Shown here piece after piece: positions 1-46,376 of a stretch of DNA of 46,376 nucleotides. The notes beneath the pieces are model-generated. The model did not search any database and was not told the origin of the DNA. It saw only the letters and a list, made by a program, of their open reading frames with translations. The DNA comes from a virus. A program made the translations under genes and the position numbers. The stretch is from positions 1 through 46,376 of IMG/VR virus record IMGVR_UViG_3300045996_000636; one strand, given 5' to 3'. Numbering within the stretch: position 1 is the stretch's first letter; every line of letters begins with the position of its first letter.

Positions 1-83
1 ACTGCCGGACCGCACCAGCCCCGAGGACGAGCCGGATGCGATGGTGGCGACGGAGCGCGAACTGGAGAATTGCGCGCTCAATG
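1..83. repeat. Terminal direct repeat, copy 1 (circularisation overlap)
   Basis: These 83 bases recur without mismatch at 46294-46376. The repeat lies inside a gene whose frame continues across the junction, so it is best read as the overlap left by assembling a circular or circularly permuted molecule. It is not evidence for the physical ends of the packaged DNA. Confidence 0.95.
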
Positions 84-586
84 CCATCGAGCAGCATCTC
101 CCCACCCCCTCCGTGCATCAGGACGAGGCGGTGGCGCTCGATCACAAGGCTTGGAAGGACGAGGCCGCCCGGCTCTCGCGCGATTGGGCCACCTACCGCG
201 ACTTCACACCGTCGCAGGAGACCGCGTGGCAGGCTTTCTGCGCTCACCTCGACAACGCTCGGATGCACTGGCGCGCACATGCTCATCTCGCCGCCACCCC
301 TCAGCCACCAGAGCCCGCCATCAGCGTCTATCAGCCCACCGAAGGGGAGGCAGAGCCCTATCGATGGAACGAGCCAGGCATTCAAACTGTGCACGCGATG
401 CTCTGCTGCCACGGCGGAGAAGATCAGACGAAGTTGGCATGCCGAATCGTTGATGCTCTCGCCGCAAGGTTTGGCCCTCTCACCACACCCCCTCCCATGG
501 GAGGCGAGCCTGCGGCAGCGCCCGGCCTGGCCCTCGAATCGGGCGAGTTCATCCCCGCGGCTGAGATCGCGCATCGCCCCGGCTAA
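1..586 (+). CDS. Early protein of unknown function, 3' part (gene starts at 46082 across the junction)
   Basis: This is the 3' part of a 265-residue protein whose ATG is at 46082. The internal ATG at 41 is in the same frame but need not be a start. The protein is soluble, acidic and rich in Trp and His, with no signal peptide or membrane segment. The C-terminal third turns Pro-rich and loosely ordered. I recognise no domain. It is the third gene of the rightward early transcript, after the leader ORF and the Cro-like gene. Its position next to the immunity region suggests an early accessory role, but the sequence shows nothing specific. Confidence 0.75.
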   Translation, partial: LPDRTSPEDEPDAMVATERELENCALNAIEQHLPTPSVHQDEAVALDHKAWKDEAARLSRDWATYRDFTPSQETAWQAFCAHLDNARMHWRAHAHLAATPQPPEPAISVYQPTEGEAEPYRWNEPGIQTVHAMLCCHGGEDQTKLACRIVDALAARFGPLTTPPPMGGEPAAAPGLALESGEFIPAAEIAHRPG

Positions 587-590
587 CCCC

Positions 591-899
591 ATGTCCGCCT
601 GGCGTCTCGCGACCCGTGCGCTCTACGAGCTCGGCCCGGCCACGTCGTGCGCCGTCTCCCTGCACGCGGGCGGCGGGTTCAACGAGCACCGCGCCCTCTA
701 CGTGGCGCTCACCTACGGCCTGGTGCACAGCCCGGGCCGCAACGCCTCGCTGCCCCTGTGGTCGCTCACCCCGCGCGGCGTCGACTGGTGCGAGGGCCGC
801 GTCACGCAGATCGAGGTGCGGCCAGGTGGCCGGCGCTGGGTCGCCACGTGGCTGATGTCGCTTCCCCGAGGGATTCGATTGAAAGGAACACCAGCATGA
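591..899 (+). CDS. Small early protein, possibly winged-helix-like
   Basis: 102 residues. The ATG at 591 follows the upstream stop by four bases, and the stop overlaps the next start (ATGA at 896-899). The middle reads like a helix-turn-helix followed by a beta wing: an Ala/Leu helix, a Gly-rich turn, then two strands with LWSLTPRGVDWCEGRV, a pattern seen in small phage DNA-binding proteins. That assignment is tentative. The same frame is open back to 36, but that stretch overlaps the real upstream gene out of frame. The protein ends in GTPA, a tail shared with the product of 7926-8147 because both genes end in the same 21-bp coupling sequence. Confidence 0.7.
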   Translation: MSAWRLATRALYELGPATSCAVSLHAGGGFNEHRALYVALTYGLVHSPGRNASLPLWSLTPRGVDWCEGRVTQIEVRPGGRRWVATWLMSLPRGIRLKGTPA

Positions 900-903
900 A
901 CGA
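883..903 (+). repeat. 21-bp translation-start repeat, copy 1
   Basis: An exact 21-base copy of 8131-8151. It holds a Shine-Dalgarno core (AAGGAA), an ATGA stop-start overlap and the next codons (Met-Asn-Asp/Glu). The identical block at two unrelated gene junctions 7.2 kb apart suggests a shared or transferred coupling cassette. Confidence 0.85.
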
Positions 904-1156
904 CGACACCGAAAGCCAATTGCCGCCGCTACCTGAACTGCCGCCGCTACCTGAACTGCCGCCATACCGCTACTGCGACGGGCGCTACAACGAAGACGAG
1001 ATGCGGGCTTACGCGAGCGACGCCAGCCGCGGGCTACGAGAGGCGCTGACCGCCTGCGTCGATGTTCTCGAAGAACTGCGGCGCGGCCACGGGTGCGAGG
1101 TGTCGGGCAAGTGCTACCCGGCGTTGAACATCGGACGCGCTGCGCTAGGTCGCTAA
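896..1156 (+). CDS. Small early protein with Pro-Leu repeat N-terminus
   Basis: 86 residues. After an acidic N-terminus comes a duplicated LPPLPE hexapeptide encoded by an 18-bp perfect tandem repeat. A charged helical region with paired cysteines (C...HGCEVSGKC) follows. The start codon overlaps the upstream stop (ATGA) behind a good Shine-Dalgarno (GAAAGGAA). It is the last gene before the strong terminator at 1173-1197, so it closes the short rightward early operon. No family is recognised. Confidence 0.75.
   Translation: MNDDTESQLPPLPELPPLPELPPYRYCDGRYNEDEMRAYASDASRGLREALTACVDVLEELRRGHGCEVSGKCYPALNIGRAALGR
921..956 (+). repeat. 18-bp tandem repeat, two copies
   Basis: TGCCGCCGCTACCTGAAC occurs at 921-938 and 939-956, with a further partial copy to 963. 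It encodes the LPPLPE repeat of the surrounding gene and could expand or contract by slippage. Confidence 0.85.
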
Positions 1157-1172
1157 CCTCCCACCCCGCTAC

Positions 1173-1197
1173 AAGCCGCCCGCCGGGCGGCTTTTTT
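1173..1197 (+). terminator. Rho-independent terminator closing the right early operon
   Basis: AAGCCGCCC (1173-1181) pairs perfectly with GGGCGGCTT (1185-1193) across a 3-base loop and runs into a six-T tract. It lies 17 bases after the stop of the last early gene and separates the switch-linked genes from the replication operon. Confidence 0.92.
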
Positions 1198-1254
1198 GTG
1201 CCTACCGTACCGGTACGGCTTGCCGGCTAGTGGTAAATCCTGCTGAAAAAGACT

Positions 1255-1270
1255 TTCAGCAAATGCTCAA
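1255..1270. promoter_or_regulatory. Repressor operator O1 before the replication operon
   Basis: TTCAGCA-AA-TGCTCAA fits the seven-copy dyad TTnAGCA-nn-TGCTnAA. A half-site (TGCTGAAA) stands just upstream at 1240-1247. The block GACTTTnAGCA is shared with the switch operator at 45645. No convincing sigma-70 boxes surround it, so any promoter here is weak or activator-dependent. Confidence 0.7.
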
Positions 1271-1310
1271 AAGCGCGTAGCATCAGCGCCGCCATCCTCT
1301 AAATTGTGTG

Positions 1311-1380
1311 CCCCCAGGTGGGGACCGGGGCCCGTACACACGGGGGAGGTTGGCGCTTTCGCCCGGTCTCCACCTGGGGG
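1311..1380 (+). promoter_or_regulatory. Long 5'-leader hairpin before the XF1762/GNAT gene
   Basis: The left arm CCCCCAGGTGGGGACCGGG (1311-1329) pairs with 1362-1380 over 19 positions with a single G-T wobble. The loop holds a second hairpin (CCCGT at 1331-1335 with ACGGG at 1340-1344). A TGTTTTTC tract follows directly, so the structure could act as an attenuator or terminator, or control access to the TTG start 27 bases downstream. Confidence 0.75.
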
Positions 1381-1407
1381 TGTTTTTCAATAGAAAGCGC
1401 CCCCGAC

Positions 1408-1857
1408 TTGAAGGTCACCCCCATCACGCTGCGCGAGGCGAGCGCCTTCATCGCGCAGCACCATCGGCACAACAACCCGCCCCGAGGCTGGAAATTCGGC
1501 GTCGCAGTGCGTCAGGCCGACGAGGTCGTCGGTGTCGCCACCGCTGGCCGCCCGATCGCCCGCATGTTCGACAACGGCCTGACGCTCGAAGTCAACCGCA
1601 CCTGCACCGACGGCACACGCAACGCGAACAGCATGCTCTACGGCGCCGTGTGGCGGGCCGCGAAGGCCATGGGCTACACGCGCTGCATCACCTACACCCA
1701 GCACGACGAGACCGGCGCCTCGCTGAAGGCGGCCGGCTGGCGTCGCGTCAAAGAGATCGCGCCGCACACCGGATGGAGTCGCGAAGGCCGCGAGCGTGAC
1801 GACGCCGAGAACCGTAGCGCCGGCGTGGCGCGCGTGCTGTGGGAGATCACCGCATGA
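1408..1857 (+). CDS. XF1762-family GNAT-like protein, TTG start
   Basis: 149 residues from the TTG at 1408, which has AGAAAG upstream and starts at the usual N-terminus of the family (KVTPITLREA...). The frame is open back to a GTG at 1306, but that extension is the translation of the hairpin and is an unlikely protein. Family landmarks are the N-terminal HHRHNNPP, the core EVNRTCTDGTRNANSMLYGA, and a GNAT-like end in which a helix is followed by ITYTQHDETGASLKAAGW. XF1762 proteins are phage and prophage encoded. Their acetyltransferase-like fold and their place next to DNA methyltransferases make a base-modification role, like that of Mu Mom, possible but unproven. The stop overlaps the methyltransferase start. 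Confidence 0.8.
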   Translation: MKVTPITLREASAFIAQHHRHNNPPRGWKFGVAVRQADEVVGVATAGRPIARMFDNGLTLEVNRTCTDGTRNANSMLYGAVWRAAKAMGYTRCITYTQHDETGASLKAAGWRRVKEIAPHTGWSREGRERDDAENRSAGVARVLWEITA

Positions 1858-2543
1858 AGGTCCTCTCCATCTGCACCGGCATGGGCCTGCTGGATCGGGC
1901 CTTCATCGACGCTGGCTTCAGTGTGCTTCCTGGCTGCGAGATCGACGACAGCAAGCGCGCCATGTACTTGGCGCTGTGCGGGAAGTCGCCCTTGGTGGAG
2001 GACTTGGCCGACCTGCCCTTTGTCCTCCGCGGGTGCAGCCATCCGCCGCGTTTCAACGGGATCATCGGCGGCCCATCGTGCCAGTCGCACAGCAAGCTGC
2101 GCGCGATTCGCGATCCGAAGTTCCCGGACCTGACACCGTTGGTAATCGAACTGCTGGATGCCGTCGAGCACGACTGGTTCCTGTTCGAGAACGTCGTCCC
2201 CATCGACATCCCCGGGGCAGTTCACACCAGGTGCAACGCAATGCACTACTACCAGCCGCACCAGAGCCGCAGCCGGTGGTTCACCCACTCGCCGAACATC
2301 ACGCCGCCGAAGCCCATCTTCAAGGGCAACGTCGACGACCTGATGGCCTACAGCATCGTCGCCGGCCGCATCTACGGCCCCAAGCGCGGCGCGAAGCTGC
2401 AGGGCTACCCGGCAGCGGCTGACCTGCCGTTCCCCTGCATGACGCTGCAGCACGGACTGGCCGACGCGGTGCCTTACCCGCTGGCCCTGGCCTGGGCGAA
2501 CGCGATCAAGGCGTCAATGGTTGTGGGGGCCGAACTCGTATGA
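1854..2543 (+). CDS. DNA (cytosine-5) methyltransferase
   Basis: 229 residues, shorter than typical enzymes of about 300-400. The ATG at 1854 overlaps the upstream stop (ATGA). Motif I for S-adenosylmethionine is SICTGMGLLDRAF (5-17). Motif IV is GGPSCQS, with the catalytic Cys near 76. Motif VI is FENV (111-114). The QxRxR motif VIII is QSRSR (about 137-141). The C-terminus has KLQGYP and an ADAVPYPLALAWA helix like motifs IX-X. The variable target-recognition region is small, so sequence specificity cannot be guessed. No restriction endonuclease sits beside it, so it probably protects phage DNA or marks it together with the upstream GNAT-like protein. The stop overlaps the primase-helicase start. 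Confidence 0.92.
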   Translation: MKVLSICTGMGLLDRAFIDAGFSVLPGCEIDDSKRAMYLALCGKSPLVEDLADLPFVLRGCSHPPRFNGIIGGPSCQSHSKLRAIRDPKFPDLTPLVIELLDAVEHDWFLFENVVPIDIPGAVHTRCNAMHYYQPHQSRSRWFTHSPNITPPKPIFKGNVDDLMAYSIVAGRIYGPKRGAKLQGYPAAADLPFPCMTLQHGLADAVPYPLALAWANAIKASMVVGAELV

Positions 2544-4510
2544 GCGTCCCGACCCTCAATCCTTTGATCAGCCGCATCGGCGTGCCCGATGCAATCGCAG
2601 CACTCCCCGGCTGGCTCTGCTGGCGTTTCGAGTCCATCCCCGGTGAGGTCAAGCAGCGCAAGGTGCCGGTCTACGCCGACGGCTCAAAACGCCGTGGCCG
2701 CCAGGGCGCCACCGAAGACCGTGCACGCCTCGTCACCTACCGCGAGGCCGTCGGGGTCGCCATGCAACGCGGGTGGGGCGTCGGCTTCGCCCCGATGCCC
2801 GAGTGGGGCGTCACAGCCCTCGACTTCGACAACTGCGTCAGCGCCGGCCAGGTGCACCCCGACGTGCAGCGGCTGGTGGCCGGCACCTACGCCGAGCTAT
2901 CACCATCAGGCCGCGGCGTGCGTGCCTTCGTGCTCGGCCAGTTGGGCAACCGCAAGGACGCCCACGGCACCCCGTTCGGGATCGAGACGTTCGCATCCAA
3001 GGGCTTCGTTACGGTGACCGGCTCGCTGCTCGACGTGACCAAGCTCACCGACTCGCAGGACACCGTCGCCGAGGCGACACCCGACCTGCTGGCCTATTGC
3101 GCCCAGCGTTTCCAGCGCGAGGCCAGCGAGCCGGCTGAATACACCAGCGACACGCCCCCGCTCGGCCTCACCGCCACGCAACTGCAGGAAGCGCTCGACG
3201 TGCTCGACCCGTCCATGTCGCATGCCGACTGGCTGGCCGTGGGCATGGCCTTGCACCACGAGACCAGCGGCGACGGGTTCGACCTGTGGGACCAGTGGTC
3301 CGCGCCCGGCAGCACGTACCCCGGCACGGACGCGCTGCGCACGCGCTGGGACTCGTTCGGGCGTGGCGGCCAGCGGCCGACCACTGCCCACGTGCTGGTG
3401 CGCATGGCGAACGCGAACGGTGCCCGCATCGACATCGCCCAGCTTGAAGCCGGTGACGACTTCGAGGTGCTGCCCGACGAGCCCAAGGTCGAGAAGCCGC
3501 TGCGCTGGCAGATGGTCCCGGCCCACGATTTCGCCAAGGGTGCACCGCCCAAGTGGATCGTGCGCGACGTGCTGCCGCAGGCCGAACTCGTCGTGCTGGT
3601 GGGCGAATCCACCGCTGGCAAGTCGTTCATCGCGATCGACCTGTGCGCGGCCATTGCCCGCGGCGTCCAGTGGCGCGGCAAGCGCGTGAAGCAGGGGCGG
3701 GTGGCCTACGTGGTGGCCGAGGGTGGCGGCGGCTTCCGCAAGCGGATCACGGCCTACGAACAGAAGAACGGGTCGCTCGAAGACACGCCGTTCAGCGTCA
3801 TCCACGCGGCGCCCAACCTGCTGCAACGCGACGACGCGGTCGAGGTGACCAAGGTCATCGCAGCCGGCGGCGGGGCCGACGTGATCGTGATCGACACGTT
3901 CGCCCAGACCACCCCAGGCGCCAATGAGAACGCCGCCGAGGACGTGGGCAAGGCCCTAGGCCACTGCAAGAGCATCCACAAGGCGACCGGCGCCGTGGTG
4001 CTGCTCGTCCACCACCACGGCAAGGACACGACGCGCGGCGCGCGTGGCTGGTCAGGGCTCAAGGCGGCGGCCGATGCCGAGATCGAGGTGCTGCGTACCC
4101 CGGGCGGCCGCCTGCTGCGCACCAGCAAGCAGAAGGACGGCGAGGACGACCTGAAGTTCGGTTTCGACCTTGAAGTGGTGCCGGTGGGCATCGATGAAGA
4201 CGGCGAGATCGAGACCTCGTGCGTGGTGGTCGAGGCCGAGCTTCCGGCCGCCGGTCAGGTGGGCGAGGCACTGAAGCGGGCGGGGCCTGTGAGCCGCGCT
4301 GTGATCTCCGTGATGAGCGAGATCGCCGAGTCGCAGACCTCGGGCATCGAACTGAAATTCGTGGTCGAAGAGGCCGCGAAACGCTTGCCCGAGCCCGAGA
4401 ACGGCAAGCGGGACACGCGGCGGCAGCGTGCGCGGCGTGCGCTGATGGAACTGTGCGAGGGGGATTCGGCGCCGTATTTCATCGAAGACGACAGCCTTTC
4501 GATCGTGTGA
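2540..4510 (+). CDS. Primase-helicase (prim-pol plus RecA-like ATPase)
   Basis: 656 residues. The N-terminal third looks like an archaeo-eukaryotic primase-polymerase: acidic motif TALDFDNC (93-99), ELSPSGRGVRAF (119-130) and GIETFASKGFVTVTG (147-161). A PriCT_2-like helical linker follows (about 216-290; DWLAVGMALHHE, FDLWDQWS). The RecA-fold helicase has Walker A GESTAGKS (355-362), Walker B VIVIDTF (448-454) and LLVHHHGKD as sensor. It would load at the origin, unwind DNA and prime synthesis for the family B polymerase on the left arm. The ATGA overlap couples it to the methyltransferase. The iteron-like cluster begins 15 bases after its stop, a classic arrangement of initiator gene and origin. 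Confidence 0.9.
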   Translation: MSVPTLNPLISRIGVPDAIAALPGWLCWRFESIPGEVKQRKVPVYADGSKRRGRQGATEDRARLVTYREAVGVAMQRGWGVGFAPMPEWGVTALDFDNCVSAGQVHPDVQRLVAGTYAELSPSGRGVRAFVLGQLGNRKDAHGTPFGIETFASKGFVTVTGSLLDVTKLTDSQDTVAEATPDLLAYCAQRFQREASEPAEYTSDTPPLGLTATQLQEALDVLDPSMSHADWLAVGMALHHETSGDGFDLWDQWSAPGSTYPGTDALRTRWDSFGRGGQRPTTAHVLVRMANANGARIDIAQLEAGDDFEVLPDEPKVEKPLRWQMVPAHDFAKGAPPKWIVRDVLPQAELVVLVGESTAGKSFIAIDLCAAIARGVQWRGKRVKQGRVAYVVAEGGGGFRKRITAYEQKNGSLEDTPFSVIHAAPNLLQRDDAVEVTKVIAAGGGADVIVIDTFAQTTPGANENAAEDVGKALGHCKSIHKATGAVVLLVHHHGKDTTRGARGWSGLKAAADAEIEVLRTPGGRLLRTSKQKDGEDDLKFGFDLEVVPVGIDEDGEIETSCVVVEAELPAAGQVGEALKRAGPVSRAVISVMSEIAESQTSGIELKFVVEEAAKRLPEPENGKRDTRRQRARRALMELCEGDSAPYFIEDDSLSIV

Positions 4511-4524
4511 GGTGCTTATGAACG

Positions 4525-4644
4525 TGCAAATTTCAGCGTGCAACACTGCAACACGAGTGCAACGTTGCACAAATGTTGCTGTTGCGGTACCCGATTCGAC
4601 TGCAACACACGCAACATCACCCTACGGGATGTTGCAGTGTTGCA
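4525..4644. other. Candidate replication origin: TGCAAC/GTTGCA iteron cluster
   Basis: About eleven copies or near copies of TGCAAC occur in 120 bp. Forward copies are at 4525 (TGCAAA), 4539, 4547, 4558, 4601 and 4610 (CGCAAC). Reverse copies are at 4564, 4575 and 4581 (variants), 4631 and 4639. The pairs 4539/4547 and 4631/4639 are spaced exactly 8 bp, and 4557-4570 is a perfect 14-bp palindrome, GTGCAACGTTGCAC. The cluster fills the only sizeable gene-free gap on the right arm, directly after the primase-helicase. Such arrays normally bind an initiator. Confidence 0.7.
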
Positions 4645-4750
4645 TCGGACCGGGGGTCTTTGACCTCGAATGCGAAGAAAAAAGCGAGTTCGCTCCTAAG
4701 GCACTGGCCGATTCTCAATTCGCAAATTTCTGCGCGCCGCGGGGGTTCGC

Positions 4751-5197
4751 ATGAAACTTGTCGCAATCAACGAGAACGGCAAGCGCATGGGTGAAGGCCA
4801 TGGCCGAGCCAAGCTGACCGATCACGATGTCGAGCTCGTGCAGTCGCTGCTCGCGTGCCGCGACATGCTGGTCGACGAGTACGCCAAGCAAGGCCTCGCC
4901 CGCGGCCACATCCACAAGGTGCTGAACGAGCGGCAACTGTCCTACGCGTTCATCGCCGAGAAGTTCGAGGTGTCGAAGAGCCTGATCAAGGCCATCGCCG
5001 ACGGCAAGGTGCGGGCACGCGCGGCCATCGAGTGGAAGCGGGTTGGGGTGAAGACGCCGCGGTCTCACATCGCCGAGCCCGGCCGCGAGTGGGGCCCCGG
5101 CAATTGCAGCAGGCCATCAGGCCCGGGGGTGGGGGGAGGCGTCGCAAACACCTGCATGGCCTGCCTCGGACCGTTCGGGGGGTGCGAGTGCACATAG
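4751..5197 (+). CDS. Helix-turn-helix DNA-binding protein, possible late regulator
   Basis: 148 residues. The N-terminal half follows the GxxHGxAKLTDxDV...IAxxFxVSxxxIxxIxxG pattern of phage and homing-endonuclease-associated HTH proteins. The recognition helix is near FIAEKFEVSKSLIKAIADGK (about 67-86). The C-terminal tail is Gly/Pro-rich and ends in a cysteine cluster, CMACLGPFGGCEC, which may bind metal. It lies between the origin cluster and terS. Its stop codon is inside the first late-promoter-like element (the TAG of CACATAG). That position fits a regulator of late genes or a packaging accessory, but homology does not settle which. Confidence 0.75.
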   Translation: MKLVAINENGKRMGEGHGRAKLTDHDVELVQSLLACRDMLVDEYAKQGLARGHIHKVLNERQLSYAFIAEKFEVSKSLIKAIADGKVRARAAIEWKRVGVKTPRSHIAEPGREWGPGNCSRPSGPGVGGGVANTCMACLGPFGGCECT

Positions 5198-5219
5198 CCT
5201 GCTAAAGGCTCGCTAAATT
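5184..5219 (+). promoter_or_regulatory. Late promoter-like element P1, before terS
   Basis: GAGTGCACATAGC, with GTGCAC at 5188-5193, then TAAATT at 5214-5219: exactly 20 bases between the two boxes, as in the three other copies. TGCTAAA and CGCTAAA half-operators lie inside the spacer and the second box. The terS ATG follows 11 bases after the -10-like box, so a transcript would be almost leaderless. Confidence 0.65.
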
Positions 5220-5229
5220 CGGCCGGGCT

Positions 5230-5994
5230 ATGACCCAGCCAATGCACCCGCGCATGCGGTTCTTTGTGACCGAGTACCTGCGCGACTTCAACGGCCGCCA
5301 AGCGGCCATCCGCGCCGGCTACACCGTCAAGTCGGCGGCCCGCCAGGCGCACGAACTGCTGCAACGAGACGACGTGAAAGCGGCCGTCGATGCTGCCATC
5401 GCCGCTCGAATCGCCGAGACCAAGGTCGAAGCGAACGACGTGCTGCGCATGCTGCTCGACGTGGCGACCGCCGACCCGAACGACGTGCTGCAGGTTCGGC
5501 GCCTGTGCTGCCGGCACTGCTGGGGCAAGGACTTCCGCTACCAGCGCACGGCCGGCGAACTGGCCCGCGACCGCGCCCAGCACCAGCGCGACGAGCTGCG
5601 CCGGCAGAAGGACGCGGACAAGGGCGGCGAGACCGACTACACGCCCACGGCCTTCGACGTGCAGGGCGGTGACGGCTACAACCGGCTCGCCGAGCCGCAT
5701 GACGATTGCCCCGAGTGCTTCGGCGAGGGCGTGCCCGATGTGCACCTGCACGACAGCCGCCTGCTGCAGGGCCCGGCCCGGCGGCTCTACGCCGGCGTGA
5801 AGACCACGCAGAACGGCGTCGAGGTGAAGCTGCGCGATCAGGACAAGGCCGTCGAATTGCTCGGCCGCCACCTGGCGCTGTTCGCTGATCGCGTGGTGGA
5901 CACAGGCGAGGCCGATCTCGCTGCCGCCGTGCTGGCCGCACGCAAGCGCACGAAGGCGGCACCCGAGCCTGAACCCGGCAGCGATCTCTGCTGA
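5230..5994 (+). CDS. terS: Terminase small subunit
   Basis: 254 residues. The N-terminal HTH-like segment (RMRFFVTEYLRDFNGRQAAIRAGY, then SAARQAHELLQRDDV) is the Terminase_2 signature of subunits that recognise the packaging site. A zinc-ribbon-like insertion follows, with CCRHC near 95-99 and CPEC near 160-163, separated by a charged helical stretch. The C-terminus is helical and ends in a Pro/Glu linker, as expected for oligomerisation and large-subunit contact. An in-frame ATG at 5242 is an alternative start. The stop overlaps the terL start (TGATG). It is the first gene after late element P1. Confidence 0.9.
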   Translation: MTQPMHPRMRFFVTEYLRDFNGRQAAIRAGYTVKSAARQAHELLQRDDVKAAVDAAIAARIAETKVEANDVLRMLLDVATADPNDVLQVRRLCCRHCWGKDFRYQRTAGELARDRAQHQRDELRRQKDADKGGETDYTPTAFDVQGGDGYNRLAEPHDDCPECFGEGVPDVHLHDSRLLQGPARRLYAGVKTTQNGVEVKLRDQDKAVELLGRHLALFADRVVDTGEADLAAAVLAARKRTKAAPEPEPGSDLC

Positions 5995-7565
5995 TGAACG
6001 CCGAACTGCAACTCGCCACCGACATCGGCGGCTTCTTCGACGACCCGCTCGGGTTCGTCATGTACGCCTACCCGTGGGACAGCGACCCGAGCATCCAGAT
6101 CGTCGAGCTCGAAAGCCCCTACCGCGAGCGCTTCGGCTGTCGGTTCGGCCCCGACCTGTGGGCCTGTCAGTTCCTCGATTGGCTCGGCACCGAGATCAAG
6201 GCCCGCGGCTTTGATGGTGTGCACGCTGTGGCACCGATCCAGGCCGCGGTGAGCTCGGGCCACGGGATCGGCAAGTCGGCCATGGCCGCGTGGCTCACGC
6301 ACTTCATCATGTCCACACGCCCGCACTCGAAGGGCGTGATCACGGCCAACACCGCCGAGCAGTTGGCCTCGAAGACCTGGGCCGGCGTGAGCGCATGGGT
6401 CAAGCGCTCGGTCAATGCGCACTGGTTCACCATCACGACCGGCAAGGGCGCGATGCGGATGGTGCACAACGACCACCCCGACACGTGGCGCGTGGATGCG
6501 CAGACCAGCCGCGAAGAGAACAGCGAATCGTTCGCCGGCCTGCACGCAGCGAGCAGCACCCCGTGGTATCTGTTCGACGAAGCGTCGGCCATCCCCGCGA
6601 AGATTTGGGAGGTGGCCGAGGGCGGCAAGACCGACGGCGAGCCGATGCACTTCGTGTTCGGCAACCCCACCCGCAACACCGGCGCGTTCGCCGAGTGCTT
6701 CGGCAAGAGCCGCCACCGGTGGAAGACCTGGCAGATCGACAGCCGCAAGGTCAAGATCACCAACAAGGAACTGATCGCCAAGTGGGTCGCCGACTACGGC
6801 GAGGACAGCGACTTCGTGCGGGTGCGCGTGCGCGGCGTCTTCCCGCGGGCCAGCAGCATGCAGTTCATCGGCCGCGACCTCGTCGACGACGCAATGACGC
6901 GCGACATGCACGCCTACAGCCCCTACACCCGCGTCGCGCTGGTCGGCGTGGACGTGGCGCGCTTCGGCGGCGACGACTCGACGATCTACACGCGCATGCA
7001 GCGCGACGCCCGCACCTACCCGCCGAAGTCCTACAACGGGCTCGACACGATGCAGCTCGCCGCCCGCGTGGGCGAGCACATCAACGAACTGAAAGCCCTG
7101 GGCCTGCGCGTCATCGTCTTCGTGGACGGTGGCGGCATCGGGGGTGGGGTGATCGATCGGCTGCGCCAGCTCGGCCACGAGGTGATCGAGGTGAACTTCG
7201 GCGGCAAGCCCGACGACCCGCGCAAGTACAAGGACAAGGCCGCCGAAATGTGGGACCGCGCGAAGGCCTGGCTACCCACCGGCTTCCTGCCTGAGACCGA
7301 CAGCGAATACGCCGAAGTGCTCGCCACCGATCTCACCGGCCGCGAGTACGGCTACACCGACGCCTCGCAGATCGTGCTCGAACGCAAAGAGCACATGAAA
7401 GAGCGCGGGCTCGCGAGCCCCGACCACGGCGACGGCTTCTGCCTGACCTTCGCGCACCCTGCGATGGAACTGGTCGCGCAGCCCGACGACACGCCGGGGC
7501 GCAGTGCACATAGCGCGAGTCGGCGCCAACACAATCCGTTCGATCGCGCCCGCCTTCGGGCCTAA
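5994..7565 (+). CDS. terL: Terminase large subunit (packaging ATPase and nuclease)
   Basis: 523 residues. The ATPase domain has Walker A GHGIGKSA (89-96) and Walker B with catalytic acid WYLFDEAS (191-198). The RNase H-fold nuclease has three acidic sites: VGVDVARFGGDD (D320), VFVDGGG (D378) and DHGDGFCL (D480). It cuts concatemers and drives DNA into the prohead through the portal. The last 20 or so residues (GRSAHSASRRQ...) are unusual because the second late-promoter-like element is embedded in the coding sequence there. The same peptide RSAHSA appears at the end of the Bbp19-like protein for the same reason. Confidence 0.95.
   Translation: MNAELQLATDIGGFFDDPLGFVMYAYPWDSDPSIQIVELESPYRERFGCRFGPDLWACQFLDWLGTEIKARGFDGVHAVAPIQAAVSSGHGIGKSAMAAWLTHFIMSTRPHSKGVITANTAEQLASKTWAGVSAWVKRSVNAHWFTITTGKGAMRMVHNDHPDTWRVDAQTSREENSESFAGLHAASSTPWYLFDEASAIPAKIWEVAEGGKTDGEPMHFVFGNPTRNTGAFAECFGKSRHRWKTWQIDSRKVKITNKELIAKWVADYGEDSDFVRVRVRGVFPRASSMQFIGRDLVDDAMTRDMHAYSPYTRVALVGVDVARFGGDDSTIYTRMQRDARTYPPKSYNGLDTMQLAARVGEHINELKALGLRVIVFVDGGGIGGGVIDRLRQLGHEVIEVNFGGKPDDPRKYKDKAAEMWDRAKAWLPTGFLPETDSEYAEVLATDLTGREYGYTDASQIVLERKEHMKERGLASPDHGDGFCLTFAHPAMELVAQPDDTPGRSAHSASRRQHNPFDRARLRA
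7501..7535 (+). promoter_or_regulatory. Late promoter-like element P2, end of terL
   Basis: GCAGTGCACATAGCGCGA, with GTGCAC at 7504-7509, then CACAAT at 7530-7535, 20 bases between. It lies within the 3' end of terL and would serve the head genes starting at 7582. Confidence 0.65.
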
Positions 7566-7581
7566 TTCCGTCCGCAAAGCC

Positions 7582-7923
7582 ATGTGCCTCGGTGAAGCCG
7601 TTGACAAATTGCCCGGCGCCAAGCCGCCGGGGACCAATAGCAAGTGGGTGCCGACCGTGGGCGAGTCGGTCGATCCGCACTACATGCGCACGAACGCGAA
7701 GGCCGAGGAACGCCACAAGCAGATCGGCGTGCACAAGCCCGGCATTCCCGACCCGCCCGCGCCGCCCAAGGCACCACAAGCGGCCAAGGCCCCGAGCACC
7801 ACGCCGCTGAAGAAGCGCAACCAGTTCGGCGGCTTCGCGGGCAGCGAGACCATGCTCACCGGGTCGAACGGCGTGGACCCTGCGACCCTGAACCTCGGCA
7901 CGTCGAGCCTGCTGGGCGGTTGA
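7582..7923 (+). CDS. Pro-rich MCLG protein 1, upstream of the portal
   Basis: 113 residues from the ATG at 7582. The frame is open to 7504, but that extension only reads through element P2. It starts MCLG and ends ETMLTGSNGVDPATLNLGTSSLLGG. Both ends match the next gene product, so the two are tandem paralogues. The middle is Pro/Ala-rich (IPDPPAPPKAPQAAKAP) and followed by a basic KKRN patch, with no predicted globular core. Small proteins with an MC-G start, a Pro-rich middle and a TxLTG...LLG end commonly lie just upstream of head-tail connector portals in podophages. Their role is unknown but probably structural or in assembly. Confidence 0.8.
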   Translation: MCLGEAVDKLPGAKPPGTNSKWVPTVGESVDPHYMRTNAKAEERHKQIGVHKPGIPDPPAPPKAPQAAKAPSTTPLKKRNQFGGFAGSETMLTGSNGVDPATLNLGTSSLLGG

Positions 7924-7925
7924 CC

Positions 7926-8147
7926 ATGTGCCTCGGCGGTTCTGACATCCCCAACGCGCCGGCACCACCGCCGCCACCCCAGGCGGCCAAGGCACCGGAC
8001 ACCGCACCGCTCAAGCGGCGCAACACGGGCGGCAGCGGTTTCGCGCCGGCCCAGGGCTCGACGATGTTGACCGGTGCGACCGGCATCACGACCGCGCAGC
8101 TCAACCTCGGCGCCTCGTCGCTGCTGGGCGAAGGAACACCAGCATGA
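7926..8147 (+). CDS. Pro-rich MCLG protein 2, paralogue of the upstream gene
   Basis: 73 residues starting MCLGG two bases after the upstream stop. It keeps the same plan in shorter form: MCLG, a poly-Pro segment (APAPPPPPQAAKAP), a basic KRRN patch, then GSTMLTGATGI and LNLGASSLLG. Compared with its neighbour it lacks the insert between the MCLG start and the Pro-rich region (about 40 residues). The last codons (GTPA) are part of the 21-bp coupling repeat shared with 883-903. The second-position Cys invites thoughts of lipid or disulfide use, but there is no signal peptide. Confidence 0.8.
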   Translation: MCLGGSDIPNAPAPPPPPQAAKAPDTAPLKRRNTGGSGFAPAQGSTMLTGATGITTAQLNLGASSLLGEGTPA

Positions 8148-8151
8148 ACGA
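8131..8151 (+). repeat. 21-bp translation-start repeat, copy 2
   Basis: Identical to 883-903: Shine-Dalgarno AAGGAA, ATGA overlap and the first codons of the next gene. Confidence 0.85.
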
Positions 8152-8338
8152 AATCAGCATCGGCGACGCAGTGATCCCGCGAGACGAGCCCGACCACGAC
8201 GTGATGACCGTCTACGACTTGAAGAACAACTACAACGAGGCGGATTGCAATTGGGTGATCGGCACCACCATGTTCAAGCGGCGGATCGCAATTCGCGAAC
8301 TGATCCGCCTTGAGCGCAAGCCACGCAAGGCCGCTTGA
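8144..8338 (+). CDS. Small conserved-looking protein before the portal
   Basis: 64 residues, translationally coupled by ATGA to the upstream gene through the 21-bp repeat. It looks like a small beta-rich domain (ISIGDAVIPRDEPDHDVMTVYDL... then FKRRIAIRELIRLERKP) of the kind that binds via a charged surface. There is no membrane segment and no recognised family. Its place between the MCLG pair and the portal gene suggests a head-assembly accessory, by context only. Confidence 0.7.
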   Translation: MNEISIGDAVIPRDEPDHDVMTVYDLKNNYNEADCNWVIGTTMFKRRIAIRELIRLERKPRKAA

Positions 8339-8340
8339 CC

Positions 8341-10062
8341 ATGATGCAGAACCACCACGACCCCAAGACCCCGCAGCAGCGCATGCTGCAGCGGAAGACC
8401 TCGCTGTGGAACGACCGCAGCAGCTACGACTCGCACGCGCAGGACATCGCCGATTTCTTGCTGCCGCGTGCGCTGCGCCTGCACGAGTCCGATCGCAACA
8501 AGGGCGGCACCGACGCCTACAACTCGATCATCGACGAGACCGGCACGCTCGCTCACGGCGTGCTCGAAGCGGGCCTCATGGCCGGCCTGACCAGCCCGGC
8601 CCGGCCGTGGGTGAAGCTCGCAACGCCTGACCGCGACCTGATGGAGTACGCACCGGTCAAGCAGTGGTGCAGCAAGGTCACGACGAAGATGCTGCAAATC
8701 TTCGCGAAGTCGAACAGCTACCGCGCGTTCCGCAGCACCTACGGCCAGCTCGGCGGCTTCGGCATCGGCGCGAACATCGTGGTCGACAACTACCAGAACG
8801 TGCTGCACAACTACCCGCTCGCGTTCGGCTCGTATGCGATCGGCCTGAACTACCTGGGTCAGACCGACACGATCTACCGCGTGATGCAGAAGACGGTGGG
8901 CCAGCTCGTCGCCGAGTTCGGCTACGAGAACTGTTCGCAGACCGTGCGCAACATGTGGGACAAGTTCAACTACGACGCCCCAGTGCCGGTGCTGCACGGA
9001 ATCGAGCCGCGGCGCGACCGCAACTACGGCAAGCTCGATTCGAAGAACATGGCCTTCAAGTCGTGCTACCTCGAAATGGGGCGCGACGGCGAACAGCAGT
9101 ACCTGCGCGAATCGGGCTTCAAGGAATTCCCCGCGGTGTGCCCGCGCTGGCTGGTCGATGGTGACGACACCTACGCCTCGCGCTGGCCGGCGGCCGTGGC
9201 GCTGGGTTCGATCAAGCAACTGCAGCAGGAGCAACTGAAGAAGAGCACGGCCATCGACTATCAAGTCGAGCCGCCGCTGCAGGTGCCCGTGGCCTACAAG
9301 AACCAAGACCTCGACCGCCTGCCGGGCGGGGTCATGTACGTCGACACGAACACACAGACCGGCGGCATCCGCAGCGCGTTCGAGGTGAACCTGAACCTGC
9401 AGCACCTGCTGCTCGACATCCAAGACGTGCGCGACCGCATCAACAAGGCGTTCTTCGTCGACCTGTTCAAGATGCTGGCGAACGACACGCGGTCGAACGT
9501 GACGGCCCGCGAGATCGCCGAGCGGCACGAAGAAAAGCTCCTGATGCTGGGCCCGGTGCTCGAATCGCTGCACACCGAGATGCTGCAGCCCTTCGTCGAG
9601 ATCACCTTCGCCAAGATGATGCGGGCCGGCCTGTTCGCACCTGGCATGCCGTTGGAGCCGCCGCAGGAACTGCACGGCCAAGACCTCGACATCGAGTTCA
9701 TCAGCACGCTCGCGCAAGCGCAGCGCGCGGTGGGCGTCTCGTCGATCGACCGCTACGTCGGCACGATCGCGTCGGTCTCTTCGATCAAGCCCGGGATTCT
9801 CGACAAGCTCGACGAGGACCAGCTCGCCGACGTGTATGCCGACGCGCTGGGCGTCGACCCCTCGCTCGTGGTGGCCGACGACAAGATCGCGCTCATCCGC
9901 GACAAGCGGGCGAAGGCCGAGCAGGCGGCGCAGATGGCCGCGCTCGCACCGGCCATGAAGGACATGGCGTCGGCCACCAAGGACTTGAGCCAGGCCGACC
10001 CCGAAGGCATCCAGAACGCCGCATCTGCCTTCAGCGGCTACAGCATCCCGGGGATGGAATGA
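8341..10062 (+). CDS. Portal / head-tail connector protein
   Basis: 573 residues from the first of two adjacent ATGs. It matches the podoviral head-to-tail connecting protein family (T7 gp8-like, PF12236 type): an N-terminal helix with RKTSLWNDRSSYDSHAQDIADFLLPR, LMAGLTSPARPWVKL, a long beta/alpha wing (LDRLPGGVMYVDT), and the conserved stem FEVNLNLQHLLLDIQDVRDRINKAFF with TAREIAERHEEKLLMLGPVLESL. The dodecameric ring would sit at one capsid vertex, pass DNA during packaging and bind the gp11-like adaptor. The C-terminal 60 residues are Ala/Lys-rich helix, as usual. The stop overlaps the start of a 20-codon ORF. Confidence 0.93.
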   Translation: MMQNHHDPKTPQQRMLQRKTSLWNDRSSYDSHAQDIADFLLPRALRLHESDRNKGGTDAYNSIIDETGTLAHGVLEAGLMAGLTSPARPWVKLATPDRDLMEYAPVKQWCSKVTTKMLQIFAKSNSYRAFRSTYGQLGGFGIGANIVVDNYQNVLHNYPLAFGSYAIGLNYLGQTDTIYRVMQKTVGQLVAEFGYENCSQTVRNMWDKFNYDAPVPVLHGIEPRRDRNYGKLDSKNMAFKSCYLEMGRDGEQQYLRESGFKEFPAVCPRWLVDGDDTYASRWPAAVALGSIKQLQQEQLKKSTAIDYQVEPPLQVPVAYKNQDLDRLPGGVMYVDTNTQTGGIRSAFEVNLNLQHLLLDIQDVRDRINKAFFVDLFKMLANDTRSNVTAREIAERHEEKLLMLGPVLESLHTEMLQPFVEITFAKMMRAGLFAPGMPLEPPQELHGQDLDIEFISTLAQAQRAVGVSSIDRYVGTIASVSSIKPGILDKLDEDQLADVYADALGVDPSLVVADDKIALIRDKRAKAEQAAQMAALAPAMKDMASATKDLSQADPEGIQNAASAFSGYSIPGME

Positions 10063-10121
10063 GACTCGCCTTCGCCATCGGGTTCGTGCTCGCCGTCGCG
10101 AGCTGCGCGGTGCTGCTGTGA
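10059..10121 (+). CDS. 20-residue hydrophobic micro-ORF between portal and Bbp19-like gene
   Basis: ATG at 10059 overlaps the portal stop (ATGA), and its own stop overlaps the next start (GTGA at 10118-10121), so it is coupled on both sides with no free base. The peptide is one basic residue after Met, then an uninterrupted hydrophobic run, FAIGFVLAVASCAVLL, long enough to span a membrane. It contains a lipobox-like VASC. It may encode a tiny membrane peptide. It may equally serve only to carry ribosomes from the portal gene to the next start. Confidence 0.5.
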   Translation: MRLAFAIGFVLAVASCAVLL

Positions 10122-10453
10122 GCGACTACAACCCGCTCGACCCGGCGCAGCGCGCCGACGCGAAAGAGCAGCAGGCCAAGCGCCAGCAGTTCGAGGCCGA
10201 GCAGTTGGCCGCTGACACGCAGTGGCTGATGGCCGACCCGCGTGGCCGGCGCCTCATGCGCCGCTGGCTCGCCCTGTGCCACGTCGATCACAGCACGTTC
10301 ACGGGCAACAGCACCGGCATGTTCAAGGAAGGCGAGCGCAACGTCGGCCTGCAACTCAAAGGCCAGGTGACCGAGTTCGCCTTCGAGGACTACGTCGTCA
10401 TGCTGCGCGAGATGCAGCCGACGCCACGCAGTGCACATAGCGCGAAGAAGTGA
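10118..10453 (+). CDS. Bbp19-like head protein
   Basis: 111 residues from a GTG that overlaps the upstream micro-ORF stop. The charged N-terminal helix is followed by the conserved core of the BPP-1 Bbp19 family: ADPRGRRLMRRWLALCHVDHSTFTG, then FKEGERNVGLQLKGQV and YVVMLREMQ. Bbp19 relatives lie between portal and scaffold genes in BPP-1-like podoviruses and are thought to be virion or assembly proteins. The last residues (RSAHSAKK) come from the embedded late element P3. Confidence 0.85.
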   Translation: MSDYNPLDPAQRADAKEQQAKRQQFEAEQLAADTQWLMADPRGRRLMRRWLALCHVDHSTFTGNSTGMFKEGERNVGLQLKGQVTEFAFEDYVVMLREMQPTPRSAHSAKK

Positions 10454-10462
10454 CCACAGAAT
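10428..10462 (+). promoter_or_regulatory. Late promoter-like element P3, before scaffold and capsid
   Basis: GCAGTGCACATAGCGCGA, with GTGCAC at 10431-10436, then CAGAAT at 10457-10462, 20 bases between. The first 18 bases are identical to P2. It lies across the end of the Bbp19-like gene and would boost the capsid block. The ATG at 10471 is only 8 bases past the second box. Confidence 0.65.
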
Positions 10463-11199
10463 CCGCCGCCATGGACACCACGTCTACCGAATCTCTGCTC
10501 ACCGCCGGCGCACAAGACACCACTGCCGCGGCCACGGGTGATCAGGCGAACGCCGACGCGACGAAAACCGCGGACGGTGCTGCGAGCACTGACGCTGCCA
10601 AGACCGAGGACGGCAAGACCGACCCGGGCAAGGACGCGGCAGCGGACGGTGACAAGGGCAAGCCCGATGCGGCTAAGGACGACGGGAAGAAGGACGGCGA
10701 CAAGCCGGCCGGCGCACCCGACACCTACGCCGACTTCGCGATGCCCGAGGGCTACGAGCTCGACGCCGAACTGCTCGGCGAGTTCACGCCCGTGCTGAAG
10801 GAATTGAACCTGCCGCAAGAGGCTGCGCAGAAGGTCATCGACTTCGCGCCCAAGCTGATCGAGAAGACCGTCGCGACCACGCAGGCGGCCGTGCTCGAAG
10901 GGCTGGGCCTGAAGGACGCGGGCACCTGGGCCGCCGCCGTGAAGGCTGACAAGGAAATCGGCGGCGAGAAGCTGACCGAAAACCTCGGCATCGCGAACAA
11001 GGCACTCGGTCAGTTCTTCAGCAAGGACGCCATCGCAGCACTGCAAAAGGTCGGGCTGGGCAACCACCCCGAACTGATCCGCGGATTGATCAAGGTCGGC
11101 AAGGCTGTCAGCGAGGACGGGTTCGTGCCAGGCGGCAGGAACACGACCACTGAGAGCTCCGCGACTCGTCTTTTCGACAAGTCGAACATGAACCCGTGA
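10450..11199 (+). CDS. Scaffolding protein
   Basis: 249 residues from the GTG at 10450 (GTGA overlap with the upstream stop). An in-frame ATG at 10471 is the alternative and may be the one used from P3 transcripts. The first 90 residues are a low-complexity Ala/Thr/Asp/Lys chain. The ordered part (APDTYADFAMPEGYELDAELLGEFTPVLKELNLPQEAAQKVIDF...) is the usual phage scaffold core, followed by helices and a C-terminal end with SATRLFDKSNMNP. It would direct assembly of the capsid protein encoded 18 bases downstream and leave before or during packaging. Confidence 0.9.
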   Translation: MTTESAAMDTTSTESLLTAGAQDTTAAATGDQANADATKTADGAASTDAAKTEDGKTDPGKDAAADGDKGKPDAAKDDGKKDGDKPAGAPDTYADFAMPEGYELDAELLGEFTPVLKELNLPQEAAQKVIDFAPKLIEKTVATTQAAVLEGLGLKDAGTWAAAVKADKEIGGEKLTENLGIANKALGQFFSKDAIAALQKVGLGNHPELIRGLIKVGKAVSEDGFVPGGRNTTTESSATRLFDKSNMNP

Positions 11200-11217
11200 A
11201 CTGAAAGGCCCTGAAAA

Positions 11218-12216
11218 ATGGCAACCCTCGCCGCAACCCATCCGACCCTGCTCGACCTGAAGTCGCGTCTCGACGCGAACAACAAGGTCATCCCGGTGAT
11301 CGAAATGCTGTCGCAGACGAACGAAATCCTCGACGACGCCGTGTGGCTCGAAGCCAACGAGCTGACCGGCCACACCACCAGCGTGCGCACCGGCATCCCC
11401 GAGCCGACCTTCCGCAAGCTCTACGGTGGTGTGCAGCCGACCAAGAGCACCAGCGTGAAGGTCCGCGAAGGCCTGGGCATGCTGGAGAACTACGCCGAGG
11501 TCGACAAGGCCCTGGCCGACCTGAACGGCAACAGCGCCGCGTGGCGCCTGTCCGAAGAGTCGGCGATCGTGGAAGGCTTCGGCCAGAAGCTGGCCCGCTA
11601 CATGATCTACGGCAACGAGGCGACCGAGCCCGAAGGCTTCACCGGCCTGGCCCCGCGCTTCAACGACCAGTCGGCGGTGAACGGCGAGAACATCCTGACC
11701 TCGGCCGCCACCCCCGACAGCACCGACAACACGTCGCTGTGGGTCGTGGGCTGGGGTCCGAACACCTGCCACATGATCTACCCGAAGGGCTCGCAGGCCG
11801 GCCTGAAGATCGAGGACAAGGGCCAGGTCACGATCGAGAACGTGGACGGCGCCGGCGGCCGGATGGAAGCCTACCGCTCCCACTACAAGTGGGACTGCGG
11901 CATGGTGGTGCGTGACTGGCGCTACGTGGTCCGCATCAACTTCGACCTCGAAGACGTGGTCGCCTCGGGCGCCACCGGCCCCGTGCTGCGCGACATGCTG
12001 GCGAAGGCGATGCGCCGCATCCCGAACCTGAACATGTGCCGCCCGGCCATCTACATGAACCGCGACGCGCTCGACGCGTTCGACCTGCAGATGAACCGTG
12101 ACCCGCTGCTGCAGTTCAAGACGCAGGAAGAGGCGCAAGGCAAGTTCGTCACCCGCTTCCGCGGTGTGCCGATCCGCCGTGTCGACCAGATTCTGAGCAC
12201 CGAGTCGGGCATCTGA
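11218..12216 (+). CDS. Major capsid protein, BPP-1 type
   Basis: 332 residues with a good Shine-Dalgarno (GAAAGG). It starts directly with the N-terminal arm (MATLAATHPTLLDLKSRLDANNK), without the long delta domain of HK97 itself. Typical features are NEILDDAVWLEANELTGHTTSVRTGIPEPTFRKLYGG, the E-loop region with SVKVREGLGMLENYAEVDKALADLN, and the C-terminal FRGVPIRRVDQILSTESG. This is the BPP-1/Bbp17-like class of HK97-fold shell proteins. The position between scaffold and a Bbp16-like cement protein supports it. A terminator 0.8 kb downstream would keep capsid-block mRNA more abundant than tail mRNA. Confidence 0.93.
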   Translation: MATLAATHPTLLDLKSRLDANNKVIPVIEMLSQTNEILDDAVWLEANELTGHTTSVRTGIPEPTFRKLYGGVQPTKSTSVKVREGLGMLENYAEVDKALADLNGNSAAWRLSEESAIVEGFGQKLARYMIYGNEATEPEGFTGLAPRFNDQSAVNGENILTSAATPDSTDNTSLWVVGWGPNTCHMIYPKGSQAGLKIEDKGQVTIENVDGAGGRMEAYRSHYKWDCGMVVRDWRYVVRINFDLEDVVASGATGPVLRDMLAKAMRRIPNLNMCRPAIYMNRDALDAFDLQMNRDPLLQFKTQEEAQGKFVTRFRGVPIRRVDQILSTESGI

Positions 12217-12248
12217 GCCGGCTGACCCGAACGAAAGGAAAAGACATC

Positions 12249-12743
12249 ATGTTGATGGACGAACGCAATGAATTCGCCGACGACGTGTCGGTGGCCGCAG
12301 CCGCGGGCACCGCGCTTATCGGCGACGTGATCGACCTCGATCCGTGCTCGATCTCGCCGAACACCACGGTCGACATCGAAGGCTCGGAGATGTACCTCGT
12401 GCTGCAGACCGGCAGCGAAGAGGTCATCACCGGGGGCGCGGCCGGCACCCTGCAGTTCTCCCTCGTGTCCGACGCGCTCGCGACCCTGGGCGGCGGTGTG
12501 GTGGCGAACTGCACGGTGCACTACCAGACGCCGGCCCTGGTCACCGACGACTCTGCTGCCAACGACAGCAAGTTCAACGTCGGCGGCCTGATCGCGGCCA
12601 TCAAGCTGCCCAGCGGCAGCTACGAGCGCTACCTCGGCATCCTCGCGACCACGGCCACTACGACCACGACCGCGGGCAAGATCAACGCGTTCTTGACGCA
12701 CGATCCTGCGCTGTACCGCGCCTACGCTGACAACGTGGCGTGA
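12249..12743 (+). CDS. Capsid cement/decoration protein, Bbp16-like
   Basis: 164 residues behind a strong Shine-Dalgarno (AAAGGA). An in-frame ATG at 12255 is an alternative. The sequence is rich in beta-strand, Gly, Thr and Ala: LMDERNEFADDVSVAAAAGTALIGDVIDL at the start, EMYLVLQTGSEEV, LQFSLVSDALATLGGG, and a C-terminal YLGILATTATTTTTAGKINAFLTHDP. That is the pattern of the Bbp16 family, whose BPP-1 member is a jelly-roll cement protein on the outer capsid surface. It follows the capsid gene as in BPP-1. Confidence 0.85.
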   Translation: MLMDERNEFADDVSVAAAAGTALIGDVIDLDPCSISPNTTVDIEGSEMYLVLQTGSEEVITGGAAGTLQFSLVSDALATLGGGVVANCTVHYQTPALVTDDSAANDSKFNVGGLIAAIKLPSGSYERYLGILATTATTTTTAGKINAFLTHDPALYRAYADNVA

Positions 12744-13003
12744 ACACCATGAGCGACGAAGTCAAAACCGTCATGCTCGTGGCCGTCGAGCGCGGCTTCC
12801 TCAACGGCCGCATGGTCGAGCCGGGGGCCTCGTTCGAGTTCACCGGGAAGAAGCTCCCGAAGTGGGCGAAGCCGAAGGAAGAGGCGCGCAAGGCCCTGGC
12901 CGAGAAGGCGGCGAAGGTCAAGGCCTTCGACACCAAGCCGGCCGAGACCAAGAGCGCCGTCCAACAGAAGGCCGCGCAGCTCGGCGGGAACAGCCTGGCC
13001 TGA
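12740..13003 (+). CDS. Small head-region protein with beta start and helical tail
   Basis: 87 residues from a GTG that overlaps the upstream stop (GTGA). The ATG at 12749 is an alternative. The first 40 residues form short strands (VKTVMLVAVERGFLNGRMVEPGASFEFTGKKLPKWAK), like small capsid-associated proteins in which a hydrophobic strand is followed by a PGxxFEF turn. The remainder is a highly charged Lys/Ala/Glu helix. It ends 24 bases before the terminator hairpin. Its likely role is a minor head or head-completion protein, inferred from position. Confidence 0.75.
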   Translation: MNTMSDEVKTVMLVAVERGFLNGRMVEPGASFEFTGKKLPKWAKPKEEARKALAEKAAKVKAFDTKPAETKSAVQQKAAQLGGNSLA

Positions 13004-13027
13004 TCCCCAGCCCACCACGACCGACAC

Positions 13028-13051
13028 GGGCCGCCTTGCGCGGCCCTTTTT
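13028..13051 (+). terminator. Rho-independent terminator after the capsid block
   Basis: GGGCCGC (13028-13034) pairs with GCGGCCC (13040-13046) around CTTGC, followed by five Ts. It lies between the capsid block and the tail block and is probably partly read through, lowering tail relative to capsid expression. Confidence 0.85.
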
Positions 13052-13069
13052 CCAGCAAGAGGTGCCTCA

Positions 13070-13306
13070 ATGTCCCGATCCGATCCGGCCGAAGAGTGGG
13101 AAGCCGTCACCCCGGCCGACGGCGCCGACCTGCCGCGGCTGCGCGTGCGCGGCGTCTACTCGCATGACGGTGGCGATATCTCGTGCGTGAGCGCGAAGGG
13201 CGCGACCCGCACGTTCACGTTCGCGGCCGGCGAGATCAAGCCCATCTGCCCGGTGCGCATCCGCAGCACCGGCACCACGTCGACCGACATCTCGGTGCTC
13301 TACTGA
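13070..13306 (+). CDS. Small beta-rich structural protein, spike-base-like
   Basis: 78 residues with Shine-Dalgarno AGAGGTG. After a short acidic start comes LPRLRVRGVYSHDGGDISCVSAKGATRTFTFAAGEIKPICPVRIRSTGTTSTDISVLY. This layout, ending in PVR(I/V)...TGTTxTxIxxLY, matches small phage and gene-transfer-agent proteins annotated as spike base proteins. It would be a minor virion component. Its place directly before a beta-helix protein suggests the two may form one surface appendage, by analogy with a spike base and its fibre. Confidence 0.6.
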   Translation: MSRSDPAEEWEAVTPADGADLPRLRVRGVYSHDGGDISCVSAKGATRTFTFAAGEIKPICPVRIRSTGTTSTDISVLY

Positions 13307-13307
13307 C

Positions 13308-14468
13308 ATGCCGCTCGCGCTCGGCATTGGTCTCAGCCTGACGATCATCGCCCGCGCTGTTGCGGGCGGTGGCGGGGGTGAGACCGATCCGTTCTCGCTC
13401 TACTCGGCGCTCGACAAGAACCTCTTCCCGCCGCACGCGGGCGCCGGTGCTTGGGGTGCGCAGACGCAGATCGTCGAGCCCGATCTCCCGAGCGGATTGA
13501 CGCCCGTCAACGCGGCGAACCTGTCGGAACTGGAGACCCACTGCCTGGCTGGCGACCGGCTCATCACCATCACCGGCGACATCGGTTCAGGCGGTATCAA
13601 CGGCAACATCGAGAACGTCGAGATCATCCTGCCCACTGGGCGGACGATGAACGGCGTGATCTTCGGCAGCGGTGGCTCGGCCACCGTCAGCACGCGCATG
13701 CGCATCCGCGGCACGACCGCGGGCGACCCGACCACGGCGGGCAACTTCCACAACTGCCGCACGGCGGGCACGTGGACGCACCTTGTTCTGCACGGCATCA
13801 ACATCACCGGCAGCGCGGAGCTCGACGCCTACAGCACGTTCGGCGCGACGAACGACCCGCACGACCTCGTGTACGTGATCGGGTGCCGGGGCATCGCTGG
13901 AAACGACATTTTCCTCGGCGACCCGAACCGCATCATGTGGGTGGGCAACAGCTTCCAGGCTGGCGCCGCGGGCAACGGGTTCGAGCAATGGGTGATCCGC
14001 ACGCAGGACGCGGGCTACCAAATCTTCTTCAACAACCAGTTCCGCGGCTACCGGTTCGACATGATCCGCAGCCACCCGCGCACCGGCACGGCGAACGTTC
14101 TGCTGTGGGTCTACCACAACCTGCTGTGGCAGGACACCGAAGAGTCGAAGTGGGTCCGCTGCGATGCGGCCTTCGCGAGCCAGACCGGCACCGCGCCGGG
14201 CGTGTGGATCGAGCACAACGACCTGCGGTCGAACGGCCCGTCGGGCACGCCGATCAACGTGCTGAGCGGCACGAACGTCTACATCCGCCACAACACGATG
14301 CGCACCTCGTGGGGCATGACGGCGGCGAACATCACCGTCACCGGCGCCACGACGCAAGACATCAGCGACAACACCTACACGACCTACGCCGCACCGACGT
14401 GGGCGACCGCGGGGGCGCTCGGTACTTACGGCAACGGCGACCCGTCGGCGCTGTCCTGGGACTTCTGA
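13308..14468 (+). CDS. Parallel beta-helix virion protein (pectate-lyase-like)
   Basis: 386 residues. A hydrophobic, Gly-rich first 25 residues could be a virion anchor. The rest has the repeat pattern of a right-handed beta-helix of the pectate-lyase class: IENVEIILPTGRTMNGVIFG, THLVLHGINITGS, DLVYVIGCRGI, RIMWVGNSFQ, VWIEHNDLRSNG, VYIRHNTMRTSWGM, with many Asn ladders. It lies among the head-tail genes, far from the tail fibre. It may be a capsid fibre or spike mounted on the small protein encoded just before. Polysaccharide cleavage is possible, but no complete lyase active site can be asserted from the sequence. Confidence 0.75.
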   Translation: MPLALGIGLSLTIIARAVAGGGGGETDPFSLYSALDKNLFPPHAGAGAWGAQTQIVEPDLPSGLTPVNAANLSELETHCLAGDRLITITGDIGSGGINGNIENVEIILPTGRTMNGVIFGSGGSATVSTRMRIRGTTAGDPTTAGNFHNCRTAGTWTHLVLHGINITGSAELDAYSTFGATNDPHDLVYVIGCRGIAGNDIFLGDPNRIMWVGNSFQAGAAGNGFEQWVIRTQDAGYQIFFNNQFRGYRFDMIRSHPRTGTANVLLWVYHNLLWQDTEESKWVRCDAAFASQTGTAPGVWIEHNDLRSNGPSGTPINVLSGTNVYIRHNTMRTSWGMTAANITVTGATTQDISDNTYTTYAAPTWATAGALGTYGNGDPSALSWDF

Positions 14469-14469
14469 C

Positions 14470-15060
14470 ATGGCCTCGAAAGTCGACATCTGCAACCTCG
14501 CCCTGAGCCACTTCGGCCAGGCCGCGAACATCAGTTCGATCAGCCCGCCCGATGGCAGCGCCGAGGCCGAGCACTGCGCTCAGTTCTACCCGATGGCCCT
14601 GGCCGAATGCCTCGAAGCCCACGCGTGGACGTTCGCGAAGAAGCGCGCCACGCTGGCCGAGGTGACGAACGATCGCGAGGACTTCGAATACAAGTACGCG
14701 CTGCCGGCCGATTGCGCGAAGCCGCGGGCCCTGCTGCCCGAGGGCTACACGAACAGCGAAGACGACAGCGCGGTGTTCGAGCGCGAGGGCAGCTACCTCT
14801 ACACCAACGAGGCGAACGCCACGCTCGTCTACACGTTCAACCTCACCGACACGACGAAGTTCTCGGGCCTCTTCACCATGGCCCTGTCGCTCAAGCTCGC
14901 GGCCTACATCGTCGGCCCGATCACCAAGGACCCGACCGGCCGCACGCAGGCGCTGCTCGCTGACCGTGGCGAGCGCAAGCTCGGCGAGGCCAAGGCCAGC
15001 GACGCGAACAGCGAGCGCAACCGCGCGACGCACCGGTCGACCGCCGCGAGGGCGCGCTGA
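14470..15060 (+). CDS. Tail adaptor / gatekeeper, T7 gp11-like (tail tubular protein A)
   Basis: 196 residues. The start ASKVDICNLALSHFGQ...ISSISPPDGSAEAEHCAQFYPMALAECLEAHAWTFAKKRATLAEV is the signature of podoviral tail tubular protein A, whose ring binds the portal and holds the nozzle. The second half has YKYALPADCAKPRALLP, a beta insertion and TMALSLKLAAYIVGPITKDPTGR, also typical. Its stop overlaps the next start (TGATG), so adaptor and nozzle are made together. Confidence 0.92.
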   Translation: MASKVDICNLALSHFGQAANISSISPPDGSAEAEHCAQFYPMALAECLEAHAWTFAKKRATLAEVTNDREDFEYKYALPADCAKPRALLPEGYTNSEDDSAVFEREGSYLYTNEANATLVYTFNLTDTTKFSGLFTMALSLKLAAYIVGPITKDPTGRTQALLADRGERKLGEAKASDANSERNRATHRSTAARAR

Positions 15061-17378
15061 TGGCCGGCCAGCACAAGCCGCTGCTGCGCAGTTTCGCGGG
15101 CGGTGAGATCACGCCGGAGCTCTACGCCCGGCTCGACCTCGACAAGATGCAGACGGGCCTCGCGAAGGCCCTGAACTTCGTGGTCCTGCCGCACGGCCCG
15201 GCGGCCAATCGGCCGGGCTTCCAGTACGTGCTGGAAGCGCGTGCGAACAGCACGGTGCGCTTGATCCCGTTCGCCTACAGCGTCGACCAGACGATGGTGC
15301 TCGAATTCACCGAGCAGCGCGTGCGCTTCCACACGAACGGCGGCACGCTGCTGGAGGTCGCCCAGGCGCTGACCGTGCCTTACATGACGGTGGCGAACCC
15401 GGGCGTGTTCACCATCGCCGGGCACGGCTACTCGAATGGCGATTGGGTCTACAGCACCGCGATCTCGACCGTGTGGCCGCTCTACGGCCGCTACCTGATC
15501 GTGCAGAACGTGACCGCCAACACCTTCACGCTCACCGACCTGGCCGGCAACGCGATCGACACCTCGGCCTTCGCTGTGCCGGCCTACCTCGTGACCTTCG
15601 CCCGGGTCTACGAGGTGACGACGCCCTACATCGCGTCGGAGCTGATGGACCTGCACTACACGCAGTCGGCCGACGTGCTGACGCTCACGCACCCGAGCTA
15701 CGCGCCGCGCGAGCTGCGCCGCCTGGGCGCGACGAACTGGCAACTCTCGACGATCACGTTCGCGCCCACCATCGCCACGCCCGCGATTCCGACCGGCGTG
15801 GCCGACGCGAGCGGCGGTGCAGGCACGCCGATCGACCACGAGTACGTGGTCACCGCGGTCTCGGGCGACAACTACGAGGAATCGCTCGCCTCGCCCACGC
15901 TCACCCTGAACAACGACCTGACCGTCACCGGGAATAGCAACGAGATCACGCCGGCCGCGGTGGCCGGCGCCGTGCGCTACAACGTCTACAAGCTCGCGAA
16001 CGGGGGCCTCTTCGGCTACATCGGGCAGAGCGACGGCACGATGTTCGCCGACGACAACATCGTGCCCGACCTGTCGCAGACGCCGCCCGAGGCGAGCACG
16101 CCCTTCACCGGTGCCGGCAACTACCCGAGCACGGTGACCTACACCGAGCAGCGTCGGTGTTTCGCCGCGACCGACAACAAGCCGCAAAACGTGTGGATGA
16201 CGCGCAGCGCGACCGAGTCGAACATGTCGCAGTCGGTGCCCGTGCGCGACAACGACGCCATCGTCTTCCGCATCGCGGCCCTGCAGCAAAACCGCATCCG
16301 CCACCTCGTGCCGCTGGGCGACCTGATCGCGCTGACCGCGGGCGGCGAGTTCCGCATCTACGCCGCCGGCAGCGACGTGCTCACGCCCGCGAGCGTGACG
16401 CCGAAGCCGCAAAGCTACGTGGGCGCGAACAACGTGCAGCCGGCCGTGGCCGAGGCCAGCGTGCTCTACGTGCAAGGGCAGGGCGGCCACGTGCGCGAGT
16501 TCGCCTACGCCGGCGACGGCATCAACGGCGCGCTCTACAAGACCAACGACATTAGCATCCTGGCGCCGCACCTCTTCGACGGCTTCGACATCGTCGACCT
16601 GGCCTACAGCCGCACGGCGAAGGCACCGACGCTGTGGGCGGTGCGCGACGACGGGCAACTGCTCGGCCTGACCTACGTGCCGAGCCAGAACGTGCGGGCC
16701 TGGCACCAGCACAACACCGACGGCGGCGCGTTCGAGTCGGTGTGCTGCGTGACCGAGGGTGGCGAGGACGTGCTCTACGCGGCCGTGCGCCGCACGGTCA
16801 ACAGCCGCGAGGTCGTCTACGTCGAGCGGCTGCACACGCGCACCTTCAGCGAGCTCGAAGACGCCTTCTTCGTCGACTCGGGCCTGACCTACGACGGCTC
16901 GCCGACCACGGCCGTCAGCGGCCTGTGGCACCTGATCGGCGAGACGGTGAGCATCCTGGCCGACGGCGCGGTGATGCCCACGCAGGTCGTGAGCGCCGAC
17001 GGCACGCTGCCCGACCCGCTCCCCGTGGCCGCGAGCAAGGTACACGTCGGCAAGGCCATCACGTCGAACCTGCGCACGCTGCCGCTGTCGTGGCAGGCCG
17101 ACGGCTTCGGCCAGGGCGTGATGAAGAACATCAGCAAGGTGCACGTGCGGCTGTCGCAGTCGAGCGGCGTGAAGATAGGCCCGACCGACGGCCGGCTCGT
17201 CGAGGTCAAGCAGCGCACGACCGAGCCCTACGGCTCGCCGCCTGCGCTCATGAACGGCTGGCGCGACACGAACATCGTGCCAAAGTGGGACGAGGACGGC
17301 GGCCTCGAAATCACGCAGACGAACCCGCTGCCGGTCATGCTGGTGGCGCTGGTGCTCGACACGGTGAGCGGTGGCTAA
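15060..17378 (+). CDS. Tail nozzle protein, T7 gp12-like (tail tubular protein B)
   Basis: 772 residues, in the usual range for podoviral nozzles. The N-terminal motif LLRSFAGGEITPELYARLDLDKMQTGLAKALNFVVLPHGPAANRPGFQYV is characteristic of the family in siphovirus-like and podovirus tails. The middle is a run of beta domains, with Ig-like stretches around 230-300 (EYVVTAVSGDNYEESLASPT...). The beta-propeller-like C-terminal part contains RCFAATDNKPQNVWMTRSATESNMSQ and LWAVRDDGQLLGLTYVPSQNVRAWHQHNTDG. It forms the narrow end of the tail and anchors fibres. It ends at a TAA that overlaps the possible 54-codon ORF. Confidence 0.9.
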   Translation: MAGQHKPLLRSFAGGEITPELYARLDLDKMQTGLAKALNFVVLPHGPAANRPGFQYVLEARANSTVRLIPFAYSVDQTMVLEFTEQRVRFHTNGGTLLEVAQALTVPYMTVANPGVFTIAGHGYSNGDWVYSTAISTVWPLYGRYLIVQNVTANTFTLTDLAGNAIDTSAFAVPAYLVTFARVYEVTTPYIASELMDLHYTQSADVLTLTHPSYAPRELRRLGATNWQLSTITFAPTIATPAIPTGVADASGGAGTPIDHEYVVTAVSGDNYEESLASPTLTLNNDLTVTGNSNEITPAAVAGAVRYNVYKLANGGLFGYIGQSDGTMFADDNIVPDLSQTPPEASTPFTGAGNYPSTVTYTEQRRCFAATDNKPQNVWMTRSATESNMSQSVPVRDNDAIVFRIAALQQNRIRHLVPLGDLIALTAGGEFRIYAAGSDVLTPASVTPKPQSYVGANNVQPAVAEASVLYVQGQGGHVREFAYAGDGINGALYKTNDISILAPHLFDGFDIVDLAYSRTAKAPTLWAVRDDGQLLGLTYVPSQNVRAWHQHNTDGGAFESVCCVTEGGEDVLYAAVRRTVNSREVVYVERLHTRTFSELEDAFFVDSGLTYDGSPTTAVSGLWHLIGETVSILADGAVMPTQVVSADGTLPDPLPVAASKVHVGKAITSNLRTLPLSWQADGFGQGVMKNISKVHVRLSQSSGVKIGPTDGRLVEVKQRTTEPYGSPPALMNGWRDTNIVPKWDEDGGLEITQTNPLPVMLVALVLDTVSGG

Positions 17379-17535
17379 GGGCGGCGTGCGCTTCGGTGTG
17401 GCGGTGGACCACCGCAACACCCGCCAGGGCACCATCCCTCTATCACCCGAATCGAACGGGCCTTTCCAACTCTCGGCGAGCGATCCCGAATCGAACGGGC
17501 ACACCGAAGCGCACGGGGGTAAGTGTAATGCCTAA
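17371..17535 (+). CDS. Possible 54-residue ORF spanning the structured element
   Basis: A GTG at 17371 overlaps the nozzle stop and opens a frame through the whole inserted element to TAA 17533-17535, which overlaps the next gene's ATG at 17528. The peptide begins AKGGVR, almost the same as the next protein (PKGGVR), and contains PESNG twice, 13 residues apart, because of an internal 39-bp-spaced repeat. There is no hydrophobic core or known motif. The open frame may be incidental to GC-rich DNA, and the RNA structure may be the functional feature. It may also keep ribosomes moving to the coupled downstream start. Confidence 0.35.
   Translation: MAKGGVRFGVAVDHRNTRQGTIPLSPESNGPFQLSASDPESNGHTEAHGGKCNA
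17375..17391 (+). repeat. 17-bp direct repeat flanking the insert, copy 1
   Basis: Matches 17532-17548 at 16 of 17 positions (CTAAGGGCGGCGTGCGC versus one C-to-T change). The two copies flank the structured element 157 bp apart and both encode AKGGVR/PKGGVR. Confidence 0.8.
17386..17514. ncRNA. Structured element with 15-bp inverted repeat and four internal hairpins
   Basis: GTGCGCTTCGGTGTG (17386-17400) is the exact reverse complement of 17500-17514. Inside are GCGGTGGACCACCGC (17401-17415), AGGG/CCCT (17426-17439), and two copies of CCCGAATCGAACGGGC (17446-17461 and 17485-17500), each a 4-bp stem with a 7-base loop. As RNA this folds as a closing helix with a multi-branched interior. On the minus strand the two repeats read CCCG-TTCGATT-CGGG, resembling tRNA T-arms. 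It could be a cis-acting leader, an RNA or a small inserted element. The class is unknown to me. Confidence 0.5.
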
Positions 17536-17992
17536 GGGTGGCGTGCGCGAGCTGCGCGAGGGCGACACCGAGGCGCTGCTCGCTGACCTGCGGCCGGCCG
17601 ACCGTGACGAGTGCGACGCGCTGCTCGGACCCGGCCAGGAGCAGGCGGCGCTCGCCAAGAGCATCGCGCAGTCGGCGCTCGTGTGGACGTTCACGATCGA
17701 CGACCGGGTCGCCGGCATCTTCGGCGTGACGCCGGTGTCGCTGCTGGGCGGCCAGGGCCTGCCGTGGATGCTGGGCACGCCCGCGATCGACCGGCACCCG
17801 AGTGCATTTATCCGTCTGAATCGGCCCTACATTGCGCGCATGCTGGCCCTCTGTCCGCACCTCGTGAACGTCGTGGACGCCCGAAACGTCCGCTCGATCG
17901 CGTGGCTGAAGAAGATGGGTTTCACCGTCCTGCCCGCCCAGCCGATGGGCGTGGCCGGCCTGCCGTTCCACCCGTTTTTCATGAACGCATAG
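17528..17992 (+). CDS. T7 gp13-like / GNAT-fold internal virion protein
   Basis: 154 residues with the acetyltransferase-like plan of the DUF2833/gp13 group: VRELREGDTEALLADLRPADRDECDALLG, then SALVWTFTIDDRVAGIFGVTPVSLLGGQGLPWMLGTP, HLVNVVDARNVRSIAWLKKMGFTV, and the C-terminal AQPMGVAGLPFHPFFM. Relatives in T7-like phages are encoded just before the inner-core proteins and are needed for correct core assembly. Enzymatic acetylation has not been the accepted role of the virion forms. The ATG at 17528 is preceded by the structured element and a purine-rich GGGGGTAAG. Confidence 0.85.
   Translation: MPKGGVRELREGDTEALLADLRPADRDECDALLGPGQEQAALAKSIAQSALVWTFTIDDRVAGIFGVTPVSLLGGQGLPWMLGTPAIDRHPSAFIRLNRPYIARMLALCPHLVNVVDARNVRSIAWLKKMGFTVLPAQPMGVAGLPFHPFFMNA
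17532..17548 (+). repeat. 17-bp direct repeat flanking the insert, copy 2
   Basis: Partner of 17375-17391, one mismatch. It lies at codons 2-7 of the gp13-like gene. Confidence 0.8.
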
Positions 17993-17994
17993 CC

Positions 17995-18549
17995 ATGTGC
18001 TGGCCCGTCATCATCGTTGCCGCGATTGCTGCCGTCGGCGCCTACCAGGCGTCGGAGACGCGCAAGGATCAGGCGAAGTACCAGTCGCAGGTGGCGGCCA
18101 ACAATCAGAAGGTCGCCGAGTGGCAGGCCGCCGACGCGAAAGAGCGCGGCGACGCTGCCGCGGCGCAGGTGCGGCGCAAGTATGCAGGCCTGCAGGGCAC
18201 GCAGGCCGCGAGCCTCGCGGCCCGGGGCCTCGACATCAGCGAGGGCTCGGCGAACGCCATCCTCACCGACACCGACTTCTTCGGCGACTACGACCAGCGG
18301 CTGACGCGTTCGAACGCAAAGCGCGAGGCCTACGGCTATCAGGTGCGGGCCGGCAATTTCGCCGGTGACGCCGCGGCCTACGGCGCCATGTCGGCCGCCG
18401 AGAACCCGCTGCTGTCGGGCGCGATGGCCGGCGTCGGCTCGTACTTCGGCAGCGGCGGCACGATGCCGCGCACCAGCAAGGCGCCGGCCGCGAATGAACC
18501 CGGCTGGCAGGGCTACGGTGGAACCGTGGCCGATCGGTGGTACGGCTGA
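17995..18549 (+). CDS. Internal core protein, T7 gp14-like
   Basis: 184 residues. It starts with CWPVIIVAAIAAVGAYQAS, a short hydrophobic helix after MC, followed by a long charged Ala/Gln helix (RKDQAKYQSQVAANNQKVAEWQAADAKERGDAAAAQVRRKYAGLQGTQAASLAARGLDISEGSANAILTDTDFFGDYD). That is the layout of gp14-type ejection proteins, which leave the virion first and form a pore in the outer membrane. The C-terminal 50 residues are Gly/Ser/Ala-rich. The stop overlaps the next start (TGATG), keeping the gp14-gp15-gp16 order of T7. Confidence 0.85.
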   Translation: MCWPVIIVAAIAAVGAYQASETRKDQAKYQSQVAANNQKVAEWQAADAKERGDAAAAQVRRKYAGLQGTQAASLAARGLDISEGSANAILTDTDFFGDYDQRLTRSNAKREAYGYQVRAGNFAGDAAAYGAMSAAENPLLSGAMAGVGSYFGSGGTMPRTSKAPAANEPGWQGYGGTVADRWYG

Positions 18550-20189
18550 TGCCGCGCGTCCCGACCGTCGACGGACCGAGCGTCGCGCTGAACCCAGCGC
18601 CGAACGCGTATCAGTCCACGCCGAGCGCCCTGGGCGGCGCCGGCGAGGTGCGTGCCCGCCAGTTCGGTCAGGCCGCGCAGGCCGGCGGCCAGGTGGTCGC
18701 CGAAATGCAGCGCCAGCAGAACCGCGACGACCTCGACGCGGTGTTTCGCGCCGAGACCGCGCTCAAGGACGACTACCTCAAGTTCGAGCGCGACGAGCTC
18801 GGCAAGAACGGCGAGAACGCCAAGGGCGCGAGCGAGCGCTCGGGCGCGTGGTGGGGCGAGGCCGAGAAGAAATACACCGAGGGCCTGACCGAGCGCCAGG
18901 CCCATGCGTTCCGCCGCAGCGCGACGCAGATGCGCCTCGCGAGCAAGAGCACGCTGGGCCGCCACGAGCAGCACCAATCCGAGATCGCCCTGCGCGAGTC
19001 GGCGCAGGCGCGCGTGGGCACGGCCATCAGCACCGCCACCGCGGACCCGACGCCCGAACGCCTGGGCCTTGCCCGCAAGGAAATCACCGAGGCCGTGGGT
19101 ATCTCGTCGAAGATGGCCGGCGATGCGCCTGAGGTGACCGAGCGCAAGCTGTCCGAAGCCATGACGCTCATGCACCGCAACGTGGTGATGAAGCTGGCCG
19201 ACAGCGACCCCGACGCGGCCAAGGCCCACTACTACGCCAACAAGAAAGAGATCAACGGCGAGACCCGCCTCGTGCTGGAGAAGACGCTCGAAACGAGCGG
19301 CCGGCTGCAGAAGGCGCAGGAAGCGGCCGACGGTCTGGTGCTGAAGTTCGGCGACGACCTGGCCGCCGCGATGAAGCACATCGAGGACAACTACAGCGGC
19401 GAGACCGAGAAGGCGGTCAAGGACGAATTCACGCAGCGCTACACGCGCGTGAAGGGCGCGAAGCAGCAGATGTCGCAGACGGCCTACGAGACCGCGCTGC
19501 TCGCCACCGTGCAGGGCCAGCGCGTACCGGCCGCCGTGTGGGCGCAGATGGACGACGGCCACAAGGCCGCGATCATCGAGAAGCGCGAGGCCGAAGAGAA
19601 GGCCCGCCGCCTGGCCGCCCAAGGCAAGGCAATCAAGACCGACTTCACCACCTGGGACAAGATCAACCGGATGGCGACCGACGACCCCAAGGCGTTCGTC
19701 GCGTTCGACCTCGGCCGCGTGGCCGATCGGGTGTCGAGCGGCGACCTGCAGGAGTTCGGCAACCTGCAGCGCCGGCTGCGCAGCGGCGACGACAAGGCGC
19801 AGAAAGAGGTCGTGAGCGTCAGCCAGCAGGTCGACGTGGCGCTCGACAGCCTGAGCCTGCGGCCGAACACGCCTGACCAGGCCGCGGCCCGCAAGGCGAT
19901 CTACGACGCGCTCACCGCCGAGCAGGCCGGCCGCGACAACAAGACGCCGCTCACCTACGACGAGCGGCAGAAGGTGATCGACCGGCAGATTCTGAAGGCC
20001 GTGTCGAGCCCCGGCATGGTGTGGGACACGACGAAGCGCGTGTACCAGATGACGCCCGAGGAACGCGCGAAGGCCGAGCCGACGAGCGAGGACCGCAAGG
20101 TGCTGGTCGAGCGCTTCAAGAAAGCCGGCGTCGCGAAGCCCACCGACGACCAGATCAACGAAGCATTCCGCCGCTGGAAAGGCCTGTGA
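18549..20189 (+). CDS. Internal core protein, T7 gp15-like
   Basis: 546 residues from the ATG at 18549. Almost entirely alpha-helical and highly charged, without membrane segments or Cys, as in gp15-type ejection proteins that line the DNA channel in the periplasm. Recognisable stretches are the extended N-terminal PRVPTVDGPSVALNPAPNAYQS, a helical AYYA-type repeat region with DSDPDAAKAHYYANKKEINGETR (like tetratricopeptide spacing), and the C-terminal DRKVLVERFKKAGVAKPTDDQINEAFRRWKGL. Coupled to the giant protein by TGATG. Assignment rests on order, size and composition more than on any single motif. Confidence 0.8.
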   Translation: MPRVPTVDGPSVALNPAPNAYQSTPSALGGAGEVRARQFGQAAQAGGQVVAEMQRQQNRDDLDAVFRAETALKDDYLKFERDELGKNGENAKGASERSGAWWGEAEKKYTEGLTERQAHAFRRSATQMRLASKSTLGRHEQHQSEIALRESAQARVGTAISTATADPTPERLGLARKEITEAVGISSKMAGDAPEVTERKLSEAMTLMHRNVVMKLADSDPDAAKAHYYANKKEINGETRLVLEKTLETSGRLQKAQEAADGLVLKFGDDLAAAMKHIEDNYSGETEKAVKDEFTQRYTRVKGAKQQMSQTAYETALLATVQGQRVPAAVWAQMDDGHKAAIIEKREAEEKARRLAAQGKAIKTDFTTWDKINRMATDDPKAFVAFDLGRVADRVSSGDLQEFGNLQRRLRSGDDKAQKEVVSVSQQVDVALDSLSLRPNTPDQAAARKAIYDALTAEQAGRDNKTPLTYDERQKVIDRQILKAVSSPGMVWDTTKRVYQMTPEERAKAEPTSEDRKVLVERFKKAGVAKPTDDQINEAFRRWKGL

Positions 20190-23100
20190 TGGACGAGCTC
20201 GACAGCGCGATCGAGCAGACGCTCAAGACCGCCGACAAGGCGCGCATGAGCGCAACCGCTGCCGACCCGCTGGGCGACGCGGTCGATCAGGTCGTGAGCA
20301 TCGACAAGGTGCGCCGGCAGGCGTCGCTGCGCAGCGCCGTGCAGGTGAACCCGGACGAGGCCGCGCAGGCGAACAAGCTGGCCGCCTCGCGCGGCCTGCC
20401 GCCCGACGTGGTGCTGCGCAACCTGCAGCAGGTCAAGCAGGACGACGCCGCCGAGCGCGCCAACAAGATCATGGGCTTGTCGCCCGCGCTCGCCACGAAG
20501 ATGCGAGACCTGCCGTTCGCACAGGTGGCCCACGACAGCGTCGAAAGCCTGGGCGCCATCGAGTCGCACATCCGCGTGACGGGCGAAATCCGCGCAGCTC
20601 GCGGCCCGGACCCGACGCTTGGCTCGTACCTGACCGGCGTGTGGGAAAGCGTGAAGGGCCGCGCCAAGCAGGCCGACATCGGCATCTCGCTGCAGATCGG
20701 CGACCTGGCCGAGAAGTTGGGCTTCGCGCCCGACCCGGTGCGCCGCGGCGAACTGATCCGCCGCTACCAGCAGGCCGGCTCGAACGTCGACATGTCGACA
20801 CCCGAGTTCAAGAGCGACACCGCCAAGGGCATCTACGGCGGCGTGTCGTCCACGGCCAGCATGGTCGCACCGACCGCGCTGTCGATCCTGATGCGCAATC
20901 CGACGCCGGCCATGGCCGCGATGGGTGTGCAGGTCGAGGCCGAGGCCTATGGCAAGTACCGCAGCCGCGGCGCGACCCCTGGCGAGGCGCTGGTCGGCGG
21001 CGTGGCCGAGGGCGCCGTCGAAGTGCTGACCGAGAAAATCCCGATGGGGTTCATCGTGCAGAAGTTCGGCAAGGGCGGCGCAAAGGAATTCCTCGCCGGC
21101 ATGCTGATGCGCGAGGTGCCGAGCGAGCAGGTCGCGACCTTCCTGCAGGACGCCATCGACACCGCCATCGCGAACCCTGACAAGACGTGGGGCGAGTTCT
21201 GGAAAGAACGGCCGAGCGCCGCCTATCAGACCCTGATGGCGACGCTCACGCAGGCGAGCATCATGGGCGGCGCGAGCGCCACCGTGCAGAAGATCGCCCA
21301 GCGGGCCGAGCGCAAGCAACTGCAGACCGAGCAGGACACCAATGCCTTGCAGGGCCTGCTCGACCTGGCCGGCAAGGACAAACTGCGCGAGCGCGACCCC
21401 AACGCCTTCGCGTCGATGGTGCAGGCCGCGGCCGAGCAGCACGGCATGCCGGGCGAGGTCTACATCGACGCCGGCAAGCTGGCCGAAACGCTCGCGCAGT
21501 CGGGCATGAAGCCCGAGCAGATCGAGGCGGCGCTTCCGAGCGCGCGTGCCCAGCTCATGGAAGCGGTTGCCGCCGGCGGCGACGTGGTGGTGCCGATCGG
21601 CGAGTTCACGTCGCTCGTGGCCGGCAGCGGCTTCGAGCAGCAACTCGTGAAGCACGCCCGCCTGTCGCCCGACGCGCTGAGCCAGGAAGACGCGAAGCTC
21701 TTGGCGAAGGTCGACCTCAAGGCCGAGACCGAGAAGGTGATGGCGCAGCAGGCCCAGGTCGCCGAAGGGCAGGCTGTCAAGGCGCAGGTGCTGGAGCAAC
21801 TGAACACCGCCGGCCGCTTCTCGCCGGCCGTCAATGAGGCCTACGCCGACAGCGTGGCCGCGCTCTACGAGACCCAGGCCGCACGCCTGGGCATCCCCGT
21901 CGCGGAGTTCGCGAAGCGCTACCCGCTGAACGTGACCGGCGTGCTCGGGTCGGCGGCCAAACTCGACCAGCCGGCCTATCACGGCACCCATGTCCGGGGG
22001 ATTGAGCAGTTCACCACGCAGAAGATGGGCACCGGCGAGGGCGCCCAGGCTTTCGGCTGGGGCATGTACTTCGCCAAGGCAAAACAGATTGCCGAGTTCT
22101 ACCGCGAGAGCATCACCCGCATGCACCGCGCGGACAACCCGGAGTTCGCGGCGGCGCGTCACACGCTCGCTAATGAGCTAGGCGCGGTCGACTTCCTGGG
22201 CTTCGACCGCTGGCAGGACGCCTACGCCGCGCTCAAGCAGGACGGGTACGACACCGACGGGTTGACCCCGGAGCAACTGCAGCGCATTCGCGCGGCAATC
22301 GCCGAGTACGACCGCACGAACAAGGACACGAGCACCGGCCAACTCTACGAGGTCGATGTCCCTGAAGACAGCGACCTGCTCGACTACGACGCGCCGCTGA
22401 AGGAGCAGCCCGAGAAGGTGCGCAAGGCTCTCGAATCGCTCGGCTTCAAGGCTGAGGTCTATGCGGCCATCGCGCCGGACGGCAAGACCATCGCCACCGA
22501 CGAAGACGCCGGCCGGCTGCGGCGCATGGTCAAGGCGAACAATCATGACGTGAAGACGATCAAGTCGGTGCCGAACCCGATCACCGGCAAGCAGATTTAC
22601 TACGAACTGGAGCAGCGCCGCGACCTGCCCGGCGTGCCGGGTTCCGCCGACATGGCGGCCGACGAAGCGGCCAGCCGCGCGCTGTTCGCCGCAGGTATCC
22701 CCGGCCTGCGCTTCCTCGACGCCGGATCGCGCGGCGCGCAGGCGCAGGGCAAGACGCACAACTACGTGATCTTCGACGACTCGGCGGTGCAAAAGACCGG
22801 CGAGTTCTATCAAGAGCAGGGCGACTCGAAAGGCACGTTCACCCCGAACACCAACACGATCGCGCTGCTCGCGAAGGCCGACCTGTCGACCTTCCACCAC
22901 GAACTCGGGCACTTCTACCTCGAAGTGCTGGCCGACATGGCCGCGCAGCCCGACGCGCCGGCCGCCGTGGTCGAGGACATGAACAAGGTGCTCGAATGGT
23001 TCGGCGTGCCCGACCTCGCCGCCTGGCGCGCCATGTCGCTCGACCAGCAGCGCGAATTCCACGAGAAATTCGCCCGCGGCTACGAGGCCTACCTGTTCGA

Positions 23101-26100
23101 GGGCAAGGCCCCGAGCACTGCGCTGTCGCGCACGTTCCAGCGCTTCAGCGAGTGGATGCGCCGTATCTACCGCAGCATCAAAGCGCTGAACGTCGAACTG
23201 AACGACGACATCCGCCGCGTCTATGACCGCATGCTCGCGAGCGAGGAAGCGATCAAGGAAGCCGAGACAGCCCGCGCCTACGCGCCGCTGTTCAAGGATG
23301 AGAAAGCCCTCGAAGAGGCCGGCGTCGACCCGGCCAGCTACCACGCCCTCGGCAGTGAGGCCACCGCTGAAGCGATCGACCGCTTGCAAGAGCGAAGCAT
23401 CCGCGACATGCGGTGGCTGTCGAACGCAAAGGGCCGTGCACTGAAGGCACTGCAGAAGGAAGCCGCGGCCACCCGTAAGGGCGTCGAGGCGCAGGTGCGC
23501 GAGGAAGTGAACGCGCGGCCCGAGTACCGTGCCGCCGACCTGATCGCCGAAGCCGACAAGACGTTCGCCGCTGACCCGACCGCGGCCGACCCCGGCCTGC
23601 AGCGCGCCGCCATCGCCGATGCGCTGGGCTTCTCGTCGATCGACAGCATGGCGCGGGCGATCGAAGAAGCGCCGCCGCGGGCCGAGATCATCGAAGGCAT
23701 GACCGATCAGCGCATGCTCGAAGAGCACGGCGAACTGTCGAGCCCCGACGCGCTCGAACGCGCCGCCGAGCAGGCCATCCACAACGAGGCCCGCGGCAAA
23801 TTCATCGCGACCGAACTGGCCGCGCTCGACAAGGCCCTCGGCCCGGCCCGCGTGCTGGTGGCCGCGGCCAAGCAGTTCGCGACCGCCGTGCTCGGCCGCA
23901 AGCAGATCACCGACATCAAGCCACACGTCTTCACGGCGGCAGAGACCCGCGCCGCGAAGCTGGCCGAGAAGTCGCTCGGCAAGGTGGAAGAGGCGGCCAC
24001 CGCGAAGCGCAACCAACTGCTGAACCACTACGCCGCCCGCTACGCGCACGACGCCGTGGCCGAGATCGCACGCATCCGCGAGTTCTTCGCCCGCGTGGCG
24101 AACACTCCCGACGACCGGCTGAAGAGCCGCGACATGGATGTCGTGAACGCGGCCCGGGCTGTGCTGGCCGCCTACGGCGTCGGCCGGCGCGGCGAGGCCG
24201 CGGCCGACTACCTGAAGAAGGTTGCGGCCTACGACCCCGACATGAGCCAGGTGCTGCAGGCGTCCGTCGACGCCGCGCTCGCCAACGCGAAGCCCCTGGC
24301 CGAGCTCACGCTCGACGAGCTGCGCGCCCTGAACGACGAGGTCGCGAGCCTGTGGCACCTGGCGAAGCGCAGCCGGCAGATGGAGATCGACGGCGACCTG
24401 CTCGACCGCGAAGAGGTGCAGGACCAGCTCAAGGCCCGGATCGACGACATCGGCGTGCCGCTGCGCATCCCCGGCGAGGGCAGCGCTGTCACGCCGGCCG
24501 AGGCCCGCCTCGCCAAACTGAAGACCTATCTCGCCAGCGCCCGCCGCACCGAGGGCTGGGTCGAGGCCATGGACGGCAAGCCGAGCGGCGTGTTCCGCTC
24601 GTTCATCTGGCAACCGGTCAAGGAAGCGGCCGACGCCTACCGCACCGACAAGGCCCGTCTGCTCAAGCAGTACCGCGCGCTGCTCGATGCAATTGCGCCG
24701 ACCTTCCGCAAGCGGATCGTCGACGCACCCGAGCTCGGCTACACCTTCGGCAAGGACACGGGCGGCGTCGCGCTGAACGAAATCCTGCACGCGCTGCTGC
24801 ACACCGGCAACGCGAGCAACAAGAAAAAACTGCTGCTCGGCCGCAAGTGGGCGACCGAGAACATCGACGGCACGCTCGACACGAGCCGGTGGGACGCGTT
24901 CGTGCAGCGCATGGTCGACGAGGGTGTGCTCACGAAGGCGCACTTCGATTTCGTGCAAGGGGTGTGGGACCTTCTCGAAGAGACCAAGCCGCTCGCGCAG
25001 AAGACCCACCGCGACGTGTTCGGCAAATACTTCGCCGAGATCACCGCCGAACCGGTCGCCACGCCGTTCGGCGAGTACCGCGGCGGCTACGTGCCGGCGC
25101 AGGCCGACCCGCGCGTCGTGAGCGATGCGAAGACCCGCACGCTGATGGAAGAGGAAAACGCTTCCATGGCGTTCGCCTTCCCATCCACGAACCGCGGGTT
25201 CACCAAGGGTCGCGTCGAGTACAACCGCCCGCTGACGCTCGACCTGGGCACGCTCGCCCAGCACATCGACCGCGTGCTGCTGTTCGCCCACATGGAACGA
25301 CCCATTCGCGACGTGCGCCGCGTGCTCACGAGCAAGGGCGTCGCCTACGGCGTGAACCGCATCGACCCGGCGGCCTTCGACGCGATCATCAGCCCGTGGC
25401 TGAACCGCGCCGCGCGCCAGCAGGTGACGACGCCGTCGCCCGGCCACTGGCAGTCGTGGCGCCTGTGGTCGACCCTGCGCAACCGCGCCGGCATGGCCGC
25501 GATGTTCGGCAACGTCGTGAACGCCGCGCAGCAGATCACTGGCTTCAGCATCGCCGCGGTGAAGGTGAAGCCGAAGTACCTGCTCGGCGCGATGGGGCAC
25601 TACGTCACGAACCCGCGCCAGATGGCGCAGGACGTGGCCGAGGCCTCGCCCTACATGGAAGGGCGCATGCGCAACGAGGTTGCGGCGATGAACGACGCGA
25701 TCAAAGACATCCTGATCGACCCGAGCCTCTACGAGCGCGGCCAGCAGTGGACGATGCGCCACGCCTATTTCATGCAGTCGGCGGTCGACAACGTGATGTC
25801 CCCGATCATCTGGACCGCCGCGCGCAACCAGGCGCTTGAGCAGGGCCAGAGCGAGAAGGAAGCTACCCGCTTCGCTGACGCCACCGTGCGCCAGACGCAG
25901 GGCTCGACGCTGCCCGAAGACATCAGCAATTGGGAAGCGGGCAGCAGCTTCAGCCGCATGTTCAGCCAGTTCGCCGGCTACTTCAACATGCAGGCGAACC
26001 TGCTGGGCACCGAGTTCCAGACCATCGCGCGCGACATGGGCGTGCGCAAGGGCGCCGGCCGAGGCCTCTACGTCACGCTGATGGCGTTCCTGATCCCGGC

Positions 26101-26572
26101 GTGGACGAGCGAGCTGATCGTGCAGGCCTTCCGCGGTGGCCCGGAAGACGAGGACAAGGACGGCGAATACCTCGACGACTGGCTCGCGGCCGTGTTCGGC
26201 ATGGCGACGCTGCGCGGCGTGACGGCCATGGTGCCGATCTTCGGCCAGGGGATGAACGCGATCCCCAACGCGCTGAACGACAAGCCCTACGATGACCGGC
26301 TCGCCACGAGCCCGGCTATCAGCATGATCGAGGCGGCCGTCAAGTCGCCGGTGTCGGTCTACAAGGCGCTCTTCGAGGACGGCGACAAGTCGAAGGCCGT
26401 GAAGGACGTGGCGAGCCTGATCAGCCTGACGACCGGCATTCCCGCCAACATCGCCGCCCGGCCGGCGTCCTACATGCTGGACGTGGCCGAGGGGGACGTG
26501 CAGCCCACCGGGCCCGTGGACGCAGCTCGCGGCGCGGTGACGGGTCGCGCGAGCCCGGATAGCAAACGCTAA
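20189..26572 (+). CDS. Giant ejection protein with ART-like and zinc-metallopeptidase domains (polyvalent type)
   Basis: 2127 residues, the largest gene, in the gp16 position. N-terminal 590: helical, with TALSILMRNPTPAMAAMGVQVEAEAYGKYRSRGATPGEAL and an EKIPMGF segment. Residues about 594-875: an ADP-ribosyltransferase-like domain of the polyvalent-protein class (YHGTHVRGIEQF at 597, FGWGMYFAKAKQIAEFY near 625, closing GLRFLDAG and NYVIFDD). Residues about 900-1010: a zincin domain with HELGH at 904-908. Middle: long coiled helices. The C-terminal 500 have RTQG-type helices and hydrophobic stretches (LYVTLMAFLIPAWTSELIV), probably for the inner-membrane channel. I see no lysozyme-like transglycosylase motif. 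Injected ART and peptidase domains may act on host proteins at the moment of entry. Confidence 0.85.
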   Translation: MDELDSAIEQTLKTADKARMSATAADPLGDAVDQVVSIDKVRRQASLRSAVQVNPDEAAQANKLAASRGLPPDVVLRNLQQVKQDDAAERANKIMGLSPALATKMRDLPFAQVAHDSVESLGAIESHIRVTGEIRAARGPDPTLGSYLTGVWESVKGRAKQADIGISLQIGDLAEKLGFAPDPVRRGELIRRYQQAGSNVDMSTPEFKSDTAKGIYGGVSSTASMVAPTALSILMRNPTPAMAAMGVQVEAEAYGKYRSRGATPGEALVGGVAEGAVEVLTEKIPMGFIVQKFGKGGAKEFLAGMLMREVPSEQVATFLQDAIDTAIANPDKTWGEFWKERPSAAYQTLMATLTQASIMGGASATVQKIAQRAERKQLQTEQDTNALQGLLDLAGKDKLRERDPNAFASMVQAAAEQHGMPGEVYIDAGKLAETLAQSGMKPEQIEAALPSARAQLMEAVAAGGDVVVPIGEFTSLVAGSGFEQQLVKHARLSPDALSQEDAKLLAKVDLKAETEKVMAQQAQVAEGQAVKAQVLEQLNTAGRFSPAVNEAYADSVAALYETQAARLGIPVAEFAKRYPLNVTGVLGSAAKLDQPAYHGTHVRGIEQFTTQKMGTGEGAQAFGWGMYFAKAKQIAEFYRESITRMHRADNPEFAAARHTLANELGAVDFLGFDRWQDAYAALKQDGYDTDGLTPEQLQRIRAAIAEYDRTNKDTSTGQLYEVDVPEDSDLLDYDAPLKEQPEKVRKALESLGFKAEVYAAIAPDGKTIATDEDAGRLRRMVKANNHDVKTIKSVPNPITGKQIYYELEQRRDLPGVPGSADMAADEAASRALFAAGIPGLRFLDAGSRGAQAQGKTHNYVIFDDSAVQKTGEFYQEQGDSKGTFTPNTNTIALLAKADLSTFHHELGHFYLEVLADMAAQPDAPAAVVEDMNKVLEWFGVPDLAAWRAMSLDQQREFHEKFARGYEAYLFEGKAPSTALSRTFQRFSEWMRRIYRSIKALNVELNDDIRRVYDRMLASEEAIKEAETARAYAPLFKDEKALEEAGVDPASYHALGSEATAEAIDRLQERSIRDMRWLSNAKGRALKALQKEAAATRKGVEAQVREEVNARPEYRAADLIAEADKTFAADPTAADPGLQRAAIADALGFSSIDSMARAIEEAPPRAEIIEGMTDQRMLEEHGELSSPDALERAAEQAIHNEARGKFIATELAALDKALGPARVLVAAAKQFATAVLGRKQITDIKPHVFTAAETRAAKLAEKSLGKVEEAATAKRNQLLNHYAARYAHDAVAEIARIREFFARVANTPDDRLKSRDMDVVNAARAVLAAYGVGRRGEAAADYLKKVAAYDPDMSQVLQASVDAALANAKPLAELTLDELRALNDEVASLWHLAKRSRQMEIDGDLLDREEVQDQLKARIDDIGVPLRIPGEGSAVTPAEARLAKLKTYLASARRTEGWVEAMDGKPSGVFRSFIWQPVKEAADAYRTDKARLLKQYRALLDAIAPTFRKRIVDAPELGYTFGKDTGGVALNEILHALLHTGNASNKKKLLLGRKWATENIDGTLDTSRWDAFVQRMVDEGVLTKAHFDFVQGVWDLLEETKPLAQKTHRDVFGKYFAEITAEPVATPFGEYRGGYVPAQADPRVVSDAKTRTLMEEENASMAFAFPSTNRGFTKGRVEYNRPLTLDLGTLAQHIDRVLLFAHMERPIRDVRRVLTSKGVAYGVNRIDPAAFDAIISPWLNRAARQQVTTPSPGHWQSWRLWSTLRNRAGMAAMFGNVVNAAQQITGFSIAAVKVKPKYLLGAMGHYVTNPRQMAQDVAEASPYMEGRMRNEVAAMNDAIKDILIDPSLYERGQQWTMRHAYFMQSAVDNVMSPIIWTAARNQALEQGQSEKEATRFADATVRQTQGSTLPEDISNWEAGSSFSRMFSQFAGYFNMQANLLGTEFQTIARDMGVRKGAGRGLYVTLMAFLIPAWTSELIVQAFRGGPEDEDKDGEYLDDWLAAVFGMATLRGVTAMVPIFGQGMNAIPNALNDKPYDDRLATSPAISMIEAAVKSPVSVYKALFEDGDKSKAVKDVASLISLTTGIPANIAARPASYMLDVAEGDVQPTGPVDAARGAVTGRASPDSKR

Positions 26573-26586
26573 AAGCCCGCTTAGCG
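26567..26586. other. Small hairpin at the end of the giant gene
   Basis: CGCTAA (26567-26572) and TTAGCG (26581-26586) form a 6-bp inverted repeat around an 8-base loop, with the stop TAA in the left arm. There is no T tract, so termination is doubtful. The right arm runs directly into late element P4. Confidence 0.5.
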
Positions 26587-26620
26587 CAGTGCACATAGCG
26601 GGGGCCTGAGCCCACAGAAT
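26586..26620 (+). promoter_or_regulatory. Late promoter-like element P4, before the tail fibre
   Basis: GCAGTGCACATAGCG, with GTGCAC at 26589-26594, then CAGAAT at 26615-26620, 20 bases between. This is the only copy in a true intergenic gap. The tail-fibre ATG is 25 bases after the second box. The following GGCAGC...GCTGCC is a short hairpin before the start. Confidence 0.7.
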
Positions 26621-26645
26621 CGCGGCAGCATAGAGGCGCTGCCGA

Positions 26646-28877
26646 ATGACCATTTCCTCGACCGACGACCCGCGCGCCGGCCCGTTCAACGGCAACGGCT
26701 CGCAGACGGCGTTTCCCTTCGAATTCAAGACGTTTGCCGAGGAAGACCTGCTCGTCGTGCGCACCGACGAGGACGGTCTCGAAACGATCCTCGTCCTCGA
26801 CAGCGACTACAGCGTCGCGCTCAACGCCGACCAGAACGCCGACCCCGGCGGCACCGTCACCTACCCGGTAAGCGGCGACGAATTGCCCGCCGGCGAGACG
26901 CTGACGATCGCCAGCAATCTCGACTACACGCAAGAGACCGACATCACCAACGGCGGGGGCTTCTACCCGCAGGTGATCGAGGACGCGCTCGACCGCAGCG
27001 TGATGCTGGTCAAGCAGGTGAACGAGAAGGTCGACCGCGCGCTGCGCCTGGCCGTGTCCACCGACGACAGCGTCGACGTGACGCTGCCCGCGCCTGTCGC
27101 CGACAAGATCATCGGGTGGAACGACACGGCCACCGGGCTCGTGAACCGCGACATCACCGACTTCGCCACCGTGGTCGCCTTCGCGGCCTGGCAGTCGCAG
27201 ACCTTCGATGGCGATGGCGTGACCACGCAGTTCACGCTGTCGAGCGACCCGGGCAACATCAACAACCTCGACATCGCGATCAGCGGCGTGACGCAGGTGC
27301 CGCTGATCGACTTCACCCTGAGCGGCGTGACGCTCACGTTCCTGTCTGCGCCGCCTGCCGGCACCGACAACGTGTTCGCCCGCTGGGGCCAGGCGCTACC
27401 GCAAGGTACGGCGACGGCGGACCAAGTTTCATTCGATGTAACGCAAACCTACGATATCGGGACGATCGGCGCCGCCACCAAAGACGGGCGGTTGAATCTC
27501 ATGTGGTTCGTGGAGGACGCGGCCGAACGCGCGGCGATCCTGAACTACACGTCCACGACCGATCACACCACCATCATCAACACCGCCCTGGGCTACGGCA
27601 AGCGACTCTACGCGCCCGCTGGCCGGTGGAACGTCGACACCGACGTGGGTGTGGTACTGGCTTCGGGCTTCAACATCGTCGGCGACGGCTTCCGCACGAT
27701 GTTCGTTGCGTTGCCCAACGGGGCGACGACTGCCGAGCTCGTGGCCTACACCAAGGGTTCGATGTTCAAGCGCGCGTTCACGCCGGGCGTGGCGAACGAC
27801 TACGTGATGGGCGGGTACTTGGCCGACTTCTCGGTCATCCTGAACCCGCAGACACCCTACAACGCGGCGAACTACAAGCAGATCGGCGTCGACCTGCGCA
27901 ACATCACGCGCAGCGTCGTCGAACGCCTCTACGTTGCCAACATCACAGACGCTCAAACACACCCGTGGGCGATCATCCCCGCGGTCGCGCTGTCGGCCGC
28001 CGACCAGACGCAGAACTACGGCATCGTGCTCGGCACGCGCAGCGGCGCGCCCGACTACTGCGGCGGTGAACGCAACACGATCCGCGATAGCCTGGTGTGG
28101 TGCCTCTACAAAAACATCGCCATCGACGACCCGACACTCTCGCCACTATCCTCGGCGCATCAGACCACCGTTGACACCTGCGACCTGCAGGGCGGTCACG
28201 AACTGCTGACGCAGGGCTCGCAGTACAACGCGGGCACGGTTATCCGCAACGTGACGGTACAGGCGAATCGTCGGCAGACCGGCAACGCAGACCCGACGAT
28301 CGGGGTAGCAGTAGCCGGCTACAACTGCGCAGCGGAGATTTCCTACGCCGAAATGGGCGCGGCCTGCGACCAGATTCTGACGTTCACGTCCACCGCACGG
28401 CGTTGCCGCGGATCGGCCATCTACTACGCGTACACCTCGCCGAGCACCGGGCTGATCGCCGACAACGGGACGGGCGGCAAGAACCTTCTGGACTACCCGG
28501 CGCCCGTCACGACAGGCTCCGACACGATCGGCGAAGGCGAATTGACGGAACTGTTCAACAAGGGCTATCGCAAGGTCTACGCGAAATTCCATTGGTCGGG
28601 CGCCGCGATCGTCATAGACGAGTCGGTCGGGGTTGCCTCCGTCACGCGCAACGGCGTAGGCGACTACACCGTAGTGCTTTCCAGGGCGATGCCGTCCGCG
28701 CATTGGGCGGCGAACGTCACGCTCGACACGAACGCCAGCGGCCATGGCGGGACGGTGAGCGTCCTTCAGGGGTCGCAGTCGACAACGAATTTCCGTTTCG
28801 TGACCTTGGCACAGAACGGCGGGACGAGCACGCAGATCGACCCGCGCTTCGTCTACTTCATCGGCACTCAGGTCTGA
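26646..28877 (+). CDS. Tail fibre / tailspike protein
   Basis: 743 residues. The first 160 form the conserved virion-attachment module of T7-type fibres (FNGNGSQTAFPFEFKTFAEEDLLVVRTD...DYSVALNADQNADPGGTVTYP..., then QVIEDALDRSVMLVKQVNEKVDRALRL). A beta linker follows to about 255. From about 270 a pectate-lyase-like beta-helix begins (RLYAPAGRWNVDTDVG...GFNIVGDGFRTMFVALP), which would carry receptor binding or glycan hydrolysis. The last 100 residues form a beta C-terminal domain (ASVTRNGVGDYTVVLSRAMPSAHWA...). Codon and base use loosen after about 27400, consistent with a swapped receptor-binding module. Confidence 0.9.
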   Translation: MTISSTDDPRAGPFNGNGSQTAFPFEFKTFAEEDLLVVRTDEDGLETILVLDSDYSVALNADQNADPGGTVTYPVSGDELPAGETLTIASNLDYTQETDITNGGGFYPQVIEDALDRSVMLVKQVNEKVDRALRLAVSTDDSVDVTLPAPVADKIIGWNDTATGLVNRDITDFATVVAFAAWQSQTFDGDGVTTQFTLSSDPGNINNLDIAISGVTQVPLIDFTLSGVTLTFLSAPPAGTDNVFARWGQALPQGTATADQVSFDVTQTYDIGTIGAATKDGRLNLMWFVEDAAERAAILNYTSTTDHTTIINTALGYGKRLYAPAGRWNVDTDVGVVLASGFNIVGDGFRTMFVALPNGATTAELVAYTKGSMFKRAFTPGVANDYVMGGYLADFSVILNPQTPYNAANYKQIGVDLRNITRSVVERLYVANITDAQTHPWAIIPAVALSAADQTQNYGIVLGTRSGAPDYCGGERNTIRDSLVWCLYKNIAIDDPTLSPLSSAHQTTVDTCDLQGGHELLTQGSQYNAGTVIRNVTVQANRRQTGNADPTIGVAVAGYNCAAEISYAEMGAACDQILTFTSTARRCRGSAIYYAYTSPSTGLIADNGTGGKNLLDYPAPVTTGSDTIGEGELTELFNKGYRKVYAKFHWSGAAIVIDESVGVASVTRNGVGDYTVVLSRAMPSAHWAANVTLDTNASGHGGTVSVLQGSQSTTNFRFVTLAQNGGTSTQIDPRFVYFIGTQV

Positions 28878-28888
28878 GTAGCAACACC

Positions 28889-29155
28889 ATGCCCGACACC
28901 CTTCACCAATCCGAGGCGCTTGTGCAAGCACGCATCGACATCGTCGCGCTTGAGAAAACCGTCGAGGGTATGGGCCGCGAGATTGGGGAGATCAAGGAAG
29001 CCGTAGCCGAACTGACGCGCACCGTCAACGGCATGCGCGACCAACTCACCGAAGCAAAAGGCGGATGGAAGACCCTGATGCTGCTCGGCGGCGCGTCGGC
29101 CACGTTCGGCGGCGCCCTCGCGTGGCTGGCTGAGCACCTGATCAAAACACCATGA
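28889..29155 (+). CDS. Holin-like protein, XhlA-type layout
   Basis: 88 residues. A heptad-patterned N-terminal helix (QARIDIVALEKTVEGMGREIGEIKEAVAELTRTVNGMRDQL) is followed by one C-terminal membrane helix, TLMLLGGASATFGGALAWLAEHLI. This is the layout of XhlA/haemolysin-type phage holin or holin-helper proteins. The gene starts the lysis cassette, 11 bases after the fibre stop. The stop overlaps the second fibre-like gene (ATGA). With a single membrane span it may need a partner. No other obvious holin is seen. Confidence 0.7.
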   Translation: MPDTLHQSEALVQARIDIVALEKTVEGMGREIGEIKEAVAELTRTVNGMRDQLTEAKGGWKTLMLLGGASATFGGALAWLAEHLIKTP

Positions 29156-29748
29156 CGACCCGCGTACCCGCCTCGATGATCGCCACCAGCGGCGCAACGC
29201 TGGAAGCGGCACACCCCTGCGACGCGACCTACGGCGCCGTGGGCGATGGTGCGACCAGTGACACCGCGGCGTTCGCTGCATTCGAGGCGGCCGTCACCGG
29301 CAAACGCGTCGACCTGGGCGGCTCGCACAAGAATCGGCTGTGGGTGATGGGCTACCAAGCCACGATCACCGAAGAGCGCGAGACCCTGCTGTCGGGCCGC
29401 TGGACACCGACCGCCACGCTGGGCACCAACGTGGCCGCGGCAGTACCCGGCTCGGCGCATTACATCCGCGTCGGCAACATCGTGCACTTCGCCGGCCGCA
29501 TCACCATCGACCCGACCGCCACGGGCTTCTGCACGCTCGAACTGTCGTTGCCCATCGCCTCGAACTTCTCGTCGCTGACCGACGCCTCAGGCGTGTTCAA
29601 CGCGCTGGGCGTCACGGGCGTGGCGACCACGGTGGACACCGGTGCGATCGAGGGTTCGGTCGCGAACGATCGGCTCGTGCTGTCGTTCATCACGACCGAC
29701 ACGGCGAACCGCGCCTATTACTACTGCGGCAGCTACGAGGTGAAGTGA
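29152..29748 (+). CDS. Second fibre-like protein: truncated beta-helix start fused to beta C-terminal domain
   Basis: 198 residues. The first part carries the opening of a pectate_lyase_3 beta-helix (HPCDATYGAVGDGATSDTAAFAAFEAAVTGKRVDLGG), but the helix stops after one turn. After a linker comes a complete C-terminal beta domain common in phage fibres: LSGRWTPTATLGTN...YIRVGNIVHFAGRITIDPTATGFCTLELSLPIASNF..., ending in YYYCGSYEV. It sits between holin and endolysin genes, unusual for a fibre. It may be a shortened tailspike, a fibre accessory, or a decoy module. ATGA coupling at the start and TGATG at the end show it is expressed with the lysis genes. Confidence 0.75.
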   Translation: MTTRVPASMIATSGATLEAAHPCDATYGAVGDGATSDTAAFAAFEAAVTGKRVDLGGSHKNRLWVMGYQATITEERETLLSGRWTPTATLGTNVAAAVPGSAHYIRVGNIVHFAGRITIDPTATGFCTLELSLPIASNFSSLTDASGVFNALGVTGVATTVDTGAIEGSVANDRLVLSFITTDTANRAYYYCGSYEVK

Positions 29749-30353
29749 TGGTCACGATCGCGCAGCTCGTCGCAGCAGGCATCAGCCCGACGGCCGCGCG
29801 TCGCTTCGTCGAGCCGCTGAACGCCGCGCTCGACCGCTTCGAGATCACGAGCCGCACCCAGGTGGCCGCGTTCATCGCCCAGGCGTCGCACGAGTCGATG
29901 GGCTTCACGCGTCTGGAAGAGAACCTCTACTACACGAGCGCTGAGCGCGTGCGCAAGATTTTCAGCGGCCGGGTGCACGACATGGAAACCGCGGCCCGGC
30001 TGTGCCGCAACCCGAGGGCCCTGGCCGACCACGTCTACGCGAACCGGCTGGGCAACGGCGACGCCGCAAGCGGCGAGGGCTGGAAGTACCGCGGGCGCGG
30101 CCTGTTCCAGCTCACCGGCTTCGCGAACTACTACGCGGCCGGCGCGGCGCTCGGGCGGCCCTACAAAGCCGAGCCCGACCTCGTGGCCGAGCCGATCGAC
30201 GCGTGCCTCACGGCGGCCTGGTACTGGCAGATGCGCGGCCTGAACAAGATGGCCGACATCGACGAGATCACCCGCGCGATCAACGGCCCGGCCATGGCCG
30301 GCGCGAGCGATCGGCGCCAGCTCTACGAAGAAGCCGCGAGGGCCCTGGCATGA
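29748..30353 (+). CDS. Endolysin, glycoside hydrolase family 19 chitinase-like
   Basis: 201 residues. The fold markers of GH19 lysozyme-like endolysins are present: FIAQASHESMGFTRLEENLYY with the catalytic Glu after HxS (about 49), then ANRLGNGDAASGEGWKYRGRGLFQLTGFANYYAAG, the second conserved stretch, and ACLTAAWYWQMRGLNKMADIDEITRAINGP. It would cut peptidoglycan between the sugars. It lacks a signal peptide, so it needs the holin for export. Coupled upstream by TGATG and downstream by ATGA. Confidence 0.92.
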   Translation: MVTIAQLVAAGISPTAARRFVEPLNAALDRFEITSRTQVAAFIAQASHESMGFTRLEENLYYTSAERVRKIFSGRVHDMETAARLCRNPRALADHVYANRLGNGDAASGEGWKYRGRGLFQLTGFANYYAAGAALGRPYKAEPDLVAEPIDACLTAAWYWQMRGLNKMADIDEITRAINGPAMAGASDRRQLYEEAARALA

Positions 30354-30739
30354 ACGTCGAGACGGTGTGGTTCAACTCCCCGTGCCTGCTTGAGCCGGTC
30401 GAGGGCGATGAGTGGCGCCTCTACCTGCCCTTCAGCGTCACCGTCTATTCCGACAGCGGCGCGAGCGAGCAGTTCACCGTGCCCGAGGGCTTCATCACCG
30501 ACCTCGCCAGCGTGCCCAGGTTCCCCGGCATGTTCCTGCTCTTCGGCGGCAAGGCTCGGAAATCGGCAGTCCTTCACGACTACCTCTACAGCACCGGCGA
30601 GCGCCCGCGCGAGTTCGCCGATGCGGTGTTCTACGCGGCCATGCGCCACGAAGAGCCGGCATGGAGACGCGCGCTTATGTGGCTGGGTGTAAGGCTCGGC
30701 GGTTGGGTGTTCTATTTCACGAAGGAAAAAACCGCATGA
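30350..30739 (+). CDS. DUF1353 family protein
   Basis: 129 residues with the family core FTVPEGFITDLASVPR, then KSAVLHDYLYSTG and ADAVFYAAMRHEEP, followed by an amphipathic end (LMWLGVRLGGWVFYF). DUF1353 proteins are common in phage lysis and tail regions. The conserved Asp/His-containing motifs suggest a metal site, but no function is established. The position between endolysin and lipoprotein genes suggests a lysis-associated role. Confidence 0.85.
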   Translation: MNVETVWFNSPCLLEPVEGDEWRLYLPFSVTVYSDSGASEQFTVPEGFITDLASVPRFPGMFLLFGGKARKSAVLHDYLYSTGERPREFADAVFYAAMRHEEPAWRRALMWLGVRLGGWVFYFTKEKTA

Positions 30740-31065
30740 AGAAGTTTCTCGCTATCGTTCTCGTCGCGCTGGTCTCGGCGTGCGCGAGCGTCAAACCGGA
30801 AGGCCAACTCAAGGCGGCCTACGACACGACGAACGCCTACGTCGAGCTGACGAAATCGTCGCTGGCCCGTGGGCGGATCACCCCGGACCAAGCGGCCAAG
30901 GCCAGCGCCAACGCGAAGAAGGCGCAGGCCAAGATCGATCAGGCTGCGGCGGTGCTGGCGACGTGCAAACCGCCGTGCTCCGACTACACCGACATCATGA
31001 AAGGTTTGCAGCCCACGCTGCTCGAACTCGAAGCCGAGCTGCGCAAGAAGGAAGTACAGAAATGA
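30736..31065 (+). CDS. Small lipoprotein, possible spanin component
   Basis: 109 residues. A clear lipoprotein signal, MKKFLAIVLVALVSAC, places the mature Cys at 16. The rest is helical and charged (NAYVELTKSSLARGRITPDQAAKASANAKKAQAKIDQAAAVLATC) with a second Cys pair (CKPPC) and a C-terminal helix LQPTLLELEAELRKKEVQK. An outer-membrane lipoprotein at the end of a lysis cassette suggests an Rz1-like outer spanin, but it is longer than most and no Rz partner overlaps it. Coupled by ATGA on both sides. Confidence 0.75.
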   Translation: MKKFLAIVLVALVSACASVKPEGQLKAAYDTTNAYVELTKSSLARGRITPDQAAKASANAKKAQAKIDQAAAVLATCKPPCSDYTDIMKGLQPTLLELEAELRKKEVQK

Positions 31066-31268
31066 GCAAGGTATCTCTTCTGGACGTTGTGTCCACCATC
31101 AACGACGCGAGCGTGCTGATCAGCACTCTCACCCCGCTGGTTCAGCAGGCCATGGCCGCCGGCGACGATTCGGTCAGCGCCGAAGCCGTGGCCGAAGCGC
31201 GGGCCCGCCTGACCATGAACATCGCGTCGCTCGACGCGATGATCAGCGAAGCCCGAACCGAAGGCTGA
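31062..31268 (+). CDS. Small helical protein at the end of the lysis cassette
   Basis: 68 residues, ATGA-coupled to the lipoprotein gene. Two amphipathic helices (LLDVVSTINDASVLISTLTPLVQQAMAAG and AVAEARARLTMNIASLDAMISEARTEG) around an acidic linker give a coiled-coil-forming protein without a membrane segment. The last 26 bases overlap the 3' end of the convergent minus-strand gene, marking where the two arms of the genome meet. Confidence 0.7.
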   Translation: MSKVSLLDVVSTINDASVLISTLTPLVQQAMAAGDDSVSAEAVAEARARLTMNIASLDAMISEARTEG

Positions 31269-31557
31269 TGCTGTAGCCGACGCCAGACAGGTCGTCGACA
31301 TCGTCGGCGATCTTGGCGCACTCGGCCGCCACGTTCTTCTGCAGGCCGACCAGCGTGGCCCGAATCGCTGGGATGAAGGTCTCGGGCTTCTCGCCGGCAA
31401 CGACGGCGATCATCACGTCCTCGATCAACGACACGGCCGACGCAACGTCGGCCGTTCCGCTTTGCTGCTGGGCGACCAGCGCCCGCCATGCTTCGCCGCC
31501 TGGCGCGGCCAAGGCCTGCCGCAGCAGGCGTGCGAATTCGATCTCGTCGAGCTTCAT
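31243..31557 (-). CDS. Unknown protein between attP and the lysis cassette
   Basis: 104 residues, convergent with the last right-arm gene and overlapping it tail to tail by 26 bases. The N-terminal KLDEIEFARLLRQALAAPGGEAWRALVAQQ and the following helices are regular and hydrophobic enough to fold. The end has beta character (LSGVGYSISLRFGLR). GGGGGACCC precedes the ATG. In a prophage attP would separate it from int, leaving it near one prophage end, where lysogenic conversion genes are often found. No family is recognised. Confidence 0.6.
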   Translation of the reverse strand: MKLDEIEFARLLRQALAAPGGEAWRALVAQQQSGTADVASAVSLIEDVMIAVVAGEKPETFIPAIRATLVGLQKNVAAECAKIADDVDDLSGVGYSISLRFGLR

Positions 31558-31645
31558 GGGTCCCCCGGGGGTTGTTGGTTGGCGGCGCCGATCATAGCCG
31601 TGCGGTTTGACGGCGCCACCCCGGGCGTGAGATTCTTGGGCGTCC

Positions 31646-31838
31646 CAGGGACGAATTCAGGGACGAATCCGGGGATTCAGGGGGACCGATGTTCCGGTTT
31701 TCCCTCTGAAGTCAACGGCTTACGAGCCCCTGAAAACCGGCGCGAGTTGGTTCGAGTCCAATCGCGCCTACCAATAATCGCAAATAAAAACAACAACTTA
31801 GCGCGATGCTTCGGTTTTCAGGGACACCGCAGGGACAA
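31646..31838. other. attP: Phage attachment site attP with flanking arm-type repeats
   Basis: The core resembles the 3' end of a tRNA: T-stem GTTGG (31746-31750), T-loop TTCGAGT, CCAAT, acceptor strand CGCGCCT (31763-31769), then ACCA (31770-31773). CTGAAAA at 31730 resembles an anticodon loop, but no complete 5' half is present. Direct repeats CAGGGAC lie on both sides: 31646, 31658 and (as CAGGGGGAC) 31678 on the left; 31819 and 31830 on the right. CCCTGAAAACCG (31728-31739) recurs inverted at 31812-31823. The integrase stop lies 25 bases from the core, and its 3' end contains the right-hand arm sites. Confidence 0.8.
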
Positions 31839-33018
31839 TAGCCGACGAGCCCGCCATCGCGGCGGCCATCTGATCCCGCTCGGTCCCGTCTGCATCCGGC
31901 AGGAATTTCGCGTAGACCTCCAGCAGCATCTTCAGGCTGTGGCCGGCCTGCTCGGCCAGGTAGGCCGGCCGCACGCCGCCCGACAGCGCGATCGACAGGA
32001 AGGTGTGCCGGGTCTTGTAGCTGGTCCGGTAGCGGATGCCCAGGCGCTTGAGCGCCGGCTTCCAATAGTGGTCGCGCTGGCTGCGCTCGTCGTGCCACGG
32101 GCGGCCCGTCACGGGGTTTTCGAACAGGTCGACGGGGTTGCCCTCGGTGTCGCGCTTCAGGAACGTCAGCGGCTTCATGAGCTGCAGCGCGGCCAGGGCC
32201 TGCGGCACGAGGTCGACATCCCGGTCGGCGTGGGTCTTGGACCCGTCGCGCTCGCTGCCCTTGAACGTGCGCACGCGCTGCACGCGGATCATCCGGCGGT
32301 TCCAGTCCACGTCACCCCACTGCAGGGCAATCGCTTCCTCTGGCCGCATGCCGGTGAAGAACATGAACAGGAAGTAGGCGTAGACCCGCACGTCGTAGCG
32401 GGCCTGGAGGTCGGCGAGGATCGCGTCGCGCTCGGCCGCCGTGAAGGGGTCGGGCAGTTTCTTCACCCGCTTCATGTTCTTGATGTCGGCCAGAGGGTTG
32501 TGCACCGCCTGGGCGCCCCGGTATTCGAGGGCCATCGCGCCGCGCAGCGCGATGAGGTAGTTGTTGTGCTGCTTGGCCGAACGCCAGGGGTAGCCCCCGA
32601 TCTTGGCCGCGGCTACCTTGTGCGTGATCGCCTTGACCGGCGTGGCCGCGCCGAGCAGGCGCTTCCAGAAGCGCACCGCGGTGCCGTATTGGTCCTTGGT
32701 GGCGCCGGTCAGGCGGCCCTGCGACTGGTGCCACAGGTCGAGCAGCGCGCCCACGGTGGTCGGCGCGAGCTCGCGCTTCTTCAGGGCAGGGGAGTCGGGG
32801 AAGAACTCGGCGTAGGCGGCGTCGCCCCACGTGCCATTGTCGAGGTGCCGCTGCACGGCCTCGGCGACCTTGTGCGCCCGCTTCTCGTTCGCCGCCGTGG
32901 GCGGCAGCGGCGCGCCTCCCGGCGCCCGCAGCGTCTCGGCTATGCGGTTTCCGTCGACCGTGAACTTGACCCTGATGCTCGTTTCGCGGACCTCGACCCC
33001 GGAGCCTTTGCGACCCAT
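31798..33018 (-). CDS. int: Tyrosine site-specific recombinase (integrase)
   Basis: 406 residues. An N-terminal arm-binding region is followed by a SAM-like core-binding domain (TTVGALLDLWHQSQGRLTGATKDQYGTAVRFWKRLLG, about 87-123). The catalytic domain from 190 has the first Arg in FFTGMRPEEAIALQW (R225), a second Arg in SYKTRHTF (R337), the His in EQAGHS (H360) and the nucleophile in VYAKF (Y369). It would recombine attP, adjacent to its 3' end, with a host tRNA-type attB. Its start lies inside xis, so the two are co-transcribed from the operator-controlled promoter near 33304-33332. Confidence 0.95.
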   Translation of the reverse strand: MGRKGSGVEVRETSIRVKFTVDGNRIAETLRAPGGAPLPPTAANEKRAHKVAEAVQRHLDNGTWGDAAYAEFFPDSPALKKRELAPTTVGALLDLWHQSQGRLTGATKDQYGTAVRFWKRLLGAATPVKAITHKVAAAKIGGYPWRSAKQHNNYLIALRGAMALEYRGAQAVHNPLADIKNMKRVKKLPDPFTAAERDAILADLQARYDVRVYAYFLFMFFTGMRPEEAIALQWGDVDWNRRMIRVQRVRTFKGSERDGSKTHADRDVDLVPQALAALQLMKPLTFLKRDTEGNPVDLFENPVTGRPWHDERSQRDHYWKPALKRLGIRYRTSYKTRHTFLSIALSGGVRPAYLAEQAGHSLKMLLEVYAKFLPDADGTERDQMAAAMAGSSAIVPAVSLKTEASR

Positions 33019-33269
33019 CGCTCGTAACCTTCCATGTCAATGACGATGCGGCCGTCGGGTGCGCGGGTCCACTCTTGACCCTCTGCCCAGACGCCGTCTT
33101 CGATCTTCTTCTCGATCGCCTTCACGCTGTAGCCGGTACGGGCCGAGGCCAGCGGGATCAGCACGTAGCGCGAGGGCTGCACCGTGAAGGTCGGATCGCC
33201 CTGCGTGCCCACCAGGCCGGCCAGCGCCTGGGCAAGCTGCAAGACGGCAGGGGGCAGTGTATGGCTCAT
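32940..33269 (-). CDS. xis: Excisionase-like winged-helix protein
   Basis: 109 residues overlapping the integrase start by 79 bases. The core YVLIPLASARTGYSVKAIEKKIEDGVWAEGQEWTRAPDGRIVIDMEGYERWV (about 31-82) is the Xis/AlpA-type winged helix, in which residue spacing after the recognition helix and the DGRIxID wing are typical. The C-terminal tail is Ser/Arg/Lys-rich and may touch DNA. It would bend attP DNA and steer integrase toward excision. The overlap suggests tightly linked synthesis, and the upstream operator puts both under repressor control. Confidence 0.85.
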   Translation of the reverse strand: MSHTLPPAVLQLAQALAGLVGTQGDPTFTVQPSRYVLIPLASARTGYSVKAIEKKIEDGVWAEGQEWTRAPDGRIVIDMEGYERWVAKAPGSRSAKRASGSSSRSTETA

Positions 33270-33303
33270 GGGTGGGTGCGTCGGTGACGAAGTTGCTGAA
33301 ACG

Positions 33304-33332
33304 ACTTTAGCAGTTGCTCATTGCCCGGGCAA
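33304..33332 (-). promoter_or_regulatory. xis-int promoter with embedded repressor operator
   Basis: Read on the minus strand: TTGCCC (33327-33332), 17 bases, TAAAGT (33304-33309). The operator TTTAGCA-GT-TGCTCAT (33306-33321) fills the -10 box and spacer. It overlaps the stop codon of the gene at 33318, so the control site is embedded in coding sequence. The xis ATG is 35 bases downstream. Confidence 0.65.
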
Positions 33333-33617
33333 TGGGAACTTCGCACGGATTTCCTGCGCGACGCATTGGCAGGTCGAATGGCAGACGCCTTGCACAACGT
33401 CGGTCATCTCGTCGAACTCGACATCAGGGTGAATGCGATGCTTGTCGATGCTGAACATCGACGCCACCTTTGCGCACTCTTCGGCGACGAGCTGCGCGAA
33501 GCGCTGCATGCCCTCGGGCGTGAGGTGGTAGGCGGCGATCTTCGGCGTGGTCGTCGCCCAAAGCTCGACCCCGGCGCCCGCCTCGCAGGCCAGTCGTTCG
33601 ATCAGTTGTGCGTTCAT
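33318..33617 (-). CDS. Small left-arm protein of unknown function
   Basis: 99 residues; the ATG at 33617 overlaps the upstream stop. Soluble, mixed alpha/beta: NAQLIERLACEAGAGVELW, LTPEGMQRFAQLVAEECAKVASMF, and a Cys-containing end (VVQGVCHSTCQCVAQEIRAKF). The pattern, LA-EAG followed by FAxLVAEECAK, is frequent in small phage proteins of unknown role. Its 3' end carries the xis operator. Confidence 0.7.
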   Translation of the reverse strand: MNAQLIERLACEAGAGVELWATTTPKIAAYHLTPEGMQRFAQLVAEECAKVASMFSIDKHRIHPDVEFDEMTDVVQGVCHSTCQCVAQEIRAKFPLPGQ

Positions 33618-34021
33618 CACGCGCCTTCCTTGGCGAGCGCGTCGATCTCGCGCTGCAAGTACCACGCCGCTTTGCGCAGGTCCTCGATCTTCGAGCCCTT
33701 CTTCCCGGCGCGTGACAGGTATTTCACGGTGTTGCCCAGGCAGAAGCCTAAGCCCCACGCCTCGATCACCTTGATCGCCTCGTAGGGATTGTCGGCGCCG
33801 CCGTAGTGGGCAGGGTGGTCGACGGCTTCGACCGATGCAGACGTGAGCCGCAGACGTGCCTCGTATTCGGGGTCGAGGACCACACCGAGCCCCGCCTCGC
33901 CCAATACGCCATAACTCGGCCAATCGGCGCTCTGACGGACGCGCCGCGCGGGCGATGCGTCCATCTGCCCGGGCTCATGCGGCACTCCGAGCCCTGCCTC
34001 GCTCAGTACGTCATTGCTCAT
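33617..34021 (-). CDS. DUF3310 family protein
   Basis: 134 residues. The C-terminal half is the DUF3310 domain: VDHPAHYGGADNPYEAIKVIEAWGLGFCLGNTVKYLSRAGKKGSKIEDLRKAAWYLQREID. This family (relatives are annotated as SaV-like or nucleotide-kinase-like phage proteins) is found in phage replication regions and its activity is unknown. The first 65 residues contain two near repeats (VLSEAGLGVPHEPGQMD and VLGEAGLGVVLDPEYE), an internal duplication. ATGA coupling to the helicase gene upstream. Confidence 0.88.
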   Translation of the reverse strand: MSNDVLSEAGLGVPHEPGQMDASPARRVRQSADWPSYGVLGEAGLGVVLDPEYEARLRLTSASVEAVDHPAHYGGADNPYEAIKVIEAWGLGFCLGNTVKYLSRAGKKGSKIEDLRKAAWYLQREIDALAKEGA

Positions 34022-35403
34022 TTCAATCCTTTCGCTTTCAGGTAGTCGAGCAGCGCGTCCTGCACGCTGCGCTTGCTGTCTCGCCGCGCAACGACCAGTT
34101 CGTCGACGGTGCCCTCGGCGGCCAGGTAGTGTACGAACACGGGGCGATCGAGCCCGGCCTGCGCCTGGCGCACCGGGCCCACGCGCTCGACGAACTGGTC
34201 GTGCTCTTCACCGTTCCACCACTGCGAGAAGAAACACACGATGTTCGTGACCTTCTGCAGGCCGTCCACGCCGTGCCCAAGGCTGGCAGGGTGGGCGAGC
34301 CCGAGCGGCGCGTCGCCGGCTTTGAATCGGGCCATGCCCTGATCGGTCGCAAGGTTCGCCGCCTGCGGAAACGCCTTCGCGATGCGCGTGAGGTCGCTCT
34401 TGAAGTGGTAGGCCAAGAGCACCGGCATGCCGGCCGCTTCCTCGACCACCGATTCGAGGGCCTGCAGCTTCGCGTCGTGCACCTCGGCGAACGTGCTGCA
34501 CGACTCGTCGGTGTAGACCGCACCGCTCGCCATCTGCAGGCACTTCACCGACTTGGCCGCCGCGCTCACCGCCTCGACCTCGTGGCCGTCGAGCATGGTG
34601 AAAAGCTCTTTCTCGAACTCGCGGTAGCGCGCCATCGCAGCGGCCGGCATCTTGACCTTGATCACGTTGCGCACCGGGTCGGCGATATCGAACCAGTCTT
34701 TCGCGTTCAGGCTCAGGCACACGTCTTTGATGCGCTCTTGAATCTCGGCCTGACTGTGGGCGTGCGGCACGAGCTGCGTGAACCCGCTGTCGCCCTTCGC
34801 GATGTTGTAGAACCAGCGACCGGTGAAGCCGCTGAAGGTGCGGCCCAGCCGCTGGCCGGCGTCGATGAAATACATCTGGCCCCACAGGTCCATGATCCCG
34901 TTCGGGCTGGGCGTGCCGGTGAGCAGCACCAGCCGCTGCACATGCTTGTGCGCCACCTTCGCCAGTGCGCGAGCGCGCTGCGTGCCTTGCCGCAGCCGGA
35001 AACCCTTCAGCTTCGACGACTCGTCGACGACCACCATGCTGAACGGCCACCTATCGCCCAGGCGTTCGACGAGCCAGGGCAGCACCTCGAAGTTCACGGT
35101 GTAGATGTCTGCATCGACGGCCAGGGCTCGGGCCCGCTGCTCGGCGTCACCGACGATGACCGAGAACCGCAGGTGTGCAAACTGTTTCCAGCGCCGCAGC
35201 TCGTCGGGCCAGGTGTCGCGGGCCACACGCACCGGCGCGACGATCAGCACCTTGATGCGCTCGGCCAGCAGGATCGCGGCGATAGCCGACAACGTGGCCG
35301 ACGATTTGCCCATGCCCATAGGGACGAACAGCGCGCCGCGCGGCGTGTCGATGACGTGGTCGCGCATCATCGGCTGATAGGGGCGCAGGGTCAGGTCACG
35401 CAT
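34018..35403 (-). CDS. SNF2-type superfamily 2 helicase
   Basis: 461 residues from the ATG at 35403; a further 17 in-frame residues upstream are unlikely. Motifs: Q-like LRPYQ (6-10), Walker A PMGMGKSSAT (28-37), Ia LIVAPVRV, DESS box in VVVDESSKLKG (125-135), III LLTGTPSPNG (160-169), and in the second lobe VLLAYHF, LGLAHPASLGHGVDGLQ and ERVGPVRQAQ (motif VI, without the usual paired Arg). Phage SNF2 helicases of this size accompany VRR-NUC, DUF2800 and DUF2815 genes in one replication-recombination module, which is what is seen on this arm. It overlaps the VRR-NUC gene by 8 bases. Confidence 0.93.
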   Translation of the reverse strand: MRDLTLRPYQPMMRDHVIDTPRGALFVPMGMGKSSATLSAIAAILLAERIKVLIVAPVRVARDTWPDELRRWKQFAHLRFSVIVGDAEQRARALAVDADIYTVNFEVLPWLVERLGDRWPFSMVVVDESSKLKGFRLRQGTQRARALAKVAHKHVQRLVLLTGTPSPNGIMDLWGQMYFIDAGQRLGRTFSGFTGRWFYNIAKGDSGFTQLVPHAHSQAEIQERIKDVCLSLNAKDWFDIADPVRNVIKVKMPAAAMARYREFEKELFTMLDGHEVEAVSAAAKSVKCLQMASGAVYTDESCSTFAEVHDAKLQALESVVEEAAGMPVLLAYHFKSDLTRIAKAFPQAANLATDQGMARFKAGDAPLGLAHPASLGHGVDGLQKVTNIVCFFSQWWNGEEHDQFVERVGPVRQAQAGLDRPVFVHYLAAEGTVDELVVARRDSKRSVQDALLDYLKAKGLK

Positions 35404-35728
35404 CGAGCAGCCTGTCGACGCCTTCGATCGTTCCGATGACCTCGACCCGCGCACCCACTTTGCGCAGGCGTTTGTGCTCCCGTTCTTGGGCGCGCTCGTG
35501 TGCGTCCGCTGGGAAGGTCGCGATCGTCCCGGGGTTCTTCACTTCGACTAGGGCGTTCACCGCGGGAAGCCAGCCGAAGGCCGCCCCTGGGCGATCGTTG
35601 CGTCGCTCGGGCACCAGAACCAGACGGTCGGGCGCTTTGCTTCGCCCTTGCCACCGCACTTTGCGCACCTCGCCGCCCAGCGCTTTCACGCGCTTGACGA
35701 GGTAGGCCTCGATCACCGATTCACGCAC
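35396..35728 (-). CDS. VRR-NUC nuclease
   Basis: 110 residues from a GTG at 35728, chosen because RESVIEAYLVKRVKALGGEVRKVRW is the usual N-terminus; earlier codons would run deep into the neighbouring gene. The PD-(D/E)XK core is GRSKAPDRLVLVPER (Asp) and ALVEVKNPG (E-x-K), followed by EREHKRLRKVGARVEVIGTIEGVD. Standalone VRR-NUC proteins cut branched DNA and are typical phage replication-recombination partners of SNF2 helicases. Confidence 0.93.
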   Translation of the reverse strand: MRESVIEAYLVKRVKALGGEVRKVRWQGRSKAPDRLVLVPERRNDRPGAAFGWLPAVNALVEVKNPGTIATFPADAHERAQEREHKRLRKVGARVEVIGTIEGVDRLLDA

Positions 35729-35936
35729 CCGACACCTCGACGGTGCGGATGTGCCAATGACAAAACCGCGTGTAGGCTTGAAAGTCTGTCTCGTCCTCGA
35801 AGCTCGCTCGCCACTGCGAAGGGTTGCGGTCAAAGTATTCTTGCCGCCGTGCGACGAGAACAGCCTGCGCGTCGCCTTCGATGCCGATCACAACGTGGTC
35901 AGGAAAGTCATTGAGGCAGATGACATGCGCTTTCAT
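35721..35936 (-). CDS. Small unknown protein
   Basis: 71 residues, overlapping genes on both sides. Beta-rich start (KAHVICLNDFPDHVVIGIEGDAQAVLVARRQEYF) then an acidic/aromatic middle and a CHWHIRTVEV end. The DxPxxVVIG start is like that of small phage and host accessory proteins in which a nucleotide-binding role has not been shown. No function assigned. Confidence 0.7.
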   Translation of the reverse strand: MKAHVICLNDFPDHVVIGIEGDAQAVLVARRQEYFDRNPSQWRASFEDETDFQAYTRFCHWHIRTVEVSGA

Positions 35937-36265
35937 CGTCTTCCGTTTCTGCGACCGCCGGCGTTCTGAACGTTCGCCATCGGCTCGCCGTGGTTGGGGT
36001 GGATGCAGCTCGTCACCTTGCAGTGGTGCTCCCAGGTGTCGCGCTGCTCGTCGAACTCGACGCCAGCGAACACCTGAGCGCTCACGCGGTGGGCGAGCAA
36101 TTTCTTGTGCTTGCCGTCAACGATCATAGTGATCCGGCCGTAGCCCCGCGGGTGCTTGTTCCCGATCCAAATCCAGCACTCGGACGGCTCGCCGTTGACC
36201 GTGTGGCCGGTGTGCTCGGGCACGCTGTTCGCGAGCAGGCGCTCTTGCAGGTCGCGGTACTTCAT
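35933..36265 (-). CDS. HNH / His-Me finger endonuclease-like protein
   Basis: 110 residues. CWIWIGNKHPRGYGRITMIVDGKHKKLLAHRVSAQVF is the N-terminal DNA-contacting part of phage HNH proteins. WEHHCKVTSCIHPNHGEPMANVQN (about 77-100) carries the His and Cys residues of the zinc-supported beta-beta-alpha metal site. It may be a free-standing homing-type nuclease or a working nickase in replication or packaging. It is coupled tightly on both sides (ATGA), which argues against a recent insertion. Confidence 0.85.
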   Translation of the reverse strand: MKYRDLQERLLANSVPEHTGHTVNGEPSECWIWIGNKHPRGYGRITMIVDGKHKKLLAHRVSAQVFAGVEFDEQRDTWEHHCKVTSCIHPNHGEPMANVQNAGGRRNGRR

Positions 36266-36720
36266 GCCGGGCCCGCCAGTGCGGTGAGGAACTTCTTCCG
36301 CTCGCGGCAGAAGCGGGTCTTGTCAGCGCTGGTGTTCTCACCCTTCGCGCTGGCCGTGCCGCCGTAGGGCTCGTAGCTGATCAGCAGCGGATGCACCTCG
36401 GGCAGGCGTTGCTTCACGTCGAGCAGCGACTCGGGGTCGTCGAACGTCAGCACCTCGTGGTCCTCGCCCAGCGCTTCAGTCTTGCTGTTCGCGTGCAGCC
36501 GGTAGCGGGTCTTCAGGTTCAGCAGCACGCGCCGGTTCATCCACGCGCGGGCCGTGGCCTGCGGGTTGGGGCCCTCGATCTTCGCCATGTAGTCGTGGTA
36601 GTGGGTCAGGATCACGTCGGCGACCTCTTCCTCGACATCGGCCTCACGGTGGCCGAGCCCCGTGCAGTAGCCGACCATGCGGCGATAGTTCGCCTTGAAG
36701 AAGTCGTCGAAGGCTGTCAT
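36262..36720 (-). CDS. Small RNA polymerase sigma-like protein
   Basis: 152 residues from the ATG at 36720 (ATGA overlap). FKANYRRMVGYCTGLGHREADVEEEVADVILTHYHDYMAK followed by QATARAWMNRRVLLNLKTRYR (about 8-80) matches region 2 of ECF-type sigma factors (the A-D-L-x-Q-E-V helix and the aWLxrRvxNxxxxxxR helix). The last 50 residues (LPEVHPLLISYEPYGG...SADKTRFCRERKKFLTAL) have the spacing of a shortened region 4 helix-turn-helix. It could direct host core polymerase to the four late promoter-like elements. Alternatives are an anti-host transcription factor or a general HTH protein. The region 4 match is weak. Confidence 0.55.
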   Translation of the reverse strand: MTAFDDFFKANYRRMVGYCTGLGHREADVEEEVADVILTHYHDYMAKIEGPNPQATARAWMNRRVLLNLKTRYRLHANSKTEALGEDHEVLTFDDPESLLDVKQRLPEVHPLLISYEPYGGTASAKGENTSADKTRFCRERKKFLTALAGPA

Positions 36721-37061
36721 CAGTTCACCTTGACGCAGGCGATGCCTTCCATCGACTGCTTGCGATAGCACACGACACCGAACTCGTCGGGGCCGTAGCG
36801 TTCGAGCGTCCTGCCGGGATCAGCGTTTTGGATCGGCCCCTGCTGCGCAGCCATCGCGGCCTTGTGCGTGATGTCGCACCCCGACAGCACGATCACCACG
36901 AACGCGATGACCGCGAGCAGCGCGACCTTCAGCGCCGACGTGCTCATGTTGCTGAAGAAGCGAGCCTTGTGCGGGCCCGTCATGCCGTGGGCGATCTCCG
37001 GTTTCATGCGCGGCGTGTAGGCGCTGCCGATCTTCACCTTGCCGGTGTTGTAGGGGGTCAT
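36720..37061 (-). CDS. Single-span membrane protein
   Basis: 113 residues from the ATG at 37061. The first 40 residues are cytoplasmic and basic (NTGKVKIGSAYTPRMKPEIAHGMTGPHKARFFSN). A strong membrane helix, ALKVALLAVIAFVVIVLSG, follows, then a short exported region with a Cys after the helix (SGCD). The globular tail ends FGVVCYRKQSMEGIACVKVN, a sequence seen at the C-terminus of many small phage proteins whose role is unknown. It probably sits in the inner membrane with the tail outside. Confidence 0.75.
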   Translation of the reverse strand: MTPYNTGKVKIGSAYTPRMKPEIAHGMTGPHKARFFSNMSTSALKVALLAVIAFVVIVLSGCDITHKAAMAAQQGPIQNADPGRTLERYGPDEFGVVCYRKQSMEGIACVKVN

Positions 37062-37465
37062 CGATTCCACTCCAAGCTGAGATTGACGACGGTGTAGGAG
37101 CCCTTCGACAGCTTGGGCAGGACCGACACGCGCGGCGACACGCCCCGCACCTGCACGGGCGCGGTGTAAGAGAGCGCAGCGAACGGAACCACCGCGGCGC
37201 GGGCGAAGCCGTCGCAGGTGGCACCGCCGCACTTGCGCTGGTAGCCGGTCGCGCCGCCCACCGTCAGGTCGAGCGGGCCGAGGTCCTGCACGTAGCCGGC
37301 GTAAAACGTCGGCCGGCTGTAGGTGTTCTTGTAGGCGCCGGCCTGCCAGTTCTCGCCGCGCACATAGACGCCGGTGTTCTGATCGTTGTGGTAGTCGCGC
37401 TGCGGCGCGTGCACCGAATGCAGGTGCAGGCCGACGGTGACCGATGCGATGGCAAGCAGGCTCAT
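37058..37465 (-). CDS. Exported outer-membrane-type protein
   Basis: 135 residues with a signal-like hydrophobic start (MSLLAIASVTVGLHLHSVHA). The body alternates strands rich in Tyr and Gly: NTGVYVRGENWQAGAYKNTYSRPTFYAGYV, LDLTVGGATGYQ, AVVPFAALSYTAP, and the end YTVVNLSLEW with an aromatic near-terminal residue as in porin-like barrels. Phage relatives with GxHxxS...GVYxNSxGRxSxYAG are common and unassigned. It may change the host surface or exclude other phages. If produced in the lysogen it would be a moron, but it lies inside the repressed left operon. Confidence 0.7.
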   Translation of the reverse strand: MSLLAIASVTVGLHLHSVHAPQRDYHNDQNTGVYVRGENWQAGAYKNTYSRPTFYAGYVQDLGPLDLTVGGATGYQRKCGGATCDGFARAAVVPFAALSYTAPVQVRGVSPRVSVLPKLSKGSYTVVNLSLEWNR

Positions 37466-37710
37466 GCCGCGCTCCCGGTGGCCTTGGCGATGGCGGCGCG
37501 GGCGCGTTCCATGTTTACGGTGGTGCGGAAGTCGTACAAGGCAATCAACGCTTCTAGCAGTTCAGGCGCGGCGGCGATCAGGCGGGCGTCATGCGGGTTG
37601 GCTATGTATGCCGTCACCAGCCTTGTTCCGTCACCACGCACCAATTGACCCTGGCGGATATTGGTGTCCGTGTGAAGTGACCACGGGCCCGGCGTGTGCT
37701 GCGCGCTCAT
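37462..37710 (-). CDS. HTPGPW-type small phage protein
   Basis: 82 residues from the ATG at 37710. HTPGPWSLH at the start and NPHDARLIAAAPELLEALIAL near the middle are hallmarks of a very common phage family of unknown function. It is soluble and probably forms a short beta sheet followed by a helix. ATGA overlap at both ends. Confidence 0.8.
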   Translation of the reverse strand: MSAQHTPGPWSLHTDTNIRQGQLVRGDGTRLVTAYIANPHDARLIAAAPELLEALIALYDFRTTVNMERARAAIAKATGSAA

Positions 37711-37886
37711 TGCGCAGCGCTCCACAGCACGCCGACCTGGCGCACGATGCCGCTGGGGTGGACGGCCACGACGTGCGTGCCGTCCTTCATGGTCGGCCAG
37801 TATTCGAGCCGGCAGGCCGCGACGAGCTTGCTGAACAGCCGCGGGTGGCGGCGCGCGATGGCGAGGGTGCTGTAGGTGTGGCGCAT
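37707..37886 (-). CDS. Small unknown protein
   Basis: 59 residues, short and basic N-terminal half (RHTYSTLAIARRHPRLFSKLVAACRLEYWP) then a beta hairpin-like end (GTHVVAVHPSGIVRQVGVLW). Starts four bases after the upstream gene stop and ends in an ATGA overlap with the next gene. No family recognised. Confidence 0.65.
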   Translation of the reverse strand: MRHTYSTLAIARRHPRLFSKLVAACRLEYWPTMKDGTHVVAVHPSGIVRQVGVLWSAAQ

Positions 37887-37890
37887 GGTC

Positions 37891-38190
37891 TTAGGCGACA
37901 AGGTCGCTCGACAGGTTGATGATTTCGCCAACGGAAAGGCGCTCGCTGACGCAGGCGTCGACGTAGCGGTCATACGCGGCGCCGGTGATGCGCTTCTTTC
38001 CGATGCCGCGCCACACATCGACGTAGACCTCGGTCCCGAGGTCGCGAGCGATGGCATAGCGTGCAGCCGTGCGCTCCAACTCGTCGCGGGAAGCCAGCGC
38101 GCCGACCTTCCACGACTTGATGTTGTTCTCGGCGGCCCAGCGCTCGACCACGCGGGCCGCATCGATAACTTCCTTGGGCGGCATCTTCAT
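37891..38190 (-). CDS. Small unknown protein with helical start
   Basis: 99 residues from ATG 38190; a second in-frame ATG lies at 38184. PPKEVIDAARVVERWAAENNIKSWKVGALASRDELERTAARYAIARDLGTEVYVDVW shows two helices and a strand. YDRYVDACVSERLSVGEIINLSSDLVA closes. It is the second gene of the transcript from the internal left promoter near 38380. No function can be assigned. Confidence 0.7.
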   Translation of the reverse strand: MKMPPKEVIDAARVVERWAAENNIKSWKVGALASRDELERTAARYAIARDLGTEVYVDVWRGIGKKRITGAAYDRYVDACVSERLSVGEIINLSSDLVA

Positions 38191-38191
38191 G

Positions 38192-38344
38192 TCAGTCGGC
38201 CAGCAGCTTGAAGAACGGGCCGTAGCTGCGGCGCAGGCCGGCGAGCTTCTTCTGCGCTTGCTCCCACTGGTCAATCGGCGCGGTGAAGATCACGTCGTCG
38301 AAGGCGTAGGGGCCGACATCACGGGTGGTCAGAATGCGGATCAT
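38192..38344 (-). CDS. Small unknown protein, first gene after the internal left promoter
   Basis: 50 residues from ATG 38344. IRILTTRDVGPYAFDDVIFTAPIDQWEQAQKKLAGLRRSYGPFFKLLAD suggests a small alpha/beta unit. The ATG is 36 bases downstream of the promoter-operator at 38380-38409, making it the lead gene of a second left transcript that includes the sigma-like protein, nucleases and helicase. Confidence 0.7.
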   Translation of the reverse strand: MIRILTTRDVGPYAFDDVIFTAPIDQWEQAQKKLAGLRRSYGPFFKLLAD

Positions 38345-38379
38345 GGTCAGGGTCTCCGGTTGGCGTTTCGATGAGCAGA

Positions 38380-38409
38380 AGATTAGCACCTGCTAAAAGT
38401 CTTGCGCAA
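38380..38409 (-). promoter_or_regulatory. Internal left promoter with repressor operator
   Basis: On the minus strand: TTGCGC (38404-38409), 18 bases, TAATCT (38380-38385), with the dyad ATTAGCA-CC-TGCTAAA (38382-38397) covering spacer and -10. Read in the same direction, the block from TTGCGC through GACTTTnAGCAnGTGCTAATnT is nearly the same as the right promoter at the switch (45639-45666), so a whole promoter-operator unit is duplicated. Confidence 0.7.
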
Positions 38410-38418
38410 GGAAAAACC

Positions 38419-38631
38419 CTAAGGGTCCAGCGCATCGAACTCGTCGACCACGGGGCAGGTGTGCTCAATTCCCGGTTTGAGGCTGAACAGCACCCACTTG
38501 CCGCCCTGCTGGCGCCAGCGCACGGCGGTCGAGCCGCAGCGGTTGCAGCGCGGGGCGCGAGCTTCTTCTGCGGTGTGGCGCTGGTAGCGACCGTAGACGA
38601 TGCGGTCCTCGTTGTCGTCGAAGTAGCTCAT
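38419..38631 (-). CDS. Small zinc-ribbon-like protein
   Basis: 70 residues, ATGA-coupled to the polymerase gene. CNRCGSTAVRWRQQGGKWVLF followed by HTCPVVDEFD gives the CxxC...HxC pattern of a one-domain zinc ribbon. Such proteins could contact DNA or the polymerase. It is the last gene before the internal left promoter. Confidence 0.75.
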   Translation of the reverse strand: MSYFDDNEDRIVYGRYQRHTAEEARAPRCNRCGSTAVRWRQQGGKWVLFSLKPGIEHTCPVVDEFDALDP

Positions 38632-40463
38632 GCCAGTTCCTTCACTTTGTAGCCCACGTCAGCGAGGATTGAATACGCCTCGCGCACGTACCAGCCGCGG
38701 TCAAGGTCAGCCGGCACCGAGCCGTCGCCTAGGTCCATCAGTGGCCGGGCCCCGTCGCTCTTCGCGACCTTGTTGCCGTTCGTCTTGTAGTGGATGGCGC
38801 CGGTCTCGCCCTCGGCGTAGTACCAGCGGATTGCCTTGCCGAGGTAGGCGTCGCCCTTCACTGCGCCGCCGGCCACGCGACGCACGCTCACGAACTTGCG
38901 CACGTCGTTGCACTGACCGATCGTGTCCTCGACCGGCGTGCCCTTGGTCAGCAGTTCGACCACGGCCTCGACGCACACGTCGTTCTCGGGCGCGGGCCAC
39001 GAACTGCCGACCATCTTGGCCTCGGCGAATGCACCCTTGCGCTTGGCCTCGCCGTCGGGCTTCACAGCGATATAGCTGTTCACGTCGCGCGAGTAGATCG
39101 CCTTGTAGGGCGTGCCCTCGGTGTCGAAGCCGGTGCACAGTTCCCACGCCTTCACGACGGCGTCCATGTCGCGCTCGCGGCCGTTCGGGCACTTGATCAC
39201 GATGCCGTCGGTGTTCGCGCTGACCACCGCGATGCCCTCTTGTTCGAGCATTTCAATCAGCATCAGCAGGCAGAGCTGACCGGTCACCGTCACCTGCAGC
39301 AGCAGGTCGGGCGAGTAGAGCGTCGACCACTTGCTGCCGAACTTGCCGAATGAGCCGTTGATCGTGATCTTCAGGCTTTCGGCCGTCGTCTTGTCGCCGC
39401 GGGCCTTGGCCTCAAGGCGGCGCTTCACGATGTCGCGATAGACCTTCAGGAACGTGGGGCCCATCTGCTTCGGGTAGAGCCCGAGCTGCAGGATGATGGC
39501 CGGGTAATAGCTCGCCACGTCGCGGTCGACGAGCGTGCAGCCCTCGGCCACGTGAATCTTTTTCTTCTCGGTCGAGTGCAGGCCGCCGATGCCCATGCGA
39601 TAGACCGACTGGCCGATCGCGATGTCGCGATTGAGCTCGGGCGGCTCGGCCAGGTAGCCGGTCTCTTGCACGAAGAAATCGGCCGTCTCGACGGCTGCGA
39701 GTGTTTCCTTCAGCACCGGCGTGTCGAAGCACACGAAGTGTGGGCGCTGGTACTTGAACACTGTGCCGCGTTCGATCTTCGGAACCTCGATCTGCGCACC
39801 GCCCAGCGCGACGCGCACCTTGCCCTTGATCACGGCCTCGGCGACCTGGGCGTCAGACTTCGAGCGCAGGTCGAAGCTGTACTCGTTGCTCATGCGCTCG
39901 CGCAGCTCAAGCTGCGGCTTCAGGTAGCGGTAGAGGTCGATCGTAGTGTCGAGGTCATTTGTGCAGTAGCTGACCAGCAGGGCGCGCTGCTCGGGGCTGA
40001 TGCTCTGATCCGGCTCGATCGGCAGGTCTTGCATGCGCTTCGAGTGCAGCCGGCCGCCGTACAGTTTCAGGCTCATGCGACCGGCAGGTACATCGAACAG
40101 GTCGATGTGGTCGTAGTCCTTGGTGTAGTAGTCGGCGTCGGGGAAGCGACGCTTGAAGTCGTCGTCCCAATGGTTCAGCTTCTCGACGATGATCGCGTCG
40201 GCCGCTTCCTTCATCACCTCGGGACCGTGGCCGGCACAGGCCAGCATCAGGATCGGCATGTCGAAGCGCCGGCCGTTGAAGCTGACCAGGCGCCATGCCT
40301 TGAGAATGTGGATCACCTGTTGCGACAGCGGGCGCCCCTCGTAGCACTCGAAATGCCGCGTCGTGCCGGTGACGATGTTCTTGAAGGCGACGAGGAAATA
40401 GTCCTTGTAGACCTCGGTGTCGAACACCACTGTGCCGCGCGCTGGTTGCTCAGTCCAATTCAT
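38628..40463 (-). CDS. Family B DNA polymerase with 3'-5' exonuclease
   Basis: 611 residues from the ATG at 40463, which has GGGAACC upstream; 14 more in-frame residues are possible. Exonuclease motifs: VVFDTEVY (D15, E17), SFNGRRFDMP (N63, D68), YCTNDLDTT (Y166, D170). Polymerase motifs: A VDRDVASYYPAI (D313), B KITINGSFGKFG (K365-G374), C ANTDGI, where the usual DTDS is NTDG. The first Asp of motif C is thus Asn, as in some phage enzymes, with the second acid kept. It is shorter than cellular family B enzymes and has no TPR2 insertion evident, so protein-primed replication is not indicated. Works with the right-arm primase-helicase. Confidence 0.92.
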   Translation of the reverse strand: MNWTEQPARGTVVFDTEVYKDYFLVAFKNIVTGTTRHFECYEGRPLSQQVIHILKAWRLVSFNGRRFDMPILMLACAGHGPEVMKEAADAIIVEKLNHWDDDFKRRFPDADYYTKDYDHIDLFDVPAGRMSLKLYGGRLHSKRMQDLPIEPDQSISPEQRALLVSYCTNDLDTTIDLYRYLKPQLELRERMSNEYSFDLRSKSDAQVAEAVIKGKVRVALGGAQIEVPKIERGTVFKYQRPHFVCFDTPVLKETLAAVETADFFVQETGYLAEPPELNRDIAIGQSVYRMGIGGLHSTEKKKIHVAEGCTLVDRDVASYYPAIILQLGLYPKQMGPTFLKVYRDIVKRRLEAKARGDKTTAESLKITINGSFGKFGSKWSTLYSPDLLLQVTVTGQLCLLMLIEMLEQEGIAVVSANTDGIVIKCPNGRERDMDAVVKAWELCTGFDTEGTPYKAIYSRDVNSYIAVKPDGEAKRKGAFAEAKMVGSSWPAPENDVCVEAVVELLTKGTPVEDTIGQCNDVRKFVSVRRVAGGAVKGDAYLGKAIRWYYAEGETGAIHYKTNGNKVAKSDGARPLMDLGDGSVPADLDRGWYVREAYSILADVGYKVKELA

Positions 40464-40639
40464 AGGTTCCCAAGAAAAAAGCCTATTGCCCGGAATAGCG
40501 GCCATTCAGTTACCAACGTCCGCCGCTTAAACCCCGACGCGCGATGCCAAGCATCTGACGCGGGTACATCGCGCAGGGCTTCCGGGCCTTGTTACCTCGT
40601 GGCTTAGGCGAGGCTAGGAGTAGGACGTTCCCGCTGTAT
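40464..40639. other. 176-bp gap before the polymerase gene
   Basis: I see no convincing gene here. It contains an 8-bp inverted repeat, GCGCGATG (40540-40547) with CATCGCGC (40568-40575), around a 20-base loop, and GAAT/ATTC arms near 40493-40507. No repressor operator is present. It may hold a promoter or processing site for polymerase mRNA. Confidence 0.4.
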
Positions 40640-41287
40640 TCAGAATTTGCGTTCGGCTTCCATACGGCGCAGAGCCATGCGGGGCGACTCATGCGCCAGC
40701 ATGTCGTAGCTGCAGCCGATGCAGCCGCCCTTCCACGAGCCACTGCGTTCGCCCACCTCGTCGCTGAACGTGATGTCGATGCCGCGGTAGACGCGCCGGA
40801 ACGGAAGCCACGGGCGCCACCATGCTCGCGTTTCCGCCTGGATGGTGGCCGTGCGGTGCTGCACTTCGCCTGAACGCAAGACGTAGATGTAGGGGTAGGT
40901 CTCGGGCTCGCTCAATTTCTTGTGCGAGCCTTTGACGAACCGCCACGCCCACGGCACGCGGACGATCGCGAAAGGGTCGCCGCGCGTACCTTTCTGCTGC
41001 CCCCAATGCAAGTGCAGCCCGTCCTCGAAGAAGACGAACCCGTAGATCGGGCCGCTGCACTGATGGTAGTCAGGGGCGAGCCGCGTCCATGGGAACGAGA
41101 AGGCAACACGGAACAGCCCGAACCCGAGTCGTACCCAACCGCGGGCACTCTCGTGCCACTCGGTCGGGAAACTGATCTCGGCGCACAACCCCTGCAGCGA
41201 CAACGAGGCGTAGGCCACCTCGTTGTGCCGCTTGTTCCAAACGCGGAGCAGCCAGCCTCTGCGTTCTTTCTCGATGCGTGTGCGCAT
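40640..41287 (-). CDS. Unknown Trp-rich left-arm protein
   Basis: 215 residues from ATG 41287. Rich in Trp, Phe, Tyr and Arg: GWLLRVWNKRHNEVAY, GWVRLGFGLFRVAFSFPWTRLAP, IYGFVFFEDGLHLHWGQQKG, then WRPWLPFRRVYRGIDI. The C-terminal part carries GGCIGCSYDMLAHESPRMALRRMEAER, and this CxGCxYxML.E.P..al end is found in other phage proteins of unknown role. No membrane helix is long enough to be certain. It lies in the replication module between polymerase and ssDNA-binding protein. Confidence 0.75.
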   Translation of the reverse strand: MRTRIEKERRGWLLRVWNKRHNEVAYASLSLQGLCAEISFPTEWHESARGWVRLGFGLFRVAFSFPWTRLAPDYHQCSGPIYGFVFFEDGLHLHWGQQKGTRGDPFAIVRVPWAWRFVKGSHKKLSEPETYPYIYVLRSGEVQHRTATIQAETRAWWRPWLPFRRVYRGIDITFSDEVGERSGSWKGGCIGCSYDMLAHESPRMALRRMEAERKF

Positions 41288-41292
41288 GAGGG

Positions 41293-41844
41293 TCAAGCCA
41301 ATGAACTCGCGCCGGCGCCTTCGCTGATGTCGTCGAAGTCGTCCGGGTTCGGCTTGCTGCCGCCACCGAACGAGTCGCCGTCACGGAAGAACTGCACGCC
41401 CAGCAGTTCGCAGCGCACCGCCTTGCCGTGCTGGTTGTCCTGCGTCCAGAACGACACGCTCGCGTTCACGTAGCACCCGGCATAGATGGCGCCGGTGTCC
41501 TTGTCGAGCAGGTTCTTCTGGCGGTCGTAGCGCAGCGGCGGACCCTTCTTTTCCTGACGCGTGGCCGACAGGGCGAACATGCCTTCGTAGCCGTCGTAGG
41601 CCCGCTTGGCGCCGTCGATGAAGCAGTGCTTTTGCGGGATGCCCTCGTTGGCCGCGAGAATCTTCTTCCAGTCCTTCGGCCACTTGGCCGCTGCGACTTT
41701 CTCGATCTCGGCTTGGATGGCCTTGTGCTGGGCGCTGCCGGCCTCGACGAGGAACTGAGCGCGGAAGGAGGGCTCGCCCTGGCCGTTCACTTGCGTGGCT
41801 TCGAAGAGGTCGGGGAACGAGAGGCGGACGTTTTCGAGTTTCAT
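41293..41844 (-). CDS. DUF2815 ssDNA-binding protein
   Basis: 183 residues. The start KLENVRLSFPDLFEATQVNGQGEPSFRAQFLVEAG, then LAANEGIPQKHCFIDGAKRAYDGYEGMFALSATRQEKKGPPLRYD, and AGCYVNASVSFWTQDNQHGKAVRCELLGVQFFRDGDSFGGG, match DUF2815 (Enc34-like OB-fold) from end to end. The C-terminal acidic tail (PDDFDDISEG) is typical of ssDNA-binding proteins that recruit partners. It would coat single strands for the polymerase and recombination nuclease. Confidence 0.93.
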   Translation of the reverse strand: MKLENVRLSFPDLFEATQVNGQGEPSFRAQFLVEAGSAQHKAIQAEIEKVAAAKWPKDWKKILAANEGIPQKHCFIDGAKRAYDGYEGMFALSATRQEKKGPPLRYDRQKNLLDKDTGAIYAGCYVNASVSFWTQDNQHGKAVRCELLGVQFFRDGDSFGGGSKPNPDDFDDISEGAGASSLA

Positions 41845-41856
41845 AGCGATGGTCTT

Positions 41857-43215
41857 TCAGCAGAGTGCGAGACCGGCTTCGGCCTCTTGGGTTTCAGGGA
41901 GGGGTTGGAAATCGTCGGCCGCGTTGGGCGGCACGTAGGGGTTCTTGATCACGCTGATCGGCTTGACCGAGGGTTTCGGATCGGCGCGCGTGATCAGGGT
42001 CTGCGCGGCCTTCCACTGACGCTCGCCGATGTCGCCGGCCTTGACCAGCTTCTCGGCCGTGGTCGGACTGATGACGGTCATGTCCATGGCCTTCTCGACC
42101 GGCAGGCGGAAGCGCTTGCGCAGCATTTCCTCGGCCGCCTTCTCGTCGGTCCACTTGCGAGCGCCTTGCTTGCCGAGTTCCAAGCCGAAGCCGGGCACCT
42201 GCAGGCCGGCGAGCAGGCGGCGCTCGGTCTCGGCACGGATGGCCTTGCACCAGTCCTCGACGAGGCCGATCGCCGACATGGCCGCTGCGAGGTATTCGTC
42301 CTCGCGGTTCGCGGCGTTGTCAGCCACGCCCGCCGAGCCGACACTTTTCAGCACGTCGAAGTCGGCGCCGATCACCGCCTGCACCTTTGCCTGCATGCTC
42401 GGGCACGTCGCCATCGCCTTGCAGTAGCGGCACGCGTCCTCGCTCGGCTCCGGGTTCAGGTAGATGCGCTGCCAGTTCTCGACCGGGATCACCCCGTGCT
42501 CGGCCACGGCGTCGACGACGAGCTGCGCCTTCTCGCGGGCCTGCTGGCCGAACTGCAGCAGCTCGTCGATCGAGCAGTCCCACTCGCGCGCCTTGCGCTG
42601 GTGGATCACGAGCCGCACGCGGGCGATGTCGTAGGCCATGCCGAACTCGGCCAGTGCGCCCAGCGCGTAGAGCATCAACTGCTTGTTGTGCTCGACCTCG
42701 ACCTCGACGTAGCCGGTCTTGCGGTCCACGACGATGAGCTCGTACACGTCCATCTCGACGAACCCGGCGTCGATCTTGTAGGGCCGCAGCACGATCGCGT
42801 CGGCCGTGCCGAAGCTGTCGCCCTTCACGCCGGTGTAGGCCTCGAAGTTGACGCGGCGCTCGACGAACAGTTCGCCGCCCTCGGCCAGGTTGCGCACGGT
42901 GTCGACGTAGTCCTGATCCTCTTCGGCCCACTCGGCGCGGTACTGGACCGCCTTGCCGGCAGGCTTGTCTCTGCGGATCACGTCGGGGTCATCGGGTGAA
43001 ACCCACCAGCCGACGAAGTCGCTGACCGACTGCACCACCGCGTTGAGGGTGTACGAGGTCAGCGCCGATGCGACCACGCTGTGCCGCGCCGTGCCGTCGG
43101 CGCTGTAGTCGGTGTCCGCGTCGGCGTGGCCGACTTCCATCACGGCGCGGCCAGCGCATGCGAACCATCCTTCGGCGCCGCTCGGGCTGCAGAGCTTGGC
43201 GTGGATGTCAGGCAT
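41857..43215 (-). CDS. DUF2800 Cas4/RecB-like nuclease
   Basis: 452 residues. HAKLCSPSGAEGWFACAGRAVME...ADTDYSADGTARHSV is the family start. The PD-(D/E)XK core reads SFGTADAIVLRPY and LIVVDRKTGYVEVEVEHNKQLMLYALG (D-x-K then Q...YA). A Cys cluster, ACRYCKAMATCPS near 270-285, with the N-terminal Cys suggests a Cas4-like iron-sulfur site. It pairs with the DUF2815 protein in many phages as a recombination or end-resection module. Confidence 0.92.
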   Translation of the reverse strand: MPDIHAKLCSPSGAEGWFACAGRAVMEVGHADADTDYSADGTARHSVVASALTSYTLNAVVQSVSDFVGWWVSPDDPDVIRRDKPAGKAVQYRAEWAEEDQDYVDTVRNLAEGGELFVERRVNFEAYTGVKGDSFGTADAIVLRPYKIDAGFVEMDVYELIVVDRKTGYVEVEVEHNKQLMLYALGALAEFGMAYDIARVRLVIHQRKAREWDCSIDELLQFGQQAREKAQLVVDAVAEHGVIPVENWQRIYLNPEPSEDACRYCKAMATCPSMQAKVQAVIGADFDVLKSVGSAGVADNAANREDEYLAAAMSAIGLVEDWCKAIRAETERRLLAGLQVPGFGLELGKQGARKWTDEKAAEEMLRKRFRLPVEKAMDMTVISPTTAEKLVKAGDIGERQWKAAQTLITRADPKPSVKPISVIKNPYVPPNAADDFQPLPETQEAEAGLALC

Positions 43216-43462
43216 CGCGGGCCTCCAACATGCCGTCGGCGATGGCGTAGGCCGTCGTGCCGATGTACTTGGGGTCGCGCTTCTCGGTGTCGCCGAACCG
43301 GATCATCGCGACCATGGCGTCGTGCGCCATGTCGTCGCGCCGGTCGCCGGTGACCTGTTCGACCGCGAGGCGAGTATGCTCAGCGAGCCAGTGCTTCGCT
43401 TTCGCGAGGTCCATGTCGCCGGCCAGCAGCATCGCGAGGATGTCGTCGATGCTCGGGATCAC
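43208..43462 (-). CDS. Small unknown helical protein
   Basis: 84 residues from a GTG at 43462 that overlaps the upstream stop (GTGA); an ATG ten codons on is an alternative. IPSIDDILAMLLAGDMDLAKAKHWLAEH, then RDDMAHDAMVAMIRFGDTE and PKYIGTTAYAIADGMLEARDA, are short amphipathic helices. Overlaps the nuclease gene by 8 bases. Function unknown. Confidence 0.7.
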   Translation of the reverse strand: MIPSIDDILAMLLAGDMDLAKAKHWLAEHTRLAVEQVTGDRRDDMAHDAMVAMIRFGDTEKRDPKYIGTTAYAIADGMLEARDA

Positions 43463-43968
43463 GCCTTCACCTCGTCGAGCACGAGCTGCGCCTTCGCCAG
43501 GAACGCCGGGTAGTCTTCGAGCTTGAGCTTCGTGCCGTGGTCGCACGGCTCGCCGTTCTGGCCGGTGAACGACTTGAGCGTCGCGAGCGCCTTGTCCCCG
43601 CTGATCTTCGCCATCGCGAGGACCGCGCGTTTGACATCGTCGTAGGTGGGGCGCGCGGGTTCGTCAGACGACGGTGCCGATGCCGGCGCAGATGCGGCAC
43701 CAGCCGGTTCCGACACGGCCGGTGCCGCGACACTCTGTGCAGGCTTTTCCACCTGCGCGGCGGCTTCCTTCTTCGGCTCGGGCTTCACCTTCTCGACTTT
43801 CACCTCGGCCGGCGTCGTCTTGCCAACGGTCTCGGTCGGGCGAAGCTGGCCGACCGTCTTGATCAGCGCGGCCAAGGACTTCGCGACGACGTGGACGTAG
43901 CCACCGTCGACCAGCAGGGTCGCGTTGAACTGTTCTTCGGGCGTGTAGGTGGATGCGGTTGCGTTCAC
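43459..43968 (-). CDS. Two-domain accessory protein with Pro/Ala linker
   Basis: 169 residues. A short N-terminal beta region (FNATLLVDGGYVHVVAKSLAALIKTVG) is joined by a disordered Lys/Pro/Ala chain (about 50-105) to a C-terminal helical domain (PTYDDVKRAVLAMAKISGDKALATLKSFTG...LKLEDYPAFLAKAQLVLDE). That C-terminal domain is frequent in phage replication regions, next to ssDNA-binding proteins or recombinases. It is likely an adaptor; no catalytic motif is seen. Confidence 0.7.
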   Translation of the reverse strand: MNATASTYTPEEQFNATLLVDGGYVHVVAKSLAALIKTVGQLRPTETVGKTTPAEVKVEKVKPEPKKEAAAQVEKPAQSVAAPAVSEPAGAASAPASAPSSDEPARPTYDDVKRAVLAMAKISGDKALATLKSFTGQNGEPCDHGTKLKLEDYPAFLAKAQLVLDEVKA

Positions 43969-43982
43969 AGGTAGGTTTCCTT

Positions 43983-44243
43983 TCAGAGAAGTTCCGCGTG
44001 CCGCTTGCGCAGCTCGTCGCGGTGGTTGCAGAGTTGGGTGTAGAACTCGGTGAGGCCTTCGGCGAGCAGCCAGTCGCCGTCGTGCATCGCGTCGGCGATG
44101 TCGTCGCAGGTGTCGACGATCTCGTCGAGCGCGAGGCGAAGCTCGGTGCGGATGAACCAGCGGCGCACCGCGCGGATCAGGCGAGACTCGGCGATCGAGC
44201 CGAAGATCAGGCCCGCGGTCAGGGCGAGGGCGGCGCGGATCAT
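43983..44243 (-). CDS. Small membrane-anchored protein
   Basis: 86 residues from ATG 44243 (ATGA overlap). An N-terminal hydrophobic helix, IRAALALTAGLIFGSIA, is followed by a soluble helical bundle with acidic face (LRLALDEIVDTCDDIADAMHDGDWLLAEGLTEFYTQLCNHRDELRKRH). Likely anchored in the inner membrane with the bundle inside. Early left-arm gene of unknown role. Confidence 0.7.
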   Translation of the reverse strand: MIRAALALTAGLIFGSIAESRLIRAVRRWFIRTELRLALDEIVDTCDDIADAMHDGDWLLAEGLTEFYTQLCNHRDELRKRHAELL

Positions 44244-44599
44244 GCGGGCCTCACGTAGCGAGCGGCACGAGGGTCGTCGGGGGCTACCCACTCGAACACA
44301 GGCCCGTGTCGGGTGACGACGTGAGCGCCGTTGTGGGTGACCTGCACGCGTACTTGCTCGCCGTGCTTCTTCGTGACACGACGGTCGCCGGCCCGAGGTT
44401 TGCGCTTTTTCGGGCCCATGACATGAACGCGGGTGTTCGTCCACGGGGCGGTGCGCAAGCAGTCTTGAAGGGTTTCGACATCCTCGCGGACCATCAGAGA
44501 CGCGTAGGGGTCGCCGGGGTTTGCTTTGTCGATGCCGTCGGCGTGGATTTCGAGGAATCGAATCGCCCGTTCGATCGCGTAGCGGTGCTGCACGTTCAT
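44240..44599 (-). CDS. Unknown early left protein
   Basis: 119 residues, ATGA-coupled on both sides. Helical N-terminal half (YAIERAIRFLEIHADGIDKANP...SLMVREDVETLQDCL), then a strongly basic stretch (MGPKKRKPRAGDRRVTKKHGEQVRVQV) and a beta end that could bind nucleic acid. No family recognised. Confidence 0.7.
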   Translation of the reverse strand: MNVQHRYAIERAIRFLEIHADGIDKANPGDPYASLMVREDVETLQDCLRTAPWTNTRVHVMGPKKRKPRAGDRRVTKKHGEQVRVQVTHNGAHVVTRHGPVFEWVAPDDPRAARYVRPA

Positions 44600-44820
44600 T
44601 GCCGCACCGCCAGGATCAGCGCCGCGACCTCGACATCCACGCCCTGCTTGCGCAACTGCCGCGCCACGGGCTGCACGCCCACCTGGGCGGCGCGGTCGCG
44701 GTACTTCTTCAGGAAGTAGTCGCCGACGATCTTGCTGGGCGTGTCGTTCGCCGGCTCGGCGGGCACGTAGAGCGGGCCGCCGGGGGCGAAATCGGGCAAG
44801 GGGATTTGATCGCGCAGCAT
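44596..44820 (-). CDS. First gene of the left operon, unknown function
   Basis: 74 residues. LRDQIPLPDFAPGGPLYVPAEPANDTPSKIVGDYFLKKYRDRAAQVGVQPVARQLRKQGVDVEVAALILAVRQ: an extended start, then two helices. It is the first product made from the left promoter, 38 bases after the predicted transcript start, in the place of lambda's early-left regulator genes. The sequence does not show such a function. Confidence 0.7.
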   Translation of the reverse strand: MLRDQIPLPDFAPGGPLYVPAEPANDTPSKIVGDYFLKKYRDRAAQVGVQPVARQLRKQGVDVEVAALILAVRQ

Positions 44821-44830
44821 CCTGATCCTT

Positions 44831-44846
44831 TCCAGCAGTTGCTAAA
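44831..44846. promoter_or_regulatory. Repressor operator in the left early leader
   Basis: TCCAGCA-GT-TGCTAAA, downstream of the left promoter start and just before the first left gene. One of three operator elements at this promoter. Confidence 0.7.
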
Positions 44847-44864
44847 AATCTGCTGTCGGATCGG

Positions 44865-44892
44865 ACTATAGGCGTCCTGCTAAAAGTGTCAA
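44865..44892 (-). promoter_or_regulatory. Main left early promoter (sigma-70)
   Basis: On the minus strand: TTGACA (44887-44892, exact consensus), 16 bases, TATAGT (44865-44870). The best promoter in the genome by eye. An operator half-site, TTTTAGCAGG, lies in its spacer, with full operators on either side. Predicted start near 44858. Confidence 0.85.
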
Positions 44893-44899
44893 GCGAGTT

Positions 44900-44915
44900 T
44901 TGAGCAGGTGCTAAC
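44900..44915. promoter_or_regulatory. Repressor operator upstream of the left promoter
   Basis: TTGAGCA-GG-TGCTAAC, only seven bases upstream of the -35 box of the left promoter. With the half-site in the spacer and the operator at 44831 it forms an array like lambda OL. Confidence 0.7.
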
Positions 44916-44923
44916 CCTTACCG

Positions 44924-44951
44924 CAAAAATAAAGCCGCCCGAAGGCGGCTT
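44924..44951 (-). terminator. Terminator of the repressor transcript
   Basis: AAGCCGCC (44932-44939) and GGCGGCTT (44944-44951) form an 8-bp stem with a 4-base loop. On the minus strand it ends in TATTTTTG, so it stops the leftward transcript of the repressor and membrane-protein genes before the left promoter. Confidence 0.85.
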
Positions 44952-44970
44952 GTCGCGGGGTACAGGGTGG

Positions 44971-45144
44971 TCAGCTTCGGAAGGCGATGACGCCGAGCTC
45001 GACGACGCAGACCACGGCGGCCAGGGCGATCACGCGGATGGCGAAGCGCAGCTCGCGCCTCAGTTGATCGGTCGCTTCGTCCTCGAAGAGGCCCCCTTCC
45101 TCCATCAGGTACTTGATCCGCTGCGTGATCAGTTCGCGCGTCAT
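44971..45144 (-). CDS. Small membrane protein co-transcribed with the repressor
   Basis: 57 residues from ATG 45144 behind GAGGGG. An amphipathic start with acidic patch (TRELITQRIKYLMEEGGLFEDEATDQLRRELRFAIR) is followed by a C-terminal membrane helix, VIALAAVVCVVELGVIAF. It lies between the repressor and its terminator, so it is expected to be made in the lysogen. This position suggests an exclusion or lysogenic-conversion peptide, by inference. Confidence 0.75.
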   Translation of the reverse strand: MTRELITQRIKYLMEEGGLFEDEATDQLRRELRFAIRVIALAAVVCVVELGVIAFRS

Positions 45145-45154
45145 GATTGCCCCC

Positions 45155-45586
45155 TCATGCAACGAGACGTAAGAGACGCTGCACGAACTCGCGGTCGACC
45201 TTGCCTGAAGCTGCCGCCTGCTCATAAGCCAACGCCACAACCTCGGCGATCTTGTCCGCCGAGGGCCTTTGCTTCGAATCTTCAATCACTGACAAGACGC
45301 ACTGCACGATACTGGCGACGAGCGGGGCCTGCACGTCGACGGCCGGCATGCTGGGCGCGGGATCGACCTCGCGGTCGAGGTAGCCCTCGGGCAGGCCGAG
45401 CAGTTTTTCCATCGCCCGCGCGACGCGCTCGCTGATCTCGCGGGTGGGTGTCGGGCCGGCTACCTGGCTCAAGTAGCTGCCGGATGAATAGCCCAGCTTC
45501 TTCGCCAGGGCGCCGGGCCCGCCGCGCACTCGCATGAGCTCGCGCAGCCGGTCTCGGCGAATTTCTGTCACGTCTCTTTTAGCCAT
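45155..45586 (-). CDS. Phage repressor, HTH protein without peptidase domain
   Basis: 143 residues from ATG 45586. The HTH region GGPGALAKKLGYSSGSYLSQVAGPTPTREISERVARAMEKLLGLPEGYLD (about 23-72) is of the lambda repressor/XRE class. The C-terminal part is a Pro linker and a helical domain (ASIVQCVLSVIEDSKQRPSADKIAEVVALAYEQAAASG...FVQRLLRLV), not the Ser-Lys S24 peptidase, so RecA-stimulated self-cleavage is not expected and induction must differ from lambda. It is divergent from the Cro-like gene. The seven dyads are its likely sites. It probably controls its own promoter. Confidence 0.88.
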   Translation of the reverse strand: MAKRDVTEIRRDRLRELMRVRGGPGALAKKLGYSSGSYLSQVAGPTPTREISERVARAMEKLLGLPEGYLDREVDPAPSMPAVDVQAPLVASIVQCVLSVIEDSKQRPSADKIAEVVALAYEQAAASGKVDREFVQRLLRLVA

Positions 45587-45628
45587 GGTTCGATAGGTAG
45601 CATGTGGTGTAACAGGGGCGCAAGGGTT

Positions 45629-45656
45629 TTTATCTACCTTGCGCGACTTTGAGCAA
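45629..45656 (-). promoter_or_regulatory. Repressor maintenance-type promoter
   Basis: On the minus strand: TTGCTC (45651-45656), 16 bases, GATAAA (45629-45634). Its -35 box lies inside the switch operator at 45649-45664, an arrangement that lets repressor regulate its own synthesis. Confidence 0.55.
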
Positions 45657-45666
45657 GTGCTAATAT
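45639..45666 (+). promoter_or_regulatory. Right early promoter
   Basis: TTGCGC (45639-45644), 16 bases, TAATAT (45661-45666). The operator at 45649-45664 fills spacer and -10, so repressor binding would shut it. Nearly the same block occurs at 38380-38409 on the other strand. Predicted start near 45673, only about 15 bases before the micro-ORF ATG. Confidence 0.6.
45649..45664. promoter_or_regulatory. Switch operator shared by both divergent promoters
   Basis: TTGAGCA-AG-TGCTAAT, overlapping the -10 of the right promoter and the -35 of the repressor promoter. Confidence 0.8.
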
Positions 45667-45687
45667 CGGGGTGAAGGAGTTGTACTG

Positions 45688-45774
45688 ATGAACGGTCCCG
45701 AATCATTATCACAGCAATTGCTAAGGCAACTGTCGTGCCACACCCCCAACTTGTGGGAAGGTGTTACAGCATGA
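45688..45774 (+). CDS. 28-residue leader ORF coupled to the Cro-like gene
   Basis: ATG at 45688 has an almost ideal Shine-Dalgarno (AAGGAG, eight bases before it), better than most genes here. Its stop overlaps the Cro-like start (ATGA at 45771-45774). The peptide is NGPESLSQQLLRQLSCHTP then NLWEGVTA: an amphipathic helix with Cys-His, no signal. The operator at 45710 is inside it. It may be a leader that sets the translation rate of the Cro-like gene or a small functional peptide. Confidence 0.6.
   Translation: MNGPESLSQQLLRQLSCHTPNLWEGVTA
45710..45725. promoter_or_regulatory. Second switch operator, inside the leader ORF
   Basis: CACAGCA-AT-TGCTAAG, about 37 bases after the right promoter start. 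A lower-affinity variant by its outer bases. Confidence 0.65.
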
Positions 45775-46082
45775 ACGACACCCTGAAGCGCTGGCTGCGG
45801 GCGGCCACGTCGGTCGAGCAGATCGAGCTGGCCGAGGCCGTGGGCACCAGCACGAACGTGCTGGAGCAGTACGCGTGCAAGCACCGCATGCCCAGCGCCG
45901 AGCGCGCTATCGCGATCGAACTGGCCGCAGCACCCATCACCCGCCGCAGCAAGGGCCGCCTGCCGCGCCTCTTGCGCACCGACATGGCGACTGCCTGCGC
46001 GAGCTGCGAGTACGCGCGGCGATGCCTCGGCATGGCCGCTGTCGCGTCGGAGTTCGACGCTGTCAAGGAAGGGGGCGAGTGA
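45771..46082 (+). CDS. Cro/YdaS-like HTH regulator
   Basis: 103 residues from the ATG coupled to the leader ORF; the frame is open to a GTG at 45735, but that start lacks a Shine-Dalgarno. LKRWLRAATSVEQIELAEAVGTSTNVLEQYACKHRMPSAERAIAIELA is a compact Cro/YdaS-type HTH. A basic linker (ITRRSKGRLPRLLRTDM) and a Cys motif (CASCEYARRC) follow, perhaps a small metal site. It is the first full gene of the right early transcript and is expected to bind the same dyads as the repressor and favour lytic growth. Confidence 0.82.
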   Translation: MNDTLKRWLRAATSVEQIELAEAVGTSTNVLEQYACKHRMPSAERAIAIELAAAPITRRSKGRLPRLLRTDMATACASCEYARRCLGMAAVASEFDAVKEGGE

Positions 46083-46376
46083 TGGGCGCGACGACGCTGA
46101 AAGCGCTGGAGGCGCTTCACAAGCTGGGCTATGAGCTTGACGGCGTGATCGCCGATGTGGAGCAGGGCAGCGGGTTCGACGCCGTGTGCCTGGAGACGAT
46201 CAAGCGTGTCCGCGCCGCTCTTGCAGCATCAGCAGGCGAGGGGGAGGCGGACCTGCCAGTTTGGTGGAACGACTTCATCACCAACGTTTGCGAACTGCCG
46301 GACCGCACCAGCCCCGAGGACGAGCCGGATGCGATGGTGGCGACGGAGCGCGAACTGGAGAATTGCGCGCTCAATG
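46082..46376 (+). CDS. Early protein of unknown function, 5' part (continues at 1-586)
   Basis: ATG at 46082 overlaps the Cro-like stop (TGATG). GATTLKALEALHKLGYELDGVIADVEQGSGFDAV opens a helical domain, and the frame continues across the circular junction to TAA at 584-586, giving 265 residues in all. In-phase continuity across the ends is the main evidence that the contig is circular. Confidence 0.8.
   Translation, partial: MGATTLKALEALHKLGYELDGVIADVEQGSGFDAVCLETIKRVRAALAASAGEGEADLPVWWNDFITNVCELPDRTSPEDEPDAMVATERELENCALN
46294..46376. repeat. Terminal direct repeat, copy 2 (circularisation overlap)
   Basis: Exact copy of bases 1-83. Joining the two copies gives a circle of 46293 bp in which the gene starting at 46082 reads through in frame. 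Confidence 0.95.

Follow-up and report, generated by a model that had tools for sequence, protein, structure and literature searches.

That an initiator can read iterons beside its own gene is a known principle. SaPI Rep helicases recognize, through their C-terminal domain, iterons that lie directly 3′ of their gene (PMC7581432, citing Ubeda 2007). In Gram-negative PICIs, rep is followed on its 3′ side by two sets of iterons, and the rep-ori segment can replicate plasmids; this organization was stated to be common to no other known replicon (PMC6092414). In pRN1, too, the origin is found on the 3′ side of the PrimPol-helicase gene, and phage BIP-1 may have a similar arrangement (PMC4234260). 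Private specificity is familiar among iteron origins, but how one initiator family keeps arriving at new words, with all of its sites changing together, is poorly understood.

Here, we analyzed a window of 46,376 nucleotides (IMG/VR record IMGVR_UViG_3300045996_000636), a circularly complete phage genome whose 83-bp direct terminal repeat gives a length of 46,293 bp. Comparison with homologous loci indicates that positions 4525–4644 very probably serve this phage as its replication origin, an array whose cognate binder is the phage's own primase-helicase.

A repeat array behind the primase-helicase gene

The proposed initiator matches the Pfam families PriCT_2 and AAA_25, and its PDB profile matches are to phage primases (PrimPol domain) and to RSF1010 RepA (1g8y), the nearest solved replicative helicase. 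We built an AlphaFold2 model of the protein. For its C-terminal domain, the nearest solved folds are the winged helices of ORC, CAP and Fur (best Z 8.4, VIA-align), while Foldseek alone returned no significant PDB match (best E 0.5); the winged-helix assignment is based on the VIA-align matches and the predicted order of elements. A gene for a Mom-like DNA modification protein (1306–1857) and a C5 cytosine methyltransferase-like ORF (1839–2543) lie directly 5′ of the primase-helicase, and the array is followed on its 3′ side by a helix-turn-helix (HTH) gene (4751–5197), terS (5230–5994) and then terL. The features of the region are as follows.

2540–4510, + strand: primase-helicase, 656 aa, proposed initiator, with PrimPol, PriCT_2, RepA/RecA-type helicase and C-terminal winged helix
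4247–4504, + strand: winged-helix domain (about aa 570–655), proposed reader of the hexamer (AlphaFold2 pLDDT 88, pTM 0.78)
4409–4456, + strand: likely specificity residues 624–630 and predicted recognition helix (aa 627–639); T626 and R630 in the window
4520–4537, no strand: left copy of a flanking A/T-rich motif, GAACGTGCAAA..., unchanged between hexamer classes
4539–4585, no strand: left block, with sites at 4539+, 4547+, 4558+ and 4564−, 5/6 copies at 4574− and 4580−, and a palindrome at 4557–4570
4586–4600, no strand: spacer between the blocks
4601–4644, no strand: right block, with sites at 4601+ and 4611+ (5/6), a hairpin, and sites at 4631− and 4639−; homologues are alike
4611–4635, no strand: hairpin GCAACATC-accctacgg-GATGTTGC, from the inverted-repeat search and DNA folding
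4717–4738, no strand: right copy of the flanking motif (TTCGCAAATTTCTGCGCG), from repeat listing and octamer enrichment

Seven exact TGCAAC hexamers lie within 4539–4644, at 4539, 4547, 4558 and 4601 on the + strand and at 4564, 4631 and 4639 on the − strand. Together with three 5/6 matches (TGTTGC at 4574 and 4580, GCAACA at 4611) and TGCAAA at 4525, they make up the eleven TGCAAC-type hexamers in both orientations that a first-pass annotation of this DNA had counted, and the 8-bp pitch it described for some sites is found at 4539/4547 and 4631/4639. The 14-bp perfect palindrome that it placed at the center, GTGCAACGTTGCAC, is present at 4557–4570 but sits inside the left block. The largest inverted repeat (15/15) joins the two array ends, pairing 4539–4553 with 4630–4644. 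Because TGCAAC occurs just 18 times in the 46-kb window, against 23.7 expected by chance, seven copies within the 106 bp of the array form a strong local cluster; as in iteron-type origins, an above-chance cluster of short repeats lies beside the initiator gene. Outside the array, TGCAAC is below expectation in the window, but 26 related records show no such avoidance of their own hexamer. Cumulative GC skew, which had been suggested as a check, does not mark the array, the extremes of the mean-centered skew falling near 76 and 30,595. Folded as single-stranded DNA, the array region is predicted to form two large hairpins (z = −5.5).

The hexamers also fall within an ORF of 78 aa (4518–4754) that begins 8 bases beyond the stop codon of the primase and runs into the start codon of the HTH gene, a position that would suit a real gene whose codon repeats produce the pattern. 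We give this explanation almost no weight: the ORF has no family match, and homologous arrays share no consistent open frame, L175 having none at all.

A motif close to GAACGTGCAAAAAAWTTGC was observed on both sides of the arrays in most loci, unchanged while the hexamer word varies. Its octamers are ~80–120-fold enriched in array flanks compared with the rest of the loci, and it may be bound by a conserved protein or serve as an unwinding region. Mean A+T content is 48% in the flanks and 46% in the spacer, a modest rise over the 38% of the loci overall.

Conserved layout and changing word

Homologous loci were found as relatives of the primase, in phages and in bacterial contigs, chiefly of beta- and alphaproteobacterial origin; from IMG/VR, the best 80 of at least 570 primase relatives were kept. 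A word-independent search within 4 kb recovered arrays in 91 of 102 primase loci, with four spurious calls set aside. At least five copies of one hexamer, in both orientations and within 600 bp 3′ of the primase, are present in 69 of 80 loci, a proportion that is not an independent frequency because these loci had been preselected as array carriers within 4 kb; the same test picked out 4/151 control segments and 0/80 dinucleotide shuffles.

The layout of the array is fixed: three direct copies followed by one inverted copy are separated by a spacer from a second group, in which a hairpin lies between two direct and two inverted copies, with typical site-to-site spacings of 8–9, 11, ~15, ~28, 8–9, 21–22 and 7–8 bases (for example in L192, L194 and L199). 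The site order of the left block is common to homologous loci, in which the spacer is the largest inter-site gap of the array. The word itself is uniform within one phage and differs between phages. Loci devoid of TGCAAC show the same layout with TGCACC, CCTACT, ACCCTG, CCTTCA, TGCTTCA, CAACAT, TGCACT, CCCTTG, GCTTCA, CGAACA, CCACAC, GCCCCA and others, and 21 words occur among 80 non-redundant loci. A tree of primase-helicase residues 10–550 with 80 tips requires no fewer than 34 word changes. TGCAAC is retained in the closest relatives, and a blind DNA-pattern scan for TGCAAC triplets led to new loci encoding the same primase (L046, L060, L098 and L109). TGCAAC is not the fixed word of the family, and a lack of TGCAAC excess in homologous gaps, which the first-pass annotation would have read as a refutation, is misleading since they often use a different word.

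Genes intervene between primase and array in some loci (1.7 kb in L187, 1 kb in L216), and GB2A-type Caulobacter phages encode the C-terminal domain with no array found in the 9.8 kb examined. One phage (L212, contig positions 20868–21183) has TGCAAC sites spread over ~315 bp as several array-like groups, and locus L208 has an expanded array with 17 TGTCCC copies 302–512 bases past the primase match, which looks like a tandem duplication of the left block. The isolated Curvibacter phage PCA1 (L318, 8540–8740) has GGTTCC/GGAACC repeats just 3′ of its DNA primase gene and may represent this kind of element in a cultivated phage.

The stem of the right-block hairpin is variable among homologues yet remains self-complementary, and its apex is often of the CTTTAG, CTATAG or CTAAG type. 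A CTNNAG-like apex, which may form a special DNA TNNA loop, is found in 48 of 79 loci, so this loop consensus is tentative. Such a pattern, in which hexamers pair into two strong hairpins and self-complementarity outlives changes in the stem, could also come from a structured RNA in the primase transcript, acting as an attenuator, terminator or riboregulator. We consider this highly improbable. The region has no Rfam match above the gathering score (the two best are miRNA models far below it), no terminator-like site was found in it, and G-T mismatches in predicted stems are not in excess over A-C mismatches (51 versus 42, from a finder that also picked mixed hairpins). An RNA would need neither one word per phage nor a word that tracks a DNA-binding helix.

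Covariation between the word and the C-terminal domain

Across the 80 non-redundant loci, with word classes and register assigned partly by eye, the hexamer class is tied most strongly to the C-terminal domain of the primase-helicase and weakly to its other domains and to the HTH protein, and shows no association with TerL (r = −0.02). Given the helicase domain, partial Mantel correlations are 0.34 for the C-terminal domain (p 0.001), 0.09 for the HTH protein (p 0.08) and −0.08 for TerL. The nearest neighbor shares the word in 47/65 cases when chosen by the C-terminal domain, versus 32/65 by the helicase domain.

In a scan of 615 primase-helicase columns, positions 626, 630, 629 and 624 rank first to fourth for hexamer class (z = 11.1, 10.8, 8.9 and 7.2; median 1.9), column 626 having been spotted by inspection before the scan put it first. 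All four fall where the predicted recognition helix begins. Column 630 comes first in separating AAC from ACC words (z = 16.8, next 7.2): TGCAAC goes with RDTRxQR and TGCACC with RDTRxQH, R630 being present in 31/40 TGCAAC phages and H630 in 13/14 TGCACC phages, so that the usual residue is absent in 9/40 and 1/14, respectively. TTC-type words (CCTTCA, and also TGCTTCA, some of whose carriers are alphaproteobacterial genomes) are accompanied by S/G-N at 629–630 in 6/7 cases, and 55 of 56 TGCA words by T or S at 626. Phylogenetically independent pairs agree, with 12 for and 0 against of 13 for T/S626 with TGCA words (p 0.0005) and 6 for and 0 against of 7 for H630 with TGCACC (p 0.03).

Two phages, L011 and L223, provide a natural experiment. 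Their DNA is 92–100% identical through the helicase, 38–72% over the C-terminal domain and array, and 88–98% over the HTH gene, and the word changes from TGCAAC to CCCTTG. Judged from these alignments, this is a natural cassette swap of the reader domain together with its array. L172 and L196 show the same mosaic pattern at lower identity. Because the coding sequence of the winged helix adjoins the array, a single recombination event can exchange the two together and thereby change the word.

The same pair bears on whether the array is instead an operator through which the HTH protein (4751–5197) controls its own or late gene expression. Most loci have an HTH gene of the same family on the 3′ side of the array, but the HTH proteins of L011 and L223 are nearly identical, including their recognition region, while facing different words. 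The word shows hardly any association with HTH identity, arrays persist in loci with no detected HTH gene, and no promoter-like site was found in the region. This makes an HTH operator very unlikely. In one further locus (L015), the HTH profile match is on the + strand, and that locus was not used as evidence.

The main rival is a packaging site (pac or cos), in which the small terminase, whose gene lies just downstream, would bind the array and packaging would start there. Arrays often lie between replication and packaging genes, and those of L142 (an 8-kb fragment), L092 and L109 are immediately upstream of terS; in L142 and L092, TGCAAC arrays with the hairpin occur with no primase-helicase C-terminal domain nearby, the L092 array being 15 kb from the helicase of its contig. 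These are the loci that make packaging the strongest competitor, but its probability remains low. The word does not track TerL, and the swap and the recognition-helix columns implicate the primase. Arrays also follow the primase in loci lacking a TerL of this family within 5 kb (L240–L243, L251, L252 and L259–L262), where other terminase families could be missed.

In these comparisons, changes of the word go along with the C-terminal winged helix of the primase-helicase and with neither the HTH protein nor TerL. The match between the repeat word and the specificity of its own initiator, a mark of iteron-type origins, is seen here as covariation. Of the two binders named in the first-pass annotation, covariation and the L011/L223 swap support the primase-helicase but not the HTH protein. 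Its broader suggestion, an iteron-type origin beside the initiator, is the best explanation of an array that is conserved 3′ of the primase-helicase and covaries with the winged helix.

Proposed mechanism and comparison with known replicons

The pattern is that of an origin recognized by its own initiator helicase, with precedents in SaPIs, PICIs and pRN1, and on this ground we propose that the primase-helicase binds, opens and primes the array, where replication would start. Residues at the beginning of the recognition helix would let the C-terminal winged helix read the hexamer, and several monomers bound to both blocks could assemble the RepA-type helicase. Flanking A/T-rich DNA, the hairpin or both may then open, allowing the PrimPol domain of the same protein to lay the first primers. 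More speculatively, the two large hairpins could be priming sites, as in RSF1010.

A more general proposal, to which we give even chances, is that a large family of proteobacterial phages shares one origin chassis with a freely rewritable address word, in which residues 624, 626, 629 and 630 set the hexamer and the domain and array move as a cassette. If so, phages could take on a new replication identity with the remainder of the replisome unchanged, and so perhaps avoid being cross-initiated by co-infecting relatives or hijacked by satellites. Since the 80 loci hold 21 words in one fixed geometry and offer likely specificity residues as well as word swaps between otherwise near-identical phages, initiator-origin coevolution becomes directly testable, and the array offers a simple route to origins in uncultured phage genomes. 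As far as the literature we searched shows, what is new is the occurrence of this known principle in a broad phage family with a RepA-type helicase, a rigid inverted layout with a freely changing word, covariation at the level of residues, and the joint swap of reader and array.

Among known systems, the P4 alpha protein with ori and crr similarly combines primase, helicase and a C-terminal iteron-binding domain in one polypeptide, but has a TOPRIM-type primase, a different helicase and longer iterons (in part PMC4234260). pRN1 and Bordetella phage BIP-1 share a PrimPol-helicase with a C-terminal winged helix and a stem-loop origin directly 3′, but use an SF3 helicase and one large stem-loop with no iterons (PMC4234260). 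RSF1010 (IncQ; RepA, RepB′, RepC and oriV) is reminiscent of our locus in its RepA-type helicase (1g8y), its repeats and hairpins, and a plasmid-encoded primase acting at hairpins (PMC4234260). There, however, three separate proteins do the work and RepC reads the iterons, whereas our locus has hexamer repeats and a single polypeptide that unites reader, helicase and primase; by covariation, recognition lies in this fused primase-helicase and not in a separate RepC-type iteron binder.

The closest relatives in arrangement are the pri-rep-ori modules of SaPIs and PICIs. As described in PMC6092414 and in PMC7581432 (citing Ubeda et al. 2007), these also have a primase and an initiator helicase, sometimes fused, an origin that immediately follows the initiator gene on its 3′ side, short iterons grouped into two sets, the initiator C-terminal domain as reader, and an iteron sequence that varies between elements. 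Our locus has the same arrangement, an array of two short-iteron sets directly 3′ of the initiator helicase gene, and covariation suggests that its C-terminal domain is likewise the reader. It differs in its inverted eight-site layout with a hairpin, in its residue-level covariation and cassette swap, in its hosts, which are full-size phages and prophage-like loci of proteobacteria, and in its helicase, which is RSF1010-RepA-like while SaPI Reps are of the DUF927 or D5/Primase-Cterm type. The window is not a phage-induced chromosomal island with a SaPI-type Rep (DUF927 or D5-type): as a complete phage of 46.3 kb with terminase and head-tail adaptor genes and an AAA_25/RepA-like helicase, it would work like a PICI replicon but is not one, extending the PICI-style replicon to full-size phages.

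Follow-up and report, generated by a model that had tools for sequence, protein, structure and literature searches.

What controls the late genes of a phage whose late-gene boundaries repeatedly carry the same short sequence, and which factor reads it? The question is raised by a viral DNA of 46,376 nucleotides (IMG/VR record IMGVR_UViG_3300045996_000636; this whole stretch is called the window here). A preliminary description had noticed in it four plus-strand copies of a sequence, each followed 20 nt further on by a −10-like hexamer, and had interpreted them as an undescribed late promoter class needing a phage factor. A scan of both strands found four exact copies of AGTGCACATAGC, at 5187, 7503, 10430 and 26588, all on the plus strand and none on the minus strand of the window; in 4/4 copies the hexamer (TAAATT, CACAAT, CAGAAT and CAGAAT) starts exactly 20 nt past GTGCAC. 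The elements and the genes that they adjoin are listed below; all transcription start sites (+1) are predicted, at about 7 nt past the −10.

4751..5197, + strand: candidate activator, a GExHPxAKLTD-type helix-turn-helix (HTH) protein of 148 aa, homologue of Bbp27 of the Bordetella phage BPP-1; conserved over about residues 1-102, recognition helix at residues 76-84.
5187..5219, + strand: element A; word AGTGCACATAG at 5187-5197, spacer of 16 nt, −10 TAAATT at 5214-5219; predicted +1 about 5226, terS ATG (5230) at about +5.
5230..5994, + strand: terS (small terminase), the first gene past element A; PHROG 51, E 1.2e-38.
7503..7535, + strand: element B, inside the 3′ end of terL; word at 7503-7513, −10 CACAAT at 7530-7535; predicted +1 about 7542, next ATG 7582 (about +41) with an open frame of 113 aa.
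10430..10462, + strand: element C, at the 3′ end of gene 10118-10453; word at 10430-10440, −10 CAGAAT at 10457-10462; predicted +1 about 10469, in-frame scaffold/protease ATG 10471 at about +3 (predicted leaderless).
10471..11199, + strand: scaffold/protease-type gene with its revised, inferred start; PHROG 458, E 1.2e-59.
26588..26620, + strand: element E, intergenic, before the tail-fibre gene; word at 26588-26598, −10 CAGAAT at 26615-26620; predicted +1 about 26627, fibre ATG 26646 at about +20.

Element C has its −10 downstream of the listed scaffold/protease start, GTG 10450; the in-frame ATG 10471 fits better. The elements also intrude on coding sequence: the HTH gene terminates at a TAG within the word of element A (...ECT-stop), and copies 2 and 3 specify RSAHSA, the former at the terL end and the latter at that of gene 10118-10453. 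The late genes seldom use the codons that the element forces (AGT, 2% of Ser; GCA, 6% of Ala; CAT, 9% of His; AAT, 7% of Asn). Thus the described positions, strand and spacing held exactly, as did the coding overlap (RSAHSA in two copies, a stop codon in one). A caveat is that CACAAT of element B doubles as coding for part of the conserved terL C-terminus, [HY][DN]P[FY].

Among the repeated 10-mers of the window, AGTGCACATA ranks first, with 4 occurrences observed and 0.009 expected. When the 11-mer GTGCACATAGC was sought on both strands with at most one mismatch, 0.66 matches were expected in shuffled sequence and four were reached in only 1/100 shuffles, a count that leaves out the exactness of the copies, their single strand and the −10.

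The preliminary description would have been refuted had the motif been absent from the same gene boundaries in related phages; this was checked, and the motif is conserved there, in a form that the description could not have seen. BPP-1-like podoviruses repeat the layout, an 11-nt word, 16 nt and xAxxxT, at late-gene boundaries shared with the window: before terS, at the terL end, before the scaffold block, in the tail genes and before the fibre. The copies lie on the late strand, and the word is repeated within one phage and different between phages, as the following list shows.

The window, AGTGCACATAG; G004, CGTGTCCTTGA, five copies; G009, CGTGGCCTTGA, five copies; G011, CGTACCCTTGA, five copies.
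G005, CGTACGCGCGA, five copies and a variant; G002, CGTATGCGCGA; BPP-1, GGTGCCCGTGC, four copies; DC33, GGTACCCGTAT, four copies.

In seven genomes whose words were found without a −10 filter, xAxxxT stands at the exact offset in 30/32 word copies, and in one further copy at a spacer longer by 1 nt. The figure of 107/108 is partly circular, because the seed clusters used the −10 filter; the unfiltered 30/32 is its clean version. A word search anchored on the HTH gene scored above 8 in 17/80 loci on the late strand versus 0/80 on the other strand. A word was called at 56/139 HTH loci, versus 1/139 in a reverse-strand free-seed control. The strict caller found none at the remaining 83/139, many of which are short fragments; a looser search regained some of the missed words (11 versus 3 in the control). 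Given the loci without a called word, it remains possible that some HTH homologues serve another role. The layout, the locations, the strand and the −10 are shown at the level of sequence.

No such elements were found in phiV10, Tyrion, BcepC6B, Shamal and PfDIW6, although their capsids are of the same family. A megablast of the whole window against phages gave no matches. When IMG/VR was scanned for the window's word, most matches outside close relatives were due to chance, as the word changes among relatives. In a de novo repeat count left uncorrected for composition, GC-rich words predominated. As a separate observation, the terL of one record (L064) is ~31% identical to that of the window, but its 3′ end, which bears element B, is nearly identical.

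Are these elements promoters? The word spans −39 to −29 (centre about −34) and so occupies the place of the −35. The −10 composition is T53 A99 n A56 A42 T99, its A and T partly by the filter; the A of position 2 and the T of position 6, present in 30/32 unfiltered sites, satisfy a sigma70-type criterion. The −35 criterion failed: the mean match to TTGACA at a spacer of 16-18 is 1.45 in the elements and 2.30 at random positions, so that the earlier remark that the −35 region is not sigma-70 consensus also held. An ATG opening an ORF of at least 60 aa stands at predicted +1, +2 and +3 in 21, 17 and 10 of 106 sites, respectively, the random expectation being 7.4% over an 11-nt range. At terS it falls at predicted +1 to +5 in 22/23 sites, with SD scores at background; these start sites are predicted and unmapped. 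For BPP-1, an ATG at the predicted +1 is expected at record positions 26255, 24092 and 20708, and a further +1 some 22 nt ahead of the bbp9 start. The position of the ATG played no part in finding the sites. Since it lies at predicted +1 to +3 in about half of them, independently of the search, the elements are almost certainly promoters. The ATG phasing itself is shown; that the elements act as promoters, many of them with predicted leaderless transcripts, is very likely, an inference from sequence alone with no mapped transcripts.

Which factor would read them? The preliminary description had proposed two candidates, the products of 4751-5197 and of 36262-36720. Homologues of the former stand upstream of terS in the element-bearing phages, and no other regulator gene shared by these phages was found. 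In family scans its members match HTH_38, HTH_23 and resolvase HTH families, with weak matches to Sigma70_r4 or r4_2 in a few members, below curated cut-offs. Its AF2 model (pLDDT 81) has no confident Foldseek match in the PDB. The annotation of Bbp27 as an HNH endonuclease was not borne out: the protein has 78 residues and no HNH match, its best Pfam match is HTH_38, below cut-off, and in PHROG it matches endonucleases only over their DNA-binding end.

This protein and the elements are also linked by covariation. Two residue-base pairs covary: residue 81, in the recognition helix, and position 6 of the word; and residue 75 and position 4. For the former pair the mutual information is 0.86 bits, an excess of 0.60, versus 0.25 for the next best column. 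Residue 81 is basic in 18/19 cases with C at position 6 versus 3/17 with other bases (p = 3e-6; p = 0.003 in a reduced set of 18 sequences under 55% identity), and D occurs there only with G (5/8 versus 0/28). Exceptions to this code are K with G (L256), N with C (L204) and two cases of R with A. Jess A, a Caulobacter phage with a word still unidentified when the rule was drawn up, has D at residue 81 and agrees with the rule: its word GGTGCGCATGA occurs three times on the late strand and 0 times on the other, with a poorly formed −10.

Word distance also tracks portal-protein distance (partial 0.33), and after portal correction its correlation with HTH distance is weak (0.14, p = 0.018), so that the signal from whole proteins is due in part to lineage. 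In view of this portal correlation, we relied instead on a residue-level test at matched divergence. The class of residue 81 differs in 90% of pairs with unlike base 6 and in 18% with like base, a difference of 0.72, the next best column reaching 0.30. The co-occurrence with the HTH gene and the residue-base covariation are shown; from these, and in the absence of binding data, the HTH protein is likely the factor for the elements.

The other candidates fared worse. The product of 36262-36720 resembles sigma region 2 only weakly (E 0.005, below cut-off); it was rejected as a common factor, having a homologue only in G001 among the records compared. The weak sigma region 2 match was confined to 2/12 element-bearing records. 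A T7-type RNA polymerase was rejected since PF00940, found in T7 as a positive control, is absent from the 12 records. Antitermination of the lambda Q type does not fit, there being several elements per genome and not a single late promoter; Q is annotated in Shamal and PfDIW6, both without elements. The preliminary description was thus essentially right, its promoter class supported by inference and one of its two candidate factors sustained; the change of word from phage to phage and the leaderless look of about half of the sites lay beyond its view.

We propose, as the likely reading, that the elements are two-part late promoters read by the HTH protein with host sigma70 polymerase, although this too is inferred, without transcript or binding data. 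Such a promoter would comprise a recognition word of 11 nt, lying at about −39 to −29, and, 16 nt on, a sigma70-type −10 (TAnAnT). The HTH protein (Bbp27 in BPP-1) would bind the word directly through its recognition helix and stand in for −35 recognition, bringing or holding the host sigma70 RNA polymerase, and would thereby switch on, rather than repress, the genes for packaging, head, tail and fibre. The transcript of terS, and often that of the scaffold block, would begin on the AUG or a few bases from it and be leaderless. Since word and protein diverge together, each phage would have its own late code.

Four rival explanations deserve attention. In the first, the promoters are real but the HTH protein, bound to the word, represses the late genes until its removal, and another factor activates them. 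In its favor, the word covers the −35 position, a frequent seat of repressors, the HTH gene ends the preceding block, and covariation indicates contact and not the sign of regulation. Against it, no copy has a self-sufficient sigma70 −35 (1.45 versus 2.30 at random), which a repressible promoter would be expected to have, and no other regulator gene common to the element-bearing phages was found; we regard it as unlikely. The second, that a different phage factor (a sigma factor or RNA polymerase) reads the promoters and the HTH protein covaries by linkage alone, can cite the weakly sigma-like 36262-36720 product and the correlation with portal distance. It is also improbable: the sigma-like match is present in 2/12 records and a T7-type polymerase in 0/12, linkage would not pick recognition-helix residues 81 and 75 at matched divergence, and the −10 keeps the A and T of host sigma70 promoters. 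Far less probable is the third, that the elements are module-boundary sequences which aid recombination of mosaic phages. They do lie at module boundaries, and the L064 terL end fits; but a fixed −10, an ATG at +1 to +3, a single strand, a word differing by phage and covariation with the HTH protein are all unexpected of linkers. Chance repeats with coding constraint can point to two copies within coding sequence and to the terL −10 that encodes a conserved motif, but are all but excluded by the 10-mer excess (4 versus 0.009), the rare codons and the equal layout with other words at equal places in relatives.

The promoters that we propose resemble several known systems without matching any. 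In T4 middle promoters the MotA box is centred near −30 (PMC6755090), and there, too, the −10 is kept and a box for a small phage activator replaces the −35 (sigma appropriation by MotA/AsiA). The elements differ in serving late and not middle genes, in the word's position at −39 to −29, in a box that varies from phage to phage, and in a factor that is a single HTH where MotA is a double wing; no MotA-type match was found in the HTH protein family. The RinA/Ltr regulators of Gram-positive phages are small proteins that turn on the packaging and structural genes, their own gene standing immediately before the late promoter and terS (PMC13123087), and the HTH gene is likewise placed. Here, however, there are four to six dispersed promoters where those phages have one, the site is a single word at the −35 position and not direct repeats upstream, and the hosts of the element-bearing phages are mostly Betaproteobacteria; PHROG late activator families match 1/37 HTH members. 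P2 Ogr/Delta and Mu C are alike in being small phage proteins that work with host sigma70 polymerase as activators of several late promoters; their sites lie further upstream or are inverted repeats, and the proteins belong to different families. We compared these two by family scans only. Sigma70 region 4 likewise contacts DNA at the −35 place through an HTH (contact being inferred for our protein), but the HTH protein lacks region 2, and other HTH families match more members. The lambda PRM-cI mRNA is leaderless, with its AUG at the transcription start; our prediction differs in covering packaging and scaffold genes, activator-dependent late promoters and a whole phage group.

In the open-access literature searched (BPP-1, Bbp27, Rauchvirus, epsilon15, late promoters) no description of the elements was found. 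The proposal gives a concrete and testable account of late gene control in the BPP-1 group, to which the model phage for diversity-generating retroelements belongs. The diverged natural word/protein pairs offer a ready set for decoding how a small HTH reads DNA and could serve to build mutually insulated phage promoters, and the predicted leaderless terS mRNA throughout a phage group would be unusual for Proteobacteria. A bolder reading, which we consider possible but less likely than not, is that a stand-alone region-4-like protein family replaces −35 recognition at every late promoter, with a readable residue-to-base code diversified across BPP-1-like phages and many promoters giving leaderless late mRNAs. 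If true, the BPP-1 switch would also drive the fibre-mtd-avd-TR-brt block and hence tropism switching. In the BPP-1 retroelement literature examined, the retroelement genes were expressed from substitute promoters; in the BPP-1 genome, the block bbp9-mtd-avd-TR-brt is immediately preceded by one element.

The repeated element of this phage is best read as a late promoter that depends on a phage activator, a reading we consider likely, with binding, activation and the polymerase used all remaining inferences. It consists of an 11-nt word, a 16-nt spacer and a -10 hexamer of the form xAxxxT. In the window, AGTGCACATAGC is present in four exact copies, each with its hexamer 20 nt past GTGCAC:

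5187, plus strand: element before terS, hexamer TAAATT
7503, plus strand: element in the 3' end of terL, hexamer CACAAT
10430, plus strand: element before the scaffold/protease gene, hexamer CAGAAT
26588, plus strand: element before the fibre gene, hexamer CAGAAT

The preliminary description had claimed these plus-strand copies, their fixed spacing and the overlap of three of them with coding ends; the exact sequence positions bear out the first two claims, and the overlaps hold as stated. The codons that the element forces are, moreover, rare in the window's late genes (AGT 2%, GCA 6%, CAT 9% and AAT 7% of the codons for their amino acids). Among the window's repeated 10-mers, AGTGCACATA is the most over-represented (expected 0.009). 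Allowing two mismatches or fewer and requiring a -10, no additional copy was found on the plus strand, and the minus strand has a single weak two-mismatch match to the word.

When 55 viral loci carrying related capsid genes were compared, four contigs close to the window had the same word in the same places; the remaining relatives lack it, and many repeat a word of their own at identical boundaries. A de novo search for an 11-nt word, 16 nt and xAxxxT gave, on the late strand only, CGTGTCCTTGA (five copies), CGTGGCCTTGA (five and four), CGTACCCTTGA (four), CGTACGCGCGA (six, including one variant), CGTATGCGCGA (four) and xGTGCACATAC (four), among others. Two isolated phages also carry the element, Limnohabitans phage DC33 (GGTACCCGTAT, four copies) and BPP-1 (GGTGCCCGTGC, four copies), the latter at the same four boundaries that are marked in the window:

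bbp27/terS gap: first BPP-1 copy
right after terL: second copy
after bbp20: third copy
between bbp10 and the fibre gene bbp9: fourth copy

The words have GT at positions 2-3 in common and mostly C at position 7, with a consensus across phages of about sGTRnnCnTRn. No such element was found in the capsid relatives phiV10, Tyrion, BcepC6B, Shamal and PfDIW6, which are without the small helix-turn-helix (HTH) protein discussed below. In one relative (L064), terL (3803-4936) is only ~31% identical to the window's terL, but its last 40 nt, including the element, are nearly identical, as if, possibly, a terminase swap had to keep a matching late promoter. DC33 (PQ492659) is classified under Inoviridae, but in capsid protein and gene order it matches tailed podoviruses.

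The -10 had been part of the search filter, so words were sought again with no -10 requirement. The word then ranked first or second among repeated 10-mers in seven genomes, and A and T stood at the exact -10 positions in 30 of 32 unfiltered copies, one more having a spacer longer by 1. A search of 80 loci anchored on the HTH gene scored >8 in 17 on the late strand and in none on the opposite strand; in 139 loci it found a word in 56, against 1 when the reverse strand was searched with free seeds. A strict caller assigned no word at over half of the HTH loci, some of which are short. The word spans -39 to -29, and at the -35 place likeness to TTGACA is below that of random DNA. Two further points of the preliminary description are thus upheld, the non-sigma-70 -35 region and the expected recurrence at the same gene boundaries in relatives, the latter with phage-specific words.

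The position of start codons bears on the start point of transcription. With +1 taken as 7 nt past the last hexamer base (assuming that the hexamer is -12 to -7), an ATG opening a frame of >=60 codons lies at exactly +1, +2 or +3 in 21, 17 and 10 of 106 sites, respectively; for random positions, 7.4% have such an ATG within an 11-nt range. Counted over 110 sites, 50 have an ATG at +1 to +3, neighbouring offsets having 1 to 6. Before terS the ATG is at +1 to +5 in 22 of 23 sites, where the Shine-Dalgarno score equals background; leadered sites score higher. In BPP-1, by coordinate arithmetic, bbp24 (24092) and bbp19 (20708) have their GenBank starts on predicted ATGs. For terS (bbp26) the model puts the promoter downstream of the annotated start at 26318; the predicted transcription start agrees with an in-frame ATG 63 nt further on, at 26255. 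Since ATG position was never a criterion in choosing sites, its phasing independently supports both the promoters and their start point, which, on sequence evidence alone, are probably as predicted.

The candidate activator is the HTH protein. Its gene immediately precedes terS in the window (4751-5197); Bbp27 occupies the same place in BPP-1, as do its counterparts in the other element-bearing records of sufficient length. These proteins share the motif NExGxRxGExHPxAKLTD and an HTH; the structure model (mean pLDDT 81) has helices at 24-46, 51-60, 65-72 and 76-84, and a structure search gave no confident match. Across 36 non-redundant protein/word pairs (four words assigned by hand), the strongest mutual information among all informative pairs links word position 6 to residue 81, which lies in the recognition helix (0.86 bits, with an excess of 0.60 against 0.25 for the next best). 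Residue 81 is basic in 18 of the 19 pairs with C at position 6 and in 3 of the 17 with another base there (Fisher 3e-6, or 0.003 for the 18 sequences left at <55% identity), and D occurs only with G. The best partner of position 4 is residue 75, at the start of that helix. Among pairs 45-62% identical outside the helix, the class of residue 81 differs in 90% of those with unlike base 6 and in 18% of those with like base; the next best column's difference is 0.30. The code has exceptions, and loci from a looser search agree with it in part (D/G in L285 and L194, R/C in L283, S/G in L269). The whole-protein test is confounded: word distance tracks the HTH protein rather than terL, yet it tracks portal distance as well. 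For Caulobacter phage Jess A no word had been called beforehand; its protein has D at residue 81, and when the rule was applied afterwards its repeated late-strand word was GGTGCGCATGA (three copies, none on the opposite strand). At these copies (reverse complement 6452, 22526 and 42744) the word is kept and the -10 is unusual (GATACA, TAAATAt, TAAAAAt), perhaps because Caulobacter prefers another spacing or another -10.

T4 middle promoters likewise have a phage activator box in place of the -35 (PMC6755090) and would work alike, the activator role of the HTH protein being inferred; in RinA/Ltr phages a small regulator right upstream of terS switches on late genes (PMC13123087), a gene order like the one seen here. 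The HTH protein belongs to the sequence family of neither system, and its resemblance to sigma region 4 is slight and limited to few family members. Promoters of a T7-type polymerase are ruled out, the polymerase gene being absent from the 12 element-bearing records scanned, with T7 as positive control. No description of the elements was found in the open-licence literature searched, which excludes the original BPP-1 genome paper. If they are activator-dependent promoters, the BPP-1 copy at about 6185, before bbp9, would make the mtd-avd-TR-brt retroelement block subject to that activator; the published work examined used substitute promoters for this block.

The window matches PHROG families for primase/helicase, terS, terL, head-tail adaptor, scaffold/protease, major head protein and tail proteins, and its head protein shares 50-53% identity with the counterparts from Bordetella phage BPP-1 and Burkholderia phage BcepC6B. 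Named genomes with HTH protein relatives are mostly in Betaproteobacteria. The product of 36262-36720 (minus strand) has a weak sigma region 2 likeness (PF04542, E 0.005, below cut-off) and weakly matches an ECF sigma factor from the PDB; among the records compared, its only other homologue is in a close relative (G001). It could conceivably be a sigma-like regulator of a different gene set. An exact 83-bp direct terminal repeat (1-83 = 46294-46376) indicates that the record probably closes to a 46,293-bp circle or is terminally redundant. The product of 40640-41296 (minus strand) strongly matches Acb3, a counter-defence protein that inhibits CBASS (PF25187, E 5.5e-38).
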